This document shows, one piece after another, positions 1-64,000 of a stretch of 64,000 nt of DNA. The stretch is from positions 1,437,001-1,501,000 of the forward strand of contig NZ_CP060780.1 in the NCBI RefSeq assembly GCF_014489495.1, written 5' to 3'. The translations under genes and the position numbers were made by a program. How positions within the stretch are numbered: the first letter of the stretch is position 1; every line of letters starts with the position of its first letter. Source of the DNA: Sphingomonas daechungensis. Its GTDB lineage: Bacteria; Pseudomonadota; Alphaproteobacteria; Sphingomonadales; Sphingomonadaceae. The notes under the pieces were generated by a model. The model worked only from the letters and a program-made list of their open reading frames with translations, did no database searches and was not told the origin of the DNA.

Positions 1-428
1 ACCACCAACGACGCCAGCGAGCGCGCCCCGATGGCGCAGGCTGCAATCAACGAAGCGCCGCCCAGCCAGTCCGCCGGGAAGGTGATCTGGCGCCCGATGC
101 GAGTCTCGACATGCTTGCCCTCGACGGGCGCGATGAAGCGGTAGCCGTGCTTCGGAACCGTCTCGATGAAACGCGGCTTGCTCGCCTCGTCGCCAAGCAA
201 TCGGCGAAGGTTGGTGATGCACTGGCTGAGCGCTTCATCGGTGACCGGAACGCCCTTCCAGACGTCGTCGAGGAAACGATCGCGCGTGATCAGCTGCCCA
301 GGATTGCGAAGCATCAGGATCAACGCATCCAGGTAGCGGCTGTTGACCTCGATCGGATCGCCGCCGTTGGTCAGCCGTCGCTGATTGGCGTCGACCTCAA
401 ATCGGTCGAACTTGAACCGCGTGCTCAC
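1..428 (-). CDS. CadC-like winged-helix transcriptional regulator (C-terminus cut by window edge)
   Basis: The frame starts at a GTG (426-428) one base after the stop of the upstream HAD gene, which suggests translational coupling. About 142 residues are visible. The first ~95 form an OmpR/PhoB-type winged-helix DNA-binding domain: residues read 'SRYLDALILMLRNPGQLITR', then 'SQCITNLRRLLGD', then 'ETVPKHGYRF', the typical wing signature. A hydrophobic stretch follows near residues 120-142 (WLGGASLIAACAIG), as in CadC-type regulators where the DNA-binding domain sits in the cytoplasm and a membrane segment leads to a periplasmic or TPR sensor part. The sensor part lies outside the window, so the signal is unknown. 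No receiver domain precedes the helix-turn-helix. Confidence 0.8.
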   Translation of the reverse strand, partial: MSTRFKFDRFEVDANQRRLTNGGDPIEVNSRYLDALILMLRNPGQLITRDRFLDDVWKGVPVTDEALSQCITNLRRLLGDEASKPRFIETVPKHGYRFIAPVEGKHVETRIGRQITFPADWLGGASLIAACAIGARSLASLV

Positions 429-429
429 C

Positions 430-1095
430 TCAGTTCCAGTCCTCGATGGCCCAACCGCGCGTTTTCGCGAGCTTTGCCAATCGGTCGTGCGGGTTCACCG
501 CGACAGCCTCGTCGGACCATTCGAACACCGGCGCGTCGCTGGCATGGTCCGAATAGAAGCGCACATGACCCCGCTCGAAACCGCTCTTCGATAGCCAGTC
601 GGTCACCATCCGCAGCTTCGCCGGACCGTAGCAATTCTCGCCGTCAATCTTGGCGTGGACGCGTTCGTCGAGGCCGATGATCGAGCCGGTGCCGATCACA
701 TCGTCGAAGCCAAGACGGTCCCCGATCGCCTGTGCGTAAAGGCGATAGCTGGCGGTTGCCATGACCACACGCCGTCCTTCCGCCTTGTCTCGTGCGATCG
801 CCGCGCGCGCCCCGGGTCGGACATTCGATGCGGCGGTCTTTTCGGCGAAACTGTCGACGAGCGGCTTCAACTCGTTCGGATGCCGCTTCGACCCAAGCAG
901 CAAGCGATGATTGATCTCCTTCAGCCGGCCGCGATCGATCAGCTTCAGGACGTAGGCGAGCATCGACGCGATCACGAGCGGGATGAGCACCAGCCGCCAC
1001 GGCGCGCGATGCAGGGCGCAATGGATCAGGAATGGCGTGTAGGTCGCGTGGCGCGTGACGGTCCGGTCCATGTCGTAGATCGCGAAGTCGGTCAT
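430..1095 (-). CDS. HAD superfamily phosphatase, PSP/HAD-IB type
   Basis: A 221-residue hydrolase of the phosphoserine-phosphatase-like HAD-IB subfamily. Motif I is near the N-terminus as 'IYDMDRTVTRH' (DxD variant D-M-D), motif II is the 'VMATASYRLYAQ' strand, and motif IV is 'RFYSDHASDAPVF' with the paired acidic residues. A hydrophobic segment (residues ~33-52) lies in the cap region. The ATG overlaps the stop of the upstream nucleotidyltransferase gene (ATGA, 1092-1095), so the two are probably translated together. In the setting of a CDP-alcohol phosphotransferase and a nucleotidyltransferase, it may dephosphorylate a phosphorylated lipid or polyol intermediate. That substrate is inferred from neighbours only. 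Confidence 0.8.
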   Translation of the reverse strand: MTDFAIYDMDRTVTRHATYTPFLIHCALHRAPWRLVLIPLVIASMLAYVLKLIDRGRLKEINHRLLLGSKRHPNELKPLVDSFAEKTAASNVRPGARAAIARDKAEGRRVVMATASYRLYAQAIGDRLGFDDVIGTGSIIGLDERVHAKIDGENCYGPAKLRMVTDWLSKSGFERGHVRFYSDHASDAPVFEWSDEAVAVNPHDRLAKLAKTRGWAIEDWN

Positions 1096-1858
1096 GCGCG
1101 GCCTTCGAGGATCGCCGTGACCAACTCGTGATCGGCGGGCTTGTCGACGTCGACTGCCGCCAGCGGGTCGGACAGTTCGACCGCTTGGACGTTGAGGCCG
1201 AGCTTGCGCCCAACGCCATCAAGTGTCTGCTGCAACGTGCGGAGACGGAACAGCGCTCCGAGGAACCCGAAGACGCCGAGCGTCAGCAGCATCCGGATGG
1301 CCTTCTTCCGGTTCTGCTCGTTGGAGCCCATAGCTGCAGCGTCGAACGAATCTTCGGACTGCCGAGCAGGAACAGGTTCGCCCCGCTGTAGGCACCGCCG
1401 CGGAATTTCAGCCACGTGCGCTTGGTCTGCGGAAGGCGCTTCAGCAGCGCGGCCTGTGAAACCAGGCCGATCGCGACGTCCGCCCCCGCAGCCTTGCCGA
1501 GGAAGTCTGCGATCATCGCGGGCGTCAGCAAGGCGTGATCGGCAGTGGTCACTAGGATCGGCCAACGCACACTCGGATCGACGCACATCTTTTCCAGCGT
1601 AGCGGCAATCGTGTCGCCGGACGCCTCAACCGAAATGCGGGCGTCCTCGGGGAGCACGTCGCGAATTCTTTCGGGCTGCTGGGCGAGAACGCGCACCAAG
1701 GTGATTCCCTCGCTTTGCAGCAAGGCCTCGACCGGCCGGCGCACCATGGGTTCGCCGCCGACCGGTATGAGCGCTTTCAGGTCGGTGCCGTAGCTTTCGG
1801 CGAAGGGGTCCTTGCCTGGCCGCGATCCGGCCAGGACGACCGCGGTCGCCGCGCTCAT
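1092..1858 (-). CDS. MobA-like nucleotidyltransferase (one apparent frameshift)
   Basis: About 255 residues once repaired. The N-terminus has the nucleotidyltransferase signature 'TAVVLAGSRPG' followed by 'TDLKALIPVGGEPMVRRPVE', typical of enzymes that transfer a nucleotide from CTP or another NTP to a phosphorylated alcohol or sugar. A central 'WPILVTTADHALLTP' supplies the metal-binding aspartate strand. The frame breaks near 1328-1330, where the minus strand reads TATGGGCTCC; one more G restores 'LWGSNEQNRKKAIRMLLTLG' and the C-terminus. It overlaps its neighbours by 4 bp on both sides (ATGA). Placed between a CDP-alcohol phosphotransferase and a HAD phosphatase, it is a candidate for making the CDP-activated head group. 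The substrate cannot be read from sequence. Confidence 0.72.
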
Positions 1859-2973
1859 GCCAGCCAGGACACGATTTTCTGGCCGCGATCGTGGGCGGCA
1901 TTCGCCTGCGCCAGCCGGACGGCGTGGAAGATGAGGGAGACGAGCGTCCACAGCGCGACCAGCTCGATGCCGGTATCGGGCCGCTGAAACAGCAGCGCGA
2001 AGAACAGGATGACCATGTTCGGATTACGCCGCGCAGTGATCAGCCGGAACTTGCTGTCGATCGGACGCCACACGTGAATGTGCATCCGCCCGAACCTGCG
2101 CATGAAGACGCCTTCGATGATCCGCTGCGCAACGTAGCCGCCGACGATCGCCCACAGCAGCATCACTGCATAAACCGGCTCGATGGGCGTGCCGTAGGCA
2201 TCGAGCCCGTGGATCCAGGCCCACCACCAGAACGGTGGATGGATGAGGTCGATGCCGTGATCGAAGACGTTGCCCCACTTCGACGAAGCGCCGGTGCACC
2301 GCGCCAGCTTCCCGTCGACCGTGTCGAGCACCATGAACACGAACCCGGCGGCGATCCCCAGCCAGTAGCTGCCGATCCAGAACAGATAGAATGCAAGCAC
2401 GCAGCCGACCGCGCCAATCAAGGTCACCATGTTTGGCGTCATGCCCGCCTGCGCGGCCCAGCGAGTCAGGTGGAACGCCGGCTTTCGCCACAGGTACAGT
2501 GTCAGGATGTCGGTCACACCCTTGTAGGCGCCGTCGTACGCCGCCTTCTCGACGAGGATGGGATTGGCCGGATCGAGGGGCATGACGAACGGCCGCTCGC
2601 GTTTGCGGAGCTGCTCGTTGTTCAACTCGCCGGTCTCGGCGTCGATCAGCTCGTATCCGGCCAGCGTCTCGCCGCTTTCGATTGCCGCTATTGCGGCCCC
2701 CGCATCGCGATCCGCCGGCACATTCACGAGCACCGGCGTCCCGCTTAGGGTCAGTGCCGCGCCGGACCGGTTCGAAATCTCGCGAAGCCACGCCGGGTCC
2801 CATGCAAAGTCCATGTTTGCGAGCACGACGTGGCGGCTGGGACGCGCACTGTCGGAAGCTTCCAGCCCGATGTTCTCCGCGATCCGGCAAGCGCGAGTCT
2901 GCGCATCCATCCCGAACAGCTGGGCGGGGTTGTTGCCGACAGGGACGAAAAGGGTGCGCTGATCGGTTGCCAT
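1855..2973 (-). CDS. CDP-alcohol phosphotransferase family membrane protein with N-terminal extension
   Basis: A 372-residue integral membrane protein. Residues ~195-225 carry the CDP-alcohol phosphotransferase signature DGx2ARx8Gx3Dx3D ('DTVDGKLARCTGASSK' then G, D, D spaced correctly before HP), which binds the metal and CDP group. Several hydrophobic helices follow. The first ~140 residues are soluble and vaguely nucleotidyltransferase-like, which is longer than plain phosphatidyltransferases. Start chosen at ATG 2971-2973; a longer open frame to 3114 exists but would overlap mlaE. Together with the next two genes it resembles pathways that make CDP-inositol or a similar donor and transfer it to a lipid. 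The actual lipid product is unknown. Confidence 0.82.
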   Translation of the reverse strand: MATDQRTLFVPVGNNPAQLFGMDAQTRACRIAENIGLEASDSARPSRHVVLANMDFAWDPAWLREISNRSGAALTLSGTPVLVNVPADRDAGAAIAAIESGETLAGYELIDAETGELNNEQLRKRERPFVMPLDPANPILVEKAAYDGAYKGVTDILTLYLWRKPAFHLTRWAAQAGMTPNMVTLIGAVGCVLAFYLFWIGSYWLGIAAGFVFMVLDTVDGKLARCTGASSKWGNVFDHGIDLIHPPFWWWAWIHGLDAYGTPIEPVYAVMLLWAIVGGYVAQRIIEGVFMRRFGRMHIHVWRPIDSKFRLITARRNPNMVILFFALLFQRPDTGIELVALWTLVSLIFHAVRLAQANAAHDRGQKIVSWLA

Positions 2974-3068
2974 TACCGCCCGGCTTAGAGGCAAGAATCC
3001 GGGCAGAAAAGTGGCGTTAACTGGCTCCCCTTGCCCGTAAGTTTGATTGAGGGCAGTGTCCGCGCCGA

Positions 3069-4169
3069 ATGGTCGCCTCAGCCGCATCCACCGCCGAGGG
3101 CGGGAATCCGACACTACGGATCAGAGGAACGCTGACGATCACGCGCGCGGCGAGCATCCAGCGAGAGATCGATGCGGAAGCCGACCCGTTGACGATCGAC
3201 CTGTCCGGCGTCGAGCGGATGGACACGGTCGGCGCCTGGCTGATCTACCGCGCGGTTCGCGACCGTCACGTCAAGGTCGTGGGCGCGAGTGCGGAGACCG
3301 AAGGCCTGCTTCACGAGGTCGCGGAATACGACAAGCCCGTGCAGGTCCGGCCGGAGGAAGGCCCAGGCTTCACGCGCGCCATCTCCGAACTTGGCGAGTG
3401 GATCGCCGAGACCGGGCGCACCTTGGTCGGCCTGCTCGGCTTCTTCGGCGCGACCCTGATCGGCCTTGCCAACGTGACCACCCGGCCCAAGCGCTTCCGG
3501 CTCAATGCCGTGGTTCAGCGCTTCGACGTCGTCGGCGTGAGAGCGCTCGGAATCATCGGGCTGATGAGCTTCCTGATCGGAATCGTGATCGGCCAGCAGG
3601 GCGCCGTCCAGCTCCAGCAGTTCGGAGCGGAGATTTACACCATCAACCTGATCGGTCGCATCACCGTCCGCGAGCTGGGAACGCTGATGACCGCCATCAT
3701 GGTCGCGGGCCGGTCCGGCTCGGCCTTCGCGGCCCAGCTCGGCACGATGAAGATCACCGAGGAAATCGACGCAATGAAGACGATCGGAGTCTCGCCGATC
3801 GAAGCGCTGGTCATTCCGCGCCTGATCGCCGCCGTCATCATGATGCCGCTGCTGGCATTCTGGGCGATGCTGATGTCGCTGCTCGGCGGCGGAATCTTCG
3901 TCTGGCTGTCGCTGGGGATCCCGCCGCTGACCTACGTTCAACGCCTCCAGGAAGTGATTCCGATCACCGACCTCTGGGTCGGCCTGATCAAGGCTCCGGT
4001 GTTCGGGTTCATCATTGCTTTGGCCGGCTGCTTCCAGGGCATGCTGGTCGAGGGCAATTCCGAAGAGGTCGGCCTGCGGACGACGACCGCGGTGGTGCAG
4101 TCCATCTTTCTCGTGATCGTGCTCGATGCAGTCTTCGCCGTCTTCTTCAGCTCGATAGGTTGGGGATGA
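3069..4169 (+). CDS. mlaE: MlaE-type ABC transporter permease with N-terminal STAS-like domain
   Basis: A 366-residue permease of the Mla/Ttg2 phospholipid transport system of the inner membrane. Residues ~15-95 look like a STAS domain (beta-rich, '[20 protein letters not shown]'), a fusion common in alphaproteobacterial MlaE. Residues ~120-366 are the MlaE permease with five hydrophobic helices and the conserved '[20 protein letters not shown]' loop that contacts the ATPase. The stop overlaps the mlaF start by ATGA, and the operon continues mlaF-mlaD-lipoprotein. It is divergent from the CDP-alcohol phosphotransferase gene, with 95 bp between the two starts. Confidence 0.92.
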
Positions 4170-4971
4170 GCATCGAAACGCCAAAAGGCTGTGTGCCGGT
4201 CATCGAGGTTCGGGGCCTTTCCAACCACTTTGGCGACCAGGTGATCCACGAGGATCTGGACCTGACCGTATGCCGCGGGGAGATCCTCGGCGTGGTTGGC
4301 GGGTCCGGCACCGGCAAGTCCGTCCTGATGCGGTCGATCATCGGACTTCAGACCCCTGCGGCGGGCGAGGTGGAGGTGCTCGGCGAGAACATGGTCGGCC
4401 GCGAGGAGGATGAAGCGAAGAACATCCGCCGCCGCTGGGGCATCCTGTTCCAAAACGGCGCCTTGTTCTCGACCTTGACCGTGGCCGAGAACGTCGAAGT
4501 CCCGATCCGCGAGTATTTTCCCTACATCAAGGCGCCGCTGCTCGACGAAATCGCGTCCTACAAGATCGCGATGGGTGGGCTGCCGCCAGATGCCGGACCC
4601 AAATATCCGTCAGAGCTGTCGGGCGGCATGGTCAAGCGCGCTGGCCTGGCCCGCGCTCTGGCGCTCGATCCTGAGCTCCTCTTCCTCGACGAGCCGACGG
4701 CCGGCCTCGACCCATATCGGCGGCGGCTTTCGATGACCTTATCCTTGGGCTGCAGAAGCGGCTGGACCTGACGGTCTTCCTCATTACGCACGATCTCGAT
4801 ACGCTTTACGCGATCTGCGACCGGGTCGCCGTACTCGCGGACAAGAAGGTCATTGCGGTCGGAACGATACCGGAACTCTTGGCTTTGGATCATCCTTGGA
4901 TACAAGAATATTTTAACGGGCCGCGCGGTCGGGCCGCGGCGGATACGGCGAAGGAGCACGCGCAGGCCTGA
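4166..4971 (+). CDS. mlaF: Mla-type ABC transporter ATP-binding protein (one apparent frameshift)
   Basis: About 268 residues after repair. Walker A is 'GGSGTGKS' (residues 45-52), the signature motif is '[16 protein letters not shown]', Walker B is '[13 protein letters not shown]', and the switch His is in '[17 protein letters not shown]'. The frame breaks at ~4712 directly after the D-loop, where GACCCATA lacks one C; adding it gives '[20 protein letters not shown]' and an uninterrupted C-terminus. It supplies ATP hydrolysis for lipid transport between outer and inner membranes with MlaE and MlaD. The ATG overlaps the mlaE stop, and its TGA shares a base with the mlaD ATG. Confidence 0.92.
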
Positions 4972-5922
4972 TGGAAACGCGTTCGAACTATGTGATGGTC
5001 GGCGCTGTGACCCTTGCGATGCTCGCGGGGCTGTTGCTGTTCACCGTCTGGATCGCCGGTCTGAATAGCAAGCAGACCAAGTGCTACGATATTTACTTCG
5101 CCCAGGGCGTGAGCGGACTCAACAAGGGTTCCAGCGTGTCCTTCTCGGGTGTCCCTGTCGGGCAGGTCGGCAAGATCTCGCTCCTTCCGAATCGTCCGGA
5201 GTTCGTCTGGGTCAGGATCGAAGTCGATAATGAAACCCCGTGCTTCAGGGGACGACCGCCCAGATCAAGGGTGTCGGCTTCACCGGTGTGAGCGAAATCC
5301 AGCTCGGCGGCGCCGTAAAGGGCGCACGCCCGATCACGCAGGCGGGACCACAGGGCTGCCCGGTCGTGCCGGCCAGCTCGGGGGTCTCGGCGCCTTGCTG
5401 AACAGCGCTCCGGAACTGATCGACCGGATCCAGCGGCTGACGGAGCGGCTGACCGAGTTGCTCAGCGACAAGAATCAGAACGCCATTTCCGACATCCTCG
5501 AGAACGTCGACCGCACCACCAAGGTCCTCGCCGATCGCGCGCCCGAGCTTGCGGACGCCATCGGCGATGCCCGCATCGCGGCTCGCGAGGCCGGCGTCGC
5601 CGCGCAGAAGTGGGGCGAAGTCGCCAACACGACAAACGGTATCCTGCAGGAAGATGCGAAGCCGGCGATGGCCAACCTCAACCGGGCGATCGCCTCGGTC
5701 CAGAGCGCTGCCGACAATCTCGACAAGGTGCTGGGCGACGCACGCCCCGGCGTGCAGAACTTCAGCAAGTCGACCTTGCCCGAAGCCAACCGCCTGATCC
5801 GCGACCTTCGCGATCTGACGCAATCGCTGAAGGGCGTGTCCGAGCGCGTCGAGCAGGGTGGAATCGGCGGCACATTGGGTCCGCAAAAGCTGCCCGACTA
5901 CAATCCGAGGAAGCAGAAATGA
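4971..5922 (+). CDS. mlaD: MlaD/MCE family lipid-binding periplasmic protein (two apparent frameshifts)
   Basis: About 317 residues after repair. One N-terminal membrane anchor (residues ~8-30, 'VMVGAVTLAMLAGLLLFTVW') is followed by a single MCE domain ('YDIYFAQGVSGLNKGSSVSF', 'GVPVGQVGKI'), the hexameric lipid-binding ring. The C-terminal ~180 residues are predicted helical and coiled ('LIDRIQRLTERLTELLSDKN', 'AADNLDKVLG'), longer than E. coli MlaD and typical of alphaproteobacteria. Breaks: ~5240, a C run (GAAACCCCG) one short; and ~5385, a G run (CTCGGGGGTC) one short. Both repairs give continuous MCE-family sequence ('VLQGTTAQIKGVGFTGVSEI', then 'GGLGALLNSAPEL'). Confidence 0.9.
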
Positions 5923-6535
5923 GACTGGCGGCGCGTGTTCTGGGTCCGTTGACGCTGGCGCTAGCTGTCGGCGCATGCTCGCTGAGTGGAGCTCTTGGCG
6001 GCGGCGGGAAGGCCCCGCATCGCTTTTGACGCTGACGCCGGATGCCGCGCCGACGGGCGAGTTCACGCGTGCCGCAAATGCCGGTCAGTCGGTGACCGTA
6101 AGCACACCGGTGGTGTCCAAGGAGCTTCGGACGACGCGCATCCCCGTCCGGGTCAGCCCGACCGACGTTCAATATGTGACCGATGCGCAGTGGATCGACA
6201 CACCGGACCGCCTGTTTGCCAACCTTGTTGCAGAAACAATTCGGCGGACGACCAACCGCGTGGTGCTCGATCCGGGAATGACTGGTCTCGATCCGGGGCT
6301 GATCGTGTCAGGAGAGCTCCAGGAATTCGGTTTCGACGCCGGCAGCGGCCAAGTAGTTGTCAGGTTCGATGGCGCGCTGTCGACGGCTGGCGGAACGCGG
6401 GTCGAGACGCGACGCTTCGAGGCTACCGTGCCCTCGGATGGCTCATCAACAGGCGTTGGACCCGCGCTTAACCAGGCCGCCAACAAGGTTGCGCACGACG
6501 TCGCCGGCTGGGTCGGGAACCGGCAGGCTCCCTAA
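5919..6535 (+). CDS. ABC-type transport auxiliary lipoprotein (PqiC-like; one apparent frameshift)
   Basis: About 205 residues after repair. A lipoprotein signal is clear: a basic start, a hydrophobic core and lipobox 'AVGACSL'. The rest matches the auxiliary lipoprotein family found at the end of alphaproteobacterial mla/mce operons: 'IPVRVSPTDVQYVTDAQWID', then 'LFANLVAETI' and 'GELQEFGFD'. The frame breaks at ~6013 in a run of four C (AAGGCCCCGCATCG); a fifth C restores reading. The start overlaps the mlaD stop (ATGA). It likely anchors in a membrane leaflet and assists the Mla complex. It ends 4 bp inside the 3' end of pepN on the other strand. Confidence 0.82.
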
Positions 6536-9159
6536 ACCAGGCTCTTGCTCGCCTGCTCGTAGACGTCGCGGGAAAGACCGCGCGAGTTCGCGACTCTCTC
6601 CAGCTGCTCCCGCATCAGTTCCGACCTTTTCGGTTCGAATCTCCGCCAGCGTCCGAGCGGAGGAACCAGGCGCGCTGCAATCTGTGGGTTGATCTTGTCC
6701 GCTGCGATGACGAGGTCGGCAAGGAACCGGTAGCCTCGCCCGAGGCGTCGTTGAACACCCAGTGGTTCGCTCCAAAACTTCCGCCGAGCGCGCGAAGCCG
6801 GTTCGGGTTCTGGATCGTGAAAGCCGGATGGGACGCCAGCCGCTCGACCTCGTCCAACGTTCCGGGCCGCTGCGCCGCCGCCTGCAGCGCGAACCACTTG
6901 TCGATGACCAAGGGGTCGTTTTCGAAGCGGTCATGGAACGCCTTCAAGGCGTCCGCCCGCTCCGGACCATCGAGCGACACCAGAATTCCAAGCGCTCCCT
7001 GGCGATCGGTCATGTTGTCGGCTGCGTCGAATTGCGCCTTCGCGAGGCGAGCGCCCTCGGCCGGATTGCCGCCAGCGATCAGTCCAAGCGAAACGGTGCG
7101 GAGCCGGCGCGTACCCTTGGCCAATGGCGAAAGGTCGGCCCCCGACCCGCTCACCGCCGATTGCGCCTTCGACAGTTCGTCGAACAGCGCCATCCCGAGC
7201 GCTGCCCGCAATTGCTCCCGCGCCGCGTGGATGGCGTCGGGATCGACCACCTCCAGCCGCTCGGCCACAACCGCTTCCTGGGGAAGCAGGATCGCTTCGG
7301 CCTTGAACGCTGGATCGAGTTCGTTCGACTGCAGAGTGTTGCGGACGGCCCGGATCAGCGGCTCGAAGTCCGGCTGTTCGCCCCTCGCTCCGTCGAGCAA
7401 GGCGGTGAACGCCAGTTCCTGCATCGCTTCGTAACGGGCGAAGGGATCGGTGTCGGTCTGGGCAAGGCGCTCCAGCTCCCCGTCGCGCCGGGAGCCGTGG
7501 ATCACGACGGGCGCCGAAAAGCCGCGATTGATCGACAGCAAGGGCGCTTCCTTCAGCCCTCGAACTGAACCTCGCGGCTAAGGCCGTCGACCATCACCAA
7601 TTGCTCGGGCGCAATTTCGGTGCCGCTCTCCTCGCCGATCAGCGCCGTCCTCAGCGGAATCGGCATCGTCTGCTTGCTTGGCTGCCCGGCGTCGGAGCGA
7701 CGCGCTGGTCGAGCAGGAGTGTGGCCGTTCCTGCGTCAGGGTCGTAGTCCAGACGCGCTCCGATCTGGGCGTGCCGGCCTGGCTGTACCAGATCTTGAAC
7801 GCGGACAGGTCGACACCGCTCGCATCCTCCAGCGACTTGACGAAGTCGTCGCAGGTCGCCGCCTGACCGTCGTGACGTTCGAAATAAAGGTCGGTGCCGG
7901 CCCTGAACTTCTCGGGTCCCAGCACGGTGCGAAACATGCGGATCAGCTCGGCGCCCTTGTTATAGACGGTCGCCGTGTAGAAGTTCGAAATCTCGATGTA
8001 GCTGTCGGGACGGACAGGATGGGCAAGCGGCCCGAATCCTCCGGGAACTGCACCATGCGCAGGATCCGCACATCCTCGATGCGCTTGACCGCCGCGCTGC
8101 CCATGTCCGCCGAGAAGCCCTGGTCGCGGAAGACGGTGAAGCCTTCCTTGAGGCTCAATTGGAACCAGTCCCGGCACGTGACGCGATCGCCGGACCAGTT
8201 GTGGAAATATTCGTGCGCGACCACCCGCGAGATATTGTCGAAGTCGACGTCGGTGGCAGTGTCCGGATCGGCAAGGACGTAGGCCGAATTGAAGATGTTG
8301 AGGCCCTTGTTCTCCATCGCGCCCATGTTGAAGTCAGACACGGCGACGATGTTGAACAGGTCCAGATCATATTCTCGGCCGTAGACACGTTCGTCCCAGT
8401 CCATGCTTGCCTTGAGGCTGCCCATCGCATGCTGGGTCTTGGGCAGGTCCGCTTCGCGCACCCAGATCGCAAGATCGACCTTGCGCCCCGACATGGTGGT
8501 GAAACTGTCGCGGTTGGCCTTGAGGTCGCCCGCAACCAGGGCGAACAAATAGGACGGCTTCGGAAACGGGTCTTCCCATTCTGCCCAGTGGAGCCCGCCA
8601 TCCAACTTGCCGGTGGCGATCGGGTTGCCGTTGGTCAGCAGGATCGGGAACTTGGCCTCGTCGGCCTCCATCCGCACCCGATACTTGCTGAGCACATCCG
8701 GGCGATCCGGGAAAAAGGTAATGCGCCGGAATCCTTCCGCCTCGCACTGCGTGCACAGCATGCCGTTGGAGGCGTAGAGCCCATCAGCTTGCTGTTGGCG
8801 GCGGGATTGATCTCGGTTTCGATCGCCACCTCGTGCGCATCGCCATCAAGCGTCACGACCAAGTCGCCGCCGTCCATCTCCCAGGCGTCGGACGTCTGGC
8901 CATCGACCCAGACCCCAAGCGGCTTCAGGTCGTCACCGTTGAGACGAAGAAGAGCGCCGCCAGACGCCGCTGGATTGCGCATCACGCTGAGCTTCGACTG
9001 GACGCGCGTCCGCTCGATTCCGAGAGTAAAGTTCAGCGCGATTTCCGGCACCAGCCAATCGGGCGGCCGATAATCTTCCCGGCGAATGGTGGCGTGGGTC
9101 GGCGAGGGCGGGGCCTCGGGTGCTGTCTCCGCGTCCGGGAGGGTTCGTACATCGGCCAT
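6532..9159 (-). CDS. pepN: Aminopeptidase N, M1 family (six apparent frameshifts)
   Basis: About 877 residues after repair, the usual PepN length. The M1 landmarks are intact: the exopeptidase motif '[11 protein letters not shown]' and the zinc site '[17 protein letters not shown]' with the third ligand in 'LSLKEGF'. It trims N-terminal residues from peptides in the cytoplasm. Six frame breaks, each repaired by one extra G or C, occur near 8778, 8031, 7771, 7685, 7558 and 6735. All six repairs rejoin recognisable PepN sequence, for example '[19 protein letters not shown]' and '[15 protein letters not shown]'. Six independent inactivating events in an otherwise conserved gene is unlikely, so base-calling error is favoured. 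No partner gene is evident upstream. Confidence 0.9.
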
Positions 9160-9260
9160 CGCCGCGACTTAGGGCGACGGCCATTGCTAGGCAATGAGGC
9201 TAAGTCCCTGTTATAGGCGGTCGGACCTGGACGTAGCACCATCCGCAGCAGGAGCAGCCG

Positions 9261-9673
9261 ATGATTCGATCCGCGTATATCCTCATCCCACTTGCGGCCC
9301 TTTCAGCGCTTGCCGCCGCGTGCGCCCAGCAGGACGCCGCGGGCGGTACGGCTTCCGCAGCCTCATCCAGTTCGGGCCGTGACTGCTTCAACGCGCGAAA
9401 CGTGAGCAGCTTCACGCCTCATGGGACCGATGCGGTCGATATTCAGGTGGGCGTTCGCCGTTATTATCGGCTCACGTTTGCCGGGGCCTGCCAGAACATC
9501 AACTGGGTCAATCGCGTTGCACTGGTCTCGCGCAGCGGTAGCTCGTTCATTTGTTCGGGGATGGACGCCGAGCTGATCGTCAAGGACTCGCCGATGGCCC
9601 GCAACGTTGCCTGGTGAACTCCGTCACCCGCATCAGCGACGAGGAAGCCAAGACCCTCAAATACTATAAGTGA
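9261..9673 (+). CDS. DUF6491-family small lipoprotein (one apparent frameshift)
   Basis: About 137 residues after repair. The N-terminus is a lipoprotein signal ending in 'LAAACAQQ', followed by a low-complexity Ser/Ala linker. The core 'RDCFNARNVSSFTPHGTDAV', then 'GVRRYYRL', then 'SSFICSGMDAELIV' matches the DUF6491 family found in sphingomonads and relatives. The frame breaks at ~9597, where GATGGCCCGC lacks one base; repair gives 'PMGPQRCLVNSVTRISDEEA', a typical family C-terminus. Three cysteines are conserved. Function is unknown; location is probably periplasmic and membrane-anchored. Family recognition is from memory of the motif pattern. Confidence 0.7.
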
Positions 9674-10600
9674 TCAGGCCGCGTCTGGCGGGACCACCAC
9701 GTTCCGCCCGCGCGTAAGGGCACCCAGCATCCCAGCAAGCGCCAGCACAGCGCCGGCAATGGCGATCGGCGTCCAGCGATAGCCCTCCAGTACGGTCGAA
9801 AAGGCCATGGCAATGATCGGGACAAGAACGCTGGAATAAGCGGCCTTCGCCGGCCCGATCTTCCGCACGACCGGATAGTAGAGGCTGAACGTCAGCACTG
9901 ACGCGGGCAAGGCAAGGTAGAGGACACCGAGCCAATAGCCCGGCCGGTCCTCGAAGACCGGCGGCCCGGCCATGAAGAACGCAATCGCGGCGTCTATGAC
10001 CGCTCCAGCCGCCATCGACCAGGCTAGCATCGAAAACAGCGGGAAGCGGCGAACCTCCTTTCGCGCCTGGAACACGTTCGCGGCTGAGGCCGAGACCATC
10101 CCGAGGAGAGCCAGGCCGATGCCGACTGAAATCTCATCGGCCCTTACCGAATGCTGCTCGAACTCGTGTGCGAACAACAAGACGATGCCCGCAATCGCCA
10201 CCAGCGAGCTCCAGACGAAGCGTCCGCTCGGCCGATGTCCGAGGAATGCCCAGGCCATCAACGTGCTGGGGATCAGCAGCAGCGCGAAGATGATGGCGAC
10301 CACTCCCGACGTGATGTGTCGCTCCGCCAGGTAGACGGCGTTGAAGTTGATGCAGAACTGCGCGAACCCGAGGAACAGCGCAGGCAGGATGGCGGCGCGT
10401 CCGAGGTTCAGGCTCTCGCCCCTCCATCGCGCAACCATTGCCATCGCCACTGCCGCGATGGTGAACCGATAGGTCACCGACCATTGCGCCGGCACCGTCC
10501 CGAGCTGGTCGCGGATGACGATCCAGGTCGATCCCCAGATCGCCGTGAAGATGATGAACGGCAGGCCGACCTCGGCGAAGGTCGATCGCGGTTGGCTCAC
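9674..10600 (-). CDS. EamA/DMT family transporter
   Basis: A 308-residue protein with about ten hydrophobic segments arranged as two EamA repeats ('IIFTAIWGSTWIVIRDQLG' opens the first, 'LAWSMAAGAVIDAAIAFFMA' opens the second half). Such proteins export or import small metabolites across the inner membrane; the substrate is not readable. The start is taken as GTG 10598-10600, which overlaps the threonine aldolase stop as GTGA, so the two genes are likely co-transcribed. A much longer open frame exists upstream but would run through the aldolase. The stop is immediately adjacent to the stop of the DUF6491 gene on the other strand. Confidence 0.82.
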   Translation of the reverse strand: MSQPRSTFAEVGLPFIIFTAIWGSTWIVIRDQLGTVPAQWSVTYRFTIAAVAMAMVARWRGESLNLGRAAILPALFLGFAQFCINFNAVYLAERHITSGVVAIIFALLLIPSTLMAWAFLGHRPSGRFVWSSLVAIAGIVLLFAHEFEQHSVRADEISVGIGLALLGMVSASAANVFQARKEVRRFPLFSMLAWSMAAGAVIDAAIAFFMAGPPVFEDRPGYWLGVLYLALPASVLTFSLYYPVVRKIGPAKAAYSSVLVPIIAMAFSTVLEGYRWTPIAIAGAVLALAGMLGALTRGRNVVVPPDAA

Positions 10601-11597
10601 AGCGCGGCGATGGCCGCGGCGAGTTGCTCGACCGGCTCGCCGCCCTGGTCCCAGCTCGTCACCAGCCGGATTTCGTCCGGCCCCAATCATAGAAATCGAA
10701 GCCCTTTGCTCGAAGCGACTCAGCCTCTGCCGGCGTTGCCCGAACGAAGATCTCATTGGCTTCGACGGGGTAGATCAGCCTCTCGCCTGTCGCCTTGGCG
10801 ATCGTTTGCGCGATCGCATTTGCCGAGCGCGCATTGGCGAGCCACCGGTCGTCTTCCAGCAGTGCCAGGATCTGGGCAGCGAACATGCGGCCCTTGGACG
10901 CCAGATGCCCGGCGCGCTTGCGACGAACGGCAATCTCGTCCGCGAGCTCCGGCCGGAAAAGGATCATTGCCTCTGCGTTGAGGCCGCCGTTCTTCACGAA
11001 CCCGAAGCTCAAGGCATCCACGCCGGCGCGCCACGTCAGGTCGGCCGGCGAGTCGCCGGTGCTGACGACAGCATTGGCAAAGCGAGCGCCGTCCAAGTGG
11101 AAGTTGAGGCCGTGTCGCCTGGCGACTTCGCCGAGAGCGCCAACTTCATCCGCCGAATAGACGAGCCCGTATTCCGTCGCGTTGGTGACCGAAAGCGCCT
11201 TGGGCTGTACCTGATGCACGTCCTTGCGAACGCGGCCGATCGCCCCATCGACGGATTCGACGGAGAGCTTCGCGCCGGGTCCGTCGACCAGAATCAGCTT
11301 GGCCCCATCGGCGAAGAATCCCGGAGCGCCCGCTTCGTCGACTTCGATATGCGCGTCGCGATGGCAGACGATGCCGCCATACCCCGGGCATAGCGCCGCC
11401 AGCGCCAAGCAATTCGCCGCCGTACCTGTCAGCACCCAGAAAGCGCGAACCTCGGTCTCGAAAACCTCGGAGAATGCGCGGTCGAGGCTCTGGCTCAGCG
11501 CGTCGCCGTCATAGGCCGTGTCCAGCCGGTTCGAGCGCGTGATCGCCTCGATCACAGCCGGGTGCGCGGCCGCCGCATTGTCGGAGAAAAAGCGCAT
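10597..11597 (-). CDS. Low-specificity threonine aldolase, PLP-dependent (one apparent frameshift)
   Basis: About 333 residues after repair. It begins 'MRFFSDNAAAAHPAVIEAI', the N-terminal signature of beta-eliminating PLP lyases that cleave threonine or allo-threonine to glycine and acetaldehyde. The cofactor region is present: 'HLDGARFANAVV' gives the PLP-pairing Asp, and 'SFGFVKNGGLNAEAMI' gives the Schiff-base Lys. The frame breaks near 10683, within GATTGGGGCCGGAC on the minus strand; one extra base yields 'YDWGPDEIRLVTSWDQGGEP' and a stop at 10597-10599. It is the promoter-proximal gene of a two-gene unit with the EamA transporter. Confidence 0.87.
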
Positions 11598-11644
11598 GTC
11601 TCAGCCGCATGGCGGCCGCTTCAGCGCGCGTCAATCTGGGGAAA

Positions 11645-11719
<75 letters not shown>

Positions 11720-11809
11720 ACTGACCGGAGGAGCGGGCGCTATGGCCAAGCGACCCGCGCCCGTCAACCCGACTTGCCCGCCTCAACAGCGAACGCGTAG
11801 GTGGGCCGC

Positions 11810-11926
11810 ATGTCGGGCAAGGACAAGGAACGCGAGGAACGGCTCGCCGCGGCGCTACGCGAGAACCTGCGGCGCAGGAAAGCGCAGGCGCGAGAATTGA
11901 AGCCGGGCGAGCCGAAGCGCGATTAG
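11810..11926 (+). CDS. Small highly charged protein, 38 residues
   Basis: ATG at 11810 opens a 38-residue frame reading 'MSGKDKEREERLAAALRENL' then a Lys/Arg/Glu-rich tail ending KPGEPKRD. The composition is almost entirely Lys, Arg, Glu and Ala, consistent with a single amphipathic helix. Its stop overlaps the stop of the PepP-like gene on the other strand (11923-11926). Proteins of this size and type occur in sphingomonad annotations, sometimes near murA, but function is unknown. A 38-codon frame of such skewed composition is unlikely by chance in this base context, though expression is not shown. Confidence 0.6.
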   Translation: MSGKDKEREERLAAALRENLRRRKAQARELKPGEPKRD

Positions 11927-13713
11927 ATCGGCGCGCAGGCCTTTTCGAGCCAGCCGAGGTCGTCCCCGGTCAGCCGCGCCCCGATCTTCTCCAGCACCTG
12001 CGCGTGGTAGGTGTTTACCCACTCCACCTCTTTCGCGCTCAACATCTCTTTCTTGATCAGCCGCCGCTCGATCGGGGCGAAGGTCAGCGTCTCGAAGCCG
12101 AGGGTCTCCTTTTCCGCGCCCTCGACTGGATGCTCGACGACCAGCACCAAATTTTCGATGCGAATGCCGTACTCGCCGGTCTTGTAGTAGCCGGGCTCGT
12201 TCGAAAGAATCATGCCCGCCCTCAGCGGCTCATCGCCGCCGGCCTGGGCGCTTCCCGCGGGCGAAATGCGCTGCGGCCCCTCGTGGACCGAGAGGAAGCT
12301 TCCGACGCCGTGGCCAGTGCCATGGGCGTAGTCCAAGCCAGCTTCCCACAGCGGCCGACGCGCGAAGCTGTCGAGCTGAGTCCCCGCGTACCCTTCGGGA
12401 AGATGGCGGTGGCAACGGCAATGTGCCCTTGCAGCACTCGCGTGAAGCGGTCGCGCTGCTCGTCGGTCGGCTCGCCGACGACGACAGTACGGGTGATGTC
12501 GGTGGTGCCGTCAAGATACTGCCCGCCTGAATCGATCAAGTAGATCGAGTTCATCTCGAGCTTGCGGTTGGTCTTCTCACTCGACCGGTAGTGGACGATC
12601 GCCCCGTTTGGGCCGGCGCCGGAAATACTGTCGAACGACAGATCGCGAAGCTCCGGGTCCTCGCGACGCAGCGCTTCCAGATGGTCAGACGCCTTCAGTT
12701 CGTCGACTTCGCCCTTCGGTGCTTCGGTCTCGACCCAGCGAAGGAACCGCGAGATCACTGCGCCGTCGCGGTGCTGCGCCGACTTCTGGCCGGCGATCTC
12801 GACCGCATTTTTGATCGCCTTGGGAGGATGGTCGGATCGCGGACCGGGATGATCTTCGCGCCGGCCTTGTCGAGCGCCTCGAAGATTGCCGCCACTGCGC
12901 GCTCCGGATCGACCGCGACGGTCTGACCCTTCAGCTCGCCAAGCGCCGCCTCGAACGCGTTGCGGTCGTGCAGCCGAACGCCGTTTCCGAGATGCTGCCG
13001 GACCTCGGCGCTGATCTTCTCCGGATTGACGAACAGGTCCGCGGTGCCATCGGAACGGACCAGCGCAAACGCCAGCGCCACCGGCGTCCGCGAAACGTCC
13101 TGCCCACGCACGTTGAACGCCCAAGCAATCGAATCCAGCGCCGACAGCACAGCCGCATCGGCGCCCTGCTCGGTCAACCAATCTGCGATTTCCTGGCGCT
13201 TATCGGCGGAAGAGCGGCCGGTGTATTTCTCGGGCTGCACCGCCAGATGCGCTTTCGACGCCTCAGGCCGATCCGACCAGACCTTGTCGATCGGGTTCTG
13301 CTCGACCGCGATCAGCTCCGCGCCGCGCGCCGCCAGCGATTCCGTCGCTTTCTTCACCCAGTCCCGGCTGTGCAGCCAAGGGTCGTAACCAATCCGCGCA
13401 CCTTGCGGCGCATGGTCCTTCAGCCAATCGGCGACGCTGGTTTCCGGCACTGACTGGTACGACCAGTCCTTGCCGTCGACCTGCTGCCGCACCTGCAGAG
13501 TATACCGCCCATCGACGAAGATCGCGGCTTCCTGCGGCAGGACGACTGCCGAACCCGCGGACCCTCGAAACCGGTCAGCCACGCTAGCCGCTGGGCATAG
13601 CTGCCGACATATTCGCTCATATGTTCGTCGGTCAGCGGAACGACGAAGCCGTCGAGCTGGTCGGCCGCAAGCTGCTCGCGAAGGGCCTTTAGGCGATCTG
13701 CATAGCTGGACAT
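11923..13713 (-). CDS. Aminopeptidase P family (M24B) metallopeptidase (three apparent frameshifts)
   Basis: About 597 residues after repair, the length of the two-domain-plus-catalytic-domain PepP/XPNPEP1 type. It removes an N-terminal residue that precedes proline. Metal ligands are visible: 'YLIDSGGQYLDGTTDITRT' (two Asp), 'YAHGTGHGVGSFLSVHEG' (His), 'MILSNEPGYY' (Glu) and 'GIRIENLVLV' (Glu). Breaks: ~13557 (repair gives 'TGFEGSAGSAVVLPQEAAI'), ~12824 (C run, 'ILPKAIKNAVEI') and ~12398 ('FPKGYAGTQLDSFARRPLWE'). The C-terminal pita-bread domain is complete. It begins at ATG 13711-13713, preceded by a 220-bp divergent intergenic region shared with the glycosyltransferase gene. Confidence 0.88.
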
Positions 13714-13936
13714 GCCAGCTCACTAAGCCCGTCGGACCATCGCAACAAGCTCCTCTGCCGACCTAATCCAGGTTAGGCTGGGGAACCCCTTCGAAGCTGG
13801 ACCGATATGTCGTCAGGCCGACACATGCTAGCGTCTGCTGGACTGCCCCGAATGTAGGACAAAGTGAGGAACAGGACGGCACGTTCTCCTGACGGTTCCG
13901 TTGGTTCGATTGGGTTCTCAGTGCCGAGGCAAATGA

Positions 13937-14715
13937 ATGCAAGTGCTCAACACGCTTTGGGTTGGCGATCAGCTGGGTAAACTGGAGCAGCTTTGCGTGC
14001 TCTCCGGGCTTGCTGCCGGCCACCCGTACCACGTTTACTCCTACGAACCCGACAAGCTGCGCGGCGTGCCGGATGGCGCGGAAGTTCGCGACGCGGCGGA
14101 GGTTATGCCGCGTCACCGCCTGCTCGCCTACGCCGAGTGCAATTCCTATGCCCTGGGTGCAAATTTCTGGCGCTACGAAATGCTTCGGCAGGGCGCGGCT
14201 ATTGGGTCGACCTCGATGTGCTCGTGCTGCGTCCGTTCGATCTCGATCAGCCCTATGTTTTCGGAACCGAGGAGCAGGGGACCGTCAACAATGCGGTGAT
14301 GCTCGCGCCGCCGGACTCCCCGCTGGTCGAGGATCTCGTCTCGCTTCCCGAGCGGATCGGTTGCCCGCCCTGGTACGGCCCGCGTCGGTCCGCCCAATAC
14401 TTCCTGCGACGCCTGAAGGAAGGACGCCTGCGCCTCCAGGATTATCCGTGGGGGACGTTTGGGCCGGGCATGCTTGGCTATCTCGTCGGCAAGCACCGGC
14501 TGAGCGAGTTCGCGGCGGCGCCGGAGGTCTTCTATCCCTTAAGCTGGAGGGACGTCACCAAGCTCTACGGGCCGGCGGAAGAAGTGGATGCGCTGCTCAC
14601 GCCGGCAACGCGCGGGATCCACCTCTACAACTCGCAACTCCGCGAGCTCGCCAAGTCGCGGCCTCCGGCCGGGAGCTATATGGCGAGGCAATTCGACAGG
14701 TTCGGGCTGAATTGA
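13937..14715 (+). CDS. Glycosyltransferase with DXD motif, GT32/TcdA-TcdB sugar-binding type (one apparent frameshift)
   Basis: About 259 residues after repair. It starts 'MQVLNTLWVGDQLGKLEQLC', and after the break carries 'GYWVDLDVLVLRPFDL', the DXD-containing sugar-nucleotide and metal site of this family. The break is at ~14192 in a G run (GGCAGGGCGC one G short). 'GTFGPGMLGYLV' resembles the acceptor-side loop of GT32-type enzymes. A neighbouring FkbM methyltransferase 40 bp downstream suggests the pair modifies a glycan or glycolipid. The region upstream (13714-13936) holds no gene; I see no clear regulatory motif there. Confidence 0.72.
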
Positions 14716-14755
14716 GGGCAGAAACGCCAGCGGGGCGAGTGGCTACGGCCTGGTC

Positions 14756-15664
14756 GTGTCCGCGCTCAGGCCGATCATGAGGACCGGGTTCCCGGGCCGC
14801 GGCGCGATCCTTCGCAACTTCATCAACGATCCTGCTCACGAAGACTATTGGAGCAAGGCTGGCCTGCGCTGGGTCAAGGGCGACGTCCACGGCTATGACA
14901 TGCCGTGCGACCTTTCGATCTTCACTGGCCGCATCGCCTTTTTCCTGCGCCGTTGGAACGAGGCGGATACGCAGTCGATCCTGCTGACCCTCCTGAAGCC
15001 TGGCGACACCTTCGTGGACATCGGTGCCAACGTCGGAATGGCGACGCTTACCGCTGCGCGCGCCGTCGGGCCTGCGGGCAGGATCGTCGCATACGAACCC
15101 AATCCAGAAGTGGCCGCCATCCTCGATGCAGCCGTGCGACGGAACGGGCTTGAAAATGTCGATGTGCGCCAAAGCGCGATCGGCCCGAAAGCGGGCCGGA
15201 CAAGTTTGTTTGTGCCGGAGGCCAATCACGGAGAAGCGAGCCTGGGAGCAGCCTCAGGATCTACGGCAGGACGATCGTTTGAAATCGCGATCGAGGATGG
15301 CAGCAGGCTCGCCGAACTGGACCGCTGCGATTTCATCAAGATCGACGTCGAAGGCTATGAGGCTCACGTTGTCGATGCCATTTCCGAAACGATCGCGACT
15401 TTGCGCCCGCTGGTGTCGACTGAAGTGATCGCGCGGCATCTTGAGCGCTGCGGCTCGACCGTCGAGCATCTCGCCAGGTCTTTCGACCGGCTTTCCTACA
15501 CAGGCTTTCGTTACTTCAATCAGGCTGCGGGCCTGAGGCACTTTCGAGCGAAGCTAGAGCCATTCGAAGTCGGTCGCCTGGACAGCGACACGAACGTCCT
15601 TTGGGTGCCGTCGGAGCGGAGTGCCGCAGTCCGCGACACGGAATTCGTCAGAATACGGAGATAA
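14756..15664 (+). CDS. FkbM family methyltransferase
   Basis: A 302-residue SAM-dependent methyltransferase starting at GTG 14756. The SAM-binding motif I is 'DTFVDIGANVGMATLTAARA' (residues ~85-104), followed by 'GRIVAYEPNPEVAAIL' for the ribose-binding acidic strand, and 'CDFIKIDVEGYEAHVV' typical of FkbM. These enzymes O-methylate sugars or polyketide-type hydroxyls; with the upstream glycosyltransferase, a sugar acceptor is likely but unproven. The N-terminal ~80 residues include 'AILRNFINDPAHEDYWSKAG', which is unlike the minimal FkbM domain and may recognise the acceptor. No frame break. Confidence 0.82.
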   Translation: MSALRPIMRTGFPGRGAILRNFINDPAHEDYWSKAGLRWVKGDVHGYDMPCDLSIFTGRIAFFLRRWNEADTQSILLTLLKPGDTFVDIGANVGMATLTAARAVGPAGRIVAYEPNPEVAAILDAAVRRNGLENVDVRQSAIGPKAGRTSLFVPEANHGEASLGAASGSTAGRSFEIAIEDGSRLAELDRCDFIKIDVEGYEAHVVDAISETIATLRPLVSTEVIARHLERCGSTVEHLARSFDRLSYTGFRYFNQAAGLRHFRAKLEPFEVGRLDSDTNVLWVPSERSAAVRDTEFVRIRR

Positions 15665-15764
15665 AGTATCGGAACTTTCTCAGCCAAACTGTGTTGCGCA
15701 TCCGCGCGTTCGGCTCTGTTAGTCCGGTCGCCGGCTCTGTCAGAGCCGAGCGCGCAAACCTGTC

Positions 15765-15980
15765 TTAACGGTGCGCTTGGTCCTTGAGCATCGCCGCGCG
15801 CTTGGCATCGCAATTGCGCATCTCGGCCTTACCCGGCGTGCTGGGGTTCAGAACGTCGAGGATTTGCCCGGCGATTGCGGATAGCCGCGAAACCGGCTTC
15901 GCCTGCGCCGCGGCCGGACCGCGAACGACATCAAATTCGTTGGCCGCGGCCGAGGCCACGGACGAAAGATTCCGACTCAC
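15765..15980 (-). CDS. Small hypothetical protein, 71 residues
   Basis: GTG-initiated frame reading 'MSRNLSSVASAAANEFDVVR', then 'AIAGQILDVLNPSTPGKAEM', then 'RAAMLKDQAHR'. No membrane segment or known domain is visible. Its base composition resembles that of neighbouring coding sequence. It lies alone between the FkbM gene and the S9 peptidase gene, divergent from the latter. The upstream stretch (15981-16129) is locally AT-rich and would suit a promoter. It may be real, but a chance frame cannot be excluded. Confidence 0.45.
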   Translation of the reverse strand: MSRNLSSVASAAANEFDVVRGPAAAQAKPVSRLSAIAGQILDVLNPSTPGKAEMRNCDAKRAAMLKDQAHR

Positions 15981-16129
15981 AAAACGCTCCCGCTCATTAA
16001 CTTTGGCTTTAATATCCTATTGCGACGCCTCTGTTAACGAGTCCGTTACGGCGCTGTCCCGTTTTGACGAAATTTTTTTCGAGCTCGGTTCCACTTCCCG
16101 TGGCGCACCACCGCGCTAAGAGCCTGGGC

Positions 16130-18188
16130 ATGGACCAAACCGTCGCATCCTTGCCGCCCCAGGCCGAACAACGGCCCTACAGCTACGAGCGCCACGGCGT
16201 GACAGTGGAGGATCCGTGGCACTGGCTCCGCGACCAAGGATATCCGCAGGTCACGGACACCGACGTGCTCGCCTATCTCACGGCCGAGAACGACTATTTC
16301 GAACAGTGGCGGGAGCAACACCAGGCCCTCCTCGATCAGCTGTTCGAGGAGATGAAGGGGCGAATCAAGGAAGACGAATCCTCGGTCCCGATCCGCGACG
16401 GCGACTATTTCTACTGGTGGGCGTTCAGACCGGGCGCGCAATATCGCACGTGGTACCGGAGGCCTGTCGCGGGCGGCGACGATCAGGTCATCTTCGACGA
16501 ACCCGCGGAGGCGGAAGGCAAGGACTATTTCCGGCTCGGCGCGTTGGAGGTCAGCCCGGACGGCCGGCTTGCCGCAGTCTACGTCGACGACAGCGGCGCG
16601 GAGCGCTTCGCCATCCGCATCCGCGACCTCGCGACTGGCGAGGACCTCGAAACCGTCACCGACGTCGGCATCGGTTCCGCCGTCTGGACGAGCGGTTCCG
16701 ACGGCATTGTCTTCACCGAGGTCAACGAGAACTGGCGCAGCTACCGCGCCCGCTTCCACCGGCTAGGCACGCCAGCCGACCAGGACGTCACGCTCTACGA
16801 GGAGACAGAAGAACTCGGCTTCTCGGTCGGCGTCGGCCATTCGCAGGACCGCAGCCTGATCATCATCGCCACCGGCGACAATGCGACCAGCGAAGTCCGG
16901 TTCGTCGGCGCGGACGATCCGACGCAGCCACTCACCCTCGTTTCACCGCGCCAGGAGAAGCGCCAGTACGAAATCGATGCTGCGCACGGGAAGCTGTGGA
17001 TCCTCACCAACGACGAGCATGTGAACTTTCGCCTCGCCGAGGCCGACCTGGCCAACCCTGGGGACTGGACGATCGTCATTCCGGGATCGGACCGCGTCTA
17101 CCTTCGGCACGTCACATCCTACCGCGACCACCTTGCGATCCAGCAGCGCGTGGACGGCCTCGATCAGCTGATCCTTCGCACCTATTCGGGCGAGGAGCGC
17201 CGCATCCCGTTCGAGGAAGCGAGCTACAGCGCGGCATTCCTCGGCAATCCCGAATTCGCTCCGGAGGCGTACCGGCTGGCCTATTCGTCGCTGGTCACGC
17301 CCGCCACCATTTACGACTATCACCCTGCCGACGACCGGCTTGAAGTCCGCAAGATCCAGGAGATCCCGTCCGGCTACGATGCCTCGAAATATGGGACCGA
17401 GCGGCTGATGGTCACCGGTCGCGACGGCGTGAGGATCCCGGTTTCCGTCGTCTATCCGAAGGGCTTCAGCAAGGACGGCAGCGGCAAGCTCTTCCTCTAC
17501 GCTTATGGCGCCTACGGCCTCGCTATTCCGCCCGCGTTCAACACCAATCGCATCAGCCTGCTCGATCGCGGCTGGGCCTATGCCATCGCCCACATCCGCG
17601 GTGGCGACGACCTCGGCTACCAATGGTTCCTCGACGGCAAGCTCGAGAAGCGTACCAACACCTTCAATGACTTCGTCGATGTCGCCAAGGGCCTGATCGC
17701 GGAAGGCTTCACCCACAAGGGAGGGATCGGCATCAACGGCGGCTCGGCCGGCGGCGAGCTGATGGGCGCGGTGGTGAACTCCGACCCTGACCTGTGGGGC
17801 GCGGTCGTTGCCGACGTTCCCTTCGTCGACGTGCTCAACACCATGCTCGACGATACGCTGCCGTTGACGCCCGGCGAATGGCCGGAATGGGGCAATCCGA
17901 TCACCGACAAGGCCGCGTTCGACCTGATCCGCAGCTACTCCCCCTACGACAACGTCCAGCGCCAGGCTCATCCCCGATGCTGATCACCGGCGGCCTCAAC
18001 GACCCGCGCGTGACCTATTGGGAGCCCGCGAAATGGGCTGCCAAGCTTCGCGCCAGCAAGACCGACGACAATCGCCTGATGCTGAAGATCAACATGGGGC
18101 GGGGCACGGCGGCAAGTCCGGCCGCTGGGAGCGCCTGCACGAGATTGCCGAGACTTACGCCTTCGTCCTGACAGAGGTTTGCGAATGA
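16130..18188 (+). CDS. S9A prolyl oligopeptidase / oligopeptidase B-like serine peptidase (two apparent frameshifts)
   Basis: About 686 residues after repair. The N-terminal half is a seven-bladed propeller that gates access; the C-terminal alpha/beta-hydrolase carries the triad: Ser in 'GINGGSAGGELMGAVV', Asp in 'LITGGLNDPRVTYWEP' and His in the 'GAGHGGKSGRW' segment. The breaks are at ~17972 (C run, CATCCCCGATG; repair gives 'HPPMLITGGLNDPRV') and ~18098 (G run, ATGGGGCGGGG; repair restores the catalytic His). Oligopeptidase B cleaves short peptides after basic residues. Start chosen at ATG 16130 ('MDQTVASLPPQAEQR') rather than an upstream alternative at 16064. The stop overlaps the next gene's ATG. 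Confidence 0.87.
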
Positions 18189-19561
18189 GGCTTGTGCTGG
18201 CGCTGCTCGCGCTGGTCCTCCTGCCTGTAACGGCCGCCACGGCGCAGCCGGTCGAAGTCACGGTCCAACGCGACGGCGACGCTTTCCTGGCCGAATTCAC
18301 TTTGCCACGAGCGGCCCCGGCGTGGGGCTTTTTCCGCTCCTCGCCCGATGCTGGGACCCAGCAATCGTGGCGCCTGCAAAGCTGGCGAGTGCTGACGCCT
18401 GGTGTCGCGCTGCAGCGCCGCGGCAGCTTCGACGCCTTCGTCTCCACCAATGCCCGGCCCGTTCCGCTCAAAGTCCGCGTCCGCTTCGATCCGTTCACGG
18501 GCGACTTGCTGGCGGACTACGTGCCGGCGCTTCGCCTCGGCGGACGAAGCGTCGCAGTATTCGACGGGCACTTCGCGCTTTTTTCGGTCGGCCGAGCCGA
18601 TGTGCTGGACCGGCTGAGCTCCAGTGGCGATCCGCGGCTCATGACCGACACCGGCACCGGCGTCCGCTTCCGCGGCGGCAATCTGCGCCTCGCCGGCGAT
18701 GTCGAAGGATACCGGCGCGGCAACAGCGAAGGCACATACGGCCTCTACGACGTTCCCAAGGCGGTTGTCCGCAACGGCGTCGCGACGGTCCTCGACGGCG
18801 ACCTGCCGCAATGGATCGCCGACGACCTTGCATCCTATTCGCCGCGCGTCATGCAGTCGCTCACCGCCCGACTGGGCCCGCCCGGGATCACGCAACCGAC
18901 CATCCTGGCCGCCTGGGAAGGTTCCCAGCGCGACGGCGTCAGCATGAACGGCGGAACACTGAAGGGCCTGATCCTGATGCGCTTCGAAGGCCGCCAGGCG
19001 CTCCAGCCGATTCCGGCGCTGGCGGATATGGCCCACTGGTTCATCGCGCACGAAGCGTCGCACTTCTGGCTCGGGCAGAGCATTCACTATGCGTCCCAGC
19101 GCGACAGCTGGATCATGGAAGGCGGCGCGGATTTGCTGGCGACCCGCACCGTGCAGAGCCTCAATCCGGCCTTCGACCCGCGGACCAAGCTCAACGAGGG
19201 CCTGCGCGATTGCGTGCAGCTCGCGAACCAGCCGATCGCTACGGCGATCGATCGCAACCAGGTTCGTGCAAACTATGCGTGCGGAGTCCTGTTCGCCCTG
19301 GTCGCCGAGAAGGTCAGCCGCGGCGACTTCTACGCTTTCGTTCGCAACCTGATCGCCGCCAATCGCGCGGATCGCGAAGTCAGCCTGGACGAATGGCTCA
19401 CGGCCCTCGCTCGGGCGGGCGGCACCCAGGCCCAGGTCACCACGATCCACGCCATGGTCGAGCGTGGGACACCGCAACCGAAAGCGACCATCGCGAACCT
19501 GTTGCGCGGTTCTGCTATTCCCTTCGTCCTCGACCAGAACGGAGTGCCGCAACTGCAATGA
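18185..19561 (+). CDS. Secreted gluzincin metallopeptidase-like protein (M1/M61 type)
   Basis: A 458-residue protein with a cleavable signal peptide (residues 1-21, ending ATAQ). The zinc site is 'MAHWFIAHEASHFWLGQSI' (HExxH form HEASH), with the third ligand in 'WIMEGGADLLA' about 26 residues later, the gluzincin spacing of M1 and M61 peptidases. The N-terminal ~230 residues are beta-rich, as in the M61-like fold. Length and the His-Glu-Ala-Ser-His variant suggest a divergent or specialised peptidase of the periplasm. Start chosen at ATG 18185, overlapping the S9 peptidase stop (ATGA); the thioesterase gene follows with the same 4-bp overlap, so the three form one operon. Confidence 0.78.
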   Translation: MRLVLALLALVLLPVTAATAQPVEVTVQRDGDAFLAEFTLPRAAPAWGFFRSSPDAGTQQSWRLQSWRVLTPGVALQRRGSFDAFVSTNARPVPLKVRVRFDPFTGDLLADYVPALRLGGRSVAVFDGHFALFSVGRADVLDRLSSSGDPRLMTDTGTGVRFRGGNLRLAGDVEGYRRGNSEGTYGLYDVPKAVVRNGVATVLDGDLPQWIADDLASYSPRVMQSLTARLGPPGITQPTILAAWEGSQRDGVSMNGGTLKGLILMRFEGRQALQPIPALADMAHWFIAHEASHFWLGQSIHYASQRDSWIMEGGADLLATRTVQSLNPAFDPRTKLNEGLRDCVQLANQPIATAIDRNQVRANYACGVLFALVAEKVSRGDFYAFVRNLIAANRADREVSLDEWLTALARAGGTQAQVTTIHAMVERGTPQPKATIANLLRGSAIPFVLDQNGVPQLQ

Positions 19562-19956
19562 CGAAACCGGTCTTCGAGCTCGAATTCCTGGCTGCGCCCG
19601 AGCACATCGACGAGCTCGGGCACGTCAACAATGCAGTCTGGGTGCAGTGGATCCAGGAGATTGCGGTCTCCCATTGGTATTCGGTTGCTGACCCGCAGCA
19701 TGACGCCGCCTACTTCTGGGTCGTGGTGCGGCACGAAATCGACTATCTCCGCGCCGCTGTCGAAGGCGATCGCGTGCTTGGCCGGACCTGGGTTGGAGAA
19801 GCACCCAAGGGCGCCCGCTTCGACCGCCTGGTCGGGTTCATCGGACCGGACGGCAAGACCTGCGTTCGTGCGCGCACCAGCTGGGCTATCATCGACCGTG
19901 CAGCGGGCCGGCCGATCCGGGTTCCGCCAGACGTGATCGCCCCCTTCCTCGACTGA
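19558..19956 (+). CDS. Acyl-CoA thioesterase, hotdog fold (4HBT type)
   Basis: A 132-residue hotdog-fold protein. The active-site region is 'HIDELGHVNNAVWVQWIQEI', matching the 4-hydroxybenzoyl-CoA thioesterase subfamily in which the Asp/Glu next to the Asn-Asn pair acts on the thioester. A second conserved part is 'VRHEIDYLRAAVEGDRVL'. It probably hydrolyses an acyl-CoA or aryl-CoA in the cytoplasm; the substrate is unknown. It is the third gene of an overlapping operon behind two peptidases, with no obvious metabolic link to them. The stop lies directly against the stop of a small membrane protein gene on the other strand. Confidence 0.82.
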   Translation: MTKPVFELEFLAAPEHIDELGHVNNAVWVQWIQEIAVSHWYSVADPQHDAAYFWVVVRHEIDYLRAAVEGDRVLGRTWVGEAPKGARFDRLVGFIGPDGKTCVRARTSWAIIDRAAGRPIRVPPDVIAPFLD

Positions 19957-20103
19957 TCAGCCGAGCTTTGCGGTCGCCTCCTGCACGGATTCCGACCAGC
20001 TACCGCAAGCCAGGACGATAATCCGGAACAAGGGGTAGGCCACGATCAACGCAATGACCGTCGCCAGCGCTGATAGAGTCAGAAGGATCGCAATCACGAG
20101 CAT
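19957..20103 (-). CDS. Small membrane protein, 48 residues
   Basis: ATG at 20101-20103 opens a frame reading 'MLVIAILLTLSALATVIALI' then 'VAYPLFRIIVLACGSWSES'. One or two hydrophobic segments span residues ~2-35 and a short polar tail ends ATAKLG. It is a typical small inner-membrane protein of unknown function. A longer upstream extension is open but is polar and not needed. It is followed on the same strand (upstream side) by another small membrane protein at 20166-20390, which may share a transcript. Confidence 0.55.
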   Translation of the reverse strand: MLVIAILLTLSALATVIALIVAYPLFRIIVLACGSWSESVQEATAKLG

Positions 20104-20165
20104 TGTTCCGTCCCCTCGGCCGAAGGTTCGGCCACCGAGGGCTATCCAACAGTACGATGACAGCG

Positions 20166-20390
20166 TCATGTCGCGCACGCGACCGTTCCGATGCTGTTGA
20201 GCGCTTCCTGCAGGGCCTTCTGATCGGCGTCGGTCACCGGTGCGCCGCTGACGTCGGTCACGTTGGTCTCGCCATTGGATTGCGTGTCATCGGGACCGGC
20301 GACATCGTAGGCGAGCCACAGGATACCGGCGGCCCACAGCAACGCCATCCAGCGGCTCCTGAAGATCGTGCTGCCTCGCATCGGTACCAT
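20166..20390 (-). CDS. Small membrane-anchored protein, 74 residues
   Basis: ATG options lie at 20388-20390 and 20379-20381. The frame has one membrane segment, 'WMALLWAAGILWLAYDVAG' (residues ~15-33), followed by an acidic, Asn/Thr-rich tail, 'SNGETNVTDVSGAPVTDADQ', and 'LQEALNSIGTVACAT'. The topology is probably a cytoplasmic N-terminus with a periplasmic tail. No family is recognised. The 20391-20537 stretch upstream, shared with the divergent nuclease-like gene, holds no other gene. Confidence 0.55.
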   Translation of the reverse strand: MVPMRGSTIFRSRWMALLWAAGILWLAYDVAGPDDTQSNGETNVTDVSGAPVTDADQKALQEALNSIGTVACAT

Positions 20391-20537
20391 GCGCAAAGTA
20401 TCGCGCAGCGCCGGTTAAGGACGAATTGCGCGCGCCTTCACTTTTTCCGGCCTCGTCCCGCCGAATTGCCTCTTTCCACGGCGATGCATCCGTTGCTTGG
20501 CTCCGTTCGTTGACGGAGCGATTCGCGGGAAGACCAA

Positions 20538-21179
20538 TTGGCGAGGCGCAGAGACAATCTCGTACCCGATGAGCCGCAGGACTCGCGGCGATGGACGCGT
20601 TTTGCCGACTACTGGCCGAACGCCGACGACCATATTCGCGAAGCCGCAGCCACGGCTCCCGGCAAGCTTGCGGCCTACGGGTCTCGACCCCGTCATGACG
20701 CGCCAAGGCCGAAGCGACGCGGTTTCCTCATCCCGATCCTCGCTGTCCTGGTCGCGATTGGAATCAGCCTGTGGGCAAGCGGGTGGCTCCAAGGCGGCAT
20801 CGGCCGCCCGTCCGAAGCCTCTTCAAGGAGCCGTGGTCTTGTCTTCGGCTCCTGCGGCGAAGGCGGAGTGACCAATTGTGTCGTCAGCGGCGACACCTTT
20901 TACCTCGGAGGCAAGACGGTCCGGATTGCCGGGATCGAAGCGCCTCAGGTCTACGGCGCGACTTGCCCGAAGGAAGCGGAGCTAGGTCGCGCGTCCGCCA
21001 GGAGGCTGCAGGCCCTGCTGAACTCCGGTGAGATCGAAATGACGAAGGTCGCCCCGGACCTCGATCGCTACGGCCTGCTGCTGAGGACCGTCTCGATCAA
21101 TGGCAGGGAAGTCGGCCGGGAGATGGTCGAAGCCGGGTTCGCGCGGAACATCGGGGACATGACCCGCAGCTGGTGCTGA
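20538..21179 (+). CDS. Membrane-anchored staphylococcal-nuclease-like protein with altered active site
   Basis: A 213-residue protein: a polar N-terminus, one membrane segment at residues ~63-82 ('FLIPILAVLVAIGISLWASG'), then an SNase-like domain. The calcium/catalytic strand reads 'VVSGDTFYLGGKTVRIAGIE' then APQV. In staphylococcal nuclease and in the neighbour at 22468 this is ID-AP-ET; here the first Asp is Glu and the catalytic Glu is Gln, so hydrolysis may be lost. The later DRYG element ('DLDRYGLLLRT') is kept. It starts at TTG 20538; the start is not strongly supported. It may act as a nucleic-acid-binding protein rather than a nuclease; that is inference. Confidence 0.72.
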   Translation: MARRRDNLVPDEPQDSRRWTRFADYWPNADDHIREAAATAPGKLAAYGSRPRHDAPRPKRRGFLIPILAVLVAIGISLWASGWLQGGIGRPSEASSRSRGLVFGSCGEGGVTNCVVSGDTFYLGGKTVRIAGIEAPQVYGATCPKEAELGRASARRLQALLNSGEIEMTKVAPDLDRYGLLLRTVSINGREVGREMVEAGFARNIGDMTRSWC

Positions 21180-21185
21180 CCGCCC

Positions 21186-21626
21186 TTAGTATGTGACGGG
21201 GACGTAGAACTGGCCGCGGCTGTCGTAATGCTTGCCGTCAATCGTCAGCATCCAGTCGCCCCACGGGTCTTTCGGTCCGATCGAAAGCTTCGATCCGCAA
21301 ACCGGCTTCTCGAAGAAGCTGTACCAGGATCCCGCGTTCGAACGCTCGTAGACGTCGATGGCCTTGCCGCCCGGACACGATGTCGAGGGCGCGACTACGA
21401 CGAACTGACGGTTCGGGCCATCGTAGATCTGCATCCGGCCAAAGCAGGCCTTGGGGTTCTGTCCATGTTTGAGGTCGTTGTCCTTCGCGACTTTGCGGCC
21501 TTCGGTCACGACCGCGCCCGCACAGGCAATCGCAATCACTTGCCCGCGTGGGGTCGGCGCGGCGATAGCGGTCGACGGCGGGAGCACTGCAAGGCTGAGG
21601 AGTGTCAGGCAGGCTGTCTTGCGCAT
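21186..21626 (-). CDS. Secreted hypothetical protein, 146 residues
   Basis: ATG 21624-21626 begins a clear signal peptide, 'MRKTACLTLLSLAVLPPSTA' with cleavage expected after 'IAA'. The mature part contains 'AIACAGAVVTEGRKVAKDND', 'NPKACFGRMQIYDGPNRQF' and 'STSCPGGKAIDVYERSNAG'. Four cysteines in the mature region could form two disulphides in the periplasm. Trp-rich C-terminal part ('DPWGDWMLTIDGKHYDSRG'). No family is recognised. It is convergent with the nuclease-like gene and divergent from ppk2. Confidence 0.62.
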   Translation of the reverse strand: MRKTACLTLLSLAVLPPSTAIAAPTPRGQVIAIACAGAVVTEGRKVAKDNDLKHGQNPKACFGRMQIYDGPNRQFVVVAPSTSCPGGKAIDVYERSNAGSWYSFFEKPVCGSKLSIGPKDPWGDWMLTIDGKHYDSRGQFYVPVTY

Positions 21627-21689
21627 CACGGACTCCCTGTTTCCGATCACTGACGTTAGGCTGGCTTTCCATCTGGGGAAAGGCGGCGA

Positions 21690-22468
21690 ATGTCGAACCT
21701 CAAGCGCAAGAAATACGAGAAGCTGCTGGAGCCCATGCAGGAAGAGCTGGTCGGCATGGCGCATTGGGTCGCGGCGACCGGCCAGCGCGTCGTGGTCCTG
21801 TTCGAAGGCCGCGATACCGCCGGGAAGGGGGTGCGATCCAGGCGGTCGCTGGCCAGCTCAATCCCCGTCAATGTCATGTCGTCGCTTTGGCCAAGCCGAG
21901 CGAGGAAGAACGCAGCCAGTGGTACTTCCAGCGCTACGTCGCCCATCTGCCCTGTGCCGGGCAGATCACTCTCTTCGACCGCAGCTGGTACAACCGAGCA
22001 GGGGTCGAGAAAGTCATGGGCTTTGCGACCGAGGAGCAGGTCGCGGCCTTTCTGAAAGCCGTCCCGCAATTCGAGCGGATGCTCGTCGCCGACGGCATCC
22101 TGTTCTTCAAATATTGGCTGACTTGCGATCAGGAGAAGCAGGAAGAACGCTTCGCGGAACGGGTCGAGGATCCGCTGAAGCGCTGGAAGCTCTCGCCGAT
22201 CGACCAGGCTGCGCGGGAGAAATATGACGACTACACGCGGGCGCGGGAGGCGATGCTGAAGGCGACCCACACGAAAGAGGCGCCGTGGACCCTGGTCGAT
22301 TTCAACGACCAGCGTCGCGGCCGGCTGACTCTCGTCCGCGACCTTCTCGATCGCCTGCCGGACACCAAGTGCGAGGATGCCAAGCTCGATTGGCCGGCGC
22401 TCGGGCACAAGCCGGCGAAGGAGACGTTTGGCGTCCTGAAGCCGATTCCCAACACTCCGGTCGCCTGA
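21690..22468 (+). CDS. ppk2: Polyphosphate kinase 2 (one apparent frameshift)
   Basis: About 259 residues after repair. The nucleotide-binding part is 'VVVLFEGRDTAGKGG' (Walker A, residues ~31-45), and Walker B/lid elements are 'ITLFDRSWYNRAGVEKVMGF' and 'FFKYWLTCDQEKQEERF'. It transfers phosphate from polyphosphate to nucleoside diphosphates, as in class I PPK2. The frame breaks directly after Walker A at ~21828, in a G run (AAGGGGGTGCG one G short); repair gives 'GGAIQAVAGQLNPRQCHVVA'. The TGA overlaps the following nuclease gene start (TGATG), so the two are translationally linked. Confidence 0.9.
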
Positions 22469-23019
22469 TGCGATTTCGGCGGCGTTCGCAGGCGCCGCGC
22501 TTCTGGCCCCGCAAACGCCAAAGCCGGCTTGGGCGAATAGCTTTCGTCGCCCGGCCGTTCGGGCTGGCAGCTGTGCTCGCCGTGATCTGGGCGGGTGCCG
22601 ACCCAATGCTGATCGACCCGCCGGGCTTCCTGTCGAGTGAGCCGGAGCGCGTCTCGGAGACTTTCTCGCGGTGCGGGCCCGGGCGTTCGCACGCCTGCGT
22701 GATCGATGGCGACACCTTCAAGCTTGGCCAGCGCAAGGTCCGGATCATCGGCATCGACGCGCCTGAAACGCATGAACCGAACTGCCCGGAAGAAGCGCGG
22801 CTTGGCGAACAGGCGACGGCAAAGCTCCGGCAACTGCTCAACCAGGGTCCGTTCGAGATGATCGCGCCGGTCTACGGCAAGCAGGACCGCTATGGCCGCG
22901 ATCTCCGTACGATCCGGCGGACCTTGCCCAACGGGACCGAGCAGTCCATCGCCGACGACATGCGCGAAAGCGGCCTCGCGCATCGCTACCTCGGAGGGAT
23001 CAAGCCGGGCTGGTGCTAA
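22468..23019 (+). CDS. Thermonuclease (staphylococcal nuclease-like) family protein, membrane-anchored
   Basis: A 183-residue protein with a basic N-terminus, a hydrophobic segment at residues ~31-48 ('PFGLAAVLAVIWAGADP') and an SNase domain. Catalytic residues look intact: 'CVIDGDTFKLGQRKVRIIGI' then DAPETHEP, and later 'GKQDRYGRDLRT'. It should cleave single-stranded or double-stranded nucleic acid outside the cytoplasm. It overlaps the ppk2 stop by TGATG. Compared with the paralogues at 20538 (altered active site) and 27588 (truncated), this is the only one of the three that appears complete and active. Confidence 0.82.
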   Translation: MRFRRRSQAPRFWPRKRQSRLGRIAFVARPFGLAAVLAVIWAGADPMLIDPPGFLSSEPERVSETFSRCGPGRSHACVIDGDTFKLGQRKVRIIGIDAPETHEPNCPEEARLGEQATAKLRQLLNQGPFEMIAPVYGKQDRYGRDLRTIRRTLPNGTEQSIADDMRESGLAHRYLGGIKPGWC

Positions 23020-23115
23020 GATGTGCCGACCCGGAAGAATGCACTCCAGGTGCAACTTCTGTTCATCTTCCCTCCGGCATTGCCCGGCGGGGCATCGTTG
23101 AAGCAGGATGGCGTT

Positions 23116-23703
23116 ATGTTGAGTGCCCTGCCGATATTCCTCGCCGCGGCTGCAGCCCAGCCCGCAGCGGAGCAGGCGACCGAGGCCGCGGCCGCGCAGT
23201 ACGGGCCGGCGCTCCCTGCCGTGCCCAAGCCGAAGGTCGTGCCTGCGGCGGCGGCAGTCGATCCATGCAAGCCGGTCGAGACCAAGGACGTCAAGGGCGA
23301 TACGCAGGAAATCGTCGTCTGCGCGCCGCGGGTGGAAGGCTATCGCATCGACCCCGACGTGCTGGAAGCGCAGCGCATCAAGAAGAATCTGGTGAAGCGC
23401 CGGCGGCCCGAGCGGCTGGTGGACACGTCGTGCCAAGCGGTAGGGCCCATGGGCTGTCGGAACGGGGCCGGGATCAACCTGCTCGCGGCGGCTGTCACGG
23501 CAGCGACGATGATCGAAAAGGCGGTGAAAGGCGAGAACGTCGGCGAGATGTTCATCACCGATCCGCAGCCGGACGAGTATCAGCTCTACAAGGAAGCCAA
23601 GGCCGCCCGCGAGGCAAAGGAGGCCGAGCAGGCCGCGGCGCTGAAGGCCAAGGCGGCGGCACAGGCGGCCGCCACAGCGGCTCCAGCTCCGTCGGCCCAA
23701 TAG
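23116..23703 (+). CDS. Secreted Ala/Lys-rich hypothetical protein, 195 residues
   Basis: ATG at 23116 is followed by a short signal-like stretch 'MLSALPIFLAAAAAQPAAEQ'. The mature part has 'VDPCKPVETKDVKGDTQEIV', 'VCAPRVEGYRIDPDVLEAQR', 'LVDTSCQAVGPMGCRNGAGI', then 'FITDPQPDEYQLYKEAKAAR' and a C-terminal Ala/Lys coiled-coil-like tail. The 'CKP...IVVCAPR..GYRIDPDVLEA' pattern is familiar from small sphingomonad secreted proteins annotated as hypothetical. Four cysteines may pair. The 23020-23115 leader contains a GC-rich inverted repeat but no gene. Function unknown. Confidence 0.62.
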   Translation: MLSALPIFLAAAAAQPAAEQATEAAAAQYGPALPAVPKPKVVPAAAAVDPCKPVETKDVKGDTQEIVVCAPRVEGYRIDPDVLEAQRIKKNLVKRRRPERLVDTSCQAVGPMGCRNGAGINLLAAAVTAATMIEKAVKGENVGEMFITDPQPDEYQLYKEAKAAREAKEAEQAAALKAKAAAQAAATAAPAPSAQ

Positions 23704-23745
23704 AAGCTAACTTCGCGGTAAGCATCGCGGGTTAGACTGCGGTGC

Positions 23746-24093
23746 ATGACCGGATCGATCATCATCCGTTACGTAAATCCGTGGAAGTTCCGGCGCGATC
23801 AGAACGCGCAGCGGCTGACGGCGATTCGCGGCCGCGACGGGGACAATTGCCGGCGCTGCAAGCGGCCGATGCAGTTCGACCTTCCGACCGGCCACGACAT
23901 GCTGCCCAGGGTGGAAATGATCGTTCCGGTGTCGGCGGGCGGCAGCGAGGAGCTCGACAACCTCTGCCTGACTCACGTCCGCTGCAACGCGAAGCACGGC
24001 TGCGACACCGCCGAGGTCAAGGAGCGCGCCCGGATCAAGAACGAATCCGACCTGTTCGCCAAGTCGAAGCAGAAGAGGCGGCGGCGCGCCTAG
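23746..24093 (+). CDS. HNH endonuclease-like protein, 115 residues
   Basis: The protein carries 'RDGDNCRRCKRPMQFDLPTG' (a CxxC zinc pair), then 'MLPRVEMIVPVSAGGSEELD', then 'NLCLTHVRCNAKHGCD' (a second Cys pair with an HxxC/N element). The order Cys pair, central strand with 'HxVP'-like segment, N-L-x-L-x-H-x-x-C-N matches HNH nucleases. The usual first catalytic His of 'DHIVPLS' is Glu-Met-Ile-Val-Pro here, so activity is uncertain. It lies in a stretch with three SNase-like genes and an excalibur protein. Start at ATG 23746; the C-terminus is strongly basic (KQKRRRRA). Confidence 0.6.
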   Translation: MTGSIIIRYVNPWKFRRDQNAQRLTAIRGRDGDNCRRCKRPMQFDLPTGHDMLPRVEMIVPVSAGGSEELDNLCLTHVRCNAKHGCDTAEVKERARIKNESDLFAKSKQKRRRRA

Positions 24094-24473
24094 CCGCGGC
24101 GAATCGGTTCGCAGGCGACTCCGTCGCCGTCGCCATCCATCTCGACTCGATAACCTGGATCGCCGGCGTAGAGCGGGGCCTTGCCGAGCGCGCGCACCTC
24201 GTTGCAACCGGCGTAGAACACGCTCCTCTCGGCCGCATGGCGCTCCTGCGCGGCGGAGGCGGATTCGCCGGCCGACCAGGCGCTGTCGGCAACGTCCTGC
24301 TCTTCGGTCTGCGGGACCTGGACGAGCGCGGGCGACTTGGCCGTCTGGCGCACCTTGGCGTCCGCGGACGGCTTGGGACCGTAGGTCGGCGCGCTGGTCA
24401 GCAGTGAGGGGCCGACGAAGCCCGCCAGTCCGCCAATTACGATCGCGCCGATGAGAAGACCTCTCATTTCCAT
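24090..24473 (-). CDS. Excalibur calcium-binding domain protein
   Basis: A 127-residue protein: an N-terminal membrane segment (residues ~5-25, 'LLIGAIVIGGLAGFVGPSLL'), a Ser/Ala linker, and a C-terminal excalibur domain, 'FYAGCNEVRALGKAPLYAGD' then 'YRVEMDGDGDGVACE'. The DxDxDGxxCE calcium loop with two flanking cysteines is diagnostic. Excalibur domains often accompany thermonuclease-family domains, sometimes in the same polypeptide; here the two are encoded by separate nearby genes. It is probably periplasmic. It overlaps the 3' end of the HNH-like gene by 4 bp tail to tail. Confidence 0.82.
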   Translation of the reverse strand: MEMRGLLIGAIVIGGLAGFVGPSLLTSAPTYGPKPSADAKVRQTAKSPALVQVPQTEEQDVADSAWSAGESASAAQERHAAERSVFYAGCNEVRALGKAPLYAGDPGYRVEMDGDGDGVACEPIRRG

Positions 24474-24513
24474 GCGACGATGATCGCACGGGCGGGTTTC
24501 GAAGGCGTAAAGG

Positions 24514-25526
24514 CTACTTCACGGGATCCGCGCTGGCGAGGACGGCGAGGGTCTGGCCGGTGGTGGTCGGCAGCACCTTGGCCTCGGTGACCAGCGCGGT
24601 CGTCCCCGGAACGATCGCAGCGCGCAGCGCCTGCTGGAACGGCGCGGGCATATGGACTTGAGACAGAATGGTGATGTCGGCGGGCTTGCCCTGATCGCCG
24701 TCGTGGCCGGGCACGGCGACGTACATCCAGCGCAGCCCGCCGGGCGCGGCGGCGGCCGTCAGGACGTGGGTCTGGAAGTCGGCGTTCGGCACCGTGATCC
24801 GCGCACGCCCGATCTCGACTCCGTTGCGAAGAACGATAGCGCGCTGGTCGCTCTTGGAGACGATGATGGTCAGCGGCCCGCTCGGTGACGCCTGCGGAGT
24901 CCAGCGATAGTCCTCGCCCGAGGCCAGCGGCGTATTGTTGCCGAGGCCCGCGGAGTCCGGCTCGAGCACGCCAGGCGACGGCGCGACGACGGGCTGTCCG
25001 TAGTTGTTGGCGATGATCACCGTTCCGCCCATGTGGGTGATCCCGAACAGCAGCTTCGAGAATTCCAGCGGCAAGTGCACGCAGCCGTGGCTTTCGGGAT
25101 AGCCCGGGAGGCCGCCGGCGTGGAGCGCGACGCCCTGCCACGTGAGCCGCTCCTGATAGGGCATCGGCGCGTCGTTATACTTGCTCGAATGGTGGTTCGG
25201 ATCCTTCTGCAGGATCGTGAACACGCCGGTCGGAGTTTCGTAGCCGGGCTTGCCGGAGGAGACGGTGGAGACCGCGATGCGGACGCCGTTGCGGTAGACG
25301 GTGGCGATCTGCGCGGCGAGGTCGACGTAGACCAGGACCGGACCGTCGGGAGCGACTTCCGGAGCCCAGACCCACTGGCCGGGCTTCAGGTCCTGGGCCA
25401 GCCGGGCGAGCTCGATCGGCGAAGTCACCGTCGATCCCTGCGCGAAGGCCGGCGAGGCGGCGACGGAGGCGAGGGCAAGCGAAGCGGCGGCGATGCGAAG
25501 GGCGAACGGCAGGCGCGGATGGATCA
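24514..25526 (-). CDS. L,D-transpeptidase (YkuD family)
   Basis: A 337-residue secreted enzyme with a signal peptide (residues 1-29, 'SLALASVAASPAFAQG'). The YkuD catalytic motif is 'GVALHAGGLPGYPESHGCVH' (residues ~140-160): His-x14-17-[S/T]HGChN form with catalytic Cys in SHGC. It cross-links peptidoglycan (3-3 links) or attaches lipoproteins; 'YETPTGVFTILQKDPNHHSS' is the typical strand before the active site. The C-terminal ~130 residues are a second beta-rich region ('TIIVSKSDQRAIVLRNGVEI') that resembles a repeat of the domain without the catalytic cysteine. Start at ATG 25524-25526. Confidence 0.88.
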
Positions 25527-25652
25527 TGGTCAGACGCTCCACTTGGCGGAGTTCGGAGCGCAACGCCTAACATATGATAATGACCTGCTAAAGCATGCCA
25601 TTGCGCATCAGCGCTAACCCAATGCTAACCACGCGGCTGTAGCATCCGGCGC

Positions 25653-25904
25653 ATGGCCAGTCCGCTCAAGCCCGGGAAGCAGTCCGTCGATCTTGCGGCG
25701 CCCGTGCGCGTATCCAAGATCCGTCGCGACCCGCCACCGCCGGTCAAGAAAACCGTCGTCCGCGACCCCGACGAGCGAGAAACACGAACGGTGGTGTTCG
25801 GCGTGGTCGCCTTCGCGGTCGCGATCTTCATCGTCACCCTGGGCTTCAGCGCCTATTCGGGCTGGTCGCCGGGCGATGTGACGGTCAACGGCACGCTTGA
25901 TTGA
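25653..25904 (+). CDS. Small single-pass membrane protein, 83 residues
   Basis: The frame reads 'MASPLKPGKQSVDLAAPVRV', a basic and proline-rich segment, then 'TVVFGVVAFAVAIFIVTLGF' as one membrane helix (residues ~47-66), and a short tail ending TLD. A cytoplasmic N-terminus with about 45 residues is predicted. No domain is recognised. The 25527-25652 region upstream is shared with the divergent L,D-transpeptidase gene and is AT-richer, suggesting two promoters. Confidence 0.62.
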   Translation: MASPLKPGKQSVDLAAPVRVSKIRRDPPPPVKKTVVRDPDERETRTVVFGVVAFAVAIFIVTLGFSAYSGWSPGDVTVNGTLD

Positions 25905-25934
25905 GTTGTCGGCGGCCGCGCTGCCGCCTCGCGA

Positions 25935-26027
25935 AAGTTGACGATGTTGGATTTCCCTTGAGGGGAAGTTGACCAAGTTGACCGTGTTGCATGCTTTTCG
26001 CGAAGCATGGAAGTTCGCCAAGTTGAC
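25935..26027. repeat. Four copies of an AAGTTGAC direct repeat in a 328-bp noncoding stretch
   Basis: The octamer AAGTTGAC occurs at 25935, 25966, 25975 and 26020, all on the plus strand. Two copies are 9 bp apart; the others are 31 and 45 bp away. Between copies 3 and 4 there is a hairpin, CATGCTT-TTCGCG-AAGCATG (25990-26009). The whole 25905-26232 interval has no convincing gene. It may be a regulatory region for the downstream gene or a remnant of mobile DNA. The meaning is not established. Confidence 0.55.
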
Positions 26028-26100
26028 CCCTCTACGCGCATGTGCGGGCATCCGCGTGCACGTGTGGAATGGCGTTGAGAGAGACAGGCCTTCAAAGGTT

Positions 26101-26116
26101 TGCGGATGCATCCGCA
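26101..26116. promoter_or_regulatory. 16-bp perfect palindrome upstream of a secreted-protein gene
   Basis: TGCGGATGCATCCGCA is its own reverse complement. A related half-site, TGCGGGCATCCGCG, lies 60 bp upstream (26043-26056). Two such sites within the noncoding stretch suggest a binding site for a dimeric regulator. No regulator is identified and the gene downstream is probably truncated, so the site may be nonfunctional. Confidence 0.35.
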
Positions 26117-26232
26117 CGATAGGACACAAGTAGGGGCCTGTAGGACAGCAAAATCACGAACCGGCGGGTATGGGACAGTTGCGTTGGGGCTGGCGCGCAT
26201 TACGCTCAGGTAAGCTCGGGGAGGATATTGCC

Positions 26233-26946
26233 GTGCGCCAACTCGCCGTCCGCTTGTTAATCGGACTCGCGCTCGTCTCGATCTGTCTTGAAGGGCCGGC
26301 GCCCGGTCAAGCCGCGGCGCCATCGGCTCCCGTCGTCTGGAACGCGGATTTCGAAGATAACCACTGCACGATCACAACCGGCAGCATTCATACGCTTGGC
26401 CTTTCGCTTTGGATGACTCCGGGCGATTTCGAGCCCGAGCTTTATGTCGTCGGTCCTCCCGATAGGGTCCCGAGATTGGAAGGCTCCATCCGTGTGGAAG
26501 CCGGTTCGGGCGGCCAAAGTTTCGATGCGATTTCATCCGTAGAAACGCGAGGCGGCGCGCGCGTCCTGCACATCGTTCAACTTCCGTACGAGTTCACGGC
26601 AGCATTCGCTTCTTCGAGCGAAATTCGCTTGAAGTTGCCCGGTCGAAGTCTGGTCGTCCCATAAAGGAGCAGGGAAGGCAGTGGTCGCCCTTCGAAAGTG
26701 CGTTGACGAGATGCTTCCCGGCTGGGGCATCGATCCCAAGACTTTCGCAGCATTACAGAAGCCTCCCACGGAGATCAGGGGAAATACTGGATTAGCGGCG
26801 AAGATTACCCTGCGGACGCGCAAAGGGCGGATTGGTCTGGCTATTTAGTCGTCAGATTGGACGTAGAGCGCGAGATCCGCTATCTCGACAAGCTCATCGA
26901 CGAGCTCGCCAAGGGAAAGGCGATGGGTGCGATCCTCCGAGCGTAG
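26233..26946 (+). pseudogene. Secreted protein with partial TonB-like C-terminal domain, frame-broken and truncated
   Basis: GTG 26233 is preceded by a GGGGAGG ribosome site and followed by a signal peptide ('LAVRLLIGLALVSICLEGPA'). The first frame runs to 26664 and ends 'RLKLPGRSLVVP'. Downstream, other frames continue the same protein family: '[20 protein letters not shown]', then '[20 protein letters not shown]' and '[10 protein letters not shown]'. This layout is known in sphingomonad proteins that end in a TonB-like domain. The breaks are at ~26660 (a C run, two bases short) and ~26777 (a G run, one short). After 'RLDVE' the family's C-terminal part with its Cys and SSG motif is missing and an unrelated tail stops at 26946. 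So base-calling errors and a real truncation may both be present. Confidence 0.5.
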
Positions 26947-27065
26947 GTGAGCGAATTCGCAGAATTCGGGAGCCAACGCGAAGAGCTGGAGAGCGGCCGG
27001 CGGGTCGGCAAAGCCGAACCTGTTCGACGTCACGAATTTACTTCGGGACGGCTTCTTCCAACCAA

Positions 27066-27515
27066 TCAGGCAATTCGAACCAGCCTGTCGGCGACATGCG
27101 TGAGGCGGTACAGGAAGCCCTGCCACCCCGCACGCCTGGCTGTAGCGCTTAGCGGATTCCGGGCGTCGAAGATCGATGCATCCTGAAGGTCGGCGGAGAG
27201 GTAGTAGATTGCCTTTCGCTTGTCCGTCTTTCCCACCGCAACAATGAACAGGGGAAAGTAAATTCCGGAATCCATGCGCTCCTTTTGGGGCGCCCAAGCT
27301 GCTCCTAGGATTGTGTCCGGCTTCCGATCGACATCATCGACCCGTGTGGCCTTCACCTGAGCGAGATAGCCGCAGAAGTCGCAGATTAAGTCGGCGCAAC
27401 GGAAGTTTGTTGGAAGGCGCTTGAGTGTTTTCGTGCGCTTGCATTGGGGGCAATCGCAGGTTGCGGCGACGAGCTTTTCGCCTAGCTCGCCGAGGTCTTG
27501 CTTGTCGGTCGCCAC
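27066..27515 (-). CDS. DpnI-like restriction endonuclease domain protein
   Basis: A 149-residue protein. GTG 27513-27515 is chosen because GGGAG lies just upstream; a TTG at 27566 gives a longer form. It matches the catalytic domain of DpnI: zinc ligands C22/C25 ('CPQCKR') and C45/C48 ('CDFCGY'), and a PD-(D/E)xK core with D42, Q53 and K55 ('CADLICDFCGYLAQVKATR'), the same 11- and 2-residue spacing as DpnI D53, E64, K66, but with Gln in place of Glu. Near the end 'NPLSATARRAGWQGFLYRL' parallels a DpnI segment. DpnI cuts GATC with methylated adenine; its C-terminal winged helix is absent here. The gene is more AT-rich than its surroundings and has no methyltransferase beside it. Confidence 0.72.
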   Translation of the reverse strand: MATDKQDLGELGEKLVAATCDCPQCKRTKTLKRLPTNFRCADLICDFCGYLAQVKATRVDDVDRKPDTILGAAWAPQKERMDSGIYFPLFIVAVGKTDKRKAIYYLSADLQDASIFDARNPLSATARRAGWQGFLYRLTHVADRLVRIA

Positions 27516-27587
27516 CCGAATCTCCCGCTTTTCCAGCGGTAGATCTGAAAAGGCTTCGTTCCACAAGAACGGTCGGCTAGCAATTTC

Positions 27588-28056
27588 ATGTGGGACGGGG
27601 ACCGCAAGACCGACAAGGTGAGTGGCTTAGCCCGGACGCTTATGACGCACTCAGCCCGAAGGAAAAGCGCGACCTTTGGGCACGTCGGCAGATCGAGCGA
27701 AAGTATGGTCGCCGTAGGCAATCGCATAGCAGGCGTCGGAATAATCCTCTGGCCGAGACGTTGGTTGGCTTCGCCATTTTCGGCGCGTTGATCGCCGGGG
27801 TGTTCGCTTGGCAGTCGAAGCCCATGTCGTGGTTCAGTTCTCCCGCGCTGACTGCCAGCGGGAGAAAGCCGTCACGGCAAACTTTCGGCTTTGTCACATC
27901 GGCGGCGGGACGAATTGTGTCGTGGATGGCGACACGATCTGGCTGGAGGGGCAGAACATCCGGATTGCCGACATCGATGCGCCGGAAACGCATGAGTTCG
28001 ATTGTCAGGAAGAGAAAGCCCTTGGCGACCGAGCGACGCTAAGGCTGCAAGAGGTG
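27588..28056 (+). pseudogene. Truncated thermonuclease-family gene (third SNase-like paralogue)
   Basis: The product would begin 'MWDGDRKTDK' and continue 'EWLSPDAYDALSPKEKRDLW', a membrane segment 'LAETLVGFAIFGALIAGVFA', and an SNase strand 'CVVDGDTIWLEGQNIRIADI' then DAPETHEFDC and 'EEKALGDRATLRLQE'. Two breaks (~27619 and ~27861, G runs one short) separate these pieces. After 'RLQE' at ~28056 homology stops: the DRYG half of the nuclease is absent and the frame runs on into sequence antisense to nrdB. The catalytic N-terminal residues are intact but the enzyme cannot be complete. The junction at ~28056 marks a deletion or insertion edge. Confidence 0.65.
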
Positions 28057-28139
28057 GTGAGCCACCACACAAGTACCCCAGAAATGATGGCCACGAGCAA
28101 AGCCGTAGCTGTCGTGACTGAGAACTTTCGCCAATCCAT
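28005..28139 (-). CDS. Possible truncated small membrane protein, 44 residues
   Basis: Minus-strand ATG 28137-28139 opens 'MDWRKFSVTTATALLVAIIS' then 'GVLVWWLTT', a clear membrane helix, followed by 'SCSLSVARSPRAFSS', which is the antisense of the truncated nuclease gene. The hydrophobic part ends exactly where the nuclease homology on the other strand ends (~28056). This suggests two genes cut and joined head to head at that point. It lies downstream of nrdB on the same strand. Expression is uncertain. Confidence 0.3.
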   Translation of the reverse strand: MDWRKFSVTTATALLVAIISGVLVWWLTTSCSLSVARSPRAFSS

Positions 28140-28289
28140 AGGGCCCCGTAAATTCATCGCACCTTATGGCGCGATAAGTTCCGGGGCAATTAGTCAGGTC
28201 GCGCTTCCGTCGCCGCAGCAACTACAGCAAGTGCGTGCGCCTTTATTCATCCTAGGCCGTGATGAGAAACTAGGGGCACCAAGCACTAG

Positions 28290-29371
28290 TCACTCCGCCG
28301 CCACTCCAGCCTTTTCGAACATGTCGCCAGTCTCAGCACTGTCAGCCGCCGCCTCAGCCGCCTCGCCGCCTGACCCATCGTTCGCGGCCGCCTTCGCCTT
28401 CTGCCGGCGATCGAAATTGTCCCACACCTCGCCCCAGTTCCCACGCGTCGCCGCCTTCGAATATTCCGTCGCGCGGGTTTCGAAGAAGTTGGCGTGCTCG
28501 ACGCCGTTCAGCAGCGGCGCGAGCCACGGCAGCGGGTGGTCGTCGACCATGTAGATCGGCGCGAAGCCGAGCTGCCCCAGCCGCCAGTCGGCGATGTAGC
28601 GGATGTACTTCTTGATCTGCTTGGGCGTCATGCCCTCCACCGGGCCCATCTCGAACGCCAGGTCGATGAACGCATCTTCCAGCCGAACCGTCTTCTGGCA
28701 GGCGTCGATGATCTCTTCCTTCACCGACTTGGTCAGGCAGTTCCGTTCCTTGGTGAAGGCGTGGAACAAACGGATGATGCCTTCGCAGTGAAGGCTCTCG
28801 TCGCGGACCGACCAGCTGACGATCTGGCCCATGCCCTTCATCTTGTTGAAGCGCGGGAAGTTCATCAGCATCGCGAAGCTGGCGAACAGCTGCAGCCCCT
28901 CGGTGAAGCCGCCGAACATCGCCAGCGTCTTGGCAATGTCCTCGTCGGTGTCGACGCCGAAGTGCTGCAGGTAATCGTGCTTGTCCTTCATCTCCTTGTA
29001 CTGGAGGAAGGCGCTGTACTCGCTCTCCGGCATGCCGATGGTGTCGAGCAGGTGCGAGTAGGCCGCGATGTGCACCGTCTCCATGTTGGAGAAAGCGGTC
29101 AGCATCATCTTGATCTCGGTCGGCTTGAACACGCGGCCATACTTGTCGTGGTAGCAGTCCTGCACCTCGACGTCGGCCTGCGTGAAGAAGCGGAAGATCT
29201 GCGTGAGCAGGTTGCGCTCATGCTCGGTGAGCTTCTGCGCCCAGTCGCGACAATCCTCGCCGAGCGGCACTTCCTCCGGCATCCAGTGGATCTGCTGCTG
29301 ACGCTTCCAATATTCGAACGCCCAGGGGTATTCGAACGGCTTGTACGCTTTGTTGGACTGCAGCAGGGCAT
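28290..29371 (-). CDS. nrdB: Class Ia ribonucleotide reductase, beta subunit (one apparent frameshift)
   Basis: About 360 residues after repair. It houses the diiron-tyrosyl radical cofactor needed by NrdA. Metal ligands and the radical tyrosine sit in 'NMETVHIAAYSHLL' (Glu, His, Tyr in the ExxHxxxY spacing of E. coli E115/H118/Y122) and 'VSWSVRDESLHCEGIIRLFH' (second Glu and His). The start is ATG 29369-29371 with AAGGAG eight bases upstream; the frame breaks directly after it (ATGCCCTGCTGC needs one more base) to give 'LLQSNKAYKPFEYPWAFEYW'. The C-terminal ~40 residues are Ala/Glu-rich, as in other alphaproteobacteria. The ATG overlaps the stop of a 69-residue membrane protein gene. Confidence 0.93.
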
Positions 29372-29580
29372 CAGTTGGCTCCTTGGGAAAGTGGTGCGCG
29401 ACCGGCGATCGCGAAGGCGGTGAGCATCAGTCCGAATGCGGCCGCCATCATTCCGGCGATCAGCATTGCGGTGCTCCGAGGGTTCTGGCCGACGCCGCCG
29501 CGGACGGCGACGGTCATCGTGGCCACGCCCGCCAATATGGCGATCGGGCCGAGGATCATGAAGAGGGCGAGGGCGCTCAT
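29371..29580 (-). CDS. Small membrane protein between nrdA and nrdB, 69 residues
   Basis: ATG 29578-29580 overlaps the previous gene's stop (TGATG), and its own stop overlaps the nrdB ATG in the same way. The sequence is two hydrophobic helices: 'ALALFMILGPIAILAGVATM' and 'STAMLIAGMMAAAFGLMLTA', joined by a short basic loop. No family is recognised. Tight overlap on both sides means it must be cotranslated with nrdB. A role in nucleotide reduction is not implied by sequence. Confidence 0.68.
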   Translation of the reverse strand: MSALALFMILGPIAILAGVATMTVAVRGGVGQNPRSTAMLIAGMMAAAFGLMLTAFAIAGRAPLSQGAN

Positions 29581-29918
29581 CAGCCGATGTCCTCGACGCG
29601 CTTGGCCTTGACGTCGATGACGTTGCGGTCGCGGTAGACGACCTGGCCCTTGCGGGCGCCGACGCCGAACACGACGATGCCGAGGAAATAGCCGAAGTCG
29701 TACCAGCCGCCGTTGTTGGGGACGGCGTAGATCGCGACCTTGCTGAAGAAGAGCGAGAATACCCAGGCGACCGGGAAGATGAAGCCATGCCACAGGCCCA
29801 GCAGGAAGCCGGGCGAGCCGGATGCGACGGCGGCGCTGTCCTGCGTCGCGGCGCAGGCGGATAGGGCTAGGGCGGCCGCGGCGGCTGCGGCAAATCGAGG
29901 CCGGAACGCGCGCGACAC
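29580..29918 (-). CDS. Small lipoprotein/membrane protein in the nrd locus, 112 residues
   Basis: GTG 29916-29918 begins a basic N-terminus, an Ala-rich core and lipobox 'LALSACAATQ'. Downstream are 'PGFLLGLWHGFIFPVAWVFS', 'LFFSKVAIYAVPNNGGWYDF' and 'GYFLGIVVFGVGARKGQVVY', with one or two further hydrophobic stretches. Proteins with this pattern occur in many sphingomonads without assigned function. Its stop overlaps the next gene's ATG (29578-29582). A 58-bp gap separates it from the upstream 66-residue gene. Confidence 0.68.
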   Translation of the reverse strand: MSRAFRPRFAAAAAAALALSACAATQDSAAVASGSPGFLLGLWHGFIFPVAWVFSLFFSKVAIYAVPNNGGWYDFGYFLGIVVFGVGARKGQVVYRDRNVIDVKAKRVEDIG

Positions 29919-29976
29919 CCCGCCGCGCGGGCTCCGGCCTCTTTCCCCACCCGGGGACTGGTGAACTTATGCGCGG

Positions 29977-30177
29977 TCACTGACCAAGCTCCGCCGGTGA
30001 CGGCTGGTAGTTGAGCAGGCCGAGGCCGTGGATCACGAGCAGCAGCGCGATAACGAACAGGATCACCGCGCCCTGGCTGCCGTACTGGTCGCCGCCGCGC
30101 GGCCGCCGGTACATCCAGACTCCGCCCGCGAAGATCGCGGCCGCGGCGGCAAGCTCGACGATCTGCGCGGTGGTCAT
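29977..30177 (-). CDS. Small membrane protein in the nrd locus, 66 residues
   Basis: ATG 30175-30177 overlaps the stop of the 58-residue gene upstream (ATGA). The frame has two hydrophobic helices, 'TAQIVELAAAAAIFAGGVWM' and 'QGAVILFVIALLLVIHGLGL', linked by 'YRRPRGGDQYG'. The tail is 'NYQPSPAELGQ'. The topology resembles small two-helix inner-membrane proteins. No family is recognised. Confidence 0.62.
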   Translation of the reverse strand: MTTAQIVELAAAAAIFAGGVWMYRRPRGGDQYGSQGAVILFVIALLLVIHGLGLLNYQPSPAELGQ

Positions 30178-30350
30178 CGCTTGAGCAACTCCCCAACGCC
30201 CGCCTTCTGCGCATACTGCAGCAGCTCGGCGCTGAAATAGACGGTGGCAAGGAAGCCGATCAGGTCGAGCAGGAGGAGCCCGCCGACGACGGAGCCGGCG
30301 ACCGTGGCGACCTTGCGCGTCCGCGGCGAGATTACTGGCAGGCGAGACAT
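30174..30350 (-). CDS. Small membrane protein overlapping the nrdA 3' end, 58 residues
   Basis: ATG 30348-30350 opens a frame that starts inside the last codons of nrdA (19-bp overlap) and reads 'MSRLPVISPRTRKVATVAGS', 'VVGGLLLLDLIGFLATVYFS', then 'AELLQYAQKAGVGELLKR'. One membrane helix covers residues ~18-37. It ends in an ATGA overlap with the next gene. The chain of overlaps from nrdA to nrdB suggests one polycistronic message of six genes. Confidence 0.6.
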   Translation of the reverse strand: MSRLPVISPRTRKVATVAGSVVGGLLLLDLIGFLATVYFSAELLQYAQKAGVGELLKR

Positions 30351-32202
30351 TCGTCATAGTCCGTGGTCGTGGTGACCTGGATTTCGCGAAGCTCGGGCGT
30401 GTTGTCCGCCTCGACCCCGCCGGCGAAACCGGCGCGCTGCACCGACTTTGAGCGGAGGTAATAAAGCGACTTGATACCCAGCTCCCACGCGCGGAAGTGG
30501 AGCATCAAGAGGTCCCACTTGTCGACGTCGGCCGGGATGAACAGGTTCAGCGACTGCGCCTGGTCGATGAACGGCGTGCGGTCGCCCGCAAGCTCCAGCA
30601 GCCAGCGCTGGTCGATCTCGAAGCTGGTCTTGAACACGTCCTTTTCTTCCTGGGTCAGGAAGTCGAGGTGCTGCACGGAACCGCCCTGCTCGAGGATCGA
30701 GTTCCACACCTTGTCGGTGTCCTTGGCCTTGTCCTTGAGCAGCTTCTCGAGGTGCGGATTGCGGATCGAGAAGGAGCCCGACAGCGTCTTGTGCGTGTAG
30801 ACGTTGGCCGGGATCGGCTCGATGCAGGCCGAGGTGCCGCCGCAGATGATCGAGATCGACGCGGTCGGCGCGATCGCCATCTTGCAGCTGAAGCGCTCCA
30901 TCACGCCCATGTCGGCGGCGTCCGGGCACGGCCCGCGCTCCTTGGCGAGCATCATCGAGGCTTCGTCGACCTGCGCACGGATGTGCTTGAAGATCTTCAT
31001 GTTCCACGACTTCGCCATCGCGCCCTCGAACGGGATCGAGCGGGCCTGGAGGAAGGAGTGGAAGCCCATGACGCCGAGGCCGACCGAGCGCTCGCGATCG
31101 GCGCTGTACTTGGCGCGCGCCATCTCGTCCGGCGCGCGGGCGATGTAGTCGGAAAGGACGTTGTCGAGGAAGCGCATGACGTCCTCGATGAAGGTCTTGT
31201 CGCCCTTCCACTCGTCCCACGTCTCGAGGTTCAGCGAGCTGAGGCAGCAGACGGCGGTGCGGTCGACGCCGAGGTGGTCCTTGCCGGTCGGAAGCGTAAT
31301 TTCCGAGCAGAGGTTCGAGGTCGACACCTTGAGGCCGAGATCGCGGTGATGCTTCGGCATCGTCTTGTTCACGGCGTCGATGAAGATGATGTACGGTTCG
31401 CCCGTCGCGAGGCGGGTCTCGACCAGCTTCTGGAACAACGTGCGGGCATCGACCTTGCCGCGAACGCTGCCGTCCTTGGGGACTTCAGCTCGAACCCGGC
31501 GCCGTCGCGGACCGCTTCCATGAACTCGTCGGTGACGAGCACGCCGTGGTGCAGGTTCAGCGCCTTGCGGTTGAAGTCGCCCGACGGCTTCCGGATTTCG
31601 AGGAATTCCTCGATCTCCGGGTGGTTGATGTCGAGGTAGCAGGCAGCCGAACCGCGGCGGAGCGAGCCCTGCGAAATGGCGAGCGTCAGGCTGTCCATCA
31701 CTCGGACGAACGGAATGATGCCGCTGGTCTTGCCGTTGAGGCCGACCGGCTCGCCGATGCCGCGGACGCTGCCCCAATAGGTGCCGATGCCGCCGCCGCG
31801 CGAGGCGAGCCAGACGTTTTCGTTCCAGGTGCCAACGATGCCGTCGAGGCTGTCGGACACACTGTTGAGGTAGCAGCTGATCGGGAGGCCGCGGCCAGTG
31901 CCGCCATTCGAGAGAACAGGCGTAGCCGGCATGAACCACAGCTTCGAGATGTAGTCGTAGATGCGCTGGGCGTGCTCGGCATCGTCCGCGTAGGCTGCAG
32001 CGACGCGGGCGAAGAGGTCCTGATTGGTCTCGCCGGGGAGCAGATAACGGTCCTTCAGCGTCTCCTTGCCGAATTCCGTCAGCAAGGCATCGCGCGACTC
32101 ATCGGTGGTCACGTCAAACGCCCGGGCGTCGACCGTCTTGCTGGTGCGGACCGCGGTTGCGGTGTCGTCGCTCGGTACTTCTGAGCCGGTTGAAAAATCC
32201 AT
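30332..32202 (-). CDS. nrdA: Class Ia ribonucleotide reductase, alpha subunit (one apparent frameshift)
   Basis: About 623 residues after repair. It reduces ribonucleoside diphosphates. Active-site residues are in 'VSTSNLCSEITLPTG' (Asn, Cys, Glu of the thiyl-radical triad), the redox cysteine in 'LPISCYLNSVSDS', and the C-terminal shuttle pair is 'DECLACQ'. The radical-transfer tyrosines are in 'GIKSLYYLRSKS'. No N-terminal ATP-cone is visible, so dATP inhibition of the usual kind is not expected. Start at ATG 32200-32202, preceded by CGGGGAAG. The frame breaks at ~31488 (GAAGTCCCCAAG needs one base), giving 'FELKVPKDGSVRGK'. A short gene starts within its 3' end. Confidence 0.93.
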
Positions 32203-32356
32203 CACGCTTCCCCGTCCGCTGCCGACCTCCGAAGAGATCCTTTGTTCACCAATTGTTCGACTCGGAGCCATGCCGGCGACCCTAGCCGTTTTCGGCGCGT
32301 CGCGGGCATTTTCACCACCGTCCCCTGTGGAAATCGGGGACGATTCGGGTCGGCCG

Positions 32357-32375
32357 CTGGAATAGCATATTCCAG
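32357..32375. promoter_or_regulatory. Perfect inverted repeat upstream of nrdA
   Basis: CTGGAATA-GCA-TATTCCAG is an 8-bp perfect inverted repeat with a 3-bp spacer, 155 bp upstream of the nrdA start. About 40 bp further upstream (32414-32428) the sequence ACAACCTATAGTG resembles half of an NrdR-type box (ACACTATATATAGTGT type). The region 32203-32557 otherwise has no gene and would contain the nrd promoter. Neither site is proven; the NrdR resemblance is weak. Confidence 0.35.
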
Positions 32376-32557
32376 CGTCAGACACCAGTAATTGGGTGTA
32401 CCCCCCTAATCGCTACAACCTATAGTGCCTCAACTGGCGTGGGACGCAAGCGGATAAATCGCAAGTGAACCAAATATCCTGTGGATGAGTCTTCGCCGCA
32501 ACGATCGTCCCAAATTGAATCACTGGCGGCCCCGGTTCTGCGTCCGGACTTCGCGCG

Positions 32558-33874
32558 TCAGAAGGGGAAAAAGATGGGGATGGCGACGATTGCGGCGGTC
32601 CAGGTGATCAGGTTCAAGGGGAGGCCGACCTTCACGAAATCGAGAAAGTTGTAGCCCCCCATTTGATAGACAAGGACGTTGGTCTGATAGCCGAAAGGTG
32701 TCGCGAAGGCGGCGCTCCCCGCGATCATGACCGCGACCAGAAATGGACGCGGACTGACGTGCAGCGCCTCGGCCATGGACACTGCCACTGGGGTGAACAG
32801 GACGGCGACGGTGGCATTCGACAACAGTTCGGTGGCGAACAGAGTTGCCCCGTAAATGACGATGAGGGCTAGCAGGGGCTGAGCTGCTCGAGGTTGCCCA
32901 CCAGCAAGGCTGTGGCGGAATCCGCAACGCCCGAGACCCGAAGCGCAATCCCGAGAACCAGCATCCCGGCGATCAGCATCAGGACATCCGGGCGCAGTCC
33001 GCTATAGGCCTCGTCGGCCGTGATCACCCGAATGAGGATCAGCAAAACTGCCCCGGCGAACGCACAGGCCGCAATCGGGCAAAGTTGAGTGCCGAAAGCA
33101 CGATCACCGAGATGAAAACGGTCAACGACGCAAAAGCCTTCAAGAGACGCAACGGTCGTTCCGATGCGAATGCGGTTGCCGTGCCGACCTGACCCCCCAT
33201 GAGGCCAAGACTCGTCGATTCCGTCGATTCCAGCGCCACGGGTTCGCCGTTGCGCCCGTTGCCCCGAATCAGCCTGCCGCTGAAGAACATCAGGTAGATC
33301 CCGCCCGAGATGGCCACCACGAGACCGACAGGGGTGATTTCGAATATGCCGAACTTGGGCTGCCCGGCGACGCCGGCCATGTCGTTCACAAGCAGGTTGG
33401 TCGACGTTCCGATGAGCGTGCAGCAGCCCCCAAGCACCGCTGCGTAGGACAACGGCATGAGGAAGACTTTGGGAGACAGCCCAAGCGATCTTGCCGCATC
33501 GCGGATTACCGGCGCGCCGAGTACGACGATTGGTGTGTTGTTGAGGAAGGATGAGGCTACTCCGCAAGAGCAATGACGATCCACAGGCCCGCTTTGCCGA
33601 TCCGGCGGCACAAGCTGGCGAGCCCTCTGATCGAAGCATCCAGCAACCCCGACAGTTCCATCGCGTAGGCAATCACGAAGAGCGACGCGAGCGCGATGAT
33701 CGCCGGGCTGGCGAAGGCACTCTGCACCTGGATCGGCCGGACCACGCCGGTCAGCAGCAAGATGGCGGCTCCCGTCAACGCAACGACGTCTGATCGAAGC
33801 TTGTCCCAAATCATGGCGAGAACGACCGCGGCCAGGACGACGAGGGTGATGGCTTGGGGATTGAGACCGTGCAT
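32558..33874 (-). CDS. SLC13-type permease (three apparent frameshifts)
   Basis: About 439 residues after repair, with around ten hydrophobic segments. The family signature is 'LNNTPIVVLGAPVIRDAARS' (the SNT/NNT motif that coordinates sodium and the carboxylate) in the first half and 'ELLSNATVAVLFTPVAVSMA' in the second. It probably imports dicarboxylates, sulphate or citrate using sodium. Breaks: ~33562 ('ALAGVASSFLNN' after repair), ~33078 ('NFAPIAACAFAG') and ~32874 ('LSPLLALIVIYG'), all in G or C runs. Start at ATG 33872-33874; a TTG 12 bases upstream is closer to a GAGAGGG site and is possible. Confidence 0.82.
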
Positions 33875-33952
33875 TTGGCACGACAACCCTCTCGGAATGG
33901 CAGTGGTTCAGATTTGGGTCTCGACCCCGCGGCATCAACTGTTTGACGCCGA

Positions 33953-34669
33953 TTGTTTCAGGCGTATCGGCGTCGGGTGCGCAAACGAGTGGGTTTCGGC
34001 GGCGCCGTTTTCGGCGCGGCCATTGCTGTGCTGTGGTATCAGCAGGTTCCGGCCAGGCCGACTTCGAACGACCTGACGGCGGTGCGGCAGCTATTGCCCG
34101 AACACGTGCCGTTAGAGCGAACATTCGATGAGCAGGTCGCGTTCATCCTCCGCGTGCAGAATCGCGTGCTTGCAGCGTCGCCGGAGGAACGCGGCATTCC
34201 GCTCGGCCGCTCGCGGGAGATCGTGGACCTCTTGCGCGCCGGTCACGGTGCGTGCTTCGATCGCAGCCGCGCGATCGAGACGGCGCTGAAGGCCAACGGC
34301 TTCCGGACCCGCCATGCGTCCATGTACAGCACGGCGAAATCCGGATCCGCACTACGCTCGCTGCTGACCCCGGACACGACATCCCATGCGCTGACCGAAG
34401 TCGAGACCAGCCGCGGCTGGATGATCGTGGATTCGAAGACCCATTGGGCGGGGCTGACTGCCGATGGCAGGCCCGTCGATCTGGAAGCGGTCCGCGCCAA
34501 TCCCAAGCTGCGGTGGAGCAGCGCAGTCAAAGATCCGCTGCCGGAGATTTACGGCGGTCCGCTCACCTGGGTTTACGGCCTCTACAGCCGCCACGGGCGC
34601 TTCTATCCTCCCTACGATCCGGTGCCTGACGTGAACTGGGGCGAACTTGCGCAGAATTTGAACATATAA
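33953..34669 (+). CDS. Transglutaminase-like domain protein, membrane-anchored
   Basis: About 238 residues from a TTG at 33953. One N-terminal membrane segment ('VGFGGAVFGAAIAVLWYQQV') is followed by a compact transglutaminase/cysteine-peptidase-like core: 'SREIVDLLRAGHGACFDRSR' gives the catalytic Cys in the helix, and 'ALTEVETSRGWMIVDSKTHW' gives the His strand and the Asp that follow. The tail has 'WVYGLYSRHGRFYPPYDPVP'. Proteins of this type often serve envelope glycan or peptidoglycan processing, but no partner is visible here. Its stop codon lies inside a palindrome (34662-34685) that precedes the M24 peptidase gene. Confidence 0.68.
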   Translation: MFQAYRRRVRKRVGFGGAVFGAAIAVLWYQQVPARPTSNDLTAVRQLLPEHVPLERTFDEQVAFILRVQNRVLAASPEERGIPLGRSREIVDLLRAGHGACFDRSRAIETALKANGFRTRHASMYSTAKSGSALRSLLTPDTTSHALTEVETSRGWMIVDSKTHWAGLTADGRPVDLEAVRANPKLRWSSAVKDPLPEIYGGPLTWVYGLYSRHGRFYPPYDPVPDVNWGELAQNLNI

Positions 34670-34685
34670 AGATTTCCTTATATGT
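34662..34685. promoter_or_regulatory. AT-rich palindrome before the M24 peptidase gene, related to one before metK
   Basis: ACATATAA-AGATTTCC-TTATATGT is a perfect 8-bp inverted repeat with an 8-bp centre. It starts inside the last codons of the transglutaminase-like gene and ends 7 bp before the M24 ATG. A similar element, CATAAAG-CATT-CTTTATATG, lies at 61049-61068 before metK. Shared AT-rich palindromes in a GC-rich genome are strong operator candidates, perhaps for an S-adenosylmethionine or methionine-linked ArsR-type regulator; that identity is inference. Confidence 0.55.
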
Positions 34686-34692
34686 CGGTTTC

Positions 34693-35380
34693 ATGGATGT
34701 GGAGCATGCCCGCTGGGAGGAGCTCACGGCGGCCGAGGACCGGGCGCTGGCGATGCTCGACGCGATTGAGCGCGAGGGCTGATCGCTCCGGGCCGCAGCG
34801 AGATCGAGGTCAACCGCGCTATCGCCGAACTGGCCGAACGCGAATTCGGAATCACCCGCAACTGGCACAAGAGGATCGTGCGGGCGGGTGCGAACACAAT
34901 CTGCGTCTTCAGCGACAATCCGGCCGACCGCGTCATCGAGGCCGACGACATCGTCTACCTCGACCTCGGTCCCGTGTTCGAGGATTGGGAGGCGGACGTC
35001 GGCCGCAGCTATGCGGTTGGCGACGATCCTGCGCGGCACGCCTTGGTTGCGGCGCTGCCAGAGGTTTTCGAGCAAGTGCGCGCCCATGCGCTGGCGGATC
35101 CGGATATTACCGGCGCAGCGCTTTACGACTTCGCGGTCTTGGCGTCGGAAGAGCGGGGCTACATCTTCGGGGCTCCATTGCCGGCCATATCGTCGGCGAG
35201 TTTCCGCACGCGCATCTGCCGGATACGAAGGACAGCCAGCGCATTGCCCCAGCGAACGGCGGGCGATTGAGCGACTGCGACGGGCTTGGCCGCAAGCGGT
35301 TCTGGATCATCGAGGTCCATCTGCTGGCGCCGGACCGATCCTATGGCGGCTTTTATGAAAGGCTGCTGCGGCCCGTCTGA
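34693..35380 (+). CDS. M24 family metallopeptidase (two apparent frameshifts)
   Basis: About 229 residues after repair, shorter than PepP because only the pita-bread domain is present. Metal ligands: 'DIVYLDLGPVFEDWEADVGR' (Asp, Asp), 'IAGHIVGEFPH' (His) and 'RFWIIEVHLLAP' (Glu). Breaks lie at ~34781 (GAGGGCTGATC, giving 'EREGLIAPGRSEIEVNRAIA') and ~35166 (TTCGGGGCTCC, giving 'GYIFGGSIAGHIVGEF'). It could be an aminopeptidase or a creatinase/prolidase-fold hydrolase. Its start is 7 bp from a palindrome, so translation or transcription of this gene is probably controlled there. Substrate unknown. Confidence 0.78.
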
Positions 35381-35390
35381 TTGCCGGGCG

Positions 35391-35431
35391 CAAAAAGACT
35401 ATGGGCGGCCCGGACACGATCCGAGCCGCCC
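35391..35431 (-). terminator. Candidate intrinsic terminator for the minus-strand HAD/RNA ligase unit
   Basis: A hairpin GGGCGGC-c-CGGA / TCCG-a-GCCGCCC with a 5-base loop spans 35403-35431. On the minus strand it is followed by CATAGTCTTTTT, a short T-tract. The converging M24 gene ends at 35380, so the hairpin may serve both directions, though only the minus side has a T run. Confidence 0.45.
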
Positions 35432-35462
35432 ACGTCTGGTCCAGCCGGAAAATGTCGAAAGC

Positions 35463-35507
35463 AACCGGACTAACTTATGTTAGGTCAAGATGACTTAACA
35501 TCCGGTT
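35463..35507. other. Nested inverted repeat in the intergenic region
   Basis: AACCGGA (35463-35469) pairs with TCCGGTT (35501-35507); inside, TGTTA (35478-35482) pairs with TAACA (35496-35500), and GTCA (35484-35487) pairs with TGAC (35491-35494) around a 3-base loop. An 8-base bulge (CTAACTTA) sits on one side only. The structure lies between convergent genes and could be an RNA hairpin, a regulator site or a mobile-element scar. No gene is present in 35381-35552. Confidence 0.4.
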
Positions 35508-35552
35508 ACCTTTGATTTTCAATTCTTTCAGCCACTTCGCGCCGGTCTCGAT

Positions 35553-36481
35553 TCAAGCCGGGAAGACGGTCAGCCAGTCCATTCTCATGCTTGCGATCGT
35601 CCAGCCTCGCCCGGGCCCTTCGTCCAGCCCGCGGACGAGGGGGCGAGGCCTGCGTCCCTGTCATAGGCAAACTCGCGGTCAGCGTCGTCGTGATGAACGA
35701 TCAGGCCGAACCTCGGTCCCGGACCGCTGGTGACCCATTCCAGCATGGCGAAGTCGCCGTCGGAATTACCGAAGGCGGCAATGGGCCGCCGTCCGGTATG
35801 AGCATTGATCGCGACCGGCTTGCCTTCCTTATCGTTGTAGAAATGGAGGCTTGCCTCGCGCATCAGTGCCGGTTCGCCGTCCTTCACGACGTAGCGCGTG
35901 ACGTTGCTGCTCCCGATGACCTGCTCCGGAGGAACGCCGTAAAGCTCCTCGCTGAACGTGCGCATGAACTCGATGCCGCCGCCCGAGACGATGAAGATCT
36001 TGAACCCGTTCTCCCGAAGCAGTGCGAGGACGCCGAGCATGGGCTGGTAGACGAGTTCGGTGTGCTTCTTGCTGAGTCGCGGATGTTCCGCCTCCGCGAT
36101 CCAGTCACGCACCAATGCCGCGAAGGCGTCGGTGGACATGCCGGCGTGAGTGGCCATCACCAGTTCGGTCAGGCCTTCCATGCCCGAACCCATGACCGTT
36201 GCCAGGCCGTTCTCGATGGCAGCCTTGAAGGGTTGCCGCTCCCGCCATTCAGGGTGCTCCGCGGCAAGCGCCTGAATCTGGTCGATGACGAAGCGGGCCT
36301 GAACCGGCACGGGCTGTTCGGCCCACAAGGTGCCGTCATTGTCGAACACGGCAATGCGCTCGCTCGGCCCTATGAAATCGGAACTCCCATCCGTGCTCAC
36401 CCGGGCAACGAAGTCGATGATGGAGCGCTTCGCCGGACCGTCCGCCCAAGACGACAGCCGCGGATTGCCGGCCGCGGTCAT
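35553..36481 (-). CDS. HAD family hydrolase (one apparent frameshift)
   Basis: About 309 residues after repair. Motif I is 'IAVFDNDGTLWAEQPVPVQA' (nucleophile Asp and general acid Asp two residues later), motif II 'FKIFIVSGGGIEFMRTF', motif III Lys in 'YVVKDGEPAL', and motif IV 'IAAFGNSDGDFAMLEW'. It is a phosphatase-type HAD of the kind found in many proteobacteria near sulfatases; no sulfatase is here. The frame breaks near 35620 (GCGGGCTGGACG on the minus strand); one more G gives 'GWTIASMRMDWLTVFPA' and a stop at 35553-35555, the family's usual C-terminus. The ATG overlaps the upstream RNA-ligase-like gene stop. Confidence 0.78.
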
Positions 36482-37119
36482 GCAGTCAGATCCCATCGCC
36501 GGATCAGCCGGGCCGCAGTTCCAAATGGGCCGAGCTGGTAGATCGCGGCCGACGCAAGCCCATATTCGAAAGGCTCGAAGGGCTCGGCGACCATCCTGTC
36601 CAGATAGTCGGTGGGCGCGATCCCCGTGCTGACGTGCGGATTGAAGCGGGCGCCCGCCTGTTCCTCGGAAAAGGTCGACACGTAATTGATCAGCGCCGCA
36701 TCGAAGGCCGGATTGCCATGACCCCCGGTAAAGGCCTCGATCGTGGCAGTCGGCACGGTGAAGGGCGCGGCTGCTGCAATGACCGCGGATTGGAGAGCCT
36801 CGAGCTCCGGCGTTAGCGGAGAGCAGATCCCGGCGACGCCCGCTCCCGGTCCTGGTGCATAATAAAAGCGATCGGCATCGAGCTGCAGATCACCCAGGTT
36901 TGCGTCGCGGACAACCTTACCCATTGCTTCGCCGATGGCATCGAGGTCCTCGCTGCCAACGAAGCATTGGAGCAAGGTAATATGCGGGCGGTGCTGCTCG
37001 TCGAGGGCGAAGCCGTCCGGGTACGCTTCGCGGAAGCGTGCGTTGTTACGCTCCGCCTGAGCCAGCATTCGCTCGTCCGGCTCCAGAAGCACATCTATCG
37101 CAATGACGGACTGTGGCAT
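36478..37119 (-). CDS. 2'-5' RNA ligase / cyclic phosphodiesterase-like protein
   Basis: A 213-residue protein of the 2H phosphoesterase superfamily. The paired HxT/S motifs are 'HRPHITLLQCF' (residues ~44-52) and 'FNPHVSTGIAP' (residues ~160-168). Such proteins hydrolyse cyclic phosphodiesters or act on tRNA splicing intermediates. Here the substrate is unknown. It is the first gene of a two-gene unit with the HAD hydrolase (ATGA overlap at 36478-36481), which would fit stepwise removal of phosphate groups. Divergent from the BlaI-type regulator gene. Confidence 0.72.
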   Translation of the reverse strand: MPQSVIAIDVLLEPDERMLAQAERNNARFREAYPDGFALDEQHRPHITLLQCFVGSEDLDAIGEAMGKVVRDANLGDLQLDADRFYYAPGPGAGVAGICSPLTPELEALQSAVIAAAAPFTVPTATIEAFTGGHGNPAFDAALINYVSTFSEEQAGARFNPHVSTGIAPTDYLDRMVAEPFEPFEYGLASAAIYQLGPFGTAARLIRRWDLTA

Positions 37120-37230
37120 GCTCTATCTCCCGATTGCTTCCAATCGGTTGGTAGGTCACCGCAAAAGGGGCGCCTATCAGGTGAACGACCGATTTCCTAC
37201 TCGGATTCCGGAGCATCCACGAAAATCCGT

Positions 37231-37262
37231 TTACAACTGTAATCGATTCGTTTACAGATGTA
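37231..37262. promoter_or_regulatory. Two BlaI/MecI-type operators upstream of the regulator gene
   Basis: TTACAACTGTAA (37231-37242) is a perfect palindrome and TACAGATGTA (37253-37262) is a second TACA-N2-TGTA site, both matching the TACA/TGTA dyads bound by BlaI and MecI repressors. They are 22 bp apart centre to centre (two helical turns), suggesting cooperative binding. The second site ends 6 bp before the blaI-like ATG, so it overlaps the promoter or leader. The divergent 2'-5' ligase gene may also be controlled. Confidence 0.72.
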
Positions 37263-37268
37263 GACGAA

Positions 37269-37642
37269 ATGCCGATCGACAAGAGAATCAGCGATGCCGA
37301 GCTCGACCTCATGGAGGTGCTTTGGGCCGACAGCGAGCCGCTCACGTCGGGGAGGTGGCGGAGCGGTTGGAGTCGCGCGGCTGGTCGCTAGCGACGATCA
37401 AGACCATGCTTGGCCGCCTCGTCGCCAAGGGCGCGATCTCGCACCGCGAGGACGGGCGACGCTTTCTCTATTCTCCGGCAATCGAGCGCGAAGCCTATGT
37501 CGGAAGTGAGTCGCGGCGGTTCGTCGAACGGCTGTTCGGCGGTCGTCTATCGCCGCTGGTCGCACGCCTCGCCGAAGAAGATGCGCTTTCCGACGAAGAC
37601 ATTACCGCAATCGAGGCCCTGTTGAAGGAGCTGAAGTCGTGA
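37269..37642 (+). CDS. BlaI/MecI/CopY family repressor (one apparent frameshift)
   Basis: About 124 residues after repair, the family length. The winged helix reads 'ISDAELDLMEVLWADSEP', then 'HVGEVAERLESRGWSLATIK', 'TMLGRLVAKGAISHREDGRR', and the dimerisation helices follow. The frame breaks at ~37340 (GAGCCGCTCACG needs one base), giving 'SEPAHVGEVAERL'. It should bind the two operators just upstream and repress this operon until proteolysed by the M56 partner encoded next (stop overlaps that ATG). The inducing signal is unknown; a beta-lactamase is not in the window. Confidence 0.87.
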
Positions 37643-39159
37643 CGGACTGGCTGCTTGGTACTCTGTTCGCCACTTCCGGACTGGTCGTCCTGGTCCTGTT
37701 GATCCGTGAGCCGGTGCGGCGCGCATTCGGCGCCCGCGTCGCCTACGGCCTTTGGTTGATTCCCGCCGCTCGGTTGTTGATGCCGACACTGACGCAGACC
37801 GTCGAGCGTCCGGTCGGCGCCGCCGTGTCGCCGCAGATGTTCAGCTCCCAGAGCATGGCCGAGCCCTTGCTTCTGAGCAGCGTCACTCCGCCCGAGCAAT
37901 CGCTGATCGAGCAGGCCGGCGGATGGCCGACAATCCTGATGGTACTGTGGCTGGGCGTCGCGGCCGGCTTGTTCGCGGCGCGCATCCTCGCCTTCCGCGC
38001 CCAGCGTGCGGCAATCCTCGAGAACGCGACAGAGATCGGGCGCGTCGGATCGATCCGCCTGGTGCAGACCCGCGAAGTCAGCGGTCCGTTGGCGTTCGGA
38101 ATCTTCGACCGCGTGATCGCCGTGCCCGCCGATTTCGAGAGCGTCTTCGCGCCGCATGAGCGTCGCCTCGCGCTCGAGCATGAGCTGGCGCACCACCGTT
38201 CGGGCGACCTCATCGCCAATCTTTTCGCCTTCACCTTGCTCTGCCTGCAGTGGTTCAATCCGCTCGCGTGGTTCGCTCACGCGGCCTTCCGCTTCGACCA
38301 GGAAGCGGCCTGCGATGCGCGCGTGCTGGACAAGAACGAGGGCAGCAACCGCGCCGATTACGGACGCGCGATCGCCAAAGCCACGTCGGGGCGAGCGCTG
38401 CTGTTTGCCAGCGCGCTCGATAGTCGAACCACGCTCCACAGGAGATTGAAGTCCATGCTCAGCAACCCCACTGCCGGTCGCCGACTGACCGGCCGGGTGA
38501 TGGTCCTCGCAACCATCGCCGTCGTCCTCCCGCTGACGGCGACGCAGGCGATCCAGTACGTCGATCCTCCGGCGCCTGCCGGCGACAGCGTTGCTCCCGT
38601 TGCCCCGGCTGCACCGGTCAATCCGACAACAACCGTGGCGCCTGTCGCGCAGGTCGCCGTTGTGAAACCCCTTGCAATCCATGAGCACGGTACGGTCATG
38701 ATCAACGGACACGAGAAGGATTGGAAAGACCTGACGGCAGCCGAGAAGGCGGAGATCCGCCGTTCGCTCGACGAAGCGCGGGCGGAGATCGCGAAGGTCA
38801 ACAGCGAAGAGATCCATCGCAACGTCCAGGAGGCGATGCAGGAGGCGCGACTCAACCAGGACGAGTTCCGCCGCGAAATGGCTGAGGCCCGCGCCGAGGT
38901 CGACCAGGCAATGCGCGAAATCGATGCGCACTCCGCCGAGCTTCGCCGCGCTGGACAGGACCCGGAGCAGGTCAAGGCGACGGTTCGCGCCTCACTGAAG
39001 GCGGTAGAAGCGATCGACGTCGAAAAGATCACGCGCGAGGCCATGGCTTCGGTCGATCCCAAGGTGATGGAATCGGCAATGCGCGCCGCCCAGGAAGGGC
39101 TGCGGAACGCCGAGGCCGAGCTCGACCGGCTCGATCGCGAACTCGACCGCGCCGACTGA
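37639..39159 (+). CDS. BlaR1-like M56 membrane metallopeptidase with coiled-coil sensor region
   Basis: A 506-residue protein. The N-terminal ~300 residues have four membrane helices and the M56 zinc site 'RLALEHELAHHRSGDLIANL' (HExxH) with 'FRFDQEAACDARVLDKNEGS' as the family's second signature. After a helix at ~295-315 comes a Pro/Ala/Val linker and then ~150 residues of charged heptad-like sequence ('AEIRRSLDEARAEIAKVNSE', 'AELRRAGQDPEQVKATVRAS', 'RLDRELDRAD'). BlaR1 and MecR1 have a penicillin-binding domain there; this one does not. So it may sense envelope stress by assembly rather than by beta-lactam acylation. The ATG overlaps the repressor stop. Confidence 0.84.
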   Translation: MTDWLLGTLFATSGLVVLVLLIREPVRRAFGARVAYGLWLIPAARLLMPTLTQTVERPVGAAVSPQMFSSQSMAEPLLLSSVTPPEQSLIEQAGGWPTILMVLWLGVAAGLFAARILAFRAQRAAILENATEIGRVGSIRLVQTREVSGPLAFGIFDRVIAVPADFESVFAPHERRLALEHELAHHRSGDLIANLFAFTLLCLQWFNPLAWFAHAAFRFDQEAACDARVLDKNEGSNRADYGRAIAKATSGRALLFASALDSRTTLHRRLKSMLSNPTAGRRLTGRVMVLATIAVVLPLTATQAIQYVDPPAPAGDSVAPVAPAAPVNPTTTVAPVAQVAVVKPLAIHEHGTVMINGHEKDWKDLTAAEKAEIRRSLDEARAEIAKVNSEEIHRNVQEAMQEARLNQDEFRREMAEARAEVDQAMREIDAHSAELRRAGQDPEQVKATVRASLKAVEAIDVEKITREAMASVDPKVMESAMRAAQEGLRNAEAELDRLDRELDRAD

Positions 39160-39254
39160 GTTCATCTCTCCGCCTTTCTCGACAATAGCGGGCTCCGGTC
39201 GAACCGATTAAGGCGCCGACCGTTGCTGACGCATCGGTCGAGGGAAGTAGTGAT

Positions 39255-40967
39255 ATGAGAGTTTGGCGGCTGGCTGCGGCCCTATCGCTCGCGATTGTCG
39301 GCAACGGATGTGTCACCGCTCCGCCGCCACCTCTACCCGCTGATCATAACGGACCGCCCGCCGTTCCGCCGCCAGTGCCGCAAATCAGTGCCGAACGCAT
39401 GTCGGAAATCACCCGCGTGCTGGCGTCCGACGAATTCCAGGGTCGCTCGATGGGTGGAGAGGGCGAGGCGAAAACGGTCGCCTACCTGATCGACCAGTTC
39501 AAGCAGGCCGGGCTCGAGCCTGGGGGCGAAAATGGCGGGTGGACGCAGACGGTGCCGATGATCCGCACCAAGCTGCAAGAGCCAATGACTTTCTCGGTCA
39601 GGCAAGGCGGCAAGACGCTCCCGCTCAAGTTCCCCGACGACATTTATCTCAGCACGGTTCGCGACACGGAGCAGGCAAAGATCGTAAACGCGCCGATGGT
39701 CTTCGTCGGCTACGGCGTGACCGCGCCCGAGCGAGGTTGGGACGACTTCAAGGGCGTCGATCTGCACGGCAAGGTCGCAGTGTTCCTGGTCAACGACCCG
39801 GACTTCGAAGCGGCGGCCGGCGATCCGGTGGCCGGCAAGTTCGGCGGCCAGGCGATGACGTTCTACGGACGCTGGGTCTACAAGTTCGAGGAAGCCGCGA
39901 GGCGCGGTGCCATCGCGGCGCTGATCGTCCACGATACGCCGGGCGCAGGCTACGGCTGGAACGTCGTCCAGAGCGCATCGGGCGAAAACTTCAACATCGT
40001 CCTGCCGCCCGAGGCGCAGCAGCCGGTCCTCCTGCAGGGCTGGATCCAGGGGTCCGTCGCCGCTGAAATGTTCAAGCGCGCCGGCTACGACCTCGCGGAG
40101 CTGCGGAAGAAGGCGCGGACTGCGGAGTTCCGCCCGGTCGACCTCAAGGCGACCTTCTCCGCCAGCGTTTCCGTCCAGCTGGAGCGGATCACCAGCCATA
40201 ATGTGCTCGGAAAGCTGACGGGGTCGAAATATCCCAATGAGACCGTCAGCTATGGCGGGCATTGGGACGCTTACGGGATCGGTCCGGCCGACGCGCAGGG
40301 CCGGACGGTTCGTCCGGGCGCGGCCGACGATGCCCTTGGGCTCGCGGCGATGATCGAAATTGCGCGCAAGTTCGCCGCGGGGCCGCGACCGGAACGGACC
40401 TTGGTGTTCGCGGCATGGACGTCGGAAGAGCGCGGCCTGCTCGGGTCGGAATATTACGCTCAGCACCCGCTCTATCCGCACGAGACGATGGTCGCGAACC
40501 TCACTCTCGACACGTTGCAGTTCGCGGGCCCGGTCAAGGACGTCGTCCTGATCGGCAAGGGGCAAAGCGAGATGGAGCAACTGCTCGCGGAGGGCGCGCA
40601 GGCCCAGGGGCGGTACGTCACGCCGGAAGGACATCCGGAGCGCGGACTCTTCTATCGCGCCGATCACTTCACGCTGGCGAAGCGGGGCGTCCCGGTGCTG
40701 CTGAACATGGCGCTGGCGGGAGCTTACGACCTCCAGGCCGGCGGGCGCGAGGCCGGCGAGCGCTGGCTCTCCGAGTTCACTGGCAAGTGTTACCACCAGA
40801 CCTGCGACGCCTGGTCCGCCGATTGGAACCTCGGCGGCGCGGTGCAGGAAACAGAGCTGTTCTACGACATCGGCGAGCGGCTTGCGAACAGCCGGCGCTG
40901 GCCGCAGTGGCTGCCGTCGTCGGAATTCGCGAAGGTGCGGGAACAGAGCGCGTCGGCTCGCAAGTAA
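39255..40967 (+). CDS. M28 family metallopeptidase lipoprotein with PA domain
   Basis: A 570-residue lipoprotein (lipobox 'IVGNGCVTAPPP') with proline-rich linker. A protease-associated domain is present at ~140-290. The M28 zinc ligands are 'SYGGHWDAYGIG' (His, Asp), 'RPGAADDALGLAAMIEIARK' (bridging Asp), 'AAWTSEERGLLGSEYYA' (Glu catalytic, Glu ligand) and the final His in 'ADHFTLAKRGVPVLL'. It is an outer-membrane or periplasmic aminopeptidase-type enzyme that would cut extracellular peptides. It follows the BlaR-like gene by 95 bp in the same direction and may be a target of that system; no BlaI site is visible in the gap. No frame break. Confidence 0.87.
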   Translation: MRVWRLAAALSLAIVGNGCVTAPPPPLPADHNGPPAVPPPVPQISAERMSEITRVLASDEFQGRSMGGEGEAKTVAYLIDQFKQAGLEPGGENGGWTQTVPMIRTKLQEPMTFSVRQGGKTLPLKFPDDIYLSTVRDTEQAKIVNAPMVFVGYGVTAPERGWDDFKGVDLHGKVAVFLVNDPDFEAAAGDPVAGKFGGQAMTFYGRWVYKFEEAARRGAIAALIVHDTPGAGYGWNVVQSASGENFNIVLPPEAQQPVLLQGWIQGSVAAEMFKRAGYDLAELRKKARTAEFRPVDLKATFSASVSVQLERITSHNVLGKLTGSKYPNETVSYGGHWDAYGIGPADAQGRTVRPGAADDALGLAAMIEIARKFAAGPRPERTLVFAAWTSEERGLLGSEYYAQHPLYPHETMVANLTLDTLQFAGPVKDVVLIGKGQSEMEQLLAEGAQAQGRYVTPEGHPERGLFYRADHFTLAKRGVPVLLNMALAGAYDLQAGGREAGERWLSEFTGKCYHQTCDAWSADWNLGGAVQETELFYDIGERLANSRRWPQWLPSSEFAKVREQSASARK

Positions 40968-40969
40968 AA

Positions 40970-41046
40970 TGGCGCGCCCGGTAGGATTCGAACCTACGAC
41001 CTCAAGCTTAGAAGGCTCGCGCTCTATCCAACTGAGCTACGGGCGC
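40970..41046 (-). tRNA. tRNA-Arg (TCT anticodon)
   Basis: On the minus strand a 77-nt cloverleaf folds: acceptor GCGCCCG/CGGGCGC, discriminator G and encoded CCA, D-arm GCTC/GAGC with a 9-base loop, anticodon stem CGAGC/GCTTG with loop CTTCTAA (anticodon TCT), and T-arm GTAGG/CCTAC with loop TTCGAAT. It decodes AGA and AGG. It starts 2 bp downstream of the M28 peptidase stop on the opposite strand. Confidence 0.96.
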
Positions 41047-41150
41047 CCGCCGATCCCGTCCTAGCGGGATTGCGGCCGATGAAAAACCACTAGTGCGAAT
41101 GCGCGGGTCGGCTTAGCTGTCGTTCGATCAAGGCCAGCAACGGGACGGGG

Positions 41151-41719
41151 ATGCTCAAGAAAATTCTGTTTGGCGCGGTCGCGATGGCTGCCTTGCTTCC
41201 CGCCCAGTCTCACGCCCAGGATCAAGAACAGTCGAGCGAGCTGGTGCTTTATCCCAAGGGCCATTTCAAAGGAGGCGGCTACGCCATTGCAGGCGCGTCG
41301 CAGTCCATGCGCGTCTTCACCGTCAAGAGCGTGAAGATCCCGAAGGCCAGGCGTGGGAGCTGTGCAGCGGGAATACGTTCACCGGCTGCAAGGAGTTCAG
41401 CCAATCGGACGAGGCGATGGTCTTCAACGTCCGCTCCGTGCGGCCAGTGGCGCCCAAGATCACGACCGTCGGCGCCACCGTCGGCGCCGTGGTGACCGGT
41501 CCCAACCCGTCACTGCGCGGAATGGCCAGCGAATATTTCGTCGCTCCCGACGACCGTGGCGCCCGAATCGAGGTACCTGAGGGTACCGGCGAAGCCATGT
41601 CGAAGCGCGCCGAGACTTTCTGCCGCTCGCGCGGATGGCGGACGCAGGTCTATGCGCGCCTGCAGACGTTGGAAGGTCGCAGCTTCCTTGCCGACGTCCT
41701 TTGTTCGGACAACCGCTAG
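41151..41719 (+). CDS. Secreted beta/gamma-crystallin-like protein (one apparent frameshift)
   Basis: About 189 residues after repair. Signal peptide at residues 1-22 ('ILFGAVAMAALLPAQSHAQD'). The mature part begins 'SSELVLYPKGHFKGGGYAIA' and 'RVFTVKSVKIP', then after repair 'EGQAWELCSGNTFTGCKEFS' and 'VFNVRSVRPV': two Greek-key-like repeats with the crystallin pattern (aromatic, x-G, W/C E-hydrophobic-C, xx-F-x-G-x-C). The break is at ~41341 (ATCCCGAAGG needs one C). The C-terminal ~80 residues are a separate region with 'MSKRAETFCRSRGWRTQVYA'. Crystallin-type domains bind calcium and stabilise envelope or extracellular proteins. Confidence 0.68.
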
Positions 41720-41816
41720 CGGGTTGATGCTATTGATTAACTTGCCGGCTTAGCTAGGAAGTCGAGCCTCAGGGACCGCGTTCCCTTTGCAATCATTCAA
41801 TTTTAGGGAGCCTCCC

Positions 41817-42053
41817 ATGTTCATCCTTTTCGCGTCCGTTTTGGCCGCCTCCGCTTCGACGCCGGCGCAAGAGCCGGCAGCCCAGGCAAAGCCGCGCAAG
41901 AAGTGCGAATATGTCAGCGAAGTCGGCAGCAATCGCCCGCGCCGTGTTTGCCAGGTCATTGCGCCCAAGGCGCCGGAAACTCCGGTCGAAGCCGACGCCA
42001 AGCAGAAGGCGGCCGAGGATCAGAGCGGTCACCAAGCTGGCGCGGAAGAATAA
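41817..42053 (+). CDS. Small secreted protein, 78 residues
   Basis: ATG 41817 is preceded by TTAGGGAGCC. The frame has a signal-like start 'MFILFASVLAASASTPAQEP', then 'KPRKKCEYVSEVGSNRPRRV' and 'CQVIAPKAPETPVEADAKQK'. Two cysteines flank a basic segment ('KKCEYVSEVGSN..RRVCQ'), a pattern that recurs in small sphingomonad secreted proteins. Function unknown. Followed by 219 bp without a gene. Confidence 0.62.
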   Translation: MFILFASVLAASASTPAQEPAAQAKPRKKCEYVSEVGSNRPRRVCQVIAPKAPETPVEADAKQKAAEDQSGHQAGAEE

Positions 42054-42120
42054 TCCGTTTCGGTCTAAATAACCTATGTTATCTGCGGATTTCGCCGTTT
42101 CGCTCTAAGACCGGGCATTG

Positions 42121-42152
42121 CGAGCCGCGCCAGAGCGACGTGTTGCGGCTCG
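42121..42152. repeat. Inverted repeat resembling a degraded REP-type palindrome
   Basis: CGAGCCGC (42121-42128) pairs with GCGGCTCG (42145-42152). The flanking CATTGCGAG at 42116-42124 resembles the arm of the palindrome at 45253-45330. It lies in the 219-bp gap (42054-42272) before the valine catabolism operon and is probably a decayed copy. Confidence 0.35.
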
Positions 42153-42167
42153 ACTGTAAGCGTATCG

Positions 42168-42202
42168 AGAAGCGGTCGGGCCCCGAGCGGCTGGCCGCTT
42201 CT
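42168..42202 (+). terminator. Candidate terminator upstream of the valine catabolism operon
   Basis: AGAAGCGG (42168-42175) and CCGCTTCT (42195-42202) form a perfect 8-bp stem that encloses a GC-rich inner region able to extend the hairpin. It is followed by TTCGTTTG, only a weak T-tract. It may terminate transcripts from the small secreted protein gene or be part of the leader of the acyl-CoA dehydrogenase operon. Confidence 0.4.
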
Positions 42203-42272
42203 TTCGTTTGTGGCTTGAGTCCGCCCCGCGACGGGCTTGCTGACAATCGCGAGCGCTCCTAAGCCGCCGCCC

Positions 42273-43414
42273 ATGCACCAGTTCGAGCTCACCGAGGACC
42301 AGCTCCAGATCCAGGAGATGGCGAGAAAGTTCACTGCGGACGCGATTACGCCGTTCGCGGCGGAATGGGACGAGAAGCATATCTTTCCGCGCGACACGAT
42401 CCGCGAGGCTGCGGAGCTTGGCTTTGGCGCCATTTACGTCAGCGAGGAAAGCGGGGCATCGGTCTCGGCCGCCTCGACGCGGCGCTGATCATGGAAGCGA
42501 TGGCTTACGGCTGTCCCTCGACCAGCGCCTTCATTTCGATTCACAACATGGCGTCGTGGATGATCGACCGCTTCGGCAGCGACGAGGTGAAGCACAAATA
42601 TCTGCCGGCGATGATCGCGATGGAGAAGATCGGCAGCTATTGCCTGACCGAGCCTTCGTCCGGTTCCGACGCGGCGGCGCTCAAGACCAAGGCGGTGCTC
42701 GACGGGGATCATTACGTCGTCAGCGGCTCCAAGGCTTTCATATCCGGCGGCGGGGAGAACGAGGTCTACGTAACCATGGTCCGGACCGGCGAGGACGGAC
42801 CGAAGGGAATCACCTGCCTGGTCATCGACAAGGACATGCCCGGCGTCAGCTTCGGTGCGCAGGAAAAGAAGCTCGGCTGGCATTCGCAGCCGACCGCGCA
42901 AGTCAACTTCGACGAAGTCCGCGTGCCCGCAGCCAACCGCGTCGGCGGCGAGGGCGAGGGCTTCCGGATCGCGATGATGGGCCTCGACGGCGGCCGCCTG
43001 AACATCGGCGCTTGCTCGCTCGGCGGTGCCCAGCGCTGCCTCGATGAGGCAGTTGCCTACACCAAGGAGCGCAAGCAATTCGGTCAGGCGATCGCCGACT
43101 TCCAGGCGACCCAGTTCACGCTCGCCGACATGGAGACGGAGCTGCAGGCGGCGCGCTATTTGCTCTACGTCGCGGCCGCCAAGGTCACCGCGAACGCGCC
43201 CGACAAGACGCGGTTCGCGGCGATGGCCAAGCGTCTCGCCACAGACACGGGATCGTCCGTGGTCGACCGCGCTTTGCAGCTGCACGGCGGCTACGGCTAC
43301 CTCATGGACTATCCGATCGAGCGCTTCTGGCGCGACCTCCGCGTTCACTCGATCCTTGAGGGCACCAACCAGGTCATGCGCGTGATCGTCAGCCGGGACA
43401 TGCTGCGCCAGTGA
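42273..43414 (+). CDS. Acyl-CoA dehydrogenase, probable isobutyryl-CoA dehydrogenase (one apparent frameshift)
   Basis: About 380 residues after repair. FAD/acyl-CoA contacts: 'YCLTEPSSGSDAAALKTKA' (flavin N5 region), 'LQLHGGYGYLMDYPIERFWR' (substrate/adenine region), and the catalytic-base area 'VHSILEGTNQVMRVIVSRDM' (Glu in LEGT). The break is at ~42453 (AGCGGGGCATC one G short) and repair gives 'EESGGIGLGRLDAALIMEAM'. Gene order with a 3-hydroxyisobutyryl-CoA hydrolase, enoyl-CoA hydratase and mmsB points to valine breakdown, where this enzyme oxidises isobutyryl-CoA. Its stop overlaps the next GTG start. Confidence 0.87.
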
Positions 43415-44468
43415 CCGATGATGTCCTGACATCGGTCGAGCGCAATGTCGGCCGGATCCGCCTCAACCGCCCAAGGCCATTCACGCGCTGACGCGCGAGA
43501 TGTGCGAAGCGATGAGCAAGGCGCTGCTCGCATGGCGCAACGATCCATCGGTGCAGATGGTCGTTATCGACCATGCCGAGGGCCGTGGCTTCTGCGCCGG
43601 GGGCGACGTGGTGATGCTGGCGCGCAGCGGGGCCGGCGACGCAGAGGACGCCCGCAGCTTCTTCTTCAGCGAATACCGGCTCAACCACCTGCTTTTCACT
43701 TACCCGAAGCCGACCGTCGCGATCATGGACGGCATCACCATGGGTGGCGGAGTAGGCATCTCGCTGCCCTGCGAATATCGCATCGCGACAGAGGCGACAC
43801 GCCTAGCAATGCCGGAGACCGGGATCGGCCTGTTCCCGGACGTCGGCGGCGGCTGGTACCTCTCGCGCCTGCCCGGACGGGTGGGCCAATTCATGGCTCT
43901 GACCGGTGCCCGCCTTGACGCAAGCGAATGCGTCTATCTCGGCCTCGCGACCAATTACGTCGAGCAGTCCAAGCTGGTGGAATTGCACGACCGCATCCTC
44001 AAGGCGCCGAGCCGGTTGAAAGGGACATTGGGATCGGTTTCCTCGACACCGCCCGACGCGAAGATCGAGGCGAACCTGGCCGCGATCACGCGACTGTTCG
44101 CGTCTGACCTGCTCGAAGAGGTGCTTGCCGCGCTCGAGGCCGACGAAAGCGAGTGGGCGACGACGGAGCTGGCGACCTTGCAGTCGAAGAGCCCGCTGTC
44201 GTGCAAGGTTTCGCTGAAACTGCTGGCGGATGGCGCGAACCGCTCCAGCTTCGCTGATGAGATGCGCGCGGAATATGCGCTGGCGGGCCGGATTGTCCGC
44301 ACGCACGACTTCCGCGAGGGCGTTCGCGCGCTCTTGATCGACAAGGACAATAGCCCGCAGTGGGACCCTCCGACGCCCGAAGGTGTCGACGAGGAAATGC
44401 TCGACGTCCTCTTCGAGCCACTGCCGACCCACGAACAATGGACCCCGTTCCCGGAGACCGGAGAATGA
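43411..44468 (+). CDS. 3-hydroxyisobutyryl-CoA hydrolase, crotonase fold (one apparent frameshift)
   Basis: About 352 residues after repair, the length of HIBCH-type hydrolases (longer than enoyl-CoA hydratases). Crotonase motifs: oxyanion strand '[17 protein letters not shown]', '[20 protein letters not shown]', and the catalytic Glu region '[20 protein letters not shown]'. The tail '[20 protein letters not shown]' is diagnostic of this subfamily. The break is at ~43473 (CGCCCAAGG one C short), giving '[20 protein letters not shown]'. It frees 3-hydroxyisobutyrate from CoA, the step before MmsB. GTG start overlaps the dehydrogenase stop. Confidence 0.88.
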
Positions 44469-45241
44469 CCGACTACAATAGTGTCCTCGTCGAGAAGAGG
44501 GGCGCAGTGACGCTCGTCACCTTGAACCGCCCGCAGGCGCTCAATGCTCTGAACAGCGAAGTCCTCCGCGAGCTGATCGAGGTGTTCGCGGCTTATGACG
44601 CGGACGATAGCCAGCACTGCCTGGTCCTGACTGGTTCGGAGAAAGCGTTCGCGGCGGGCGCGGACATCAAGGAGATGCAGAGCCAGGGCTTCGCCGAAAT
44701 GTATTCGGCGAACTTCTTCGGAGGCTGGGAGCAGGTGACCTCGACCCGCAAGCCGTGGATTGCGGCGGTCGCTGGCTATGCGCTCGGCGGCGGCTCCGAA
44801 GTGGCGATGATGGCCGACTTCATCATCGCTGCCGACACGGCCAAATTTGGTCAGCCGGAGATCAAGCTCGGCGTCACGCCGGGCATGGGCGGCTCGCAGC
44901 GGCTCGCGCTCGCGGTCGGCAAGGCCAAGGCGATGGAGATGTGCCTCACCGGTCGCATGATGGACGCCGCCGAGGCCGAGCGTTCGGGTCTCGTCGCCAA
45001 GGTCGTTCCTGCCGAGGGTTTCCTCGATGAGGTGATGAAGACCGCGGAGGCCATTGCCGGAATGGCTCCGCTGGCAGCGATCGCGAACAAGGAAATGATC
45101 AACGCAGCGTTCGAAATGCCGCTGAACCAGGGCATCCGTTTCGAGCGCCGCCTGTTCCATGGGCTGTTCGGCACCGAAGACCAGAAGGAAGGCATGACCG
45201 CCTTCGTCGAGAAGCGGCCGGGTAACTGGAAGGGCCGATGA
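44465..45241 (+). CDS. Enoyl-CoA hydratase (short-chain, valine pathway)
   Basis: A 258-residue crotonase. Catalytic glutamates: '[20 protein letters not shown]' (Glu) and '[20 protein letters not shown]' (Glu), with the oxyanion hole in '[20 protein letters not shown]'. It hydrates methacrylyl-CoA (and likely other enoyl-CoA). No frame break. Start at ATG 44465 after GGAGA, overlapping the stop of the hydrolase gene (ATGA). Next gene on the strand is mmsB, separated by a palindromic repeat. Confidence 0.9.
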
Positions 45242-45252
45242 TAGGTTTGTTT

Positions 45253-45330
45253 CGTCATTGCGAGGAGCGCAGCGACGAAGCAATCCATGTTGGCGCGAGG
45301 CTGGATTGCTTCGCTCCGCTCGCAATGACG
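45253..45330. repeat. REP-like palindromic element between the enoyl-CoA hydratase gene and mmsB
   Basis: The left arm starts CGTCATTGCGAGGAGCGCAG (45253 on) and the right arm ends GCTCGCAATGACG at 45330; they are near-complete reverse complements (about 29 of 35 positions align) around a short centre. This CGTCATTGCGAG...AAGCAATCC family of palindromes is widespread in alphaproteobacterial intergenic DNA. Its position inside an operon could attenuate mmsB expression. Confidence 0.75.
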
Positions 45331-45341
45331 GGAATAGAGTA

Positions 45342-46242
45342 ATGGCGAAGATCGCATTTATCGGCCTCGGCCACATGGGCGGAGGAATGGCGCCCAACCT
45401 CGCCAAGGCGGGCACGAGATCCACGCGTTCGACCTCAGCGAGGAAGCGCTCGCCCGCGCGGTGGAGCAGGGATGCAAGCGTGCTGGCTCGACTGCCGAAG
45501 CGGTCAGCGATGCGGACGTTGTCGTCACCATGCTCCCGGCAGCGCAGCACGTGCTTGGCGTCTATCGCGATCAGGTGTTCGGCAAGGCACCGAAATCAGC
45601 GCTGCTGATCGACTGCTCCACCATCGACGTCGCCTCGGCTCGCACCGTTGAGGAAGAAGCGTCAGCGCAGGGCTATACGATGGTCGATGCGCCGGTGTCG
45701 GGAGGGATTGCGGCTGCCGCTTCGGGCAATCTCGCCTTCATGGTGGGCGGATCCGACGAGGCGTTCGAGCGCGCGAAGCCCTTCATCGAGCCGATGGCCA
45801 AAGCGGTCATCCACGCCGGCGGAGCGGGCGCGGGCAAGCGGCGAAGATCTGCAACAACATGATTCTCGGTGCGACGATGATCGTCACCTGCGAGGCGTTC
45901 GCGATGGCGCAGAAGCTGGGGCTCGACCCGGCGGTGTTCCACGAAATCGCGTCGAAAGCGTCAGGCCAGAGTTGGTCCATGTCGGTTTATACCCCGATCC
46001 CCGGCGTCGGGCCGGACACCCCCGCCGACCACGATTACGACGGCGGCTTTGCGGCGGCGTTGATGCTCAAGGATCTCAAGCTGGCGATGGACGCGGCGCA
46101 GACCGCCGGCGCCTACACGCCGCTAGGCTCCGAGGCGGAACAACTGTACCAACGGTTCGTCAATCTGGGTGGCGGGTCGAAGGATTTCTCGGGCATCATC
46201 AAGATGCTCGACGACAGCTGGAAGGCTCCCGAAAACACATAG
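45342..46242 (+). CDS. mmsB: 3-hydroxyisobutyrate dehydrogenase (two apparent frameshifts)
   Basis: About 300 residues after repair. The N-terminal Rossmann motif is 'KIAFIGLGHMGGGMAPNLAK', the substrate-binding signature is 'DAPVSGGIAAAASGNLAFMV', and the catalytic Lys follows in 'AAKICNNMILGATMIVTCEA'. It oxidises 3-hydroxyisobutyrate to methylmalonate semialdehyde with NAD. Breaks: ~45413 (GCGGGCACGAG one G short, giving 'KAGHEIHAFDLSEEALARAV') and ~45834 (GCGCGGGCAAGCG, giving 'GAGAGQAAKICNNM'). An mmsA (methylmalonate semialdehyde dehydrogenase) gene is not in the window. Confidence 0.9.
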
Positions 46243-46250
46243 GAGATTTC

Positions 46251-46796
46251 ATGCGCATTGCCGTGTTGACTGCCCTTGCAAGCGTTTCGCTGGCCGCGTG
46301 CGGCCAGGAGGCCGCGCCGACCAACACTGTCGCCGCGAGTGAGACCAATGCCGCGGAAGCGACACCGACCGTCGCGACTCCGGCCGCCGCGCCCGCGACC
46401 AAGGAAGAGGCGCTCAAGGTCATGCATGAGCGCCACGAGGGCATGGAGGACATCGGCAAGGCGACCAAGACGATCAAGCGCTCGCTGGACTCCTCGGCTC
46501 CCGACGTCGCGGAAATCCAGAAGTCGGCGGCGACCATCGCGGCGCTGGCAGCGAAGTCGTCGACCTGGTTCCCGCAGGGGACCGGCCCGGATGTCCGCAA
46601 GACCGGCGCCAAGCCCGAGATCTGGCAGACCTATCCCGACTTCGCCGCCAAGGATGCTGACTTCGCAAAGGCTGCGCAGGCCTTCGATGCGGCGGCGAAG
46701 ACGGGCGACCTGAACCAGATCAAGTCGGCGTTCGGCGACCTCGGCAAGAGCTGCAAGGCCTGCCACGACAAGTATCGCTCGGAGATGCACCGCTGA
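46251..46796 (+). CDS. Cytochrome c'-like lipoprotein
   Basis: A 181-residue lipoprotein (lipobox 'SLAACGQEA') with an Ala/Thr linker (residues ~25-55). The cytochrome c prime fold is suggested by 'EALKVMHERHEGMEDIGKAT', 'LAAKSSTWFPQGTGPDVRKT' and the C-terminal haem site 'LGKSCKACHDKYRSEMHR' (CxxCH). Such proteins bind haem with an open site for NO or CO and sit in the periplasm. The stop overlaps the cytochrome b561 gene, with which it probably works as an electron-transfer pair. Preceded by AGGAGA at the right spacing. Confidence 0.84.
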   Translation: MRIAVLTALASVSLAACGQEAAPTNTVAASETNAAEATPTVATPAAAPATKEEALKVMHERHEGMEDIGKATKTIKRSLDSSAPDVAEIQKSAATIAALAAKSSTWFPQGTGPDVRKTGAKPEIWQTYPDFAAKDADFAKAAQAFDAAAKTGDLNQIKSAFGDLGKSCKACHDKYRSEMHR

Positions 46797-47454
46797 ACGG
46801 GGAGCGGCCGGCCAAGGTCGCCATCTGGGACCTCCCGACGCGCCTTTTCCATTGGACCCTCGCTGGGCTGATCGCCTTCAGCTGGTGGTCTGCGGAATAT
46901 CATCACGACGACCTCCACGTCTGGTCGGGGATGGCGGTGCTTAGCCTCGTACTCTTCCGGATCCTGTGGGGAATCTTCGGGAGTTCCACCGCGCGCTTCG
47001 TCAACTTCGTGCGGGGCCGAGAGCGGTGTTTGGTTATCTGCAGGGCGCGTGGCGCGGGATCGGGCACAATCCGCTGGGCGCCGTCAGCGTCGTCGCGCTG
47101 CTGGGGCTGGTCCTGCTGCAGGTCGCGCTCGGCCTGTTCGCGAGCGACGAGGATGGATTGATGCAGGGACCGCTCGCCAACCTTGTCAGCATGAGCGCAT
47201 CCGACACCGCGAAAGAGCTCCACGAGGGACTGTTCAACGTGCTGCTGGCCTTCATCGGCCTGCACGTTGCGGCGATCGCGTTCTACAAATGGCGTGGCAA
47301 GCCCCTGCTCGGGGCCATGATCATCGGCAAGGGCGAAACGGAACCTGGGGTCGAGCCGATGCGTCCCGGCAAGTGGTGGGCCGCGCTCCTCTGCCTCGTC
47401 GCCGCCATCGCCATCACCCGCTGGATCATCGCCGGGGCGCCTCCCTTCAGCTGA
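46793..47454 (+). CDS. Cytochrome b561 family membrane protein (one apparent frameshift; start unclear)
   Basis: About 220 residues after repair. It reads 'KVAIWDLPTRLFHWTLAGLI' then 'AEYHHDDLHVWSGMAVLSLV' and 'ELHEGLFNVLLAFIGLHVAA', with the pair of His residues on helices that bind two b haems, four membrane helices in all. The break is at ~47015 (GTGCGGGGCCGAG one G short). No ATG, GTG or TTG lies between the upstream stop and the first family residues; the first in-frame codon is CTG (46793). The start may be hidden by a further error or be a CTG. It would pass electrons to or from the adjacent cytochrome c'-like protein. Confidence 0.78.
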
Positions 47455-47495
47455 TCGGCCGAGGAAGTCGGACCGGAATTCGAAAGGCCATTCTT

Positions 47496-47831
47496 ATGAC
47501 GACCGTGGTCCTGCTCGTGATCTCCAACATCTTCATGACCCTGGCCTGGTACGGTCATCTGAAGTTCCCGCAGATGACGATCGTCGCTGCTGTCTTCGTG
47601 GGCTGGGGCATCGCCCTGATCGAATATTCCTTCGCCGTCCCAGCGAACCGTATCGGCTATGCCAGCGGAATGACGGGCGGACAGCTCAAGATCACGCAGG
47701 AAGTCATCACGCTCGCCGTCTTCGCAGTCTTTGCCGTGGTCGTACTGAAGGAGCCGATCGGCTGGCGATATGTCGGCGCCTTCGCCTGCCTGATGGGCGC
47801 GGCGGCCTTCATGTTCGCGGGGCGGCCATAG
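47496..47831 (+). CDS. DMT-superfamily small membrane protein (DUF486)
   Basis: A 111-residue protein with four hydrophobic helices: 'VVLLVISNIFMTLAWYGHLK', 'TIVAAVFVGWGIALIEYSFA', 'KITQEVITLAVFAVFAVVVL' and 'YVGAFACLMGAAAFMFAGRP'. The motif 'PANRIGYASGMTGGQLKITQ' after the second helix is diagnostic of DUF486. Related to small drug/metabolite transporters; substrate unknown. It follows the cytochrome b561 gene by 41 bp but has its own ribosome site. Confidence 0.86.
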   Translation: MTTVVLLVISNIFMTLAWYGHLKFPQMTIVAAVFVGWGIALIEYSFAVPANRIGYASGMTGGQLKITQEVITLAVFAVFAVVVLKEPIGWRYVGAFACLMGAAAFMFAGRP

Positions 47832-47865
47832 TCTTCGGCTTGAACCTGGGTTCAATCGAAGCCAC

Positions 47866-48447
47866 ATGGCGCCCATGCTGATCCACACCGAGCAGACGCC
47901 GAACCCCGCAACGCGCAAGTTTCTTCCGGGCCAGACCGTCATGGACGCCGGGACGCGCGACTTCGCCGAGGCCGAAGCTGCCGAGGCTTCGCCCCTGGCG
48001 TCCGCCTTGTTTGCCAGCGGGCTGGTCGAAGGTGTGTTCTTCGGCCGCGACTTCATTTCGGTGACGGCTGCCCCCGGCGTGTCCTGGGGCGATCTCGAGC
48101 CGCTGGTGCTCGAGACTTTGCTCGACCATTTCGTCAGCGGCGCGCCGCTGTTTGTCCAGGGAACGGCGGCCGAAATCCAGATCGACGATCTACCTGGCAT
48201 CGAGGAAGATCCAGCGGACGCCGACATCATCGACCAGATCAAGGAGCTGATCGAGACGCGAGTTCGCCCGGCGGTCGCTCAGGATGGCGGCGATATCGTC
48301 TATCGCGGCTACAAGGATGGGCGGTTGTACCTGGCGATGCAGGGCGCCTGCTCGGGTTGCCCGTCGTCCGCGATCACGCTGAAGCGCGGCATCGAAAGCC
48401 TCGTCCGCCACTACGTTCCCGAAGTGGAGTCCGTCGAGGCGGTCTGA
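47866..48447 (+). CDS. NifU-like Fe-S scaffold/carrier protein Nfu
   Basis: A 193-residue protein in two parts: an Nfu N-terminal domain ('MLIHTEQTPNPATRKFLPGQ' and 'FASGLVEGVFFGRDFISVTA') and a C-terminal NifU domain with the Fe-S ligand motif 'MQGACSGCPSSAITLKRGIE' (CxxC). It delivers 4Fe-4S clusters to target enzymes; MiaB, encoded 4 kb downstream, is a possible client. ATG options at 47866 and 47875; the second matches the usual family N-terminus (MLI). No frame break. Confidence 0.92.
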   Translation: MAPMLIHTEQTPNPATRKFLPGQTVMDAGTRDFAEAEAAEASPLASALFASGLVEGVFFGRDFISVTAAPGVSWGDLEPLVLETLLDHFVSGAPLFVQGTAAEIQIDDLPGIEEDPADADIIDQIKELIETRVRPAVAQDGGDIVYRGYKDGRLYLAMQGACSGCPSSAITLKRGIESLVRHYVPEVESVEAV

Positions 48448-48523
48448 TCCGTTTTCGATTCTGGACTTGCCGCCCGCGGACTCTTGTGAACACAATCTCC
48501 CCAACGCGAGTTGAGGACGATAG

Positions 48524-49135
48524 GTGATCCTGGCCATCGACACATCGACTGCAGCATGCAGCGCCGCGCTGTTCGACAGTGACGGGCGGTGCATTGCGCA
48601 GCGCGATGAAGTGATCGGCCGCGGCCATAGCGAACGGCTGGTGCCGATGCTCGATGAGATGCTGGAGGGCCGCCGCGCCGACCGCATCCTCGTTGGTGTG
48701 GGACCGGGGAGCTTCACCGGTATCCGCGTCGGTATTGCCGCTGCCCAAGGCCTGGCGATCGCGTGGAATTGCGAGCTTGCCGGCATGTCTTCGCTGGCGC
48801 TGATTGCCGCCGGCGTCGAGGGAGCGGATCACATCGGCGTGGCCGTCGACGGCGGCCACGGCGAGCTATTCGTGCAGCAGTTCGACGGTGCGACCCTCAA
48901 ACCGGAGGCGCAGCTCTTCAATCTCCCACCGGAGGAGGCTTCGGCCGTAATCAACGCCGAGGCAGTCGCTGGTACGGCCGCCGCAAAGCTCGTGAACCCT
49001 CGCGGCCATGGGCGCGCGCTCGAAGCCTGGCCTTCGGCAAGCTTTGCGCTGCGACTTCCGGAGAGCCTGCGCTCGCTCGCGCCGAAACCCCTCTATGCCC
49101 GCGCGCCCGATGCCCGGCCGAAGGTCGCCGCATGA
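48524..49135 (+). CDS. tsaB: tRNA threonylcarbamoyladenosine biosynthesis protein TsaB
   Basis: A 203-residue protein starting at GTG 48524, preceded by GAGGA. It begins 'MILAIDTSTAACSAALFDSD', the TsaB signature, and contains 'RILVGVGPGSFTGIRVGIAA' (the GPGSFTGIR motif). It partners TsaD and TsaE in making t6A37 of tRNAs that read ANN codons. The C-terminal half is shorter than E. coli TsaB, as is common in alphaproteobacteria. The stop overlaps the rimI start (ATGA). No frame break. Confidence 0.93.
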   Translation: MILAIDTSTAACSAALFDSDGRCIAQRDEVIGRGHSERLVPMLDEMLEGRRADRILVGVGPGSFTGIRVGIAAAQGLAIAWNCELAGMSSLALIAAGVEGADHIGVAVDGGHGELFVQQFDGATLKPEAQLFNLPPEEASAVINAEAVAGTAAAKLVNPRGHGRALEAWPSASFALRLPESLRSLAPKPLYARAPDARPKVAA

Positions 49136-49614
49136 ACGCGACCGCGACATCCGGCTTCGACCTTTCGCTGACTCAAGGCAATTCCGCCGACCTCGATTCC
49201 GTCGTCGAAATCATGGATTCGGCCTTCGACGATCGCTTCGGCGAAGCTTGGACCAGGTCGCAATGCGCCGGGATCCTGCCGATGCCGGGCGTGAAGCTGA
49301 TGGTCGCGCGCTTCGCTGGCCGGCCCTCAGGCTTTTCGCTTCACCGAACCATCGCCGACGAAGCCGAGCTGCTTTTACTGGCGGTTTCGCCTGAACATCG
49401 CCGCCGCGGTATTGGCCGAATGCTTCTGGGCGACTTCCTCGACAATTCGCGGAAGCTTGGGGTGGGCCGCGTTCATCTTGAGGTTCGCGAAGGCAATCCG
49501 GCAGTCATCATGTACCGATCCGCAGGCTTCGCGCTCGTTGGTCGCCGCCGCAAATATTACCGAGGGCGTTTTGGGGGCGAATTCGATGCCCTGACGCTTA
49601 GCCGCGAGTTGTAA
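49132..49614 (+). CDS. rimI: Ribosomal-protein-S18-alanine N-acetyltransferase-like GNAT enzyme
   Basis: A 160-residue GNAT. The acetyl-CoA pyrophosphate loop is 'SPEHRRRGIGRMLLGDFL' (R/Q-x-x-G-x-G/A), with beta4 'EAELLLLAVSP' before it and 'RVHLEVREGNPAVIMYRSAG' with 'FALVGRRRKYY' after it, the classic RimI end. Gene order tsaB-rimI is standard. The overlap of start and tsaB stop implies coupling. It may acetylate ribosomal protein S18 or other N-termini. Confidence 0.86.
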   Translation: MNATATSGFDLSLTQGNSADLDSVVEIMDSAFDDRFGEAWTRSQCAGILPMPGVKLMVARFAGRPSGFSLHRTIADEAELLLLAVSPEHRRRGIGRMLLGDFLDNSRKLGVGRVHLEVREGNPAVIMYRSAGFALVGRRRKYYRGRFGGEFDALTLSREL

Positions 49615-49734
49615 ATCAATTAACCCAAAGCAATAGCGGCTGATTATTGTTACCCCGTGAAAGATACCGTAGTGCCCGTTTGGGCCCACCGGAGTAAAAC
49701 CGGCGCGGACTGCTTGCTCGGGAGACAGCGTAAA

Positions 49735-50167
49735 ATGAACGGGAACGAAAGTGCCGATGATACCCTGTTGACATTGACTGCGGACATTGTTGCCGCGCAC
49801 GTCAGCAACAACAGCGTGGCCGTAAACGACCTGCCTCATCTTATTCAAAACGTCCATTCCGCACTATTGGGTATTTCTTCGGTTGCTGCTGCGCCAGAAG
49901 CGCGGCCTGAGCCGAAGGTCTCCGTGCGATCTTCAATAAAGCCCGATTATATCGTTTGCCTGGAAGACGGCAAAAAGCAGAAGATGCTGAAGCGGCATCT
50001 GATGACCAATCACGGAATGACGCCCGACGAATACAGGCAGAAGTGGGACTGGCCGCCGATTATCCGATGGTCGCGCCCAATTACGCCGAACAGCGCCGGA
50101 CGCTTGCCAAGTCGATCGGACTTGGGACGAAGCGTCGCAAGCCGCGGGAGGCAAGGGCGCCAAGTAA
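49735..50167 (+). CDS. mucR: MucR/Ros family zinc-finger transcriptional regulator (two apparent frameshifts)
   Basis: About 144 residues after repair. The zinc finger is 'YIVCLEDGKKQKMLKRHLMT' followed by NHGMTPDEYRQKW; the ligands are one Cys from this segment with the His pair, as in Ros/MucR, an alphaproteobacterial zinc-finger family. It binds AT-rich DNA and controls exopolysaccharide, motility and cell-cycle genes. Breaks: ~50052 (repair gives 'WGLAADYPMVAPNYAEQRRT') and ~50150 (GCGGGAGGC one G short, giving a short basic end KPRGGKGAK and a stop at 50165-50167). Start at ATG 49735 after GGGAGA; an upstream GTG exists. The AT-rich leader 49615-49734 may hold its own operator. Confidence 0.86.
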
Positions 50168-50177
50168 GCTCCCCACC

Positions 50178-50271
50178 CGTCATACTGAACGCAATTCAGC
50201 ATCCATGAGCACCGTCGTCGGGAACTTGATGGACGCGGTGTTCATGGATCCTGACTTTCGTCAGGACGACG
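50178..50271. repeat. Palindromic repeat downstream of mucR
   Basis: The left arm runs CGTCATACTGAACGCAATTC... (50178-50209) and the right arm TCATGGATCCTGACTTTCGT... (50242-50271). The arms are imperfect reverse complements, meeting the common alphaproteobacterial CGTCATCCTGAA...TCAGGATCCATGA palindrome. It fills most of the gap between mucR and fur. Confidence 0.68.
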
Positions 50272-50314
50272 CAGGCCTTTGACGCTGCGTTCCGCGCACC
50301 TTACCTAAGCGATC

Positions 50315-50737
50315 ATGCATCGAACGATCGACATCGAGGCCCTGTGTGCCGACAAGGGCCTTCGAATCACCGAGCAGCGCCGGGTCATCGCGAAGGTGCT
50401 GGGCGAGAGCGAGGATCATCCCGACGTGGAGACGCTTCACGAGCGCGCTTCCGCCGTCGATCCCAATATCTCGATCGCGACCGTCTATCGGACCGTGCGG
50501 CTGTTCGAGGAGGCCGGAATCCTGTCCCGGCACGAGTTTGGCGACGGCCGCTCGCGGTATGAGGCCGCTTCGGATGCCCACCACGACCACCTGATCGACG
50601 TCGAGACGGGCAACGTCATCGAGTTCGTCGATGAGGAGCTCGAGATGTTGCAGAAGCGGATCGCCGAGAAGCTGGGCTTCCGGCTCGTCGATCACCGCAT
50701 GGAGCTTTACGGCGTCGCCCTCGACCGCAACCGCTAA
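50315..50737 (+). CDS. fur: Ferric uptake regulator, Fur family
   Basis: A 140-residue protein. The winged helix is 'GLRITEQRRVIAKVLGESED' and 'DPNISIATVYRTVRLFEEAG', and the metal-binding hinge is 'SDAHHDHLIDVETGNVIEFV' (HHDH motif). The usual CxxC zinc pair near the C-terminus is not visible, as in several alphaproteobacterial Fur/Mur proteins, so it may be iron- or manganese-responsive. No frame break. It overlaps or abuts the acyltransferase gene that follows. Confidence 0.9.
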   Translation: MHRTIDIEALCADKGLRITEQRRVIAKVLGESEDHPDVETLHERASAVDPNISIATVYRTVRLFEEAGILSRHEFGDGRSRYEAASDAHHDHLIDVETGNVIEFVDEELEMLQKRIAEKLGFRLVDHRMELYGVALDRNR

Positions 50738-50738
50738 A

Positions 50739-51496
50739 GCCGGGTCCAACAGCTCGCAGCTCCGCGCAGCGCTGCGGAGCCTGCTCCTGCTCCTGCTTTT
50801 CGCCCTGATTGCGCCGATCCACGTGCTGACCAAGCTGTTGACCGGACGGTCCGGCTGGCCGCGACGATTCCTATCTGCGGCAGCCTGGGCAGTCGGGGTT
50901 CGCCCGAAGGTGGTCGGCGGGCCGCTCAATCGGCACACATTGCTGATCAGCAATCACGTCAGCTGGCTCGACATCCTGATTCTTGGCGGGGCCACCGGGA
51001 CCGCGTTCGTATCGAAGGACAATCTTGGCCACGGCGTGATCCATTGGCTCGCCGACCAGAATCACACGCTTTACGTTCGCCGCGAGGACCGGAAGGGATC
51101 GATGAAGCAGGCCGAGGCGATCGCCCGCGCCGCCGAACGCGAGCAGCCGATCGTCCTGTTCCCGGAAGGGACCACTGGCCCCGGCGATCACCTGCTTCCG
51201 TTTCGATCCTCGCTGCTGGAAGCCGCGGCTTATGCTCGGGGGACGTGGAAGTGCGGCCGCTGGCGCTCGACTATGGCGCCGCCGCAACCGAGGTCGGCTG
51301 GCACGGCGAGAGCGGCAAGGACAATGTCCTGCGGATTCTCGGCCGCAAGGGTACGCTTCCGGTGACCGTGCATTTGCTTCCGAAGCTCGATCGGACTAGC
51401 GACCGCAAGGCGCTGGCCCATGCGGCACGCGAGGCGATTGCGGAAACGCTCGCTTCAAGTCGCGGCGCCGCTCCCTTATACCCGGCACAAAGATGA
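50739..51496 (+). CDS. 1-acyl-sn-glycerol-3-phosphate acyltransferase, PlsC family (one apparent frameshift; start unclear)
   Basis: About 252 residues after repair. Motif I is 'LISNHVSWLDILILGGATGT' (NHxxxxD), motif III is 'IVLFPEGTTGPGDHLLPFRS' (FPEG), with one N-terminal membrane segment ('LLLLLLFALIAPIHVLTKLL'). It acylates lysophosphatidic acid in the inner membrane. No ATG or GTG is seen between the fur stop and the membrane segment; the start given is the first in-frame codon after fur and is provisional. The break is at ~51240 (GCTCGGGGGACG one G short, giving 'ARGDVEVRPLALDYGAAATE'). Its stop overlaps the miaB ATG. Confidence 0.8.
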
Positions 51497-52806
51497 CCTC
51501 CGCTCCAAAAACCTTTCGCGTCAAATCCTTCGGCTGCCAGATGAACGTCTACGACGGCGAGCGCATGGCCGAGCTGCTGGGCGCCAATGGCATGAGCGCG
51601 GCAGGCGAGGGCGAGGATGCCGACCTGGTCGTTCTCAACACGTGCCACATCCGGGAGAAGGCCGCCGAGAAGGCTTACTCGGATGTCGGGCGCCTGCGCC
51701 GGGAGGACGGATCGAAGCCGCTGATCGCCTTGGCGGGTTGCGTCGCGCAGGCCGAGGGCGCGGAAGCGCAGAAGCGCTCACCAATGATCGACGTCATCGT
51801 GGGTCCGCAGGCTTATCATCGGTTGCCGGAAATGGTGGCGCAGGCGGTCCGCGGCGGGCGGCCGGTCGACACCGACATGCCGGCAATCTCCAAGTTTGAT
51901 GCCTTCCCGAAGCGCAAGCGTGCGAACCCCAGCTCCTTTCTCACGATCCAGGAAGGCTGCGACAAGTTCTGCACCTATTGCGTCGTGCCCTACACCCGCG
52001 GCGCCGAGGTATCCCGGCCGTGGGGCGATATCGTTGCCGAGGCGTATGAGCTGGTAGAGACCGGAGCGCGCGAGGTCGTGCTGCTGGGTCAGAATGTGAA
52101 TGCATGGTCGGAAGACGGACGCGGCTTCGCCGACCTGATCCGCGAGTTGGCTCAGATCGATGGCCTGGAGCGCATCCGCTACACGACCAGCCATCCCGCG
52201 GACATGACCGACGCCTTGATCGCGGCCCATGCCGAAGTCGGGAAGCTGATGCCCTACCTGCATCTGCCGGTGCAGTCGGGAAGCAACCGCATCCTCAAGG
52301 CGATGAACCGCAGCCATACGGTTGAAACATATCTGGCTACGCTGGCGAAGATGCGCGAAGCCCGCCCTGACATCGCCTTGTCCGGTGACTTCATTGTCGG
52401 GTTCCCGGGTGAGACCGAAGAAGATTTCACGGCGACGCTGAATCTCGTTGACGAGGTCGGCTACGCATCGGCTTATTCGTTCAAGTACAGCCCGCGGCCG
52501 GGAACTCCCGCCGCAACCATGGAGGACCAGATCGCGCCCGAGGTGATGGACGAGCGGCTTCAGCGGCTCCACGAACGGATCAACACTCACCAAACCGCGT
52601 TCAACCGGGCGACAGTGGGTAAGGAAACCGAGGTCCTCATCGAACGGAAAGGCAGATATCCGGGCCAGATGATCGGGCGGACGCCATGGCTTCAGTCCGT
52701 TCACGTCGAGACGGACGCGGTTCCAGGCGACATCGTTTCGGTCAGTCTGGTATCGGCCGGTCCGAACAGTCTTGCCGGCGTGATCCCGGCCAAGGCGGCC
52801 GCCTGA
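51493..52806 (+). CDS. miaB: tRNA-2-methylthio-N6-dimethylallyladenosine synthase MiaB
   Basis: A 437-residue radical-SAM methylthiotransferase. The N-terminal cluster site has Cys in 'FRVKSFGCQMNVYDGERMAE', 'LVVLNTCHIREKAAEKAYSD' and 'LAGCVAQAEGAEAQ'; the radical-SAM CxxxCxxC is 'EGCDKFCTYCVVPYTRGAEV'. A TRAM domain closes the protein ('EVLIERKGRYPGQMIGRTPW'). It adds the methylthio group to ms2i6A37 in tRNA. No frame break. It starts the conserved miaB-phoH-ybeY-corC block and its stop overlaps phoH (TGATG). Confidence 0.96.
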   Translation: MTSAPKTFRVKSFGCQMNVYDGERMAELLGANGMSAAGEGEDADLVVLNTCHIREKAAEKAYSDVGRLRREDGSKPLIALAGCVAQAEGAEAQKRSPMIDVIVGPQAYHRLPEMVAQAVRGGRPVDTDMPAISKFDAFPKRKRANPSSFLTIQEGCDKFCTYCVVPYTRGAEVSRPWGDIVAEAYELVETGAREVVLLGQNVNAWSEDGRGFADLIRELAQIDGLERIRYTTSHPADMTDALIAAHAEVGKLMPYLHLPVQSGSNRILKAMNRSHTVETYLATLAKMREARPDIALSGDFIVGFPGETEEDFTATLNLVDEVGYASAYSFKYSPRPGTPAATMEDQIAPEVMDERLQRLHERINTHQTAFNRATVGKETEVLIERKGRYPGQMIGRTPWLQSVHVETDAVPGDIVSVSLVSAGPNSLAGVIPAKAAA

Positions 52807-53800
52807 TGGCCAAGCGCGACCTCGCCCCCGCAAACGATCCCGCCCGCCTGGAGCTGGAGTTCGAGCAGCCGTACCTGCTCGGCCCGCTGTTCGGCGATTA
52901 CGACCGGCACCTGATCACCATCGAGCAGAGGCTGGGCGTGCACATCGCGGCGCGCGGCAATCGCGTGCAGATCGAAGGCGACCCGGACTCGGCGGCGCGA
53001 GCCCGTGAAGTGCTGATCGGCCTCTACAACCGACTCGACCAAGGGCATGACGTCGATGCGGAAGCGGTCGAGGCCGTTCTCGGCATGGCCGTGCAGCCGA
53101 ACCTCGACGGTATCATCAACGAGCAAGTGGCATCGCCTCCAGGGGTGATGATCCGCACGCGCAAGAAGACGATCGTCCCGCGCTCGACGACACAGACGGC
53201 TTACATGGAGGCGCTGTCACGCGACGACATGATCTTCGCGCTCGGCCTGCGGGCACCGGCAAGACCTATCTTGCCGTCGCGCAGGCGGTGTCGCAGCTGA
53301 TCACCGGCTCGGTCGATCGCCTGATCCTGTCGCGACCTGCGGTCGAGGCCGGCGAGCGGCTCGGCTTCCTTCCGGCGACATGAAGGAGAAGGTCGACCCC
53401 TATCTCCGCCCGCTTTACGATGCGCTTTACGATATGCTTCCGACCGAGCAGGTCGAGCGTCGTATCGCCTCCGGTGAAATCGAAATCGCGCCGATCGCTT
53501 TCATGCGCGGCCGTACGCTCAACGACGCCTTCATCATCCTTGACGAAGCGCAGAACACCACGCCGCAGCAGATGAAGATGTTCCTGACCCGCTTCGGCAT
53601 GCGCAGCCGCATGGTCATCTGCGGCGACCCCAACCAGACCGACCTTCCGAACGGCGTGAAGTCCGGTCTCAACGATGCTGTCGGTAAGCTCGAAGGCATT
53701 AAGGGCATCGACACGATCCGCTTCTCGGCCGCCGACGTCGTCCGCCATCCGCTGGTCGGGCGCATCGTCGACGCCTATGAGGGCCCGGGCTCAACAATGA
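52806..53800 (+). CDS. phoH: PhoH family ATPase (at least three apparent frameshifts)
   Basis: About 332 residues after repair. The RNA/nucleotide-binding N-terminus is '[20 protein letters not shown]'. The first break (~53247, GGCCTGCGGG one C short) falls exactly in Walker A, where '[20 protein letters not shown]' is restored. The second (~53379, CCGGCGACATG) gives '[20 protein letters not shown]'. Walker B is '[20 protein letters not shown]'. Near 53785-53790 the run GGGCCCGGG needs further bases for a stop; with two added, the end is at TGA 53798-53800, overlapping ybeY by TGATG like other junctions here. Without repair the frame runs into ybeY. PhoH works with YbeY in RNA metabolism. Confidence 0.88.
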
Positions 53801-54303
53801 TGCTCGAGATCGACGTCGAATCCGATGACGAATGGGACAGTAGCACCGACTGGTCCCTGCTCGTCCGTCGCGCCGCTGAATCCGCCGTTGCGGAGAGCGC
53901 TTTCCCGCAGCTCGCGAGGGGCTCCCGCGCCGTGGAATTGTCGGTTCGGCTGACCGGCGACGAGGAAGTCCGGGCACTCAATTCCGAATGGCGCGGCAAG
54001 GACAAGCCGACCAACGTCTTGTCGTTCCCGATGTCCGAAGCCGAAGAGCTCGCAAGCGCGGACGGCGATGGGCCGGAACTGATGCTCGGTGACATCGTCC
54101 TCGCTCGCGGCGTTTGCGAGCGGGAAGCGGCCGAGAAGGCGGTCCCGGTCGAGACCCATGCGACCCACCTGCTGGTGCATGGAACGCTTCACCTGCTTGG
54201 CTACGACCACATGGCCGACGACGAGGCCGCCGACATGGAGAGCCGCGAAGTTCGCGCGTTGGCGAGGCTCGGCATTTCGGACCCTTACGCGGTGAGGGAC
54301 TGA
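53800..54303 (+). CDS. ybeY: Endoribonuclease YbeY
   Basis: A 167-residue zinc-dependent single-strand endoribonuclease used in 16S rRNA 3'-end maturation and ribosome quality control. The zinc signature is '[20 protein letters not shown]' (H-x3-H-x5-H), and '[20 protein letters not shown]' is the second conserved block. ATG at 53797 or 53800; the family N-terminus matches MLEIDVESD, so 53800 is preferred. Its stop overlaps the corC ATG. No frame break. The raw sequence reads as a PhoH-YbeY fusion, but this comes from the phoH breaks. Confidence 0.92.
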
Positions 54304-55179
54304 TGGCCACGCGTCACGACGAAGGCGGATCCCGCCTGTGGCGCGGCATGCGCTCCTTGCTTTTCGGCGAGGATAGCGAGCAGACCCTTCGCGACGAGAT
54401 CGAGGAAGCGATCGACGACGCCGAGGATTCGCGCCCGGTCGCCGGCGACCTTAGCCCGACCGAGCGGCAGATGCTCCGCAACCTGCTGCACTTCGGTGAG
54501 CGCAATGCCGGCGATATCTGCGTCACCCGTGGCGAGATGATTGCAGTGCCTTCGACCCTGTCGTTCGAGGACCTCGTCAGCGCGTTCGCCGACGCCGAGC
54601 ACAGCCGCCTTCCGGTCTATGGCGATGGTCTCGACGAGGTCATCGGCATGATTCACATCAAGGATGTGTTCAAGGCGCTGGTCGATCCCGGCCGCGGCCG
54701 AACCATCCAGGAATTGCTCCGCACGCCATTGTTCGTCCCGGAATCGATGGGGTTTTGGATCTGCTCGCGCGGATGCGCACCGAGCGCGTCCACCTCGCCA
54801 TCGTCGTCGATGAATTCGGCGGCACCGAAGGTCTCGTCACCATCGAGGACGTGGTCGAGGAGATTGTCGGGACATCGAGGACGAGCACGACATCGAGGAA
54901 GCGGGAATGCTGACCCTGCTCGACGACGGCGTGTGGGAAGCCGACGCCCGCATCGAGCTCGAGGAGCTGGCGAAGACGGTCGATGCACGACTGGTCTGGG
55001 AAGAGGACGAAGTCGACACGCTAGGCGGGTTGGTCTTCCTGCTGGCCGGCCACATCCCCGCGCGCGGCGAGTGCGTGGAGCATCCGTCAGGATGGAAGCT
55101 CGAAGCGGTCGATTCCGACCCTCGCAAGATCCTCCGCGTCCGGCTTCATGCGCCGGACGTCGGCGCTCAGGACGGCTAG
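54303..55179 (+). CDS. corC: CorC/HlyC family CBS-pair transporter-associated protein (two apparent frameshifts)
   Basis: About 292 residues after repair. Two CBS motifs span residues ~75-200 ('[20 protein letters not shown]', '[20 protein letters not shown]') and a C-terminal CorC_HlyC domain ('[20 protein letters not shown]', '[20 protein letters not shown]') follows. It lacks membrane helices, so it is the soluble CorC type linked with magnesium/cobalt efflux. Breaks: ~54751 (ATGGGGTTTTG one G short, giving '[20 protein letters not shown]') and ~54871 (GTCGGGACATC one G short, giving '[18 protein letters not shown]'). Start overlaps the ybeY stop. Confidence 0.9.
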
Positions 55180-55598
55180 CTCTTCGCGAACAGCTTGGCC
55201 GGGTCGGCCATCGCCTTGAATTCGAGTGCGTTGCCGGCGGGATCGAGCAGGAACATGGTCGCCTGCTCTCCCGGCTCCCCTTCAAAGCGGACGGTTGGCT
55301 CCATCACGAACCGGGTGCCTGCCGTCCGGAGGCGCTCCGCCAGTGCCTTCCAGTCCTCCATGTCCAGCACCAGCCCGAAATGCGGAACCGGCACGTCGTC
55401 GCCGTCGACGGGATTGGTGGCTCGCAACCGAACGGCATCGGGTGCGAGGTGGGCAACGATCTGATGCCCGCGCAGGTCGAAGTCGACCCAATGATCCGCG
55501 CTGCGCCCTTCCGGGCAGCCGAGAAGGTCACCGTAAAACCGCCGCGCGGCGGCGAGGTCGTCGACAGGGAATGCGATGTGAAACGGAGGCAAGGACAT
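55176..55598 (-). CDS. VOC family protein (glyoxalase/bleomycin-resistance fold)
   Basis: A 140-residue protein with two beta-alpha-beta-beta-beta units: '[20 protein letters not shown]' opens the first and '[20 protein letters not shown]' the second. Metal ligands by position are His4-type (FHIAF), 'FGLVLD' and the Glu in '[11 protein letters not shown]'. It resembles alphaproteobacterial dioxygenase-like VOC proteins; the substrate is not evident. The 3' end overlaps the corC stop by 4 bp on the other strand. It is the first gene of the segment that interrupts corC-lnt. Confidence 0.84.
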
Positions 55599-55621
55599 GG
55601 CACCGCACTGATGTGCGCCGC

Positions 55622-56826
55622 TCAGGCTGTCCACCTGTTTTCCGCGTTCATGCGCTGACGGCTTGAGGGCACGGAAGGGATGTTCAACGTCATCCGCGTC
55701 GCTGCGCGCCAGGCCCATTCGAGCGGGCCATAACGGAAGGCGCGGAACCACAGGTGCGCCGCCACGATCTGCACGCCGAACGCAACGATGCCGATCCACA
55801 GGCACTGCGCCAGCGTCACCTTGTCCCACAAGCCGAGGCCGAAGCCGTAGAACACCGGGACGAAGATGACGGACTGCAGCACGTAGAGCGTGAGGGTCAT
55901 GCGTCCGGGAGCAGCGAGAGCCGCTAGGACGGGCCGCGCTCCAGTCTGAAAGATCGCCACGAACAGCAGCACCTGCACGGTCATGATCGACAATGCGGTC
56001 CATGCGTCCAACGCCCACTGCAGGTGAGGCCGCCCGGGGCGTCCGGGCCTGCAATCTTCTCGAGCAGGACCGGACCCGCAAACCAGAACAGCAAGGATGC
56101 GGCGATGGCCAGCACGAGGGCGGTCCGTCTCACTCGACGATACCGATCCAGTTCTCGAAAGAAGCGACTGCGCCCCAACACAAGACCGACGAGGAAGAGC
56201 CCGATGATTTGCGTCAGCCGACCGGTCTCCGCGTAGAAGCTCCACTTGCTGACCTGCCCAGTCACGAGATTGGCGCGGACGACGTCCATGAAACTGCCGC
56301 CGGTCAGCGCCGGCATGGTCGTGTCGAGCGTAAAAAGCGGCGGTTGCAATGCCCAGGGCGCACCGTTCGCAGCGGCTATCGCCCGGAAGAGCAGCGGAAG
56401 CTGCAGGAAGCACAGGCCGGCCAGGACAAGCAAAAGCCGGTTGCTGCGGACGCGATCGAACAGCGGCATCAGCAACCCAAGCGTTGCCAGCACGACGAGG
56501 ATGTCCCCTCGATACAGCAGCCCGTGAACGAACCCGATGAACAGCAGCAGCACCAGCCGCCACACGAACCGGCCCCGGAAATCTTCCCCGCGCCGCGCCG
56601 CACCATCCATGATCAGGAAGAAGCTCAGGCCGAAGCACAAAGCGAAGAGGGCGTAGGACTTGCCGGCAAAAATGCCGAACACCCAATCGAACACGGGACC
56701 GCCCGTCGGGTTCGCCCAATAGAGTTCGAATTTCTCAACGCAGTGTACGAGGAAGAGACCGAGCAAAGCGAAGCCCCGCAACGAGTCAACGAGCTCCAAT
56801 CGTCGCGTGTCGTGAGTGCTCGCCAT
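55622..56826 (-). CDS. DUF418-family membrane protein (one apparent frameshift)
   Basis: About 401 residues after repair with around ten hydrophobic helices. The N-terminus '[20 protein letters not shown]' and the C-terminal block '[20 protein letters not shown]' followed by '[20 protein letters not shown]' and '[20 protein letters not shown]' are hallmarks of DUF418 (YeiB-like, acyltransferase-3 related). The break is at ~56035 (GCCCCGGGCGGCC one G short, giving '[20 protein letters not shown]'). Start at ATG 56824-56826. Function unknown; possibly envelope modification. Confidence 0.84.
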
Positions 56827-56887
56827 GGTCCCCCGGCCTAGCTGGCACACGCGCCTCGAATAGACAATCAGGCGGCCGACGGTCGAA

Positions 56888-56951
56888 TGTCAGCTTTCGA
56901 CTCATTCTTGGCGGAAGCTAGCGTCCGCTTTCGACCCATTGCGGACGCTAG
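56888..56951. repeat. Two tandem copies of a ~30-bp repeat, left of the DUF805-like gene
   Basis: Copy a (56888-56920) reads TGTCAGCTTTCGACTCATTC then TTGGCGGAAGCTAG; copy b (56922-56951) reads CGTCCGCTTTCGACCCATTG then CGGACGCTAG. The common core is GTCCGCTTTCGACCCATTGC-GGA-C-GCTAG. Related copies lie at 57363-57393 and 57399-57430 on the other side of the intervening gene. The region 56827-56979 has no gene. Confidence 0.7.
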
Positions 56952-56979
56952 ATGTGGCTCGCTCTAGACCGCGGCAGAC

Positions 56980-57342
56980 CTATTTTGGCAACGCATCTGG
57001 ATTTCGCGTGGCGGCGAACCAACCAATGATCACCGGCACGAGGAAAATAAATCCGCTAGGATAGAAGGTGATTGAGCCCCACGCCCATGAGCCTAGTTCC
57101 CACCGTGGACCGACATGGAAAACCAAGATCATTGGCAAGAGCCACCAACCCGAAAGCGATGCATCTTGAAGGCGGAAATAGGTAAGTAGGACCAGCGCGA
57201 CATAAGAAAGCCCGCCTATCGCAAATGCCAACAAGGCCCAGCTCTGCGAAAGGTTAAGCGATAGAATGAGTCCGGAAATGAGCGCGAAGCTCGCCAATCG
57301 ATATTCCTGCCGCCCACCAAGTCCTTCAATGAGGTCGCGCAT
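56980..57342 (-). CDS. Small membrane protein, DUF805-like, 120 residues
   Basis: Four hydrophobic helices: 'LASFALISGLILSLNLSQSW', 'LLAFAIGGLSYVALVLLTYF', 'WWLLPMILVFHVGPRWELGS' and 'GFIFLVPVIIGWFAATRNPD'. The link 'FRLQDASLSGWWLLPMILVF' resembles the conserved RLHDxGxSGWW element of DUF805, so it may be a distant relative. The gene is visibly more AT-rich than its neighbours and is bracketed by pairs of a 30-bp repeat, suggesting it was acquired as a unit. Confidence 0.55.
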   Translation of the reverse strand: MRDLIEGLGGRQEYRLASFALISGLILSLNLSQSWALLAFAIGGLSYVALVLLTYFRLQDASLSGWWLLPMILVFHVGPRWELGSWAWGSITFYPSGFIFLVPVIIGWFAATRNPDALPK

Positions 57343-57362
57343 ACTTCAAGCTAATCCGGCTA

Positions 57363-57430
57363 GCGTTCGCTTTTCACCCAAACCTGCCGCTAGATCGCTG
57401 GTGTCCTTTTCGACCCATTGCGGACTTTAG
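57363..57430. repeat. Two tandem copies of the ~30-bp repeat, right of the DUF805-like gene
   Basis: Copy c (57363-57393) reads GCGTTCGCTTTTCACCCAAA then CCTGCCGCTAG; copy d (57399-57430) reads TGGTGTCCTTTTCGACCCAT then TGCGGACTTTAG. Copy d shares the 15-mer CGACCCATTGCGGAC with copy b at 56935-56949. A weaker match, CTTCCCACCCATTCCCGAC, occurs near 59343. The repeats may be a mobile-element footprint. Confidence 0.65.
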
Positions 57431-57482
57431 GGCTTCAAGGCAGATGAGACTTTAAGGCACCTTCGCGTTCCGGAGGGTATCA

Positions 57483-58379
57483 GTGGCGTCAGTTGAGCTT
57501 CATCCAGATATTCCGGTGAATATCGTGCTCCTTTCTATTCGCGAGCCAAGGCGGATTCGTAAACATTATGAACGTGGGGATCTGATCATCCTCTCGGACG
57601 TCAGGATCGATGCCGACTTCGATTCCATCGCCGCTGCCGAGCCAAGCGGCGGGGTCGAGGTCAGAAGGCAAAAGTTCGTTTTTCGGAAGAGCGTCAAAGG
57701 AAAACCCGCCAATCGGTCCACGATCTGGCAGCGCTTCTTTGGAGGACGGCTGGAAAATGAACCGGAGGCTTGCCGACAAATCCAGAACGCGATCAGCGCG
57801 GTCGATACACAGATGGACCGGTTGGTTCGGAAGATCTTCAGTCGCCAGAGGTTCATCATCGATTTCACGGCTTGGAAATTCCAGAGGATCGTGGGCGAGA
57901 ACTTGCACATCGACAATCTGCCAAACCTCAACGATTCCACACAGGTGCGTCTTTTTGCCAACGTGGACAATAAGCCGCGCCGGTGGAGCGTCGGCAGGCA
58001 CTGGCGTCACTACGCGGAGCGGTACTTCATCTCCGCGAAGCTATTCGAAGTCGCGGACGATGCTCCGGAATTCAACGGGCGTCTAAATCACGCGGCGTTC
58101 GGGCAGAGCCACATGAGTTGCGATGAACCTAGGCATCTGCTCGAGTTCGAGGTTGGCGAAGTCTGGCTCATCAATTCGGCCATAGTTGCGCACCAGGTCA
58201 GGGGTGGAGACCGGCTTTGCAGTGCCAATTACGAATATCCATACGGGCAGTGCATGAGCCGCAGGGAAACGTTGCCGTACATGATCCGCGAGATTGCCAG
58301 TCGGCACGGCTTCCCCCCTCTTCAGGCGAAGCAGTCGCTTCGCAGACTCCTTCCATTTCTGCGCAGCCGGGCAGCATGA
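57483..58379 (+). CDS. Kdo-hydroxylase-like Fe(II)/2-oxoglutarate oxygenase, copy 1
   Basis: A 298-residue protein starting at GTG 57483, six bases after GGAGGG. The central region 'ENLHIDNLPNLNDSTQVRLF' supplies a HxD pair (H142, D144), and 'VGEVWLINSAIVAHQVRGGD' supplies the distal His (H237) and Arg for 2-oxoglutarate. 'RLFANVDNKPRRWSVGRHW' resembles the conserved 'R-x-F-x-N-x-(N/D)xxPRxWxxG' block of the Kdo 3-hydroxylase (KdoO) family, which modifies lipopolysaccharide sugars. The copy at 58383 has the same layout. More AT-rich than flanking housekeeping genes. The substrate could be another glycan or small molecule; family placement is by pattern only. Confidence 0.6.
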   Translation: MASVELHPDIPVNIVLLSIREPRRIRKHYERGDLIILSDVRIDADFDSIAAAEPSGGVEVRRQKFVFRKSVKGKPANRSTIWQRFFGGRLENEPEACRQIQNAISAVDTQMDRLVRKIFSRQRFIIDFTAWKFQRIVGENLHIDNLPNLNDSTQVRLFANVDNKPRRWSVGRHWRHYAERYFISAKLFEVADDAPEFNGRLNHAAFGQSHMSCDEPRHLLEFEVGEVWLINSAIVAHQVRGGDRLCSANYEYPYGQCMSRRETLPYMIREIASRHGFPPLQAKQSLRRLLPFLRSRAA

Positions 58380-58382
58380 ACC

Positions 58383-59336
58383 TTGGCGAAGATCGTTCTC
58401 AATCCCAGGGTACCTAACCGCATCCGCAAGATCGACTTCCGCCAATATGCAAACGGCTCAGCGACGGACACTCACGAGCTCACGCGTTGGTACGAGAACG
58501 GTGATCTCATCATTCTGTCCAACTACCGATTTCAGGCAGGCCGCGAGGTCTTTCATCGCGTGCCTTTCCCCAACAAGCGAGAAAAGAACAAACTGATACT
58601 CACGCTCGATGAAGCCCGCCACGGCGAAGCTCCGCGTGACGACGAATGGGCAGCGGCTCTGGAGAATCTGGAGGCGACTGACGTCAGCACGGAGGAATTT
58701 CGGGAGACGGTTCGTCAAGCCAATGATGAGTTGCTTCGCCTATCGGATCAGCTGTTCCCGCACTACCGCTACTCCAAACGATTCTGCATCTACAACCTGA
58801 CCGAAATGCTCGCGCACAACATGCATTTCGATAGTCCTCAGCATGCCGCCGACTTTACGCAATTGCGCGCCTTCGTGAACATCGACACCTTCCCGCGAAT
58901 ATGGCGCATCGGAGGCACGCTCGAAGAGATGGTTGGCGACTGCTATCATTCAGCAGACCTCAAGAAGACGATCGGCAAGCACCCTCGGATGTTCTCCCGG
59001 CAAACGACATTGTCGGCGTTCGGTGACCGCTATGAAAGCGGAGCACATCCCTATCCGATGCACTCGATAGCATTCCAGCCTGGCGAGGTTTGGTTCCTGA
59101 ATCCGAACATGCTTGCACATGAGGTCGTCTACGGCCGTCGGATCATGGACGGAGTGTTCCTGTTCGAAGCGTCCGGGCTTCAGAATCCCAAGCGATTTTA
59201 TCCGGCCATTGTCGACCGTCTTCACCGGAAACATCTCGGCCCGCTTCAGCATTGTTGGCGGAGATGGAGAAGCCATGAATGGCTTCAAGCCCTGCGACGG
59301 AGACTAGCGAACGCTCGCCTCCGGCCGCCGACGTAG
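58383..59336 (+). CDS. Kdo-hydroxylase-like Fe(II)/2-oxoglutarate oxygenase, copy 2
   Basis: A 317-residue paralogue starting at TTG 58383, three bases after the stop of copy 1. Ligands in equivalent places: 'LAHNMHFDSPQHAADFTQLR' (H148, D150), 'AFVNIDTFPRIWRIGGTLEE', and 'PGEVWFLNPNMLAHEVVYGR' (H246, then Arg). The N-terminal ~120 residues differ from copy 1 and include a charged insert ('EARHGEAPRDDEWAAALENL'). Both copies share 'RKIxFRQY/RKHYERGDLIIL'-like openings ending in GDLIILS. Divergence between them is high, so the duplication is old or each was acquired as a pair. No ribosome site is evident; translation may be coupled to copy 1. Confidence 0.58.
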   Translation: MAKIVLNPRVPNRIRKIDFRQYANGSATDTHELTRWYENGDLIILSNYRFQAGREVFHRVPFPNKREKNKLILTLDEARHGEAPRDDEWAAALENLEATDVSTEEFRETVRQANDELLRLSDQLFPHYRYSKRFCIYNLTEMLAHNMHFDSPQHAADFTQLRAFVNIDTFPRIWRIGGTLEEMVGDCYHSADLKKTIGKHPRMFSRQTTLSAFGDRYESGAHPYPMHSIAFQPGEVWFLNPNMLAHEVVYGRRIMDGVFLFEASGLQNPKRFYPAIVDRLHRKHLGPLQHCWRRWRSHEWLQALRRRLANARLRPPT

Positions 59337-59518
59337 TGGCAACTTCCCACCCATTCCCGACAGGACGATAAAAGGACTGTCCTAGCTACCCGCACTGCGG
59401 GCATAGGCGGCTGCATGACCGTTCCCGCCTTCTCGTGCCTTCCACGACCGTCTCGCGTGCGGGGGTCGATGCGCGCGTTGAAGCGTGGACTTGGCGACCT
59501 TCAGCCGCGGAGCGCAGC

Positions 59519-61053
59519 GTGAAATTCGCGCGTTCGCCATTCCTCCTCGCTTTCGTTGCCGGGGCGGTGTCCGCTTTTGCGTTCCAGCCGGTCGGGCTGT
59601 GGCCGCTGATGCCGCTAGCTTTTGCGGCGCTCTGCGAACTGCTGACGCGGACGCGGAGCCTGAAGGGGGCGCTGGCGACCGGATGGCTCTTTGGGCTCGG
59701 CCAGTTCGTCATCGGACTCAACTGGATCGCGACCGCTTTCACTTACCAGGCCGCGATGCCGGCCTGGCTGGGCTGGATCGCGGTGGTGCTGCTCTCGCTC
59801 TACCTCGCCGTCTATCCCATGCTTGCGGCGGGGATTGCCTGGACGTTTGGGCGTCACCGGCCGATCGCGATGGTGCTCGGGCTGGCCGGAGCCTGGGCGA
59901 TCGCCGAGTGGCTGAGGGCGGGCATCTTTACCGGCTTCGCGTGGAATCCGGTCGCGGCGACCTTCGACAACACGCACCTTCTGAATGCGGCTGCCACCGT
60001 CGGAACCTACGGGCTGTCCGCCATCGTGGTGCTGGCCGGAGGATTGATCTTCCTGCTGGTCCGTCGGGACTGGCGATGGGCGGGGGAGTCGCGGTTTCGC
60101 TTCTGCTGCTCCACTTCCTTCCGCGAGCGGAGCTTGCCGCAGATTCCGGTCTCGCTATCCGCGTCGTGCAGCCCAACATCGGGCAGCAGGACAAGTGGCG
60201 GCCGGGCTATTCCGAAATCGCCGCGCAGCGCCTCGCGCAGCTTTCGATGGAGCAGCGTCCCGACGGCCCACGGCTGCTGTTCTGGCCGGAAGCGGCGGTG
60301 ACCAATCCCATGCTGGACGAGAGGTCGCAGCCCTACGGCGCCTATGCCGACTTCGAGCGGGCTCGCGCGGCGTCGCTGGTCGGGCCGGGCGATTATTTGC
60401 TGACCGGCGGGATCGCTCTGTTCTCGAAGGACAAGATCGCGGTCAGCGGCGCGGCCAACAGCGTGTTCGTCTTCGGCCAGGGCGGGCGGCTGGTCGGGCG
60501 CTACGACAAGGCGCATCTCGTGCCGTACGGCGAATATCTGCCGATGCGTCCGCTGCTTTCCTCGATCGGCCTGTCGCGGCTGGCGCCCGGCGATGTCGAT
60601 TTCCTGCCGGGCCCCGGTCCGCGGACGATCGAGCTGCCGGGGTGGGGCAAGGTCGGCTTCCAGCTTTGCTACGAGATCATATTTTCCGGGCAGGTCGTCG
60701 ATCGCCGCAATCGGCCGGACTTCATCTTCAATCCGTCCAACGACGCCTGGTTCGGCGCGTGGGGGCCGCCGCAGCACCTCGCGCAGGCGAGGCTGAGGGC
60801 CGCGGAGGAAGGCATTCCAGTGATCCGCTCGACACCGACGGGAATCAGCGCGGTGATCGATGCGCACGGGCAAGTCGTCCAGTCGCTGCCGTGGCGAACC
60901 GCCGGCTATTTTGACGGCACGCTCCCACCGCCCGCCGCGAAGCCGACCCTTTTCGCCCGATTTGGCAATGTCCTACCTTTGGGCATCGGCTTCCTACTCG
61001 TCATCGCGGCCATTGCCCTCGGACGGACGGGACGCTATCGGCGGAACACATAA
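59519..61053 (+). CDS. lnt: Apolipoprotein N-acyltransferase (one apparent frameshift)
   Basis: About 511 residues after repair. The N-terminal ~190 residues carry six membrane helices; the nitrilase-like domain follows with Glu in '[14 protein letters not shown]' (~residue 256), Lys in '[16 protein letters not shown]' (~330) and Cys in '[14 protein letters not shown]' (~383). It adds the third acyl chain to lipoproteins in the inner membrane; the lipoproteins encoded in this window would be clients. The break is at ~60082 (GCGGGGGAGTC one G short), giving '[20 protein letters not shown]'. Start at GTG 59519 behind GGAG; an in-frame extension upstream is unlikely. Confidence 0.92.
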
Positions 61054-61068
61054 AGCATTCTTTATATG
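61049..61068. promoter_or_regulatory. AT-rich palindrome upstream of metK
   Basis: CATAAAG-CATT-CTTTATATG contains a perfect ATAAAG/CTTTAT dyad. It overlaps the last codons of lnt and lies 47 bp before the metK ATG. It is related to the palindrome at 34662-34685 before an M24 peptidase gene (shared ATA-AAG/CTT-TAT-ATG halves). A methionine/SAM-responsive repressor site is a reasonable guess given metK, but no regulator gene is in the window. Confidence 0.5.
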
Positions 61069-61115
61069 AGGTTCCGGCCACGCCGGATCAGATCGCCAAG
61101 GACTTCAGCCCAACC

Positions 61116-62329
61116 ATGCGCAACTCGTATCTCTTCACGTCCGAATCCGTTTCCGAAGGCCACCCGGACAAGGTCGCCGACCAGATCAGCGACGCCATAG
61201 TCGACCTGTTCCTGTCGAAGGACCCGGAAGCGCGCGTTGCATGCGAAACCATGACGACGACCAACCGCGTCGTTCTCGCCGGCGAAATCCGCGGCCAGGG
61301 CATCATGGACGAAGAGGGCAATTGGGCTCCGGGCATCCGCGAGGAAATCGAGTCCGCGGTCCGCGGCGTCGTGAAAAAGATCGGTTACGAGCAGGAAGGA
61401 TTCCACTGGGATCGCCTCGACTTCGCCAACCACCTTCACCCGCAGTCGGCGCACATCGCTCAGGGCGTCGATGCCGGCGAGAACAAGGACGAGGGCGCGG
61501 GCGACCAGGGCATCATGTTCGGCTTCGCCTGCGACGAGACCCCGGACCTGATGCCGGCGACGCTCGATTACAGCCACAAGATCCTCGCCGAGATGGCTGC
61601 CGACCGCCACGCCGGCCGCGCGCCGTTCCTCGAGCCCGACGCCAAAAGCCAGGTCACGTTGCGCTTCGAAGAGGGCAAGCCGGCCAAGGCAACCGCCATC
61701 GTCGTCTCGACCCAGCATGCCAAGGGCTACGACCAGGGTGAGAAGCAGGCCGAGCTTCACGCCTACGTGAAGGGCGTCGTCGCCAAGGTCTTGCCGGCAG
61801 AGCTGCTCGGCAACGAGACCGTCTATCACATCAACCCGACCGGCAGCTTCGAGATTGGCGGCCCGGACGGCGACGCTGGCATCACCGGCCGCAAGATCAT
61901 CGTCGACACCTACGGCGGTGCCGCTCCCCACGGCGGTGGCGCTTTCTCGGGCAAGGATCCGACCAAGGTCGATCGCTCGGCCGCCTATGCCGCGCGCTAC
62001 CTCGCCAAGAACATCGTGGCGGCCGGCTTTGCCAAGCGCTGCACCATCCAGCTCGCTTATGCGATCGGCGTGTCCAAACCGCTGTCGCTGTACGTCGACA
62101 CGCACGGCACCGGCACGGTTGGCGACGAGCAGCTGGAGCAGGCGATCGGCAAGATCGAGAAGCTCGGCGGCCTGACCCGCGCGGCATCCGCACGCACCTC
62201 GCGCTCAACAAGCCGATCTACCAGGCGACCGCGGCCTACGGTCACTTCGGCCGCAAGGCGGAGGGCGAGTTTTTTCCATGGGAGAAGACGGACCTGGTCG
62301 AGGATCTGAAGGCGGCCGTCGCCGCCTAA
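61116..62329 (+). CDS. metK: S-adenosylmethionine synthetase (one apparent frameshift)
   Basis: About 404 residues after repair. Conserved blocks: '[20 protein letters not shown]' (ATP/methionine site), '[20 protein letters not shown]' (the GAGDQG motif) and '[20 protein letters not shown]' (the GGGAFSGKD phosphate motif). It makes SAM used by MiaB, TrmB and FkbM-type enzymes nearby. The break is at ~62186 (CGCGCGGCATCC one G short), giving '[20 protein letters not shown]' and a stop at 62327-62329. A palindrome lies 47 bp upstream. It is followed 5 bp later by trmB. Confidence 0.96.
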
Positions 62330-62334
62330 GGCCG

Positions 62335-63041
62335 ATGACCGCGCACAAGGCTGGCGATCCGACCACTCTCAATCGCCTTTACGGGCGGGCGAGCGGGCAC
62401 AAGCTGCGCAAGGGCCAGCAGGATCTGGTCAACAGCCTGCTTCCGCAGATCGAAGTGCCGGCCGAAGGCGATGTCACCGCCGCAGGCCTTTTCGGCGAGG
62501 ACCGGCCGCTTCATTTCGAAATCGGGTTCGGCTCGGGCGAGCACCTTGCCTACCGCGCGGACCTGCTGCCCGACCATGCCTTAATCGGGGCGGAGCCGTT
62601 CCTCAACGGGGTCGCAACGGCGCTCGGCATATCCGCGAGAAGCATTTGCCCAACATCCGCTTGTGGAAAGGCGATGCGCTGGAGGTGCTGCGCCGTGTGC
62701 CGGATGGCTCTCTGAGTTTCCTCTACCTGCTTCACCCGGACCCGTGGCCAAAGGCGCGGCACGCGAAGCGGCGGATGGTCAATGACGGGCCGGTCGACCT
62801 GTTCGCGGCCAAGCTGAAGCCCGGCGGCGAGTTCCGGCTCGCGACTGACGATCCGACCTATCTGAACTGGGCGCTGATGGTGATGCAGCGGGAGCGCCAC
62901 CTGCGTCAGTTCGAATGGTTGGCGAAGACGCCGAAGGACTTCCTCGAACCGTCCGGTGGCTGGATCGAAACGCGCTACGGTGCCAAGTCGCGGCGCGAGG
63001 GGCGCCGGCCTTATTATCTGCGCTACCGCCGCATCGCCTGA
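62335..63041 (+). CDS. trmB: tRNA (guanine-N7)-methyltransferase (one apparent frameshift)
   Basis: About 235 residues after repair. The SAM motif is '[20 protein letters not shown]' (E-x-G-x-G-x-G), '[17 protein letters not shown]' follows, then '[20 protein letters not shown]' (the PDPWPKxRHxKRR tRNA-binding signature) and '[20 protein letters not shown]'. It forms m7G46 in tRNA. The break is at ~62628 (CTCGGCATATCC one base short), giving '[20 protein letters not shown]'. It is in tandem with metK. Confidence 0.93.
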
Positions 63042-63058
63042 TTCTGTACAGGCGCGGC

Positions 63059-64000
63059 ATGGATATCCGCGACACCGTCCTTGCCGCGATCGGCAATACG
63101 CCGTTGATCAAGCTCCGCCGCGCCTCGGAAGAAACCGGCTGCCTCATCCTGGGGAAAGCGGAGTTCATGAACCCCGGTCATTCGGTGAAGGACCGGGCGG
63201 CGCTCGGCATCGTCACCGATGCGATCGACAAGGGCAGCTGCGACCGGGCGGGATCATCGTCGAGGGTACGGCCGGGAATACGGGCATCGGCCTCACCGTC
63301 GTCGGCAACGCGCTGGGAATGAAGACGGTCATCGTCATCCCGGAAACGCAAAGCCAAGAGAAGAAGGACACGCTGCGCTCGCTGGGAGCGACGCTCGTCG
63401 AAGTGCCGGCTGTTCCGTACCGCAACGACAACAATTACGTGAAGGTCGCCGCGCGCATGGCCGAGAAGCTGGCGCGGGAGCATCCGGAAGGCGCGATCTT
63501 CGCCAACCAATTCGACAATGTCGCCAACCGCAATGTCCATGTCCGCACGACCGGGCCGGAGATCTGGGCGCAGACCGACGGCAAGGTCGACGGCTTCGTC
63601 AGTGCGGTCGGCACTGGCGGGACGCTCGCCGGCACGGCGATTGCCCTTCGAGAACGCAAGCCGGACGTGGCCATCGCGATCGCCGACATCCCGGGGCCGC
63701 CCTCTACAGTTACTACACGACCGGTGAGCTGAAGTCGGAAGGGAGCTCGATCACGGAAGGGATCGGGCAGGGCCGGATCACCGGCAACCTCGAAGGTCTT
63801 TCCGTCGACGATGCTTTCCTGATCGAGGACCAGGAAAGCCTGGAGACGACACTCGGCCTGATCCGCGACGAGGGCCTGAGCGTGGGGCTTTCGACCGGCG
63901 TGAACGTCACCGGAGCGACGCGGCTGGCGCGCAAGCTGGGCCGGGCAAGGTGATCGTCACGATATTGTGCGACCCCGCGACCCGCTACCAGTCGCGCCTT
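63059..64000 (+). CDS. cysK: Cysteine synthase A, PLP-dependent (three apparent frameshifts; cut by window edge)
   Basis: Fold type II PLP enzyme making cysteine from O-acetylserine and sulphide. The PLP lysine is in '[20 protein letters not shown]', the phosphate loop is '[20 protein letters not shown]', and '[20 protein letters not shown]' is the second glycine loop. Breaks: ~63239 (repair gives '[18 protein letters not shown]'), ~63697 (CCCGGGGCCGCC, '[20 protein letters not shown]') and ~63941 (CTGGGCCGGGC, '[15 protein letters not shown]'). The C-terminus runs past position 64000. It could also be a cystathionine beta-synthase-like homologue, but the loop sequences favour CysK. Confidence 0.88.

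What the first reader, a model, noticed from the sequence alone, without database searches (positions are those of the whole stretch)
1..64000. About 54 single-base losses in about 33 genes, nearly all in G/C runs
Frame breaks occur in metK, lnt, phoH (3 or more), pepN (6), mlaD (2), corC (2), mmsB (2), cysK (3), nrdA, nrdB and others. Every one I checked is repaired by adding bases, almost always exactly one, at a run of three or more G or C, and repair restores conserved motifs (for example Walker A of PhoH and Ppk2, the catalytic His of the S9 peptidase). No case needed a base removed. This one-sided pattern argues for under-called homopolymers in an uncorrected long-read assembly. It also means an automated annotation of this sequence would list dozens of false pseudogenes and split proteins.
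Basis: partly seen in the sequence, partly recalled or inferred. Interest (0 to 1): 0.7.

Follow-up and report, generated by a model that had tools for sequence, protein, structure and literature searches.

The report
Sequencing error: shortened G/C runs
The many apparently broken genes in this Sphingomonas-type genome are almost certainly sequencing errors in which runs of G or C were read one base too short, so the genes are probably intact in the living cell.

Summary
A frameshift-aware comparison with relatives finds 39 frame breaks in 25 genes, over the 47.1 kb of the window that at least two relatives cover. All 39 are a missing base; the one opposite call comes from overlapping reference ORFs. 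The pipeline detects simulated deletions (294 of 300) and insertions (177 of 180) alike, and gives 0 missing-base calls in 171.6 kb of five clean relatives. Losses also occur elsewhere in the assembly. Evidence for under-called G/C runs: pooled placement puts all 37 placeable window events in G/C runs of true length 3 or more; long G/C runs are half as common as in relatives, A/T runs normal; the 23S rRNA gene, which has no reading frame, is short in 7 of 19 comparable G/C runs of 4-5 and 0 of 865 shorter ones; broken genes keep codon-level constraint. Published nanopore data report the same G/C bias. Corrections: nrdB is not broken; phoH has two breaks. Another assembly, G056, shows the same fault. 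Artefact, low interest.

The parts
1095..1858 (-). MobA-like NTP transferase-domain gene, 1 missing-base break near 1326
   Evidence: 3 of 3 relatives; Pfam of the relative's copy
3398..4968 (+). MlaF-like ABC transporter gene, 1 break near 4716
   Evidence: 2 of 2 relatives; best NCBIfam match MlaF, below its cut-off
4971..5916 (+). MlaD/MCE-family gene, 2 breaks near 5242 and 5379
   Evidence: 4 of 4 relatives each; NCBIfam, below cut-offs
5919..6529 (+). ABC-transport auxiliary lipoprotein gene, 1 break near 6013
   Evidence: 2 of 2 relatives; Pfam
6538..9159 (-). pepN, aminopeptidase N, 6 breaks near 6742, 7554, 7682, 7765, 8034, 8777
   Evidence: 5 of 5 relatives each; TIGR02414 over cut-off in the relative's copy
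9217..9670 (+). DUF6491 gene, 1 break near 9601
   Evidence: 2 of 2 relatives; Pfam
10600..11597 (-). PLP-dependent aldolase-type gene, 1 break near 10681
   Evidence: 5 of 5 relatives; Pfam Beta_elim_lyase
11926..13713 (-). Xaa-Pro aminopeptidase-like gene, 3 breaks near 12379, 12822, 13559
   Evidence: 6 of 6 relatives each; NCBIfam, below cut-offs
16130..18179 (+). S9 peptidase (oligopeptidase B-like), 2 breaks near 17976 and 18101
   Evidence: 5 of 5 relatives each
21687..22459 (+). ppk2, polyphosphate kinase 2, 1 break near 21826
   Evidence: 6 of 6 relatives; TIGR03707 over cut-off
27590..28062 (+). SNase-domain gene, 1 break near 27855
   Evidence: 3 of 3 relatives; Pfam; not placeable to a run
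29595..30289 (-). conserved gene without a Pfam match, 1 break near 29925-29949
   Evidence: 5 of 5 relatives
30335..32280 (-). nrdA, 1 break near 31481
   Evidence: 7 of 7 relatives; Pfam
32561..33865 (-). CitMHS-type transporter gene, 3 breaks near 32873, 33082, 33567
   Evidence: 3 of 3 relatives each; Pfam
42273..43411 (+). acyl-CoA dehydrogenase gene, 1 break near 42457
   Evidence: 3 of 3 relatives; Pfam
43408..44456 (+). enoyl-CoA hydratase/isomerase (ECH_2) gene, 1 break near 43478
   Evidence: 3 of 3 relatives; Pfam
45342..46230 (+). mmsB-type 3-hydroxyisobutyrate dehydrogenase gene, 2 breaks near 45409 and 45831
   Evidence: 3 of 3 relatives each; Pfam
46790..47442 (+). cytochrome b561-type gene, 1 break near 47013
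   Evidence: 3 of 3 relatives; Pfam
49735..50156 (+). ROS/MUCR regulator gene, 1 break near 50048
   Evidence: 3 of 3 relatives; Pfam
50631..51478 (+). acyltransferase gene, 1 break near 51241
   Evidence: 3 of 3 relatives; Pfam
52686..53787 (+). phoH, 2 breaks near 53245 and 53376
   Evidence: 3 of 3 relatives each; Pfam
54303..55158 (+). corC, 2 breaks near 54754 and 54873
   Evidence: 5 of 5 relatives each; Pfam
59495..61053 (+). lnt, 1 break near 60086
   Evidence: LNT_N and CN_hydrolase lie in different frames; in-frame copies of G021, G010 and G072 each need one base there, G016 the same frame change
61116..62323 (+). metK, 1 break near 62176
   Evidence: profile 1-101 and 105-138 in two frames; 3 of 3 relatives
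62320..63032 (+). trmB-type methyltransferase gene, 1 break near 62627
   Evidence: 3 of 3 relatives; Pfam Methyltransf_4
62956..63953 (+). PLP-dependent (cysK-like) gene split over two frames, at least 1 break; not in the count of 39
   Evidence: PALP profile 50-191 and 201-284 in two ORFs; no relative's copy compared

Best explanation
The frame breaks are consensus errors of a long-read, probably nanopore, assembly that was not adequately polished. Runs of G or C were read one base too short, more often the longer the run (rarely at three, several per cent at four, a large share at five and above), while A/T runs were left alone. In this 63-64% G+C genome that puts about 0.7-0.8 losses per kb into coding sequence. 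The genes are intact in the organism. Shown here: sign, G/C runs, run-length dependence, occurrence elsewhere on contig 1 and on contig 2, and in 23S rRNA. Inferred: the platform, and that polishing was missing or weak.
For: 39 missing against 1 (artefactual) extra base in 47,096 bp, while 294 of 300 simulated deletions and 177 of 180 insertions are detected. 0 missing-base calls in 171,599 bp of G076, G021, G010, G016 and L023. Pooled EM placement: 37 of 39 window events placeable, estimated 5.1 in G/C runs of true length 3, 17.1 in 4, 11.8 in 5, 3.0 in 6 or more, none in A/T; over G000 a likelihood gain of 99.9 nats over a flat model, and on 238 simulated deletions the estimator does not invent long-run losses. 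G/C runs of 5 or more: odds ratio 0.50, p 5.5e-18; A/T: 0.97, p 0.79. 23S rRNA: 7 of 19 comparable G/C runs of 4-5 one base short, 0 of 865 of length 1-3. Constraint kept in broken genes. Published nanopore behaviour. Completeness 86.6% against 98-100% for 21 of 23 single-contig relatives.
Against: No reads were seen. Single events are poorly placed: a first localiser put 20 of 35 at single bases, and under a flat prior 19.1 of 52 go to single G/C bases; the run attribution rests on pooled likelihood, run census and 23S. Three of ten 23S gaps are not plain G/C-run shortenings, and 1 of 808 A/T runs is short. Only 15 of 31 single-base events outside the window could be placed, 2.0 of them estimated in runs of two. 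Two further extra-base calls in G000 were not examined. The rate for runs of six exceeds one, because observed runs serve as denominators.
Confidence: 0.97

Rival explanations
1. Real mass pseudogenisation: the lineage has truly lost bases in G/C runs of nearly half of its comparable genes, for instance as a mutator or a decaying symbiont.
For: 24 of 51 comparable gene clusters are broken, and slippage mutations do favour runs (general knowledge).
Against: metK, nrdA, lnt and the only 23S match are hit; broken genes differ from a clean relative at codon positions 1/2/3 by 0.142/0.097/0.409, intact ones by 0.198/0.155/0.474; no gains of bases, and A/T runs are spared.
Confidence: 0.01
2. The breaks are real but are rescued by transcriptional or ribosomal slippage at the runs.
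For: They lie in runs; slippage rescue is known from some A+T-rich endosymbionts (recalled, not looked up).
Against: The 23S gene carries the same losses, where no frame needs rescue; five clean relatives show no such breaks.
Confidence: 0.005
3. Losses at modified bases or at a C or G between two short runs (such as GGCGG), which only look like run losses afterwards.
For: Under a flat prior 12.5 of 52 events fit a single G/C base between two equal bases; naive placement prefers such sites for several events.
Against: The pooled model gives them nothing; the 23S alignment shows plain run shortenings, 0 of 619 single G/C bases lost; long G/C runs are depleted. A minority of such events is not excluded.
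Confidence: 0.015

Closest known systems
Homopolymer-length deletion errors of Oxford Nanopore reads (PMC8486125, passages seen)
   Same: Deletions dominate, errors rise with run length from about five (four in high-GC bacteria), C and G runs are worse than A and T runs.
   Different: That is at read level; here the errors remain in the consensus. Platform not verified here.
Systematic errors left in nanopore-only assemblies, the target of Homopolish (PMC8011154, passages seen)
   Same: Indels mainly in homopolymers that shift reading frames; 151-5298 pseudogenes in R9.4 assemblies after Racon and Medaka.
   Different: Those assemblies also hold insertions; in this window no genuine extra base was found.
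Gene-fragmenting errors in long-read drafts, Kastor (PMC12007338, passages seen)
   Same: A draft with 1234 PGAP pseudogenes (23.3% of genes), most indels being false deletions; found by comparison with relatives.
   Different: Other genus; some insertion errors there.

Membership tests
Long-read homopolymer under-call artefact | One-sided loss of single bases | tested here: met
   39 missing, 1 artefactual extra in the window; equal power for both signs
Long-read homopolymer under-call artefact | Losses in homopolymer runs, rising with run length | tested here: met
   23S 0 of 865, 4 of 15, 3 of 4 for lengths 1-3, 4, 5; run census
Long-read homopolymer under-call artefact | Spread over the assembly, coding or not | tested here: met
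   Missing-base calls in 8 of the 9 other G000 targets with covered genes, contig 2 included; 23S rRNA
Long-read homopolymer under-call artefact | Absent from accurate reads of the same sample | not testable with these tools
   No reads are held
Nanopore as the platform | C/G runs called worse than A/T runs | tested here: met
   G/C odds ratio 0.50, A/T 0.97; literature passage. Compatible with, not proof of, nanopore
Nanopore as the platform | Assembly record names the platform | not tested
True pseudogenes | Relaxed constraint, or confinement to dispensable genes | tested here: not met
   16 measurable broken clusters are at least as constrained as 16 intact ones; metK, nrdA and lnt are among the broken

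The most novel reading that the evidence does not exclude
The short runs are real: a lineage that contracts G/C runs, and only those, across its genome including its 23S rRNA gene, and lives with it by slippage or some correction of its RNAs; G056 would share the trait.
Probability: 0.005. Interest if true: 0.95.

Novelty: not a real feature. Interest (0 to 1): 0.1.

Why it matters
24 of 51 comparable gene clusters in this window would be annotated as pseudogenes or split proteins although the genes are most likely intact. Extending the sampled rate (72 in 97.4 kb) gives some 2,200 losses over the 3.0 Mb assembly (inference). The low completeness score, apparent gene losses, and family trees or pangenomes built on it are affected. 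Counting G/C against A/T runs reveals the fault without reads, and it flags a second assembly of the genus.

Tried and rejected
A first nucleotide localiser without a rate model (35 of 39 placed, 20 of them at single bases) and a posterior with fixed match probabilities (36 of 39) gave scattered placements. They ignore codon usage and the pooled rate and were replaced by a codon-substitution model with EM, checked on simulated deletions. On those it under-recovers A/T doubles (8.6 for 21) and over-assigns single G/C bases (101.3 for 82), but adds nothing to G/C runs of four or more (0.1 for 3).

A nearer relative was sought among the 71 genomes of the genus (own included); the best, G056, is 79-87% in DNA there (90% over window 28292-30000). 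Regions around the M28 peptidase gene in five relatives and eight named loci covered only 20.9 kb of the window, so orthologous places were located by DNA search and fetched.

Extra-base calls: 1 in the window, 2 elsewhere in G000, 1 in G056, 4 in the clean relatives. Only the window's was looked into; the others were left as background. Of the 33 missing-base calls elsewhere in G000, 31 are a single lost base and 2 are two extra bases, the same frame change; two of the 33 belong to an antisense shadow cluster; 9 of the 18 other targets had no covered gene. Calls backed by one relative (for example 9257, 45224) were dropped before counting.

The 23S test rests on one full-length comparison copy (G010) and part of G014; 5 of the 8 genomes searched returned no match. 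Runs with substituted cores or differing flanks (6 of 25 of lengths 4-5) were set aside. G010, richer in G+C, was left out of the pooled run comparison but is.

A suspected lnt-metK fusion in G016 and G010 was rejected: the long ORFs are metK extended upstream outside the lnt frame.
Full report
What the window is. It is bases 1,437,001-1,501,000 of contig 1 of a 3.008-Mb, two-contig genome with 86.6% completeness and 3.2% contamination. By the intact M28 peptidase the best matches are Sphingomonas caseinilyticus (76%) and five Sphingomonas MAGs (71-75%). Of 23 single-contig relatives listed, 21 are 98-100% complete; the exceptions are G056 (90%) and G069 (93%).

How the breaks were counted. 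Relatives' ORFs were aligned to the window with a frameshift-aware protein-to-DNA dynamic programme (frameshift penalty 18, BLOSUM62). A break was accepted only if at least two different relatives, and at least 60% of those spanning the place, agree and no opposite shift lies nearby. Result for the window: 51 gene clusters with two or more relatives, 47,096 bp, 39 missing-base breaks in 24 clusters (25 genes, since lnt and metK fell into one cluster) and one extra-base call. The extra call lies where two reference ORFs of G016 overlap.

Controls. The same pipeline on G076, G021, G010, G016 and the S. caseinilyticus locus L023 gave 0 missing-base and 4 extra-base calls in 171,599 bp and 162 gene clusters. 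On copies of the window with random edits it recovered 294 of 300 deletions and 177 of 180 insertions, so the one-sided sign is not a detection bias. Other stretches of the same genome (400 kb fetched, 50,260 bp covered) gave 33 missing-base and 2 extra-base calls, two of the 33 on contig 2. One gene at about 1.197 Mb carries eight; why so many was not followed up.

Where the losses lie. For each event all one-base additions were scored against relatives' codons with a substitution table made from intact aligned genes, and the loss rate per run class was estimated by EM. Over 52 placeable of 70 single-base events in G000 the estimate is 1.3 in G/C runs of true length two, 9.7 in three, 24.4 in four, 12.7 in five and 4.0 in six or more, with none in A/T and none in single bases. 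For the window alone 37 of 39 are placeable, all in G/C runs of three or more; elsewhere 15 of 31, with 2.0 in runs of two. The bootstrap share in G/C runs of three or more is 0.97, with a 2.5% limit of 0.88. The likelihood gain over a flat model is 99.9 nats for 52 events. On 238 simulated random deletions the estimator returned a near-flat spectrum, with some shift from A/T doubles to single G/C bases. The rates per run, 0.5% at three, 7.4% at four and 31% at five, use observed run counts as denominators and overstate the longest classes. Single events are not well placed: under a flat prior 19.1 of 52 would go to single G/C bases.

Two tests that need no reading frame. First, a census of runs. 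G/C runs of five stand at 0.63 (window) and 0.71 (sample) of the order-2 Markov expectation and runs of six at 0.49 and 0.17. In G076, G021, G010, G016, G009, G014 and the pooled loci L023-L028 runs of five stand at 1.01-1.12; at six these scatter from 0.34 to 1.25 on small counts. A/T runs of five are at 1.01 and 1.20 in G000. Against G076, G021 and G016 the odds ratio for G/C runs of five or more is 0.50 (203 against 10,860 runs of 3-4 in G000; 518 against 13,797 in the relatives; p = 5.5e-18), for A/T 0.97 (p = 0.79). Second, the 23S rRNA gene, with one match in the genome. Against G010, 93.9% identical over 2,783 aligned positions, it has ten single-base gaps, of which seven are plain shortenings of G or C runs of four or five. 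Of comparable runs 4 of 15 of length four and 3 of 4 of length five are short, against 0 of 865 G/C runs of one to three and 1 of 808 A/T runs; no comparable run of G000 is short in G010.

Are the genes alive? Away from the breaks, 16 measurable broken clusters differ from a clean relative at codon positions 1, 2 and 3 by 0.142, 0.097 and 0.409, and 16 intact ones by 0.198, 0.155 and 0.474. The broken genes are at least as constrained. They include metK, nrdA and lnt.

Confirmed: pepN 6, mlaD 2, corC 2, mmsB 2, metK, lnt, nrdA, ppk2 and the S9 peptidase. Not confirmed: nrdB, which is open across the aligned 3-361 of 361 residues, and a third phoH break, since three of three relatives agree on exactly two. 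cysK: at least one. The total of about 54 is plausible, but 39 is what two or more relatives support.

Literature. Passages of PMC8486125 say that most nanopore read errors are deletions, that homopolymers are called rather well up to length five (four in human and high-GC bacteria), and that for longer ones C and G runs are significantly worse than A and T. Passages of PMC8011154 give 151-5298 pseudogenes in R9.4 assemblies after Racon and Medaka and 10-126 after homologous polishing. Passages of PMC9262707 say R10.4 resolves most homopolymers at consensus level. Passages of PMC12007338 describe a draft with 23.3% pseudogenes. One search for nanopore, frameshift, soil, MAGs and Sphingomonas listed two papers, neither by its title on this genome.

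Verdict. The feature belongs to the assembly, not to the organism. A second genome of the genus, G056, shows the same signature: 21 missing-base and 1 extra-base call in 55,770 bp, 17 of the 21 placeable and estimated all in G/C runs (1.2 in runs of two, 15.9 in four or five), and long G/C runs depleted with odds ratio 0.52, p = 9.5e-9.

Noticed in passing
G056 (L219-L222, L253-L257): A second single-contig assembly of the genus (90% complete) has the same missing-base signature: 21 breaks in 55,770 bp and depleted long G/C runs.
   Followed up: partly
window 45253-45330: A palindromic interspersed element of about 78 bp (fold z-score -4.6) lies between the enoyl-CoA hydratase and mmsB-type genes; similar copies occur at about 13 places in G016 and one in G021.
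   Followed up: partly
window 29595-30289: A conserved gene without a Pfam match sits between nrdB and nrdA and is kept in at least five relatives.
   Followed up: no
L239 16922-18674 (G000:C1 about 1,196,922-1,198,674): One gene at 59% identity to its relative carries eight missing-base breaks, far above the average; poor local read depth or a true pseudogene are both possible.
   Followed up: no
L142 1446-4346 and L135 1386-4109: In G016 and G010 an open frame of 967 and 908 residues runs from outside the lnt frame into metK; a mechanical annotation could report a false lnt-metK fusion.
   Followed up: partly
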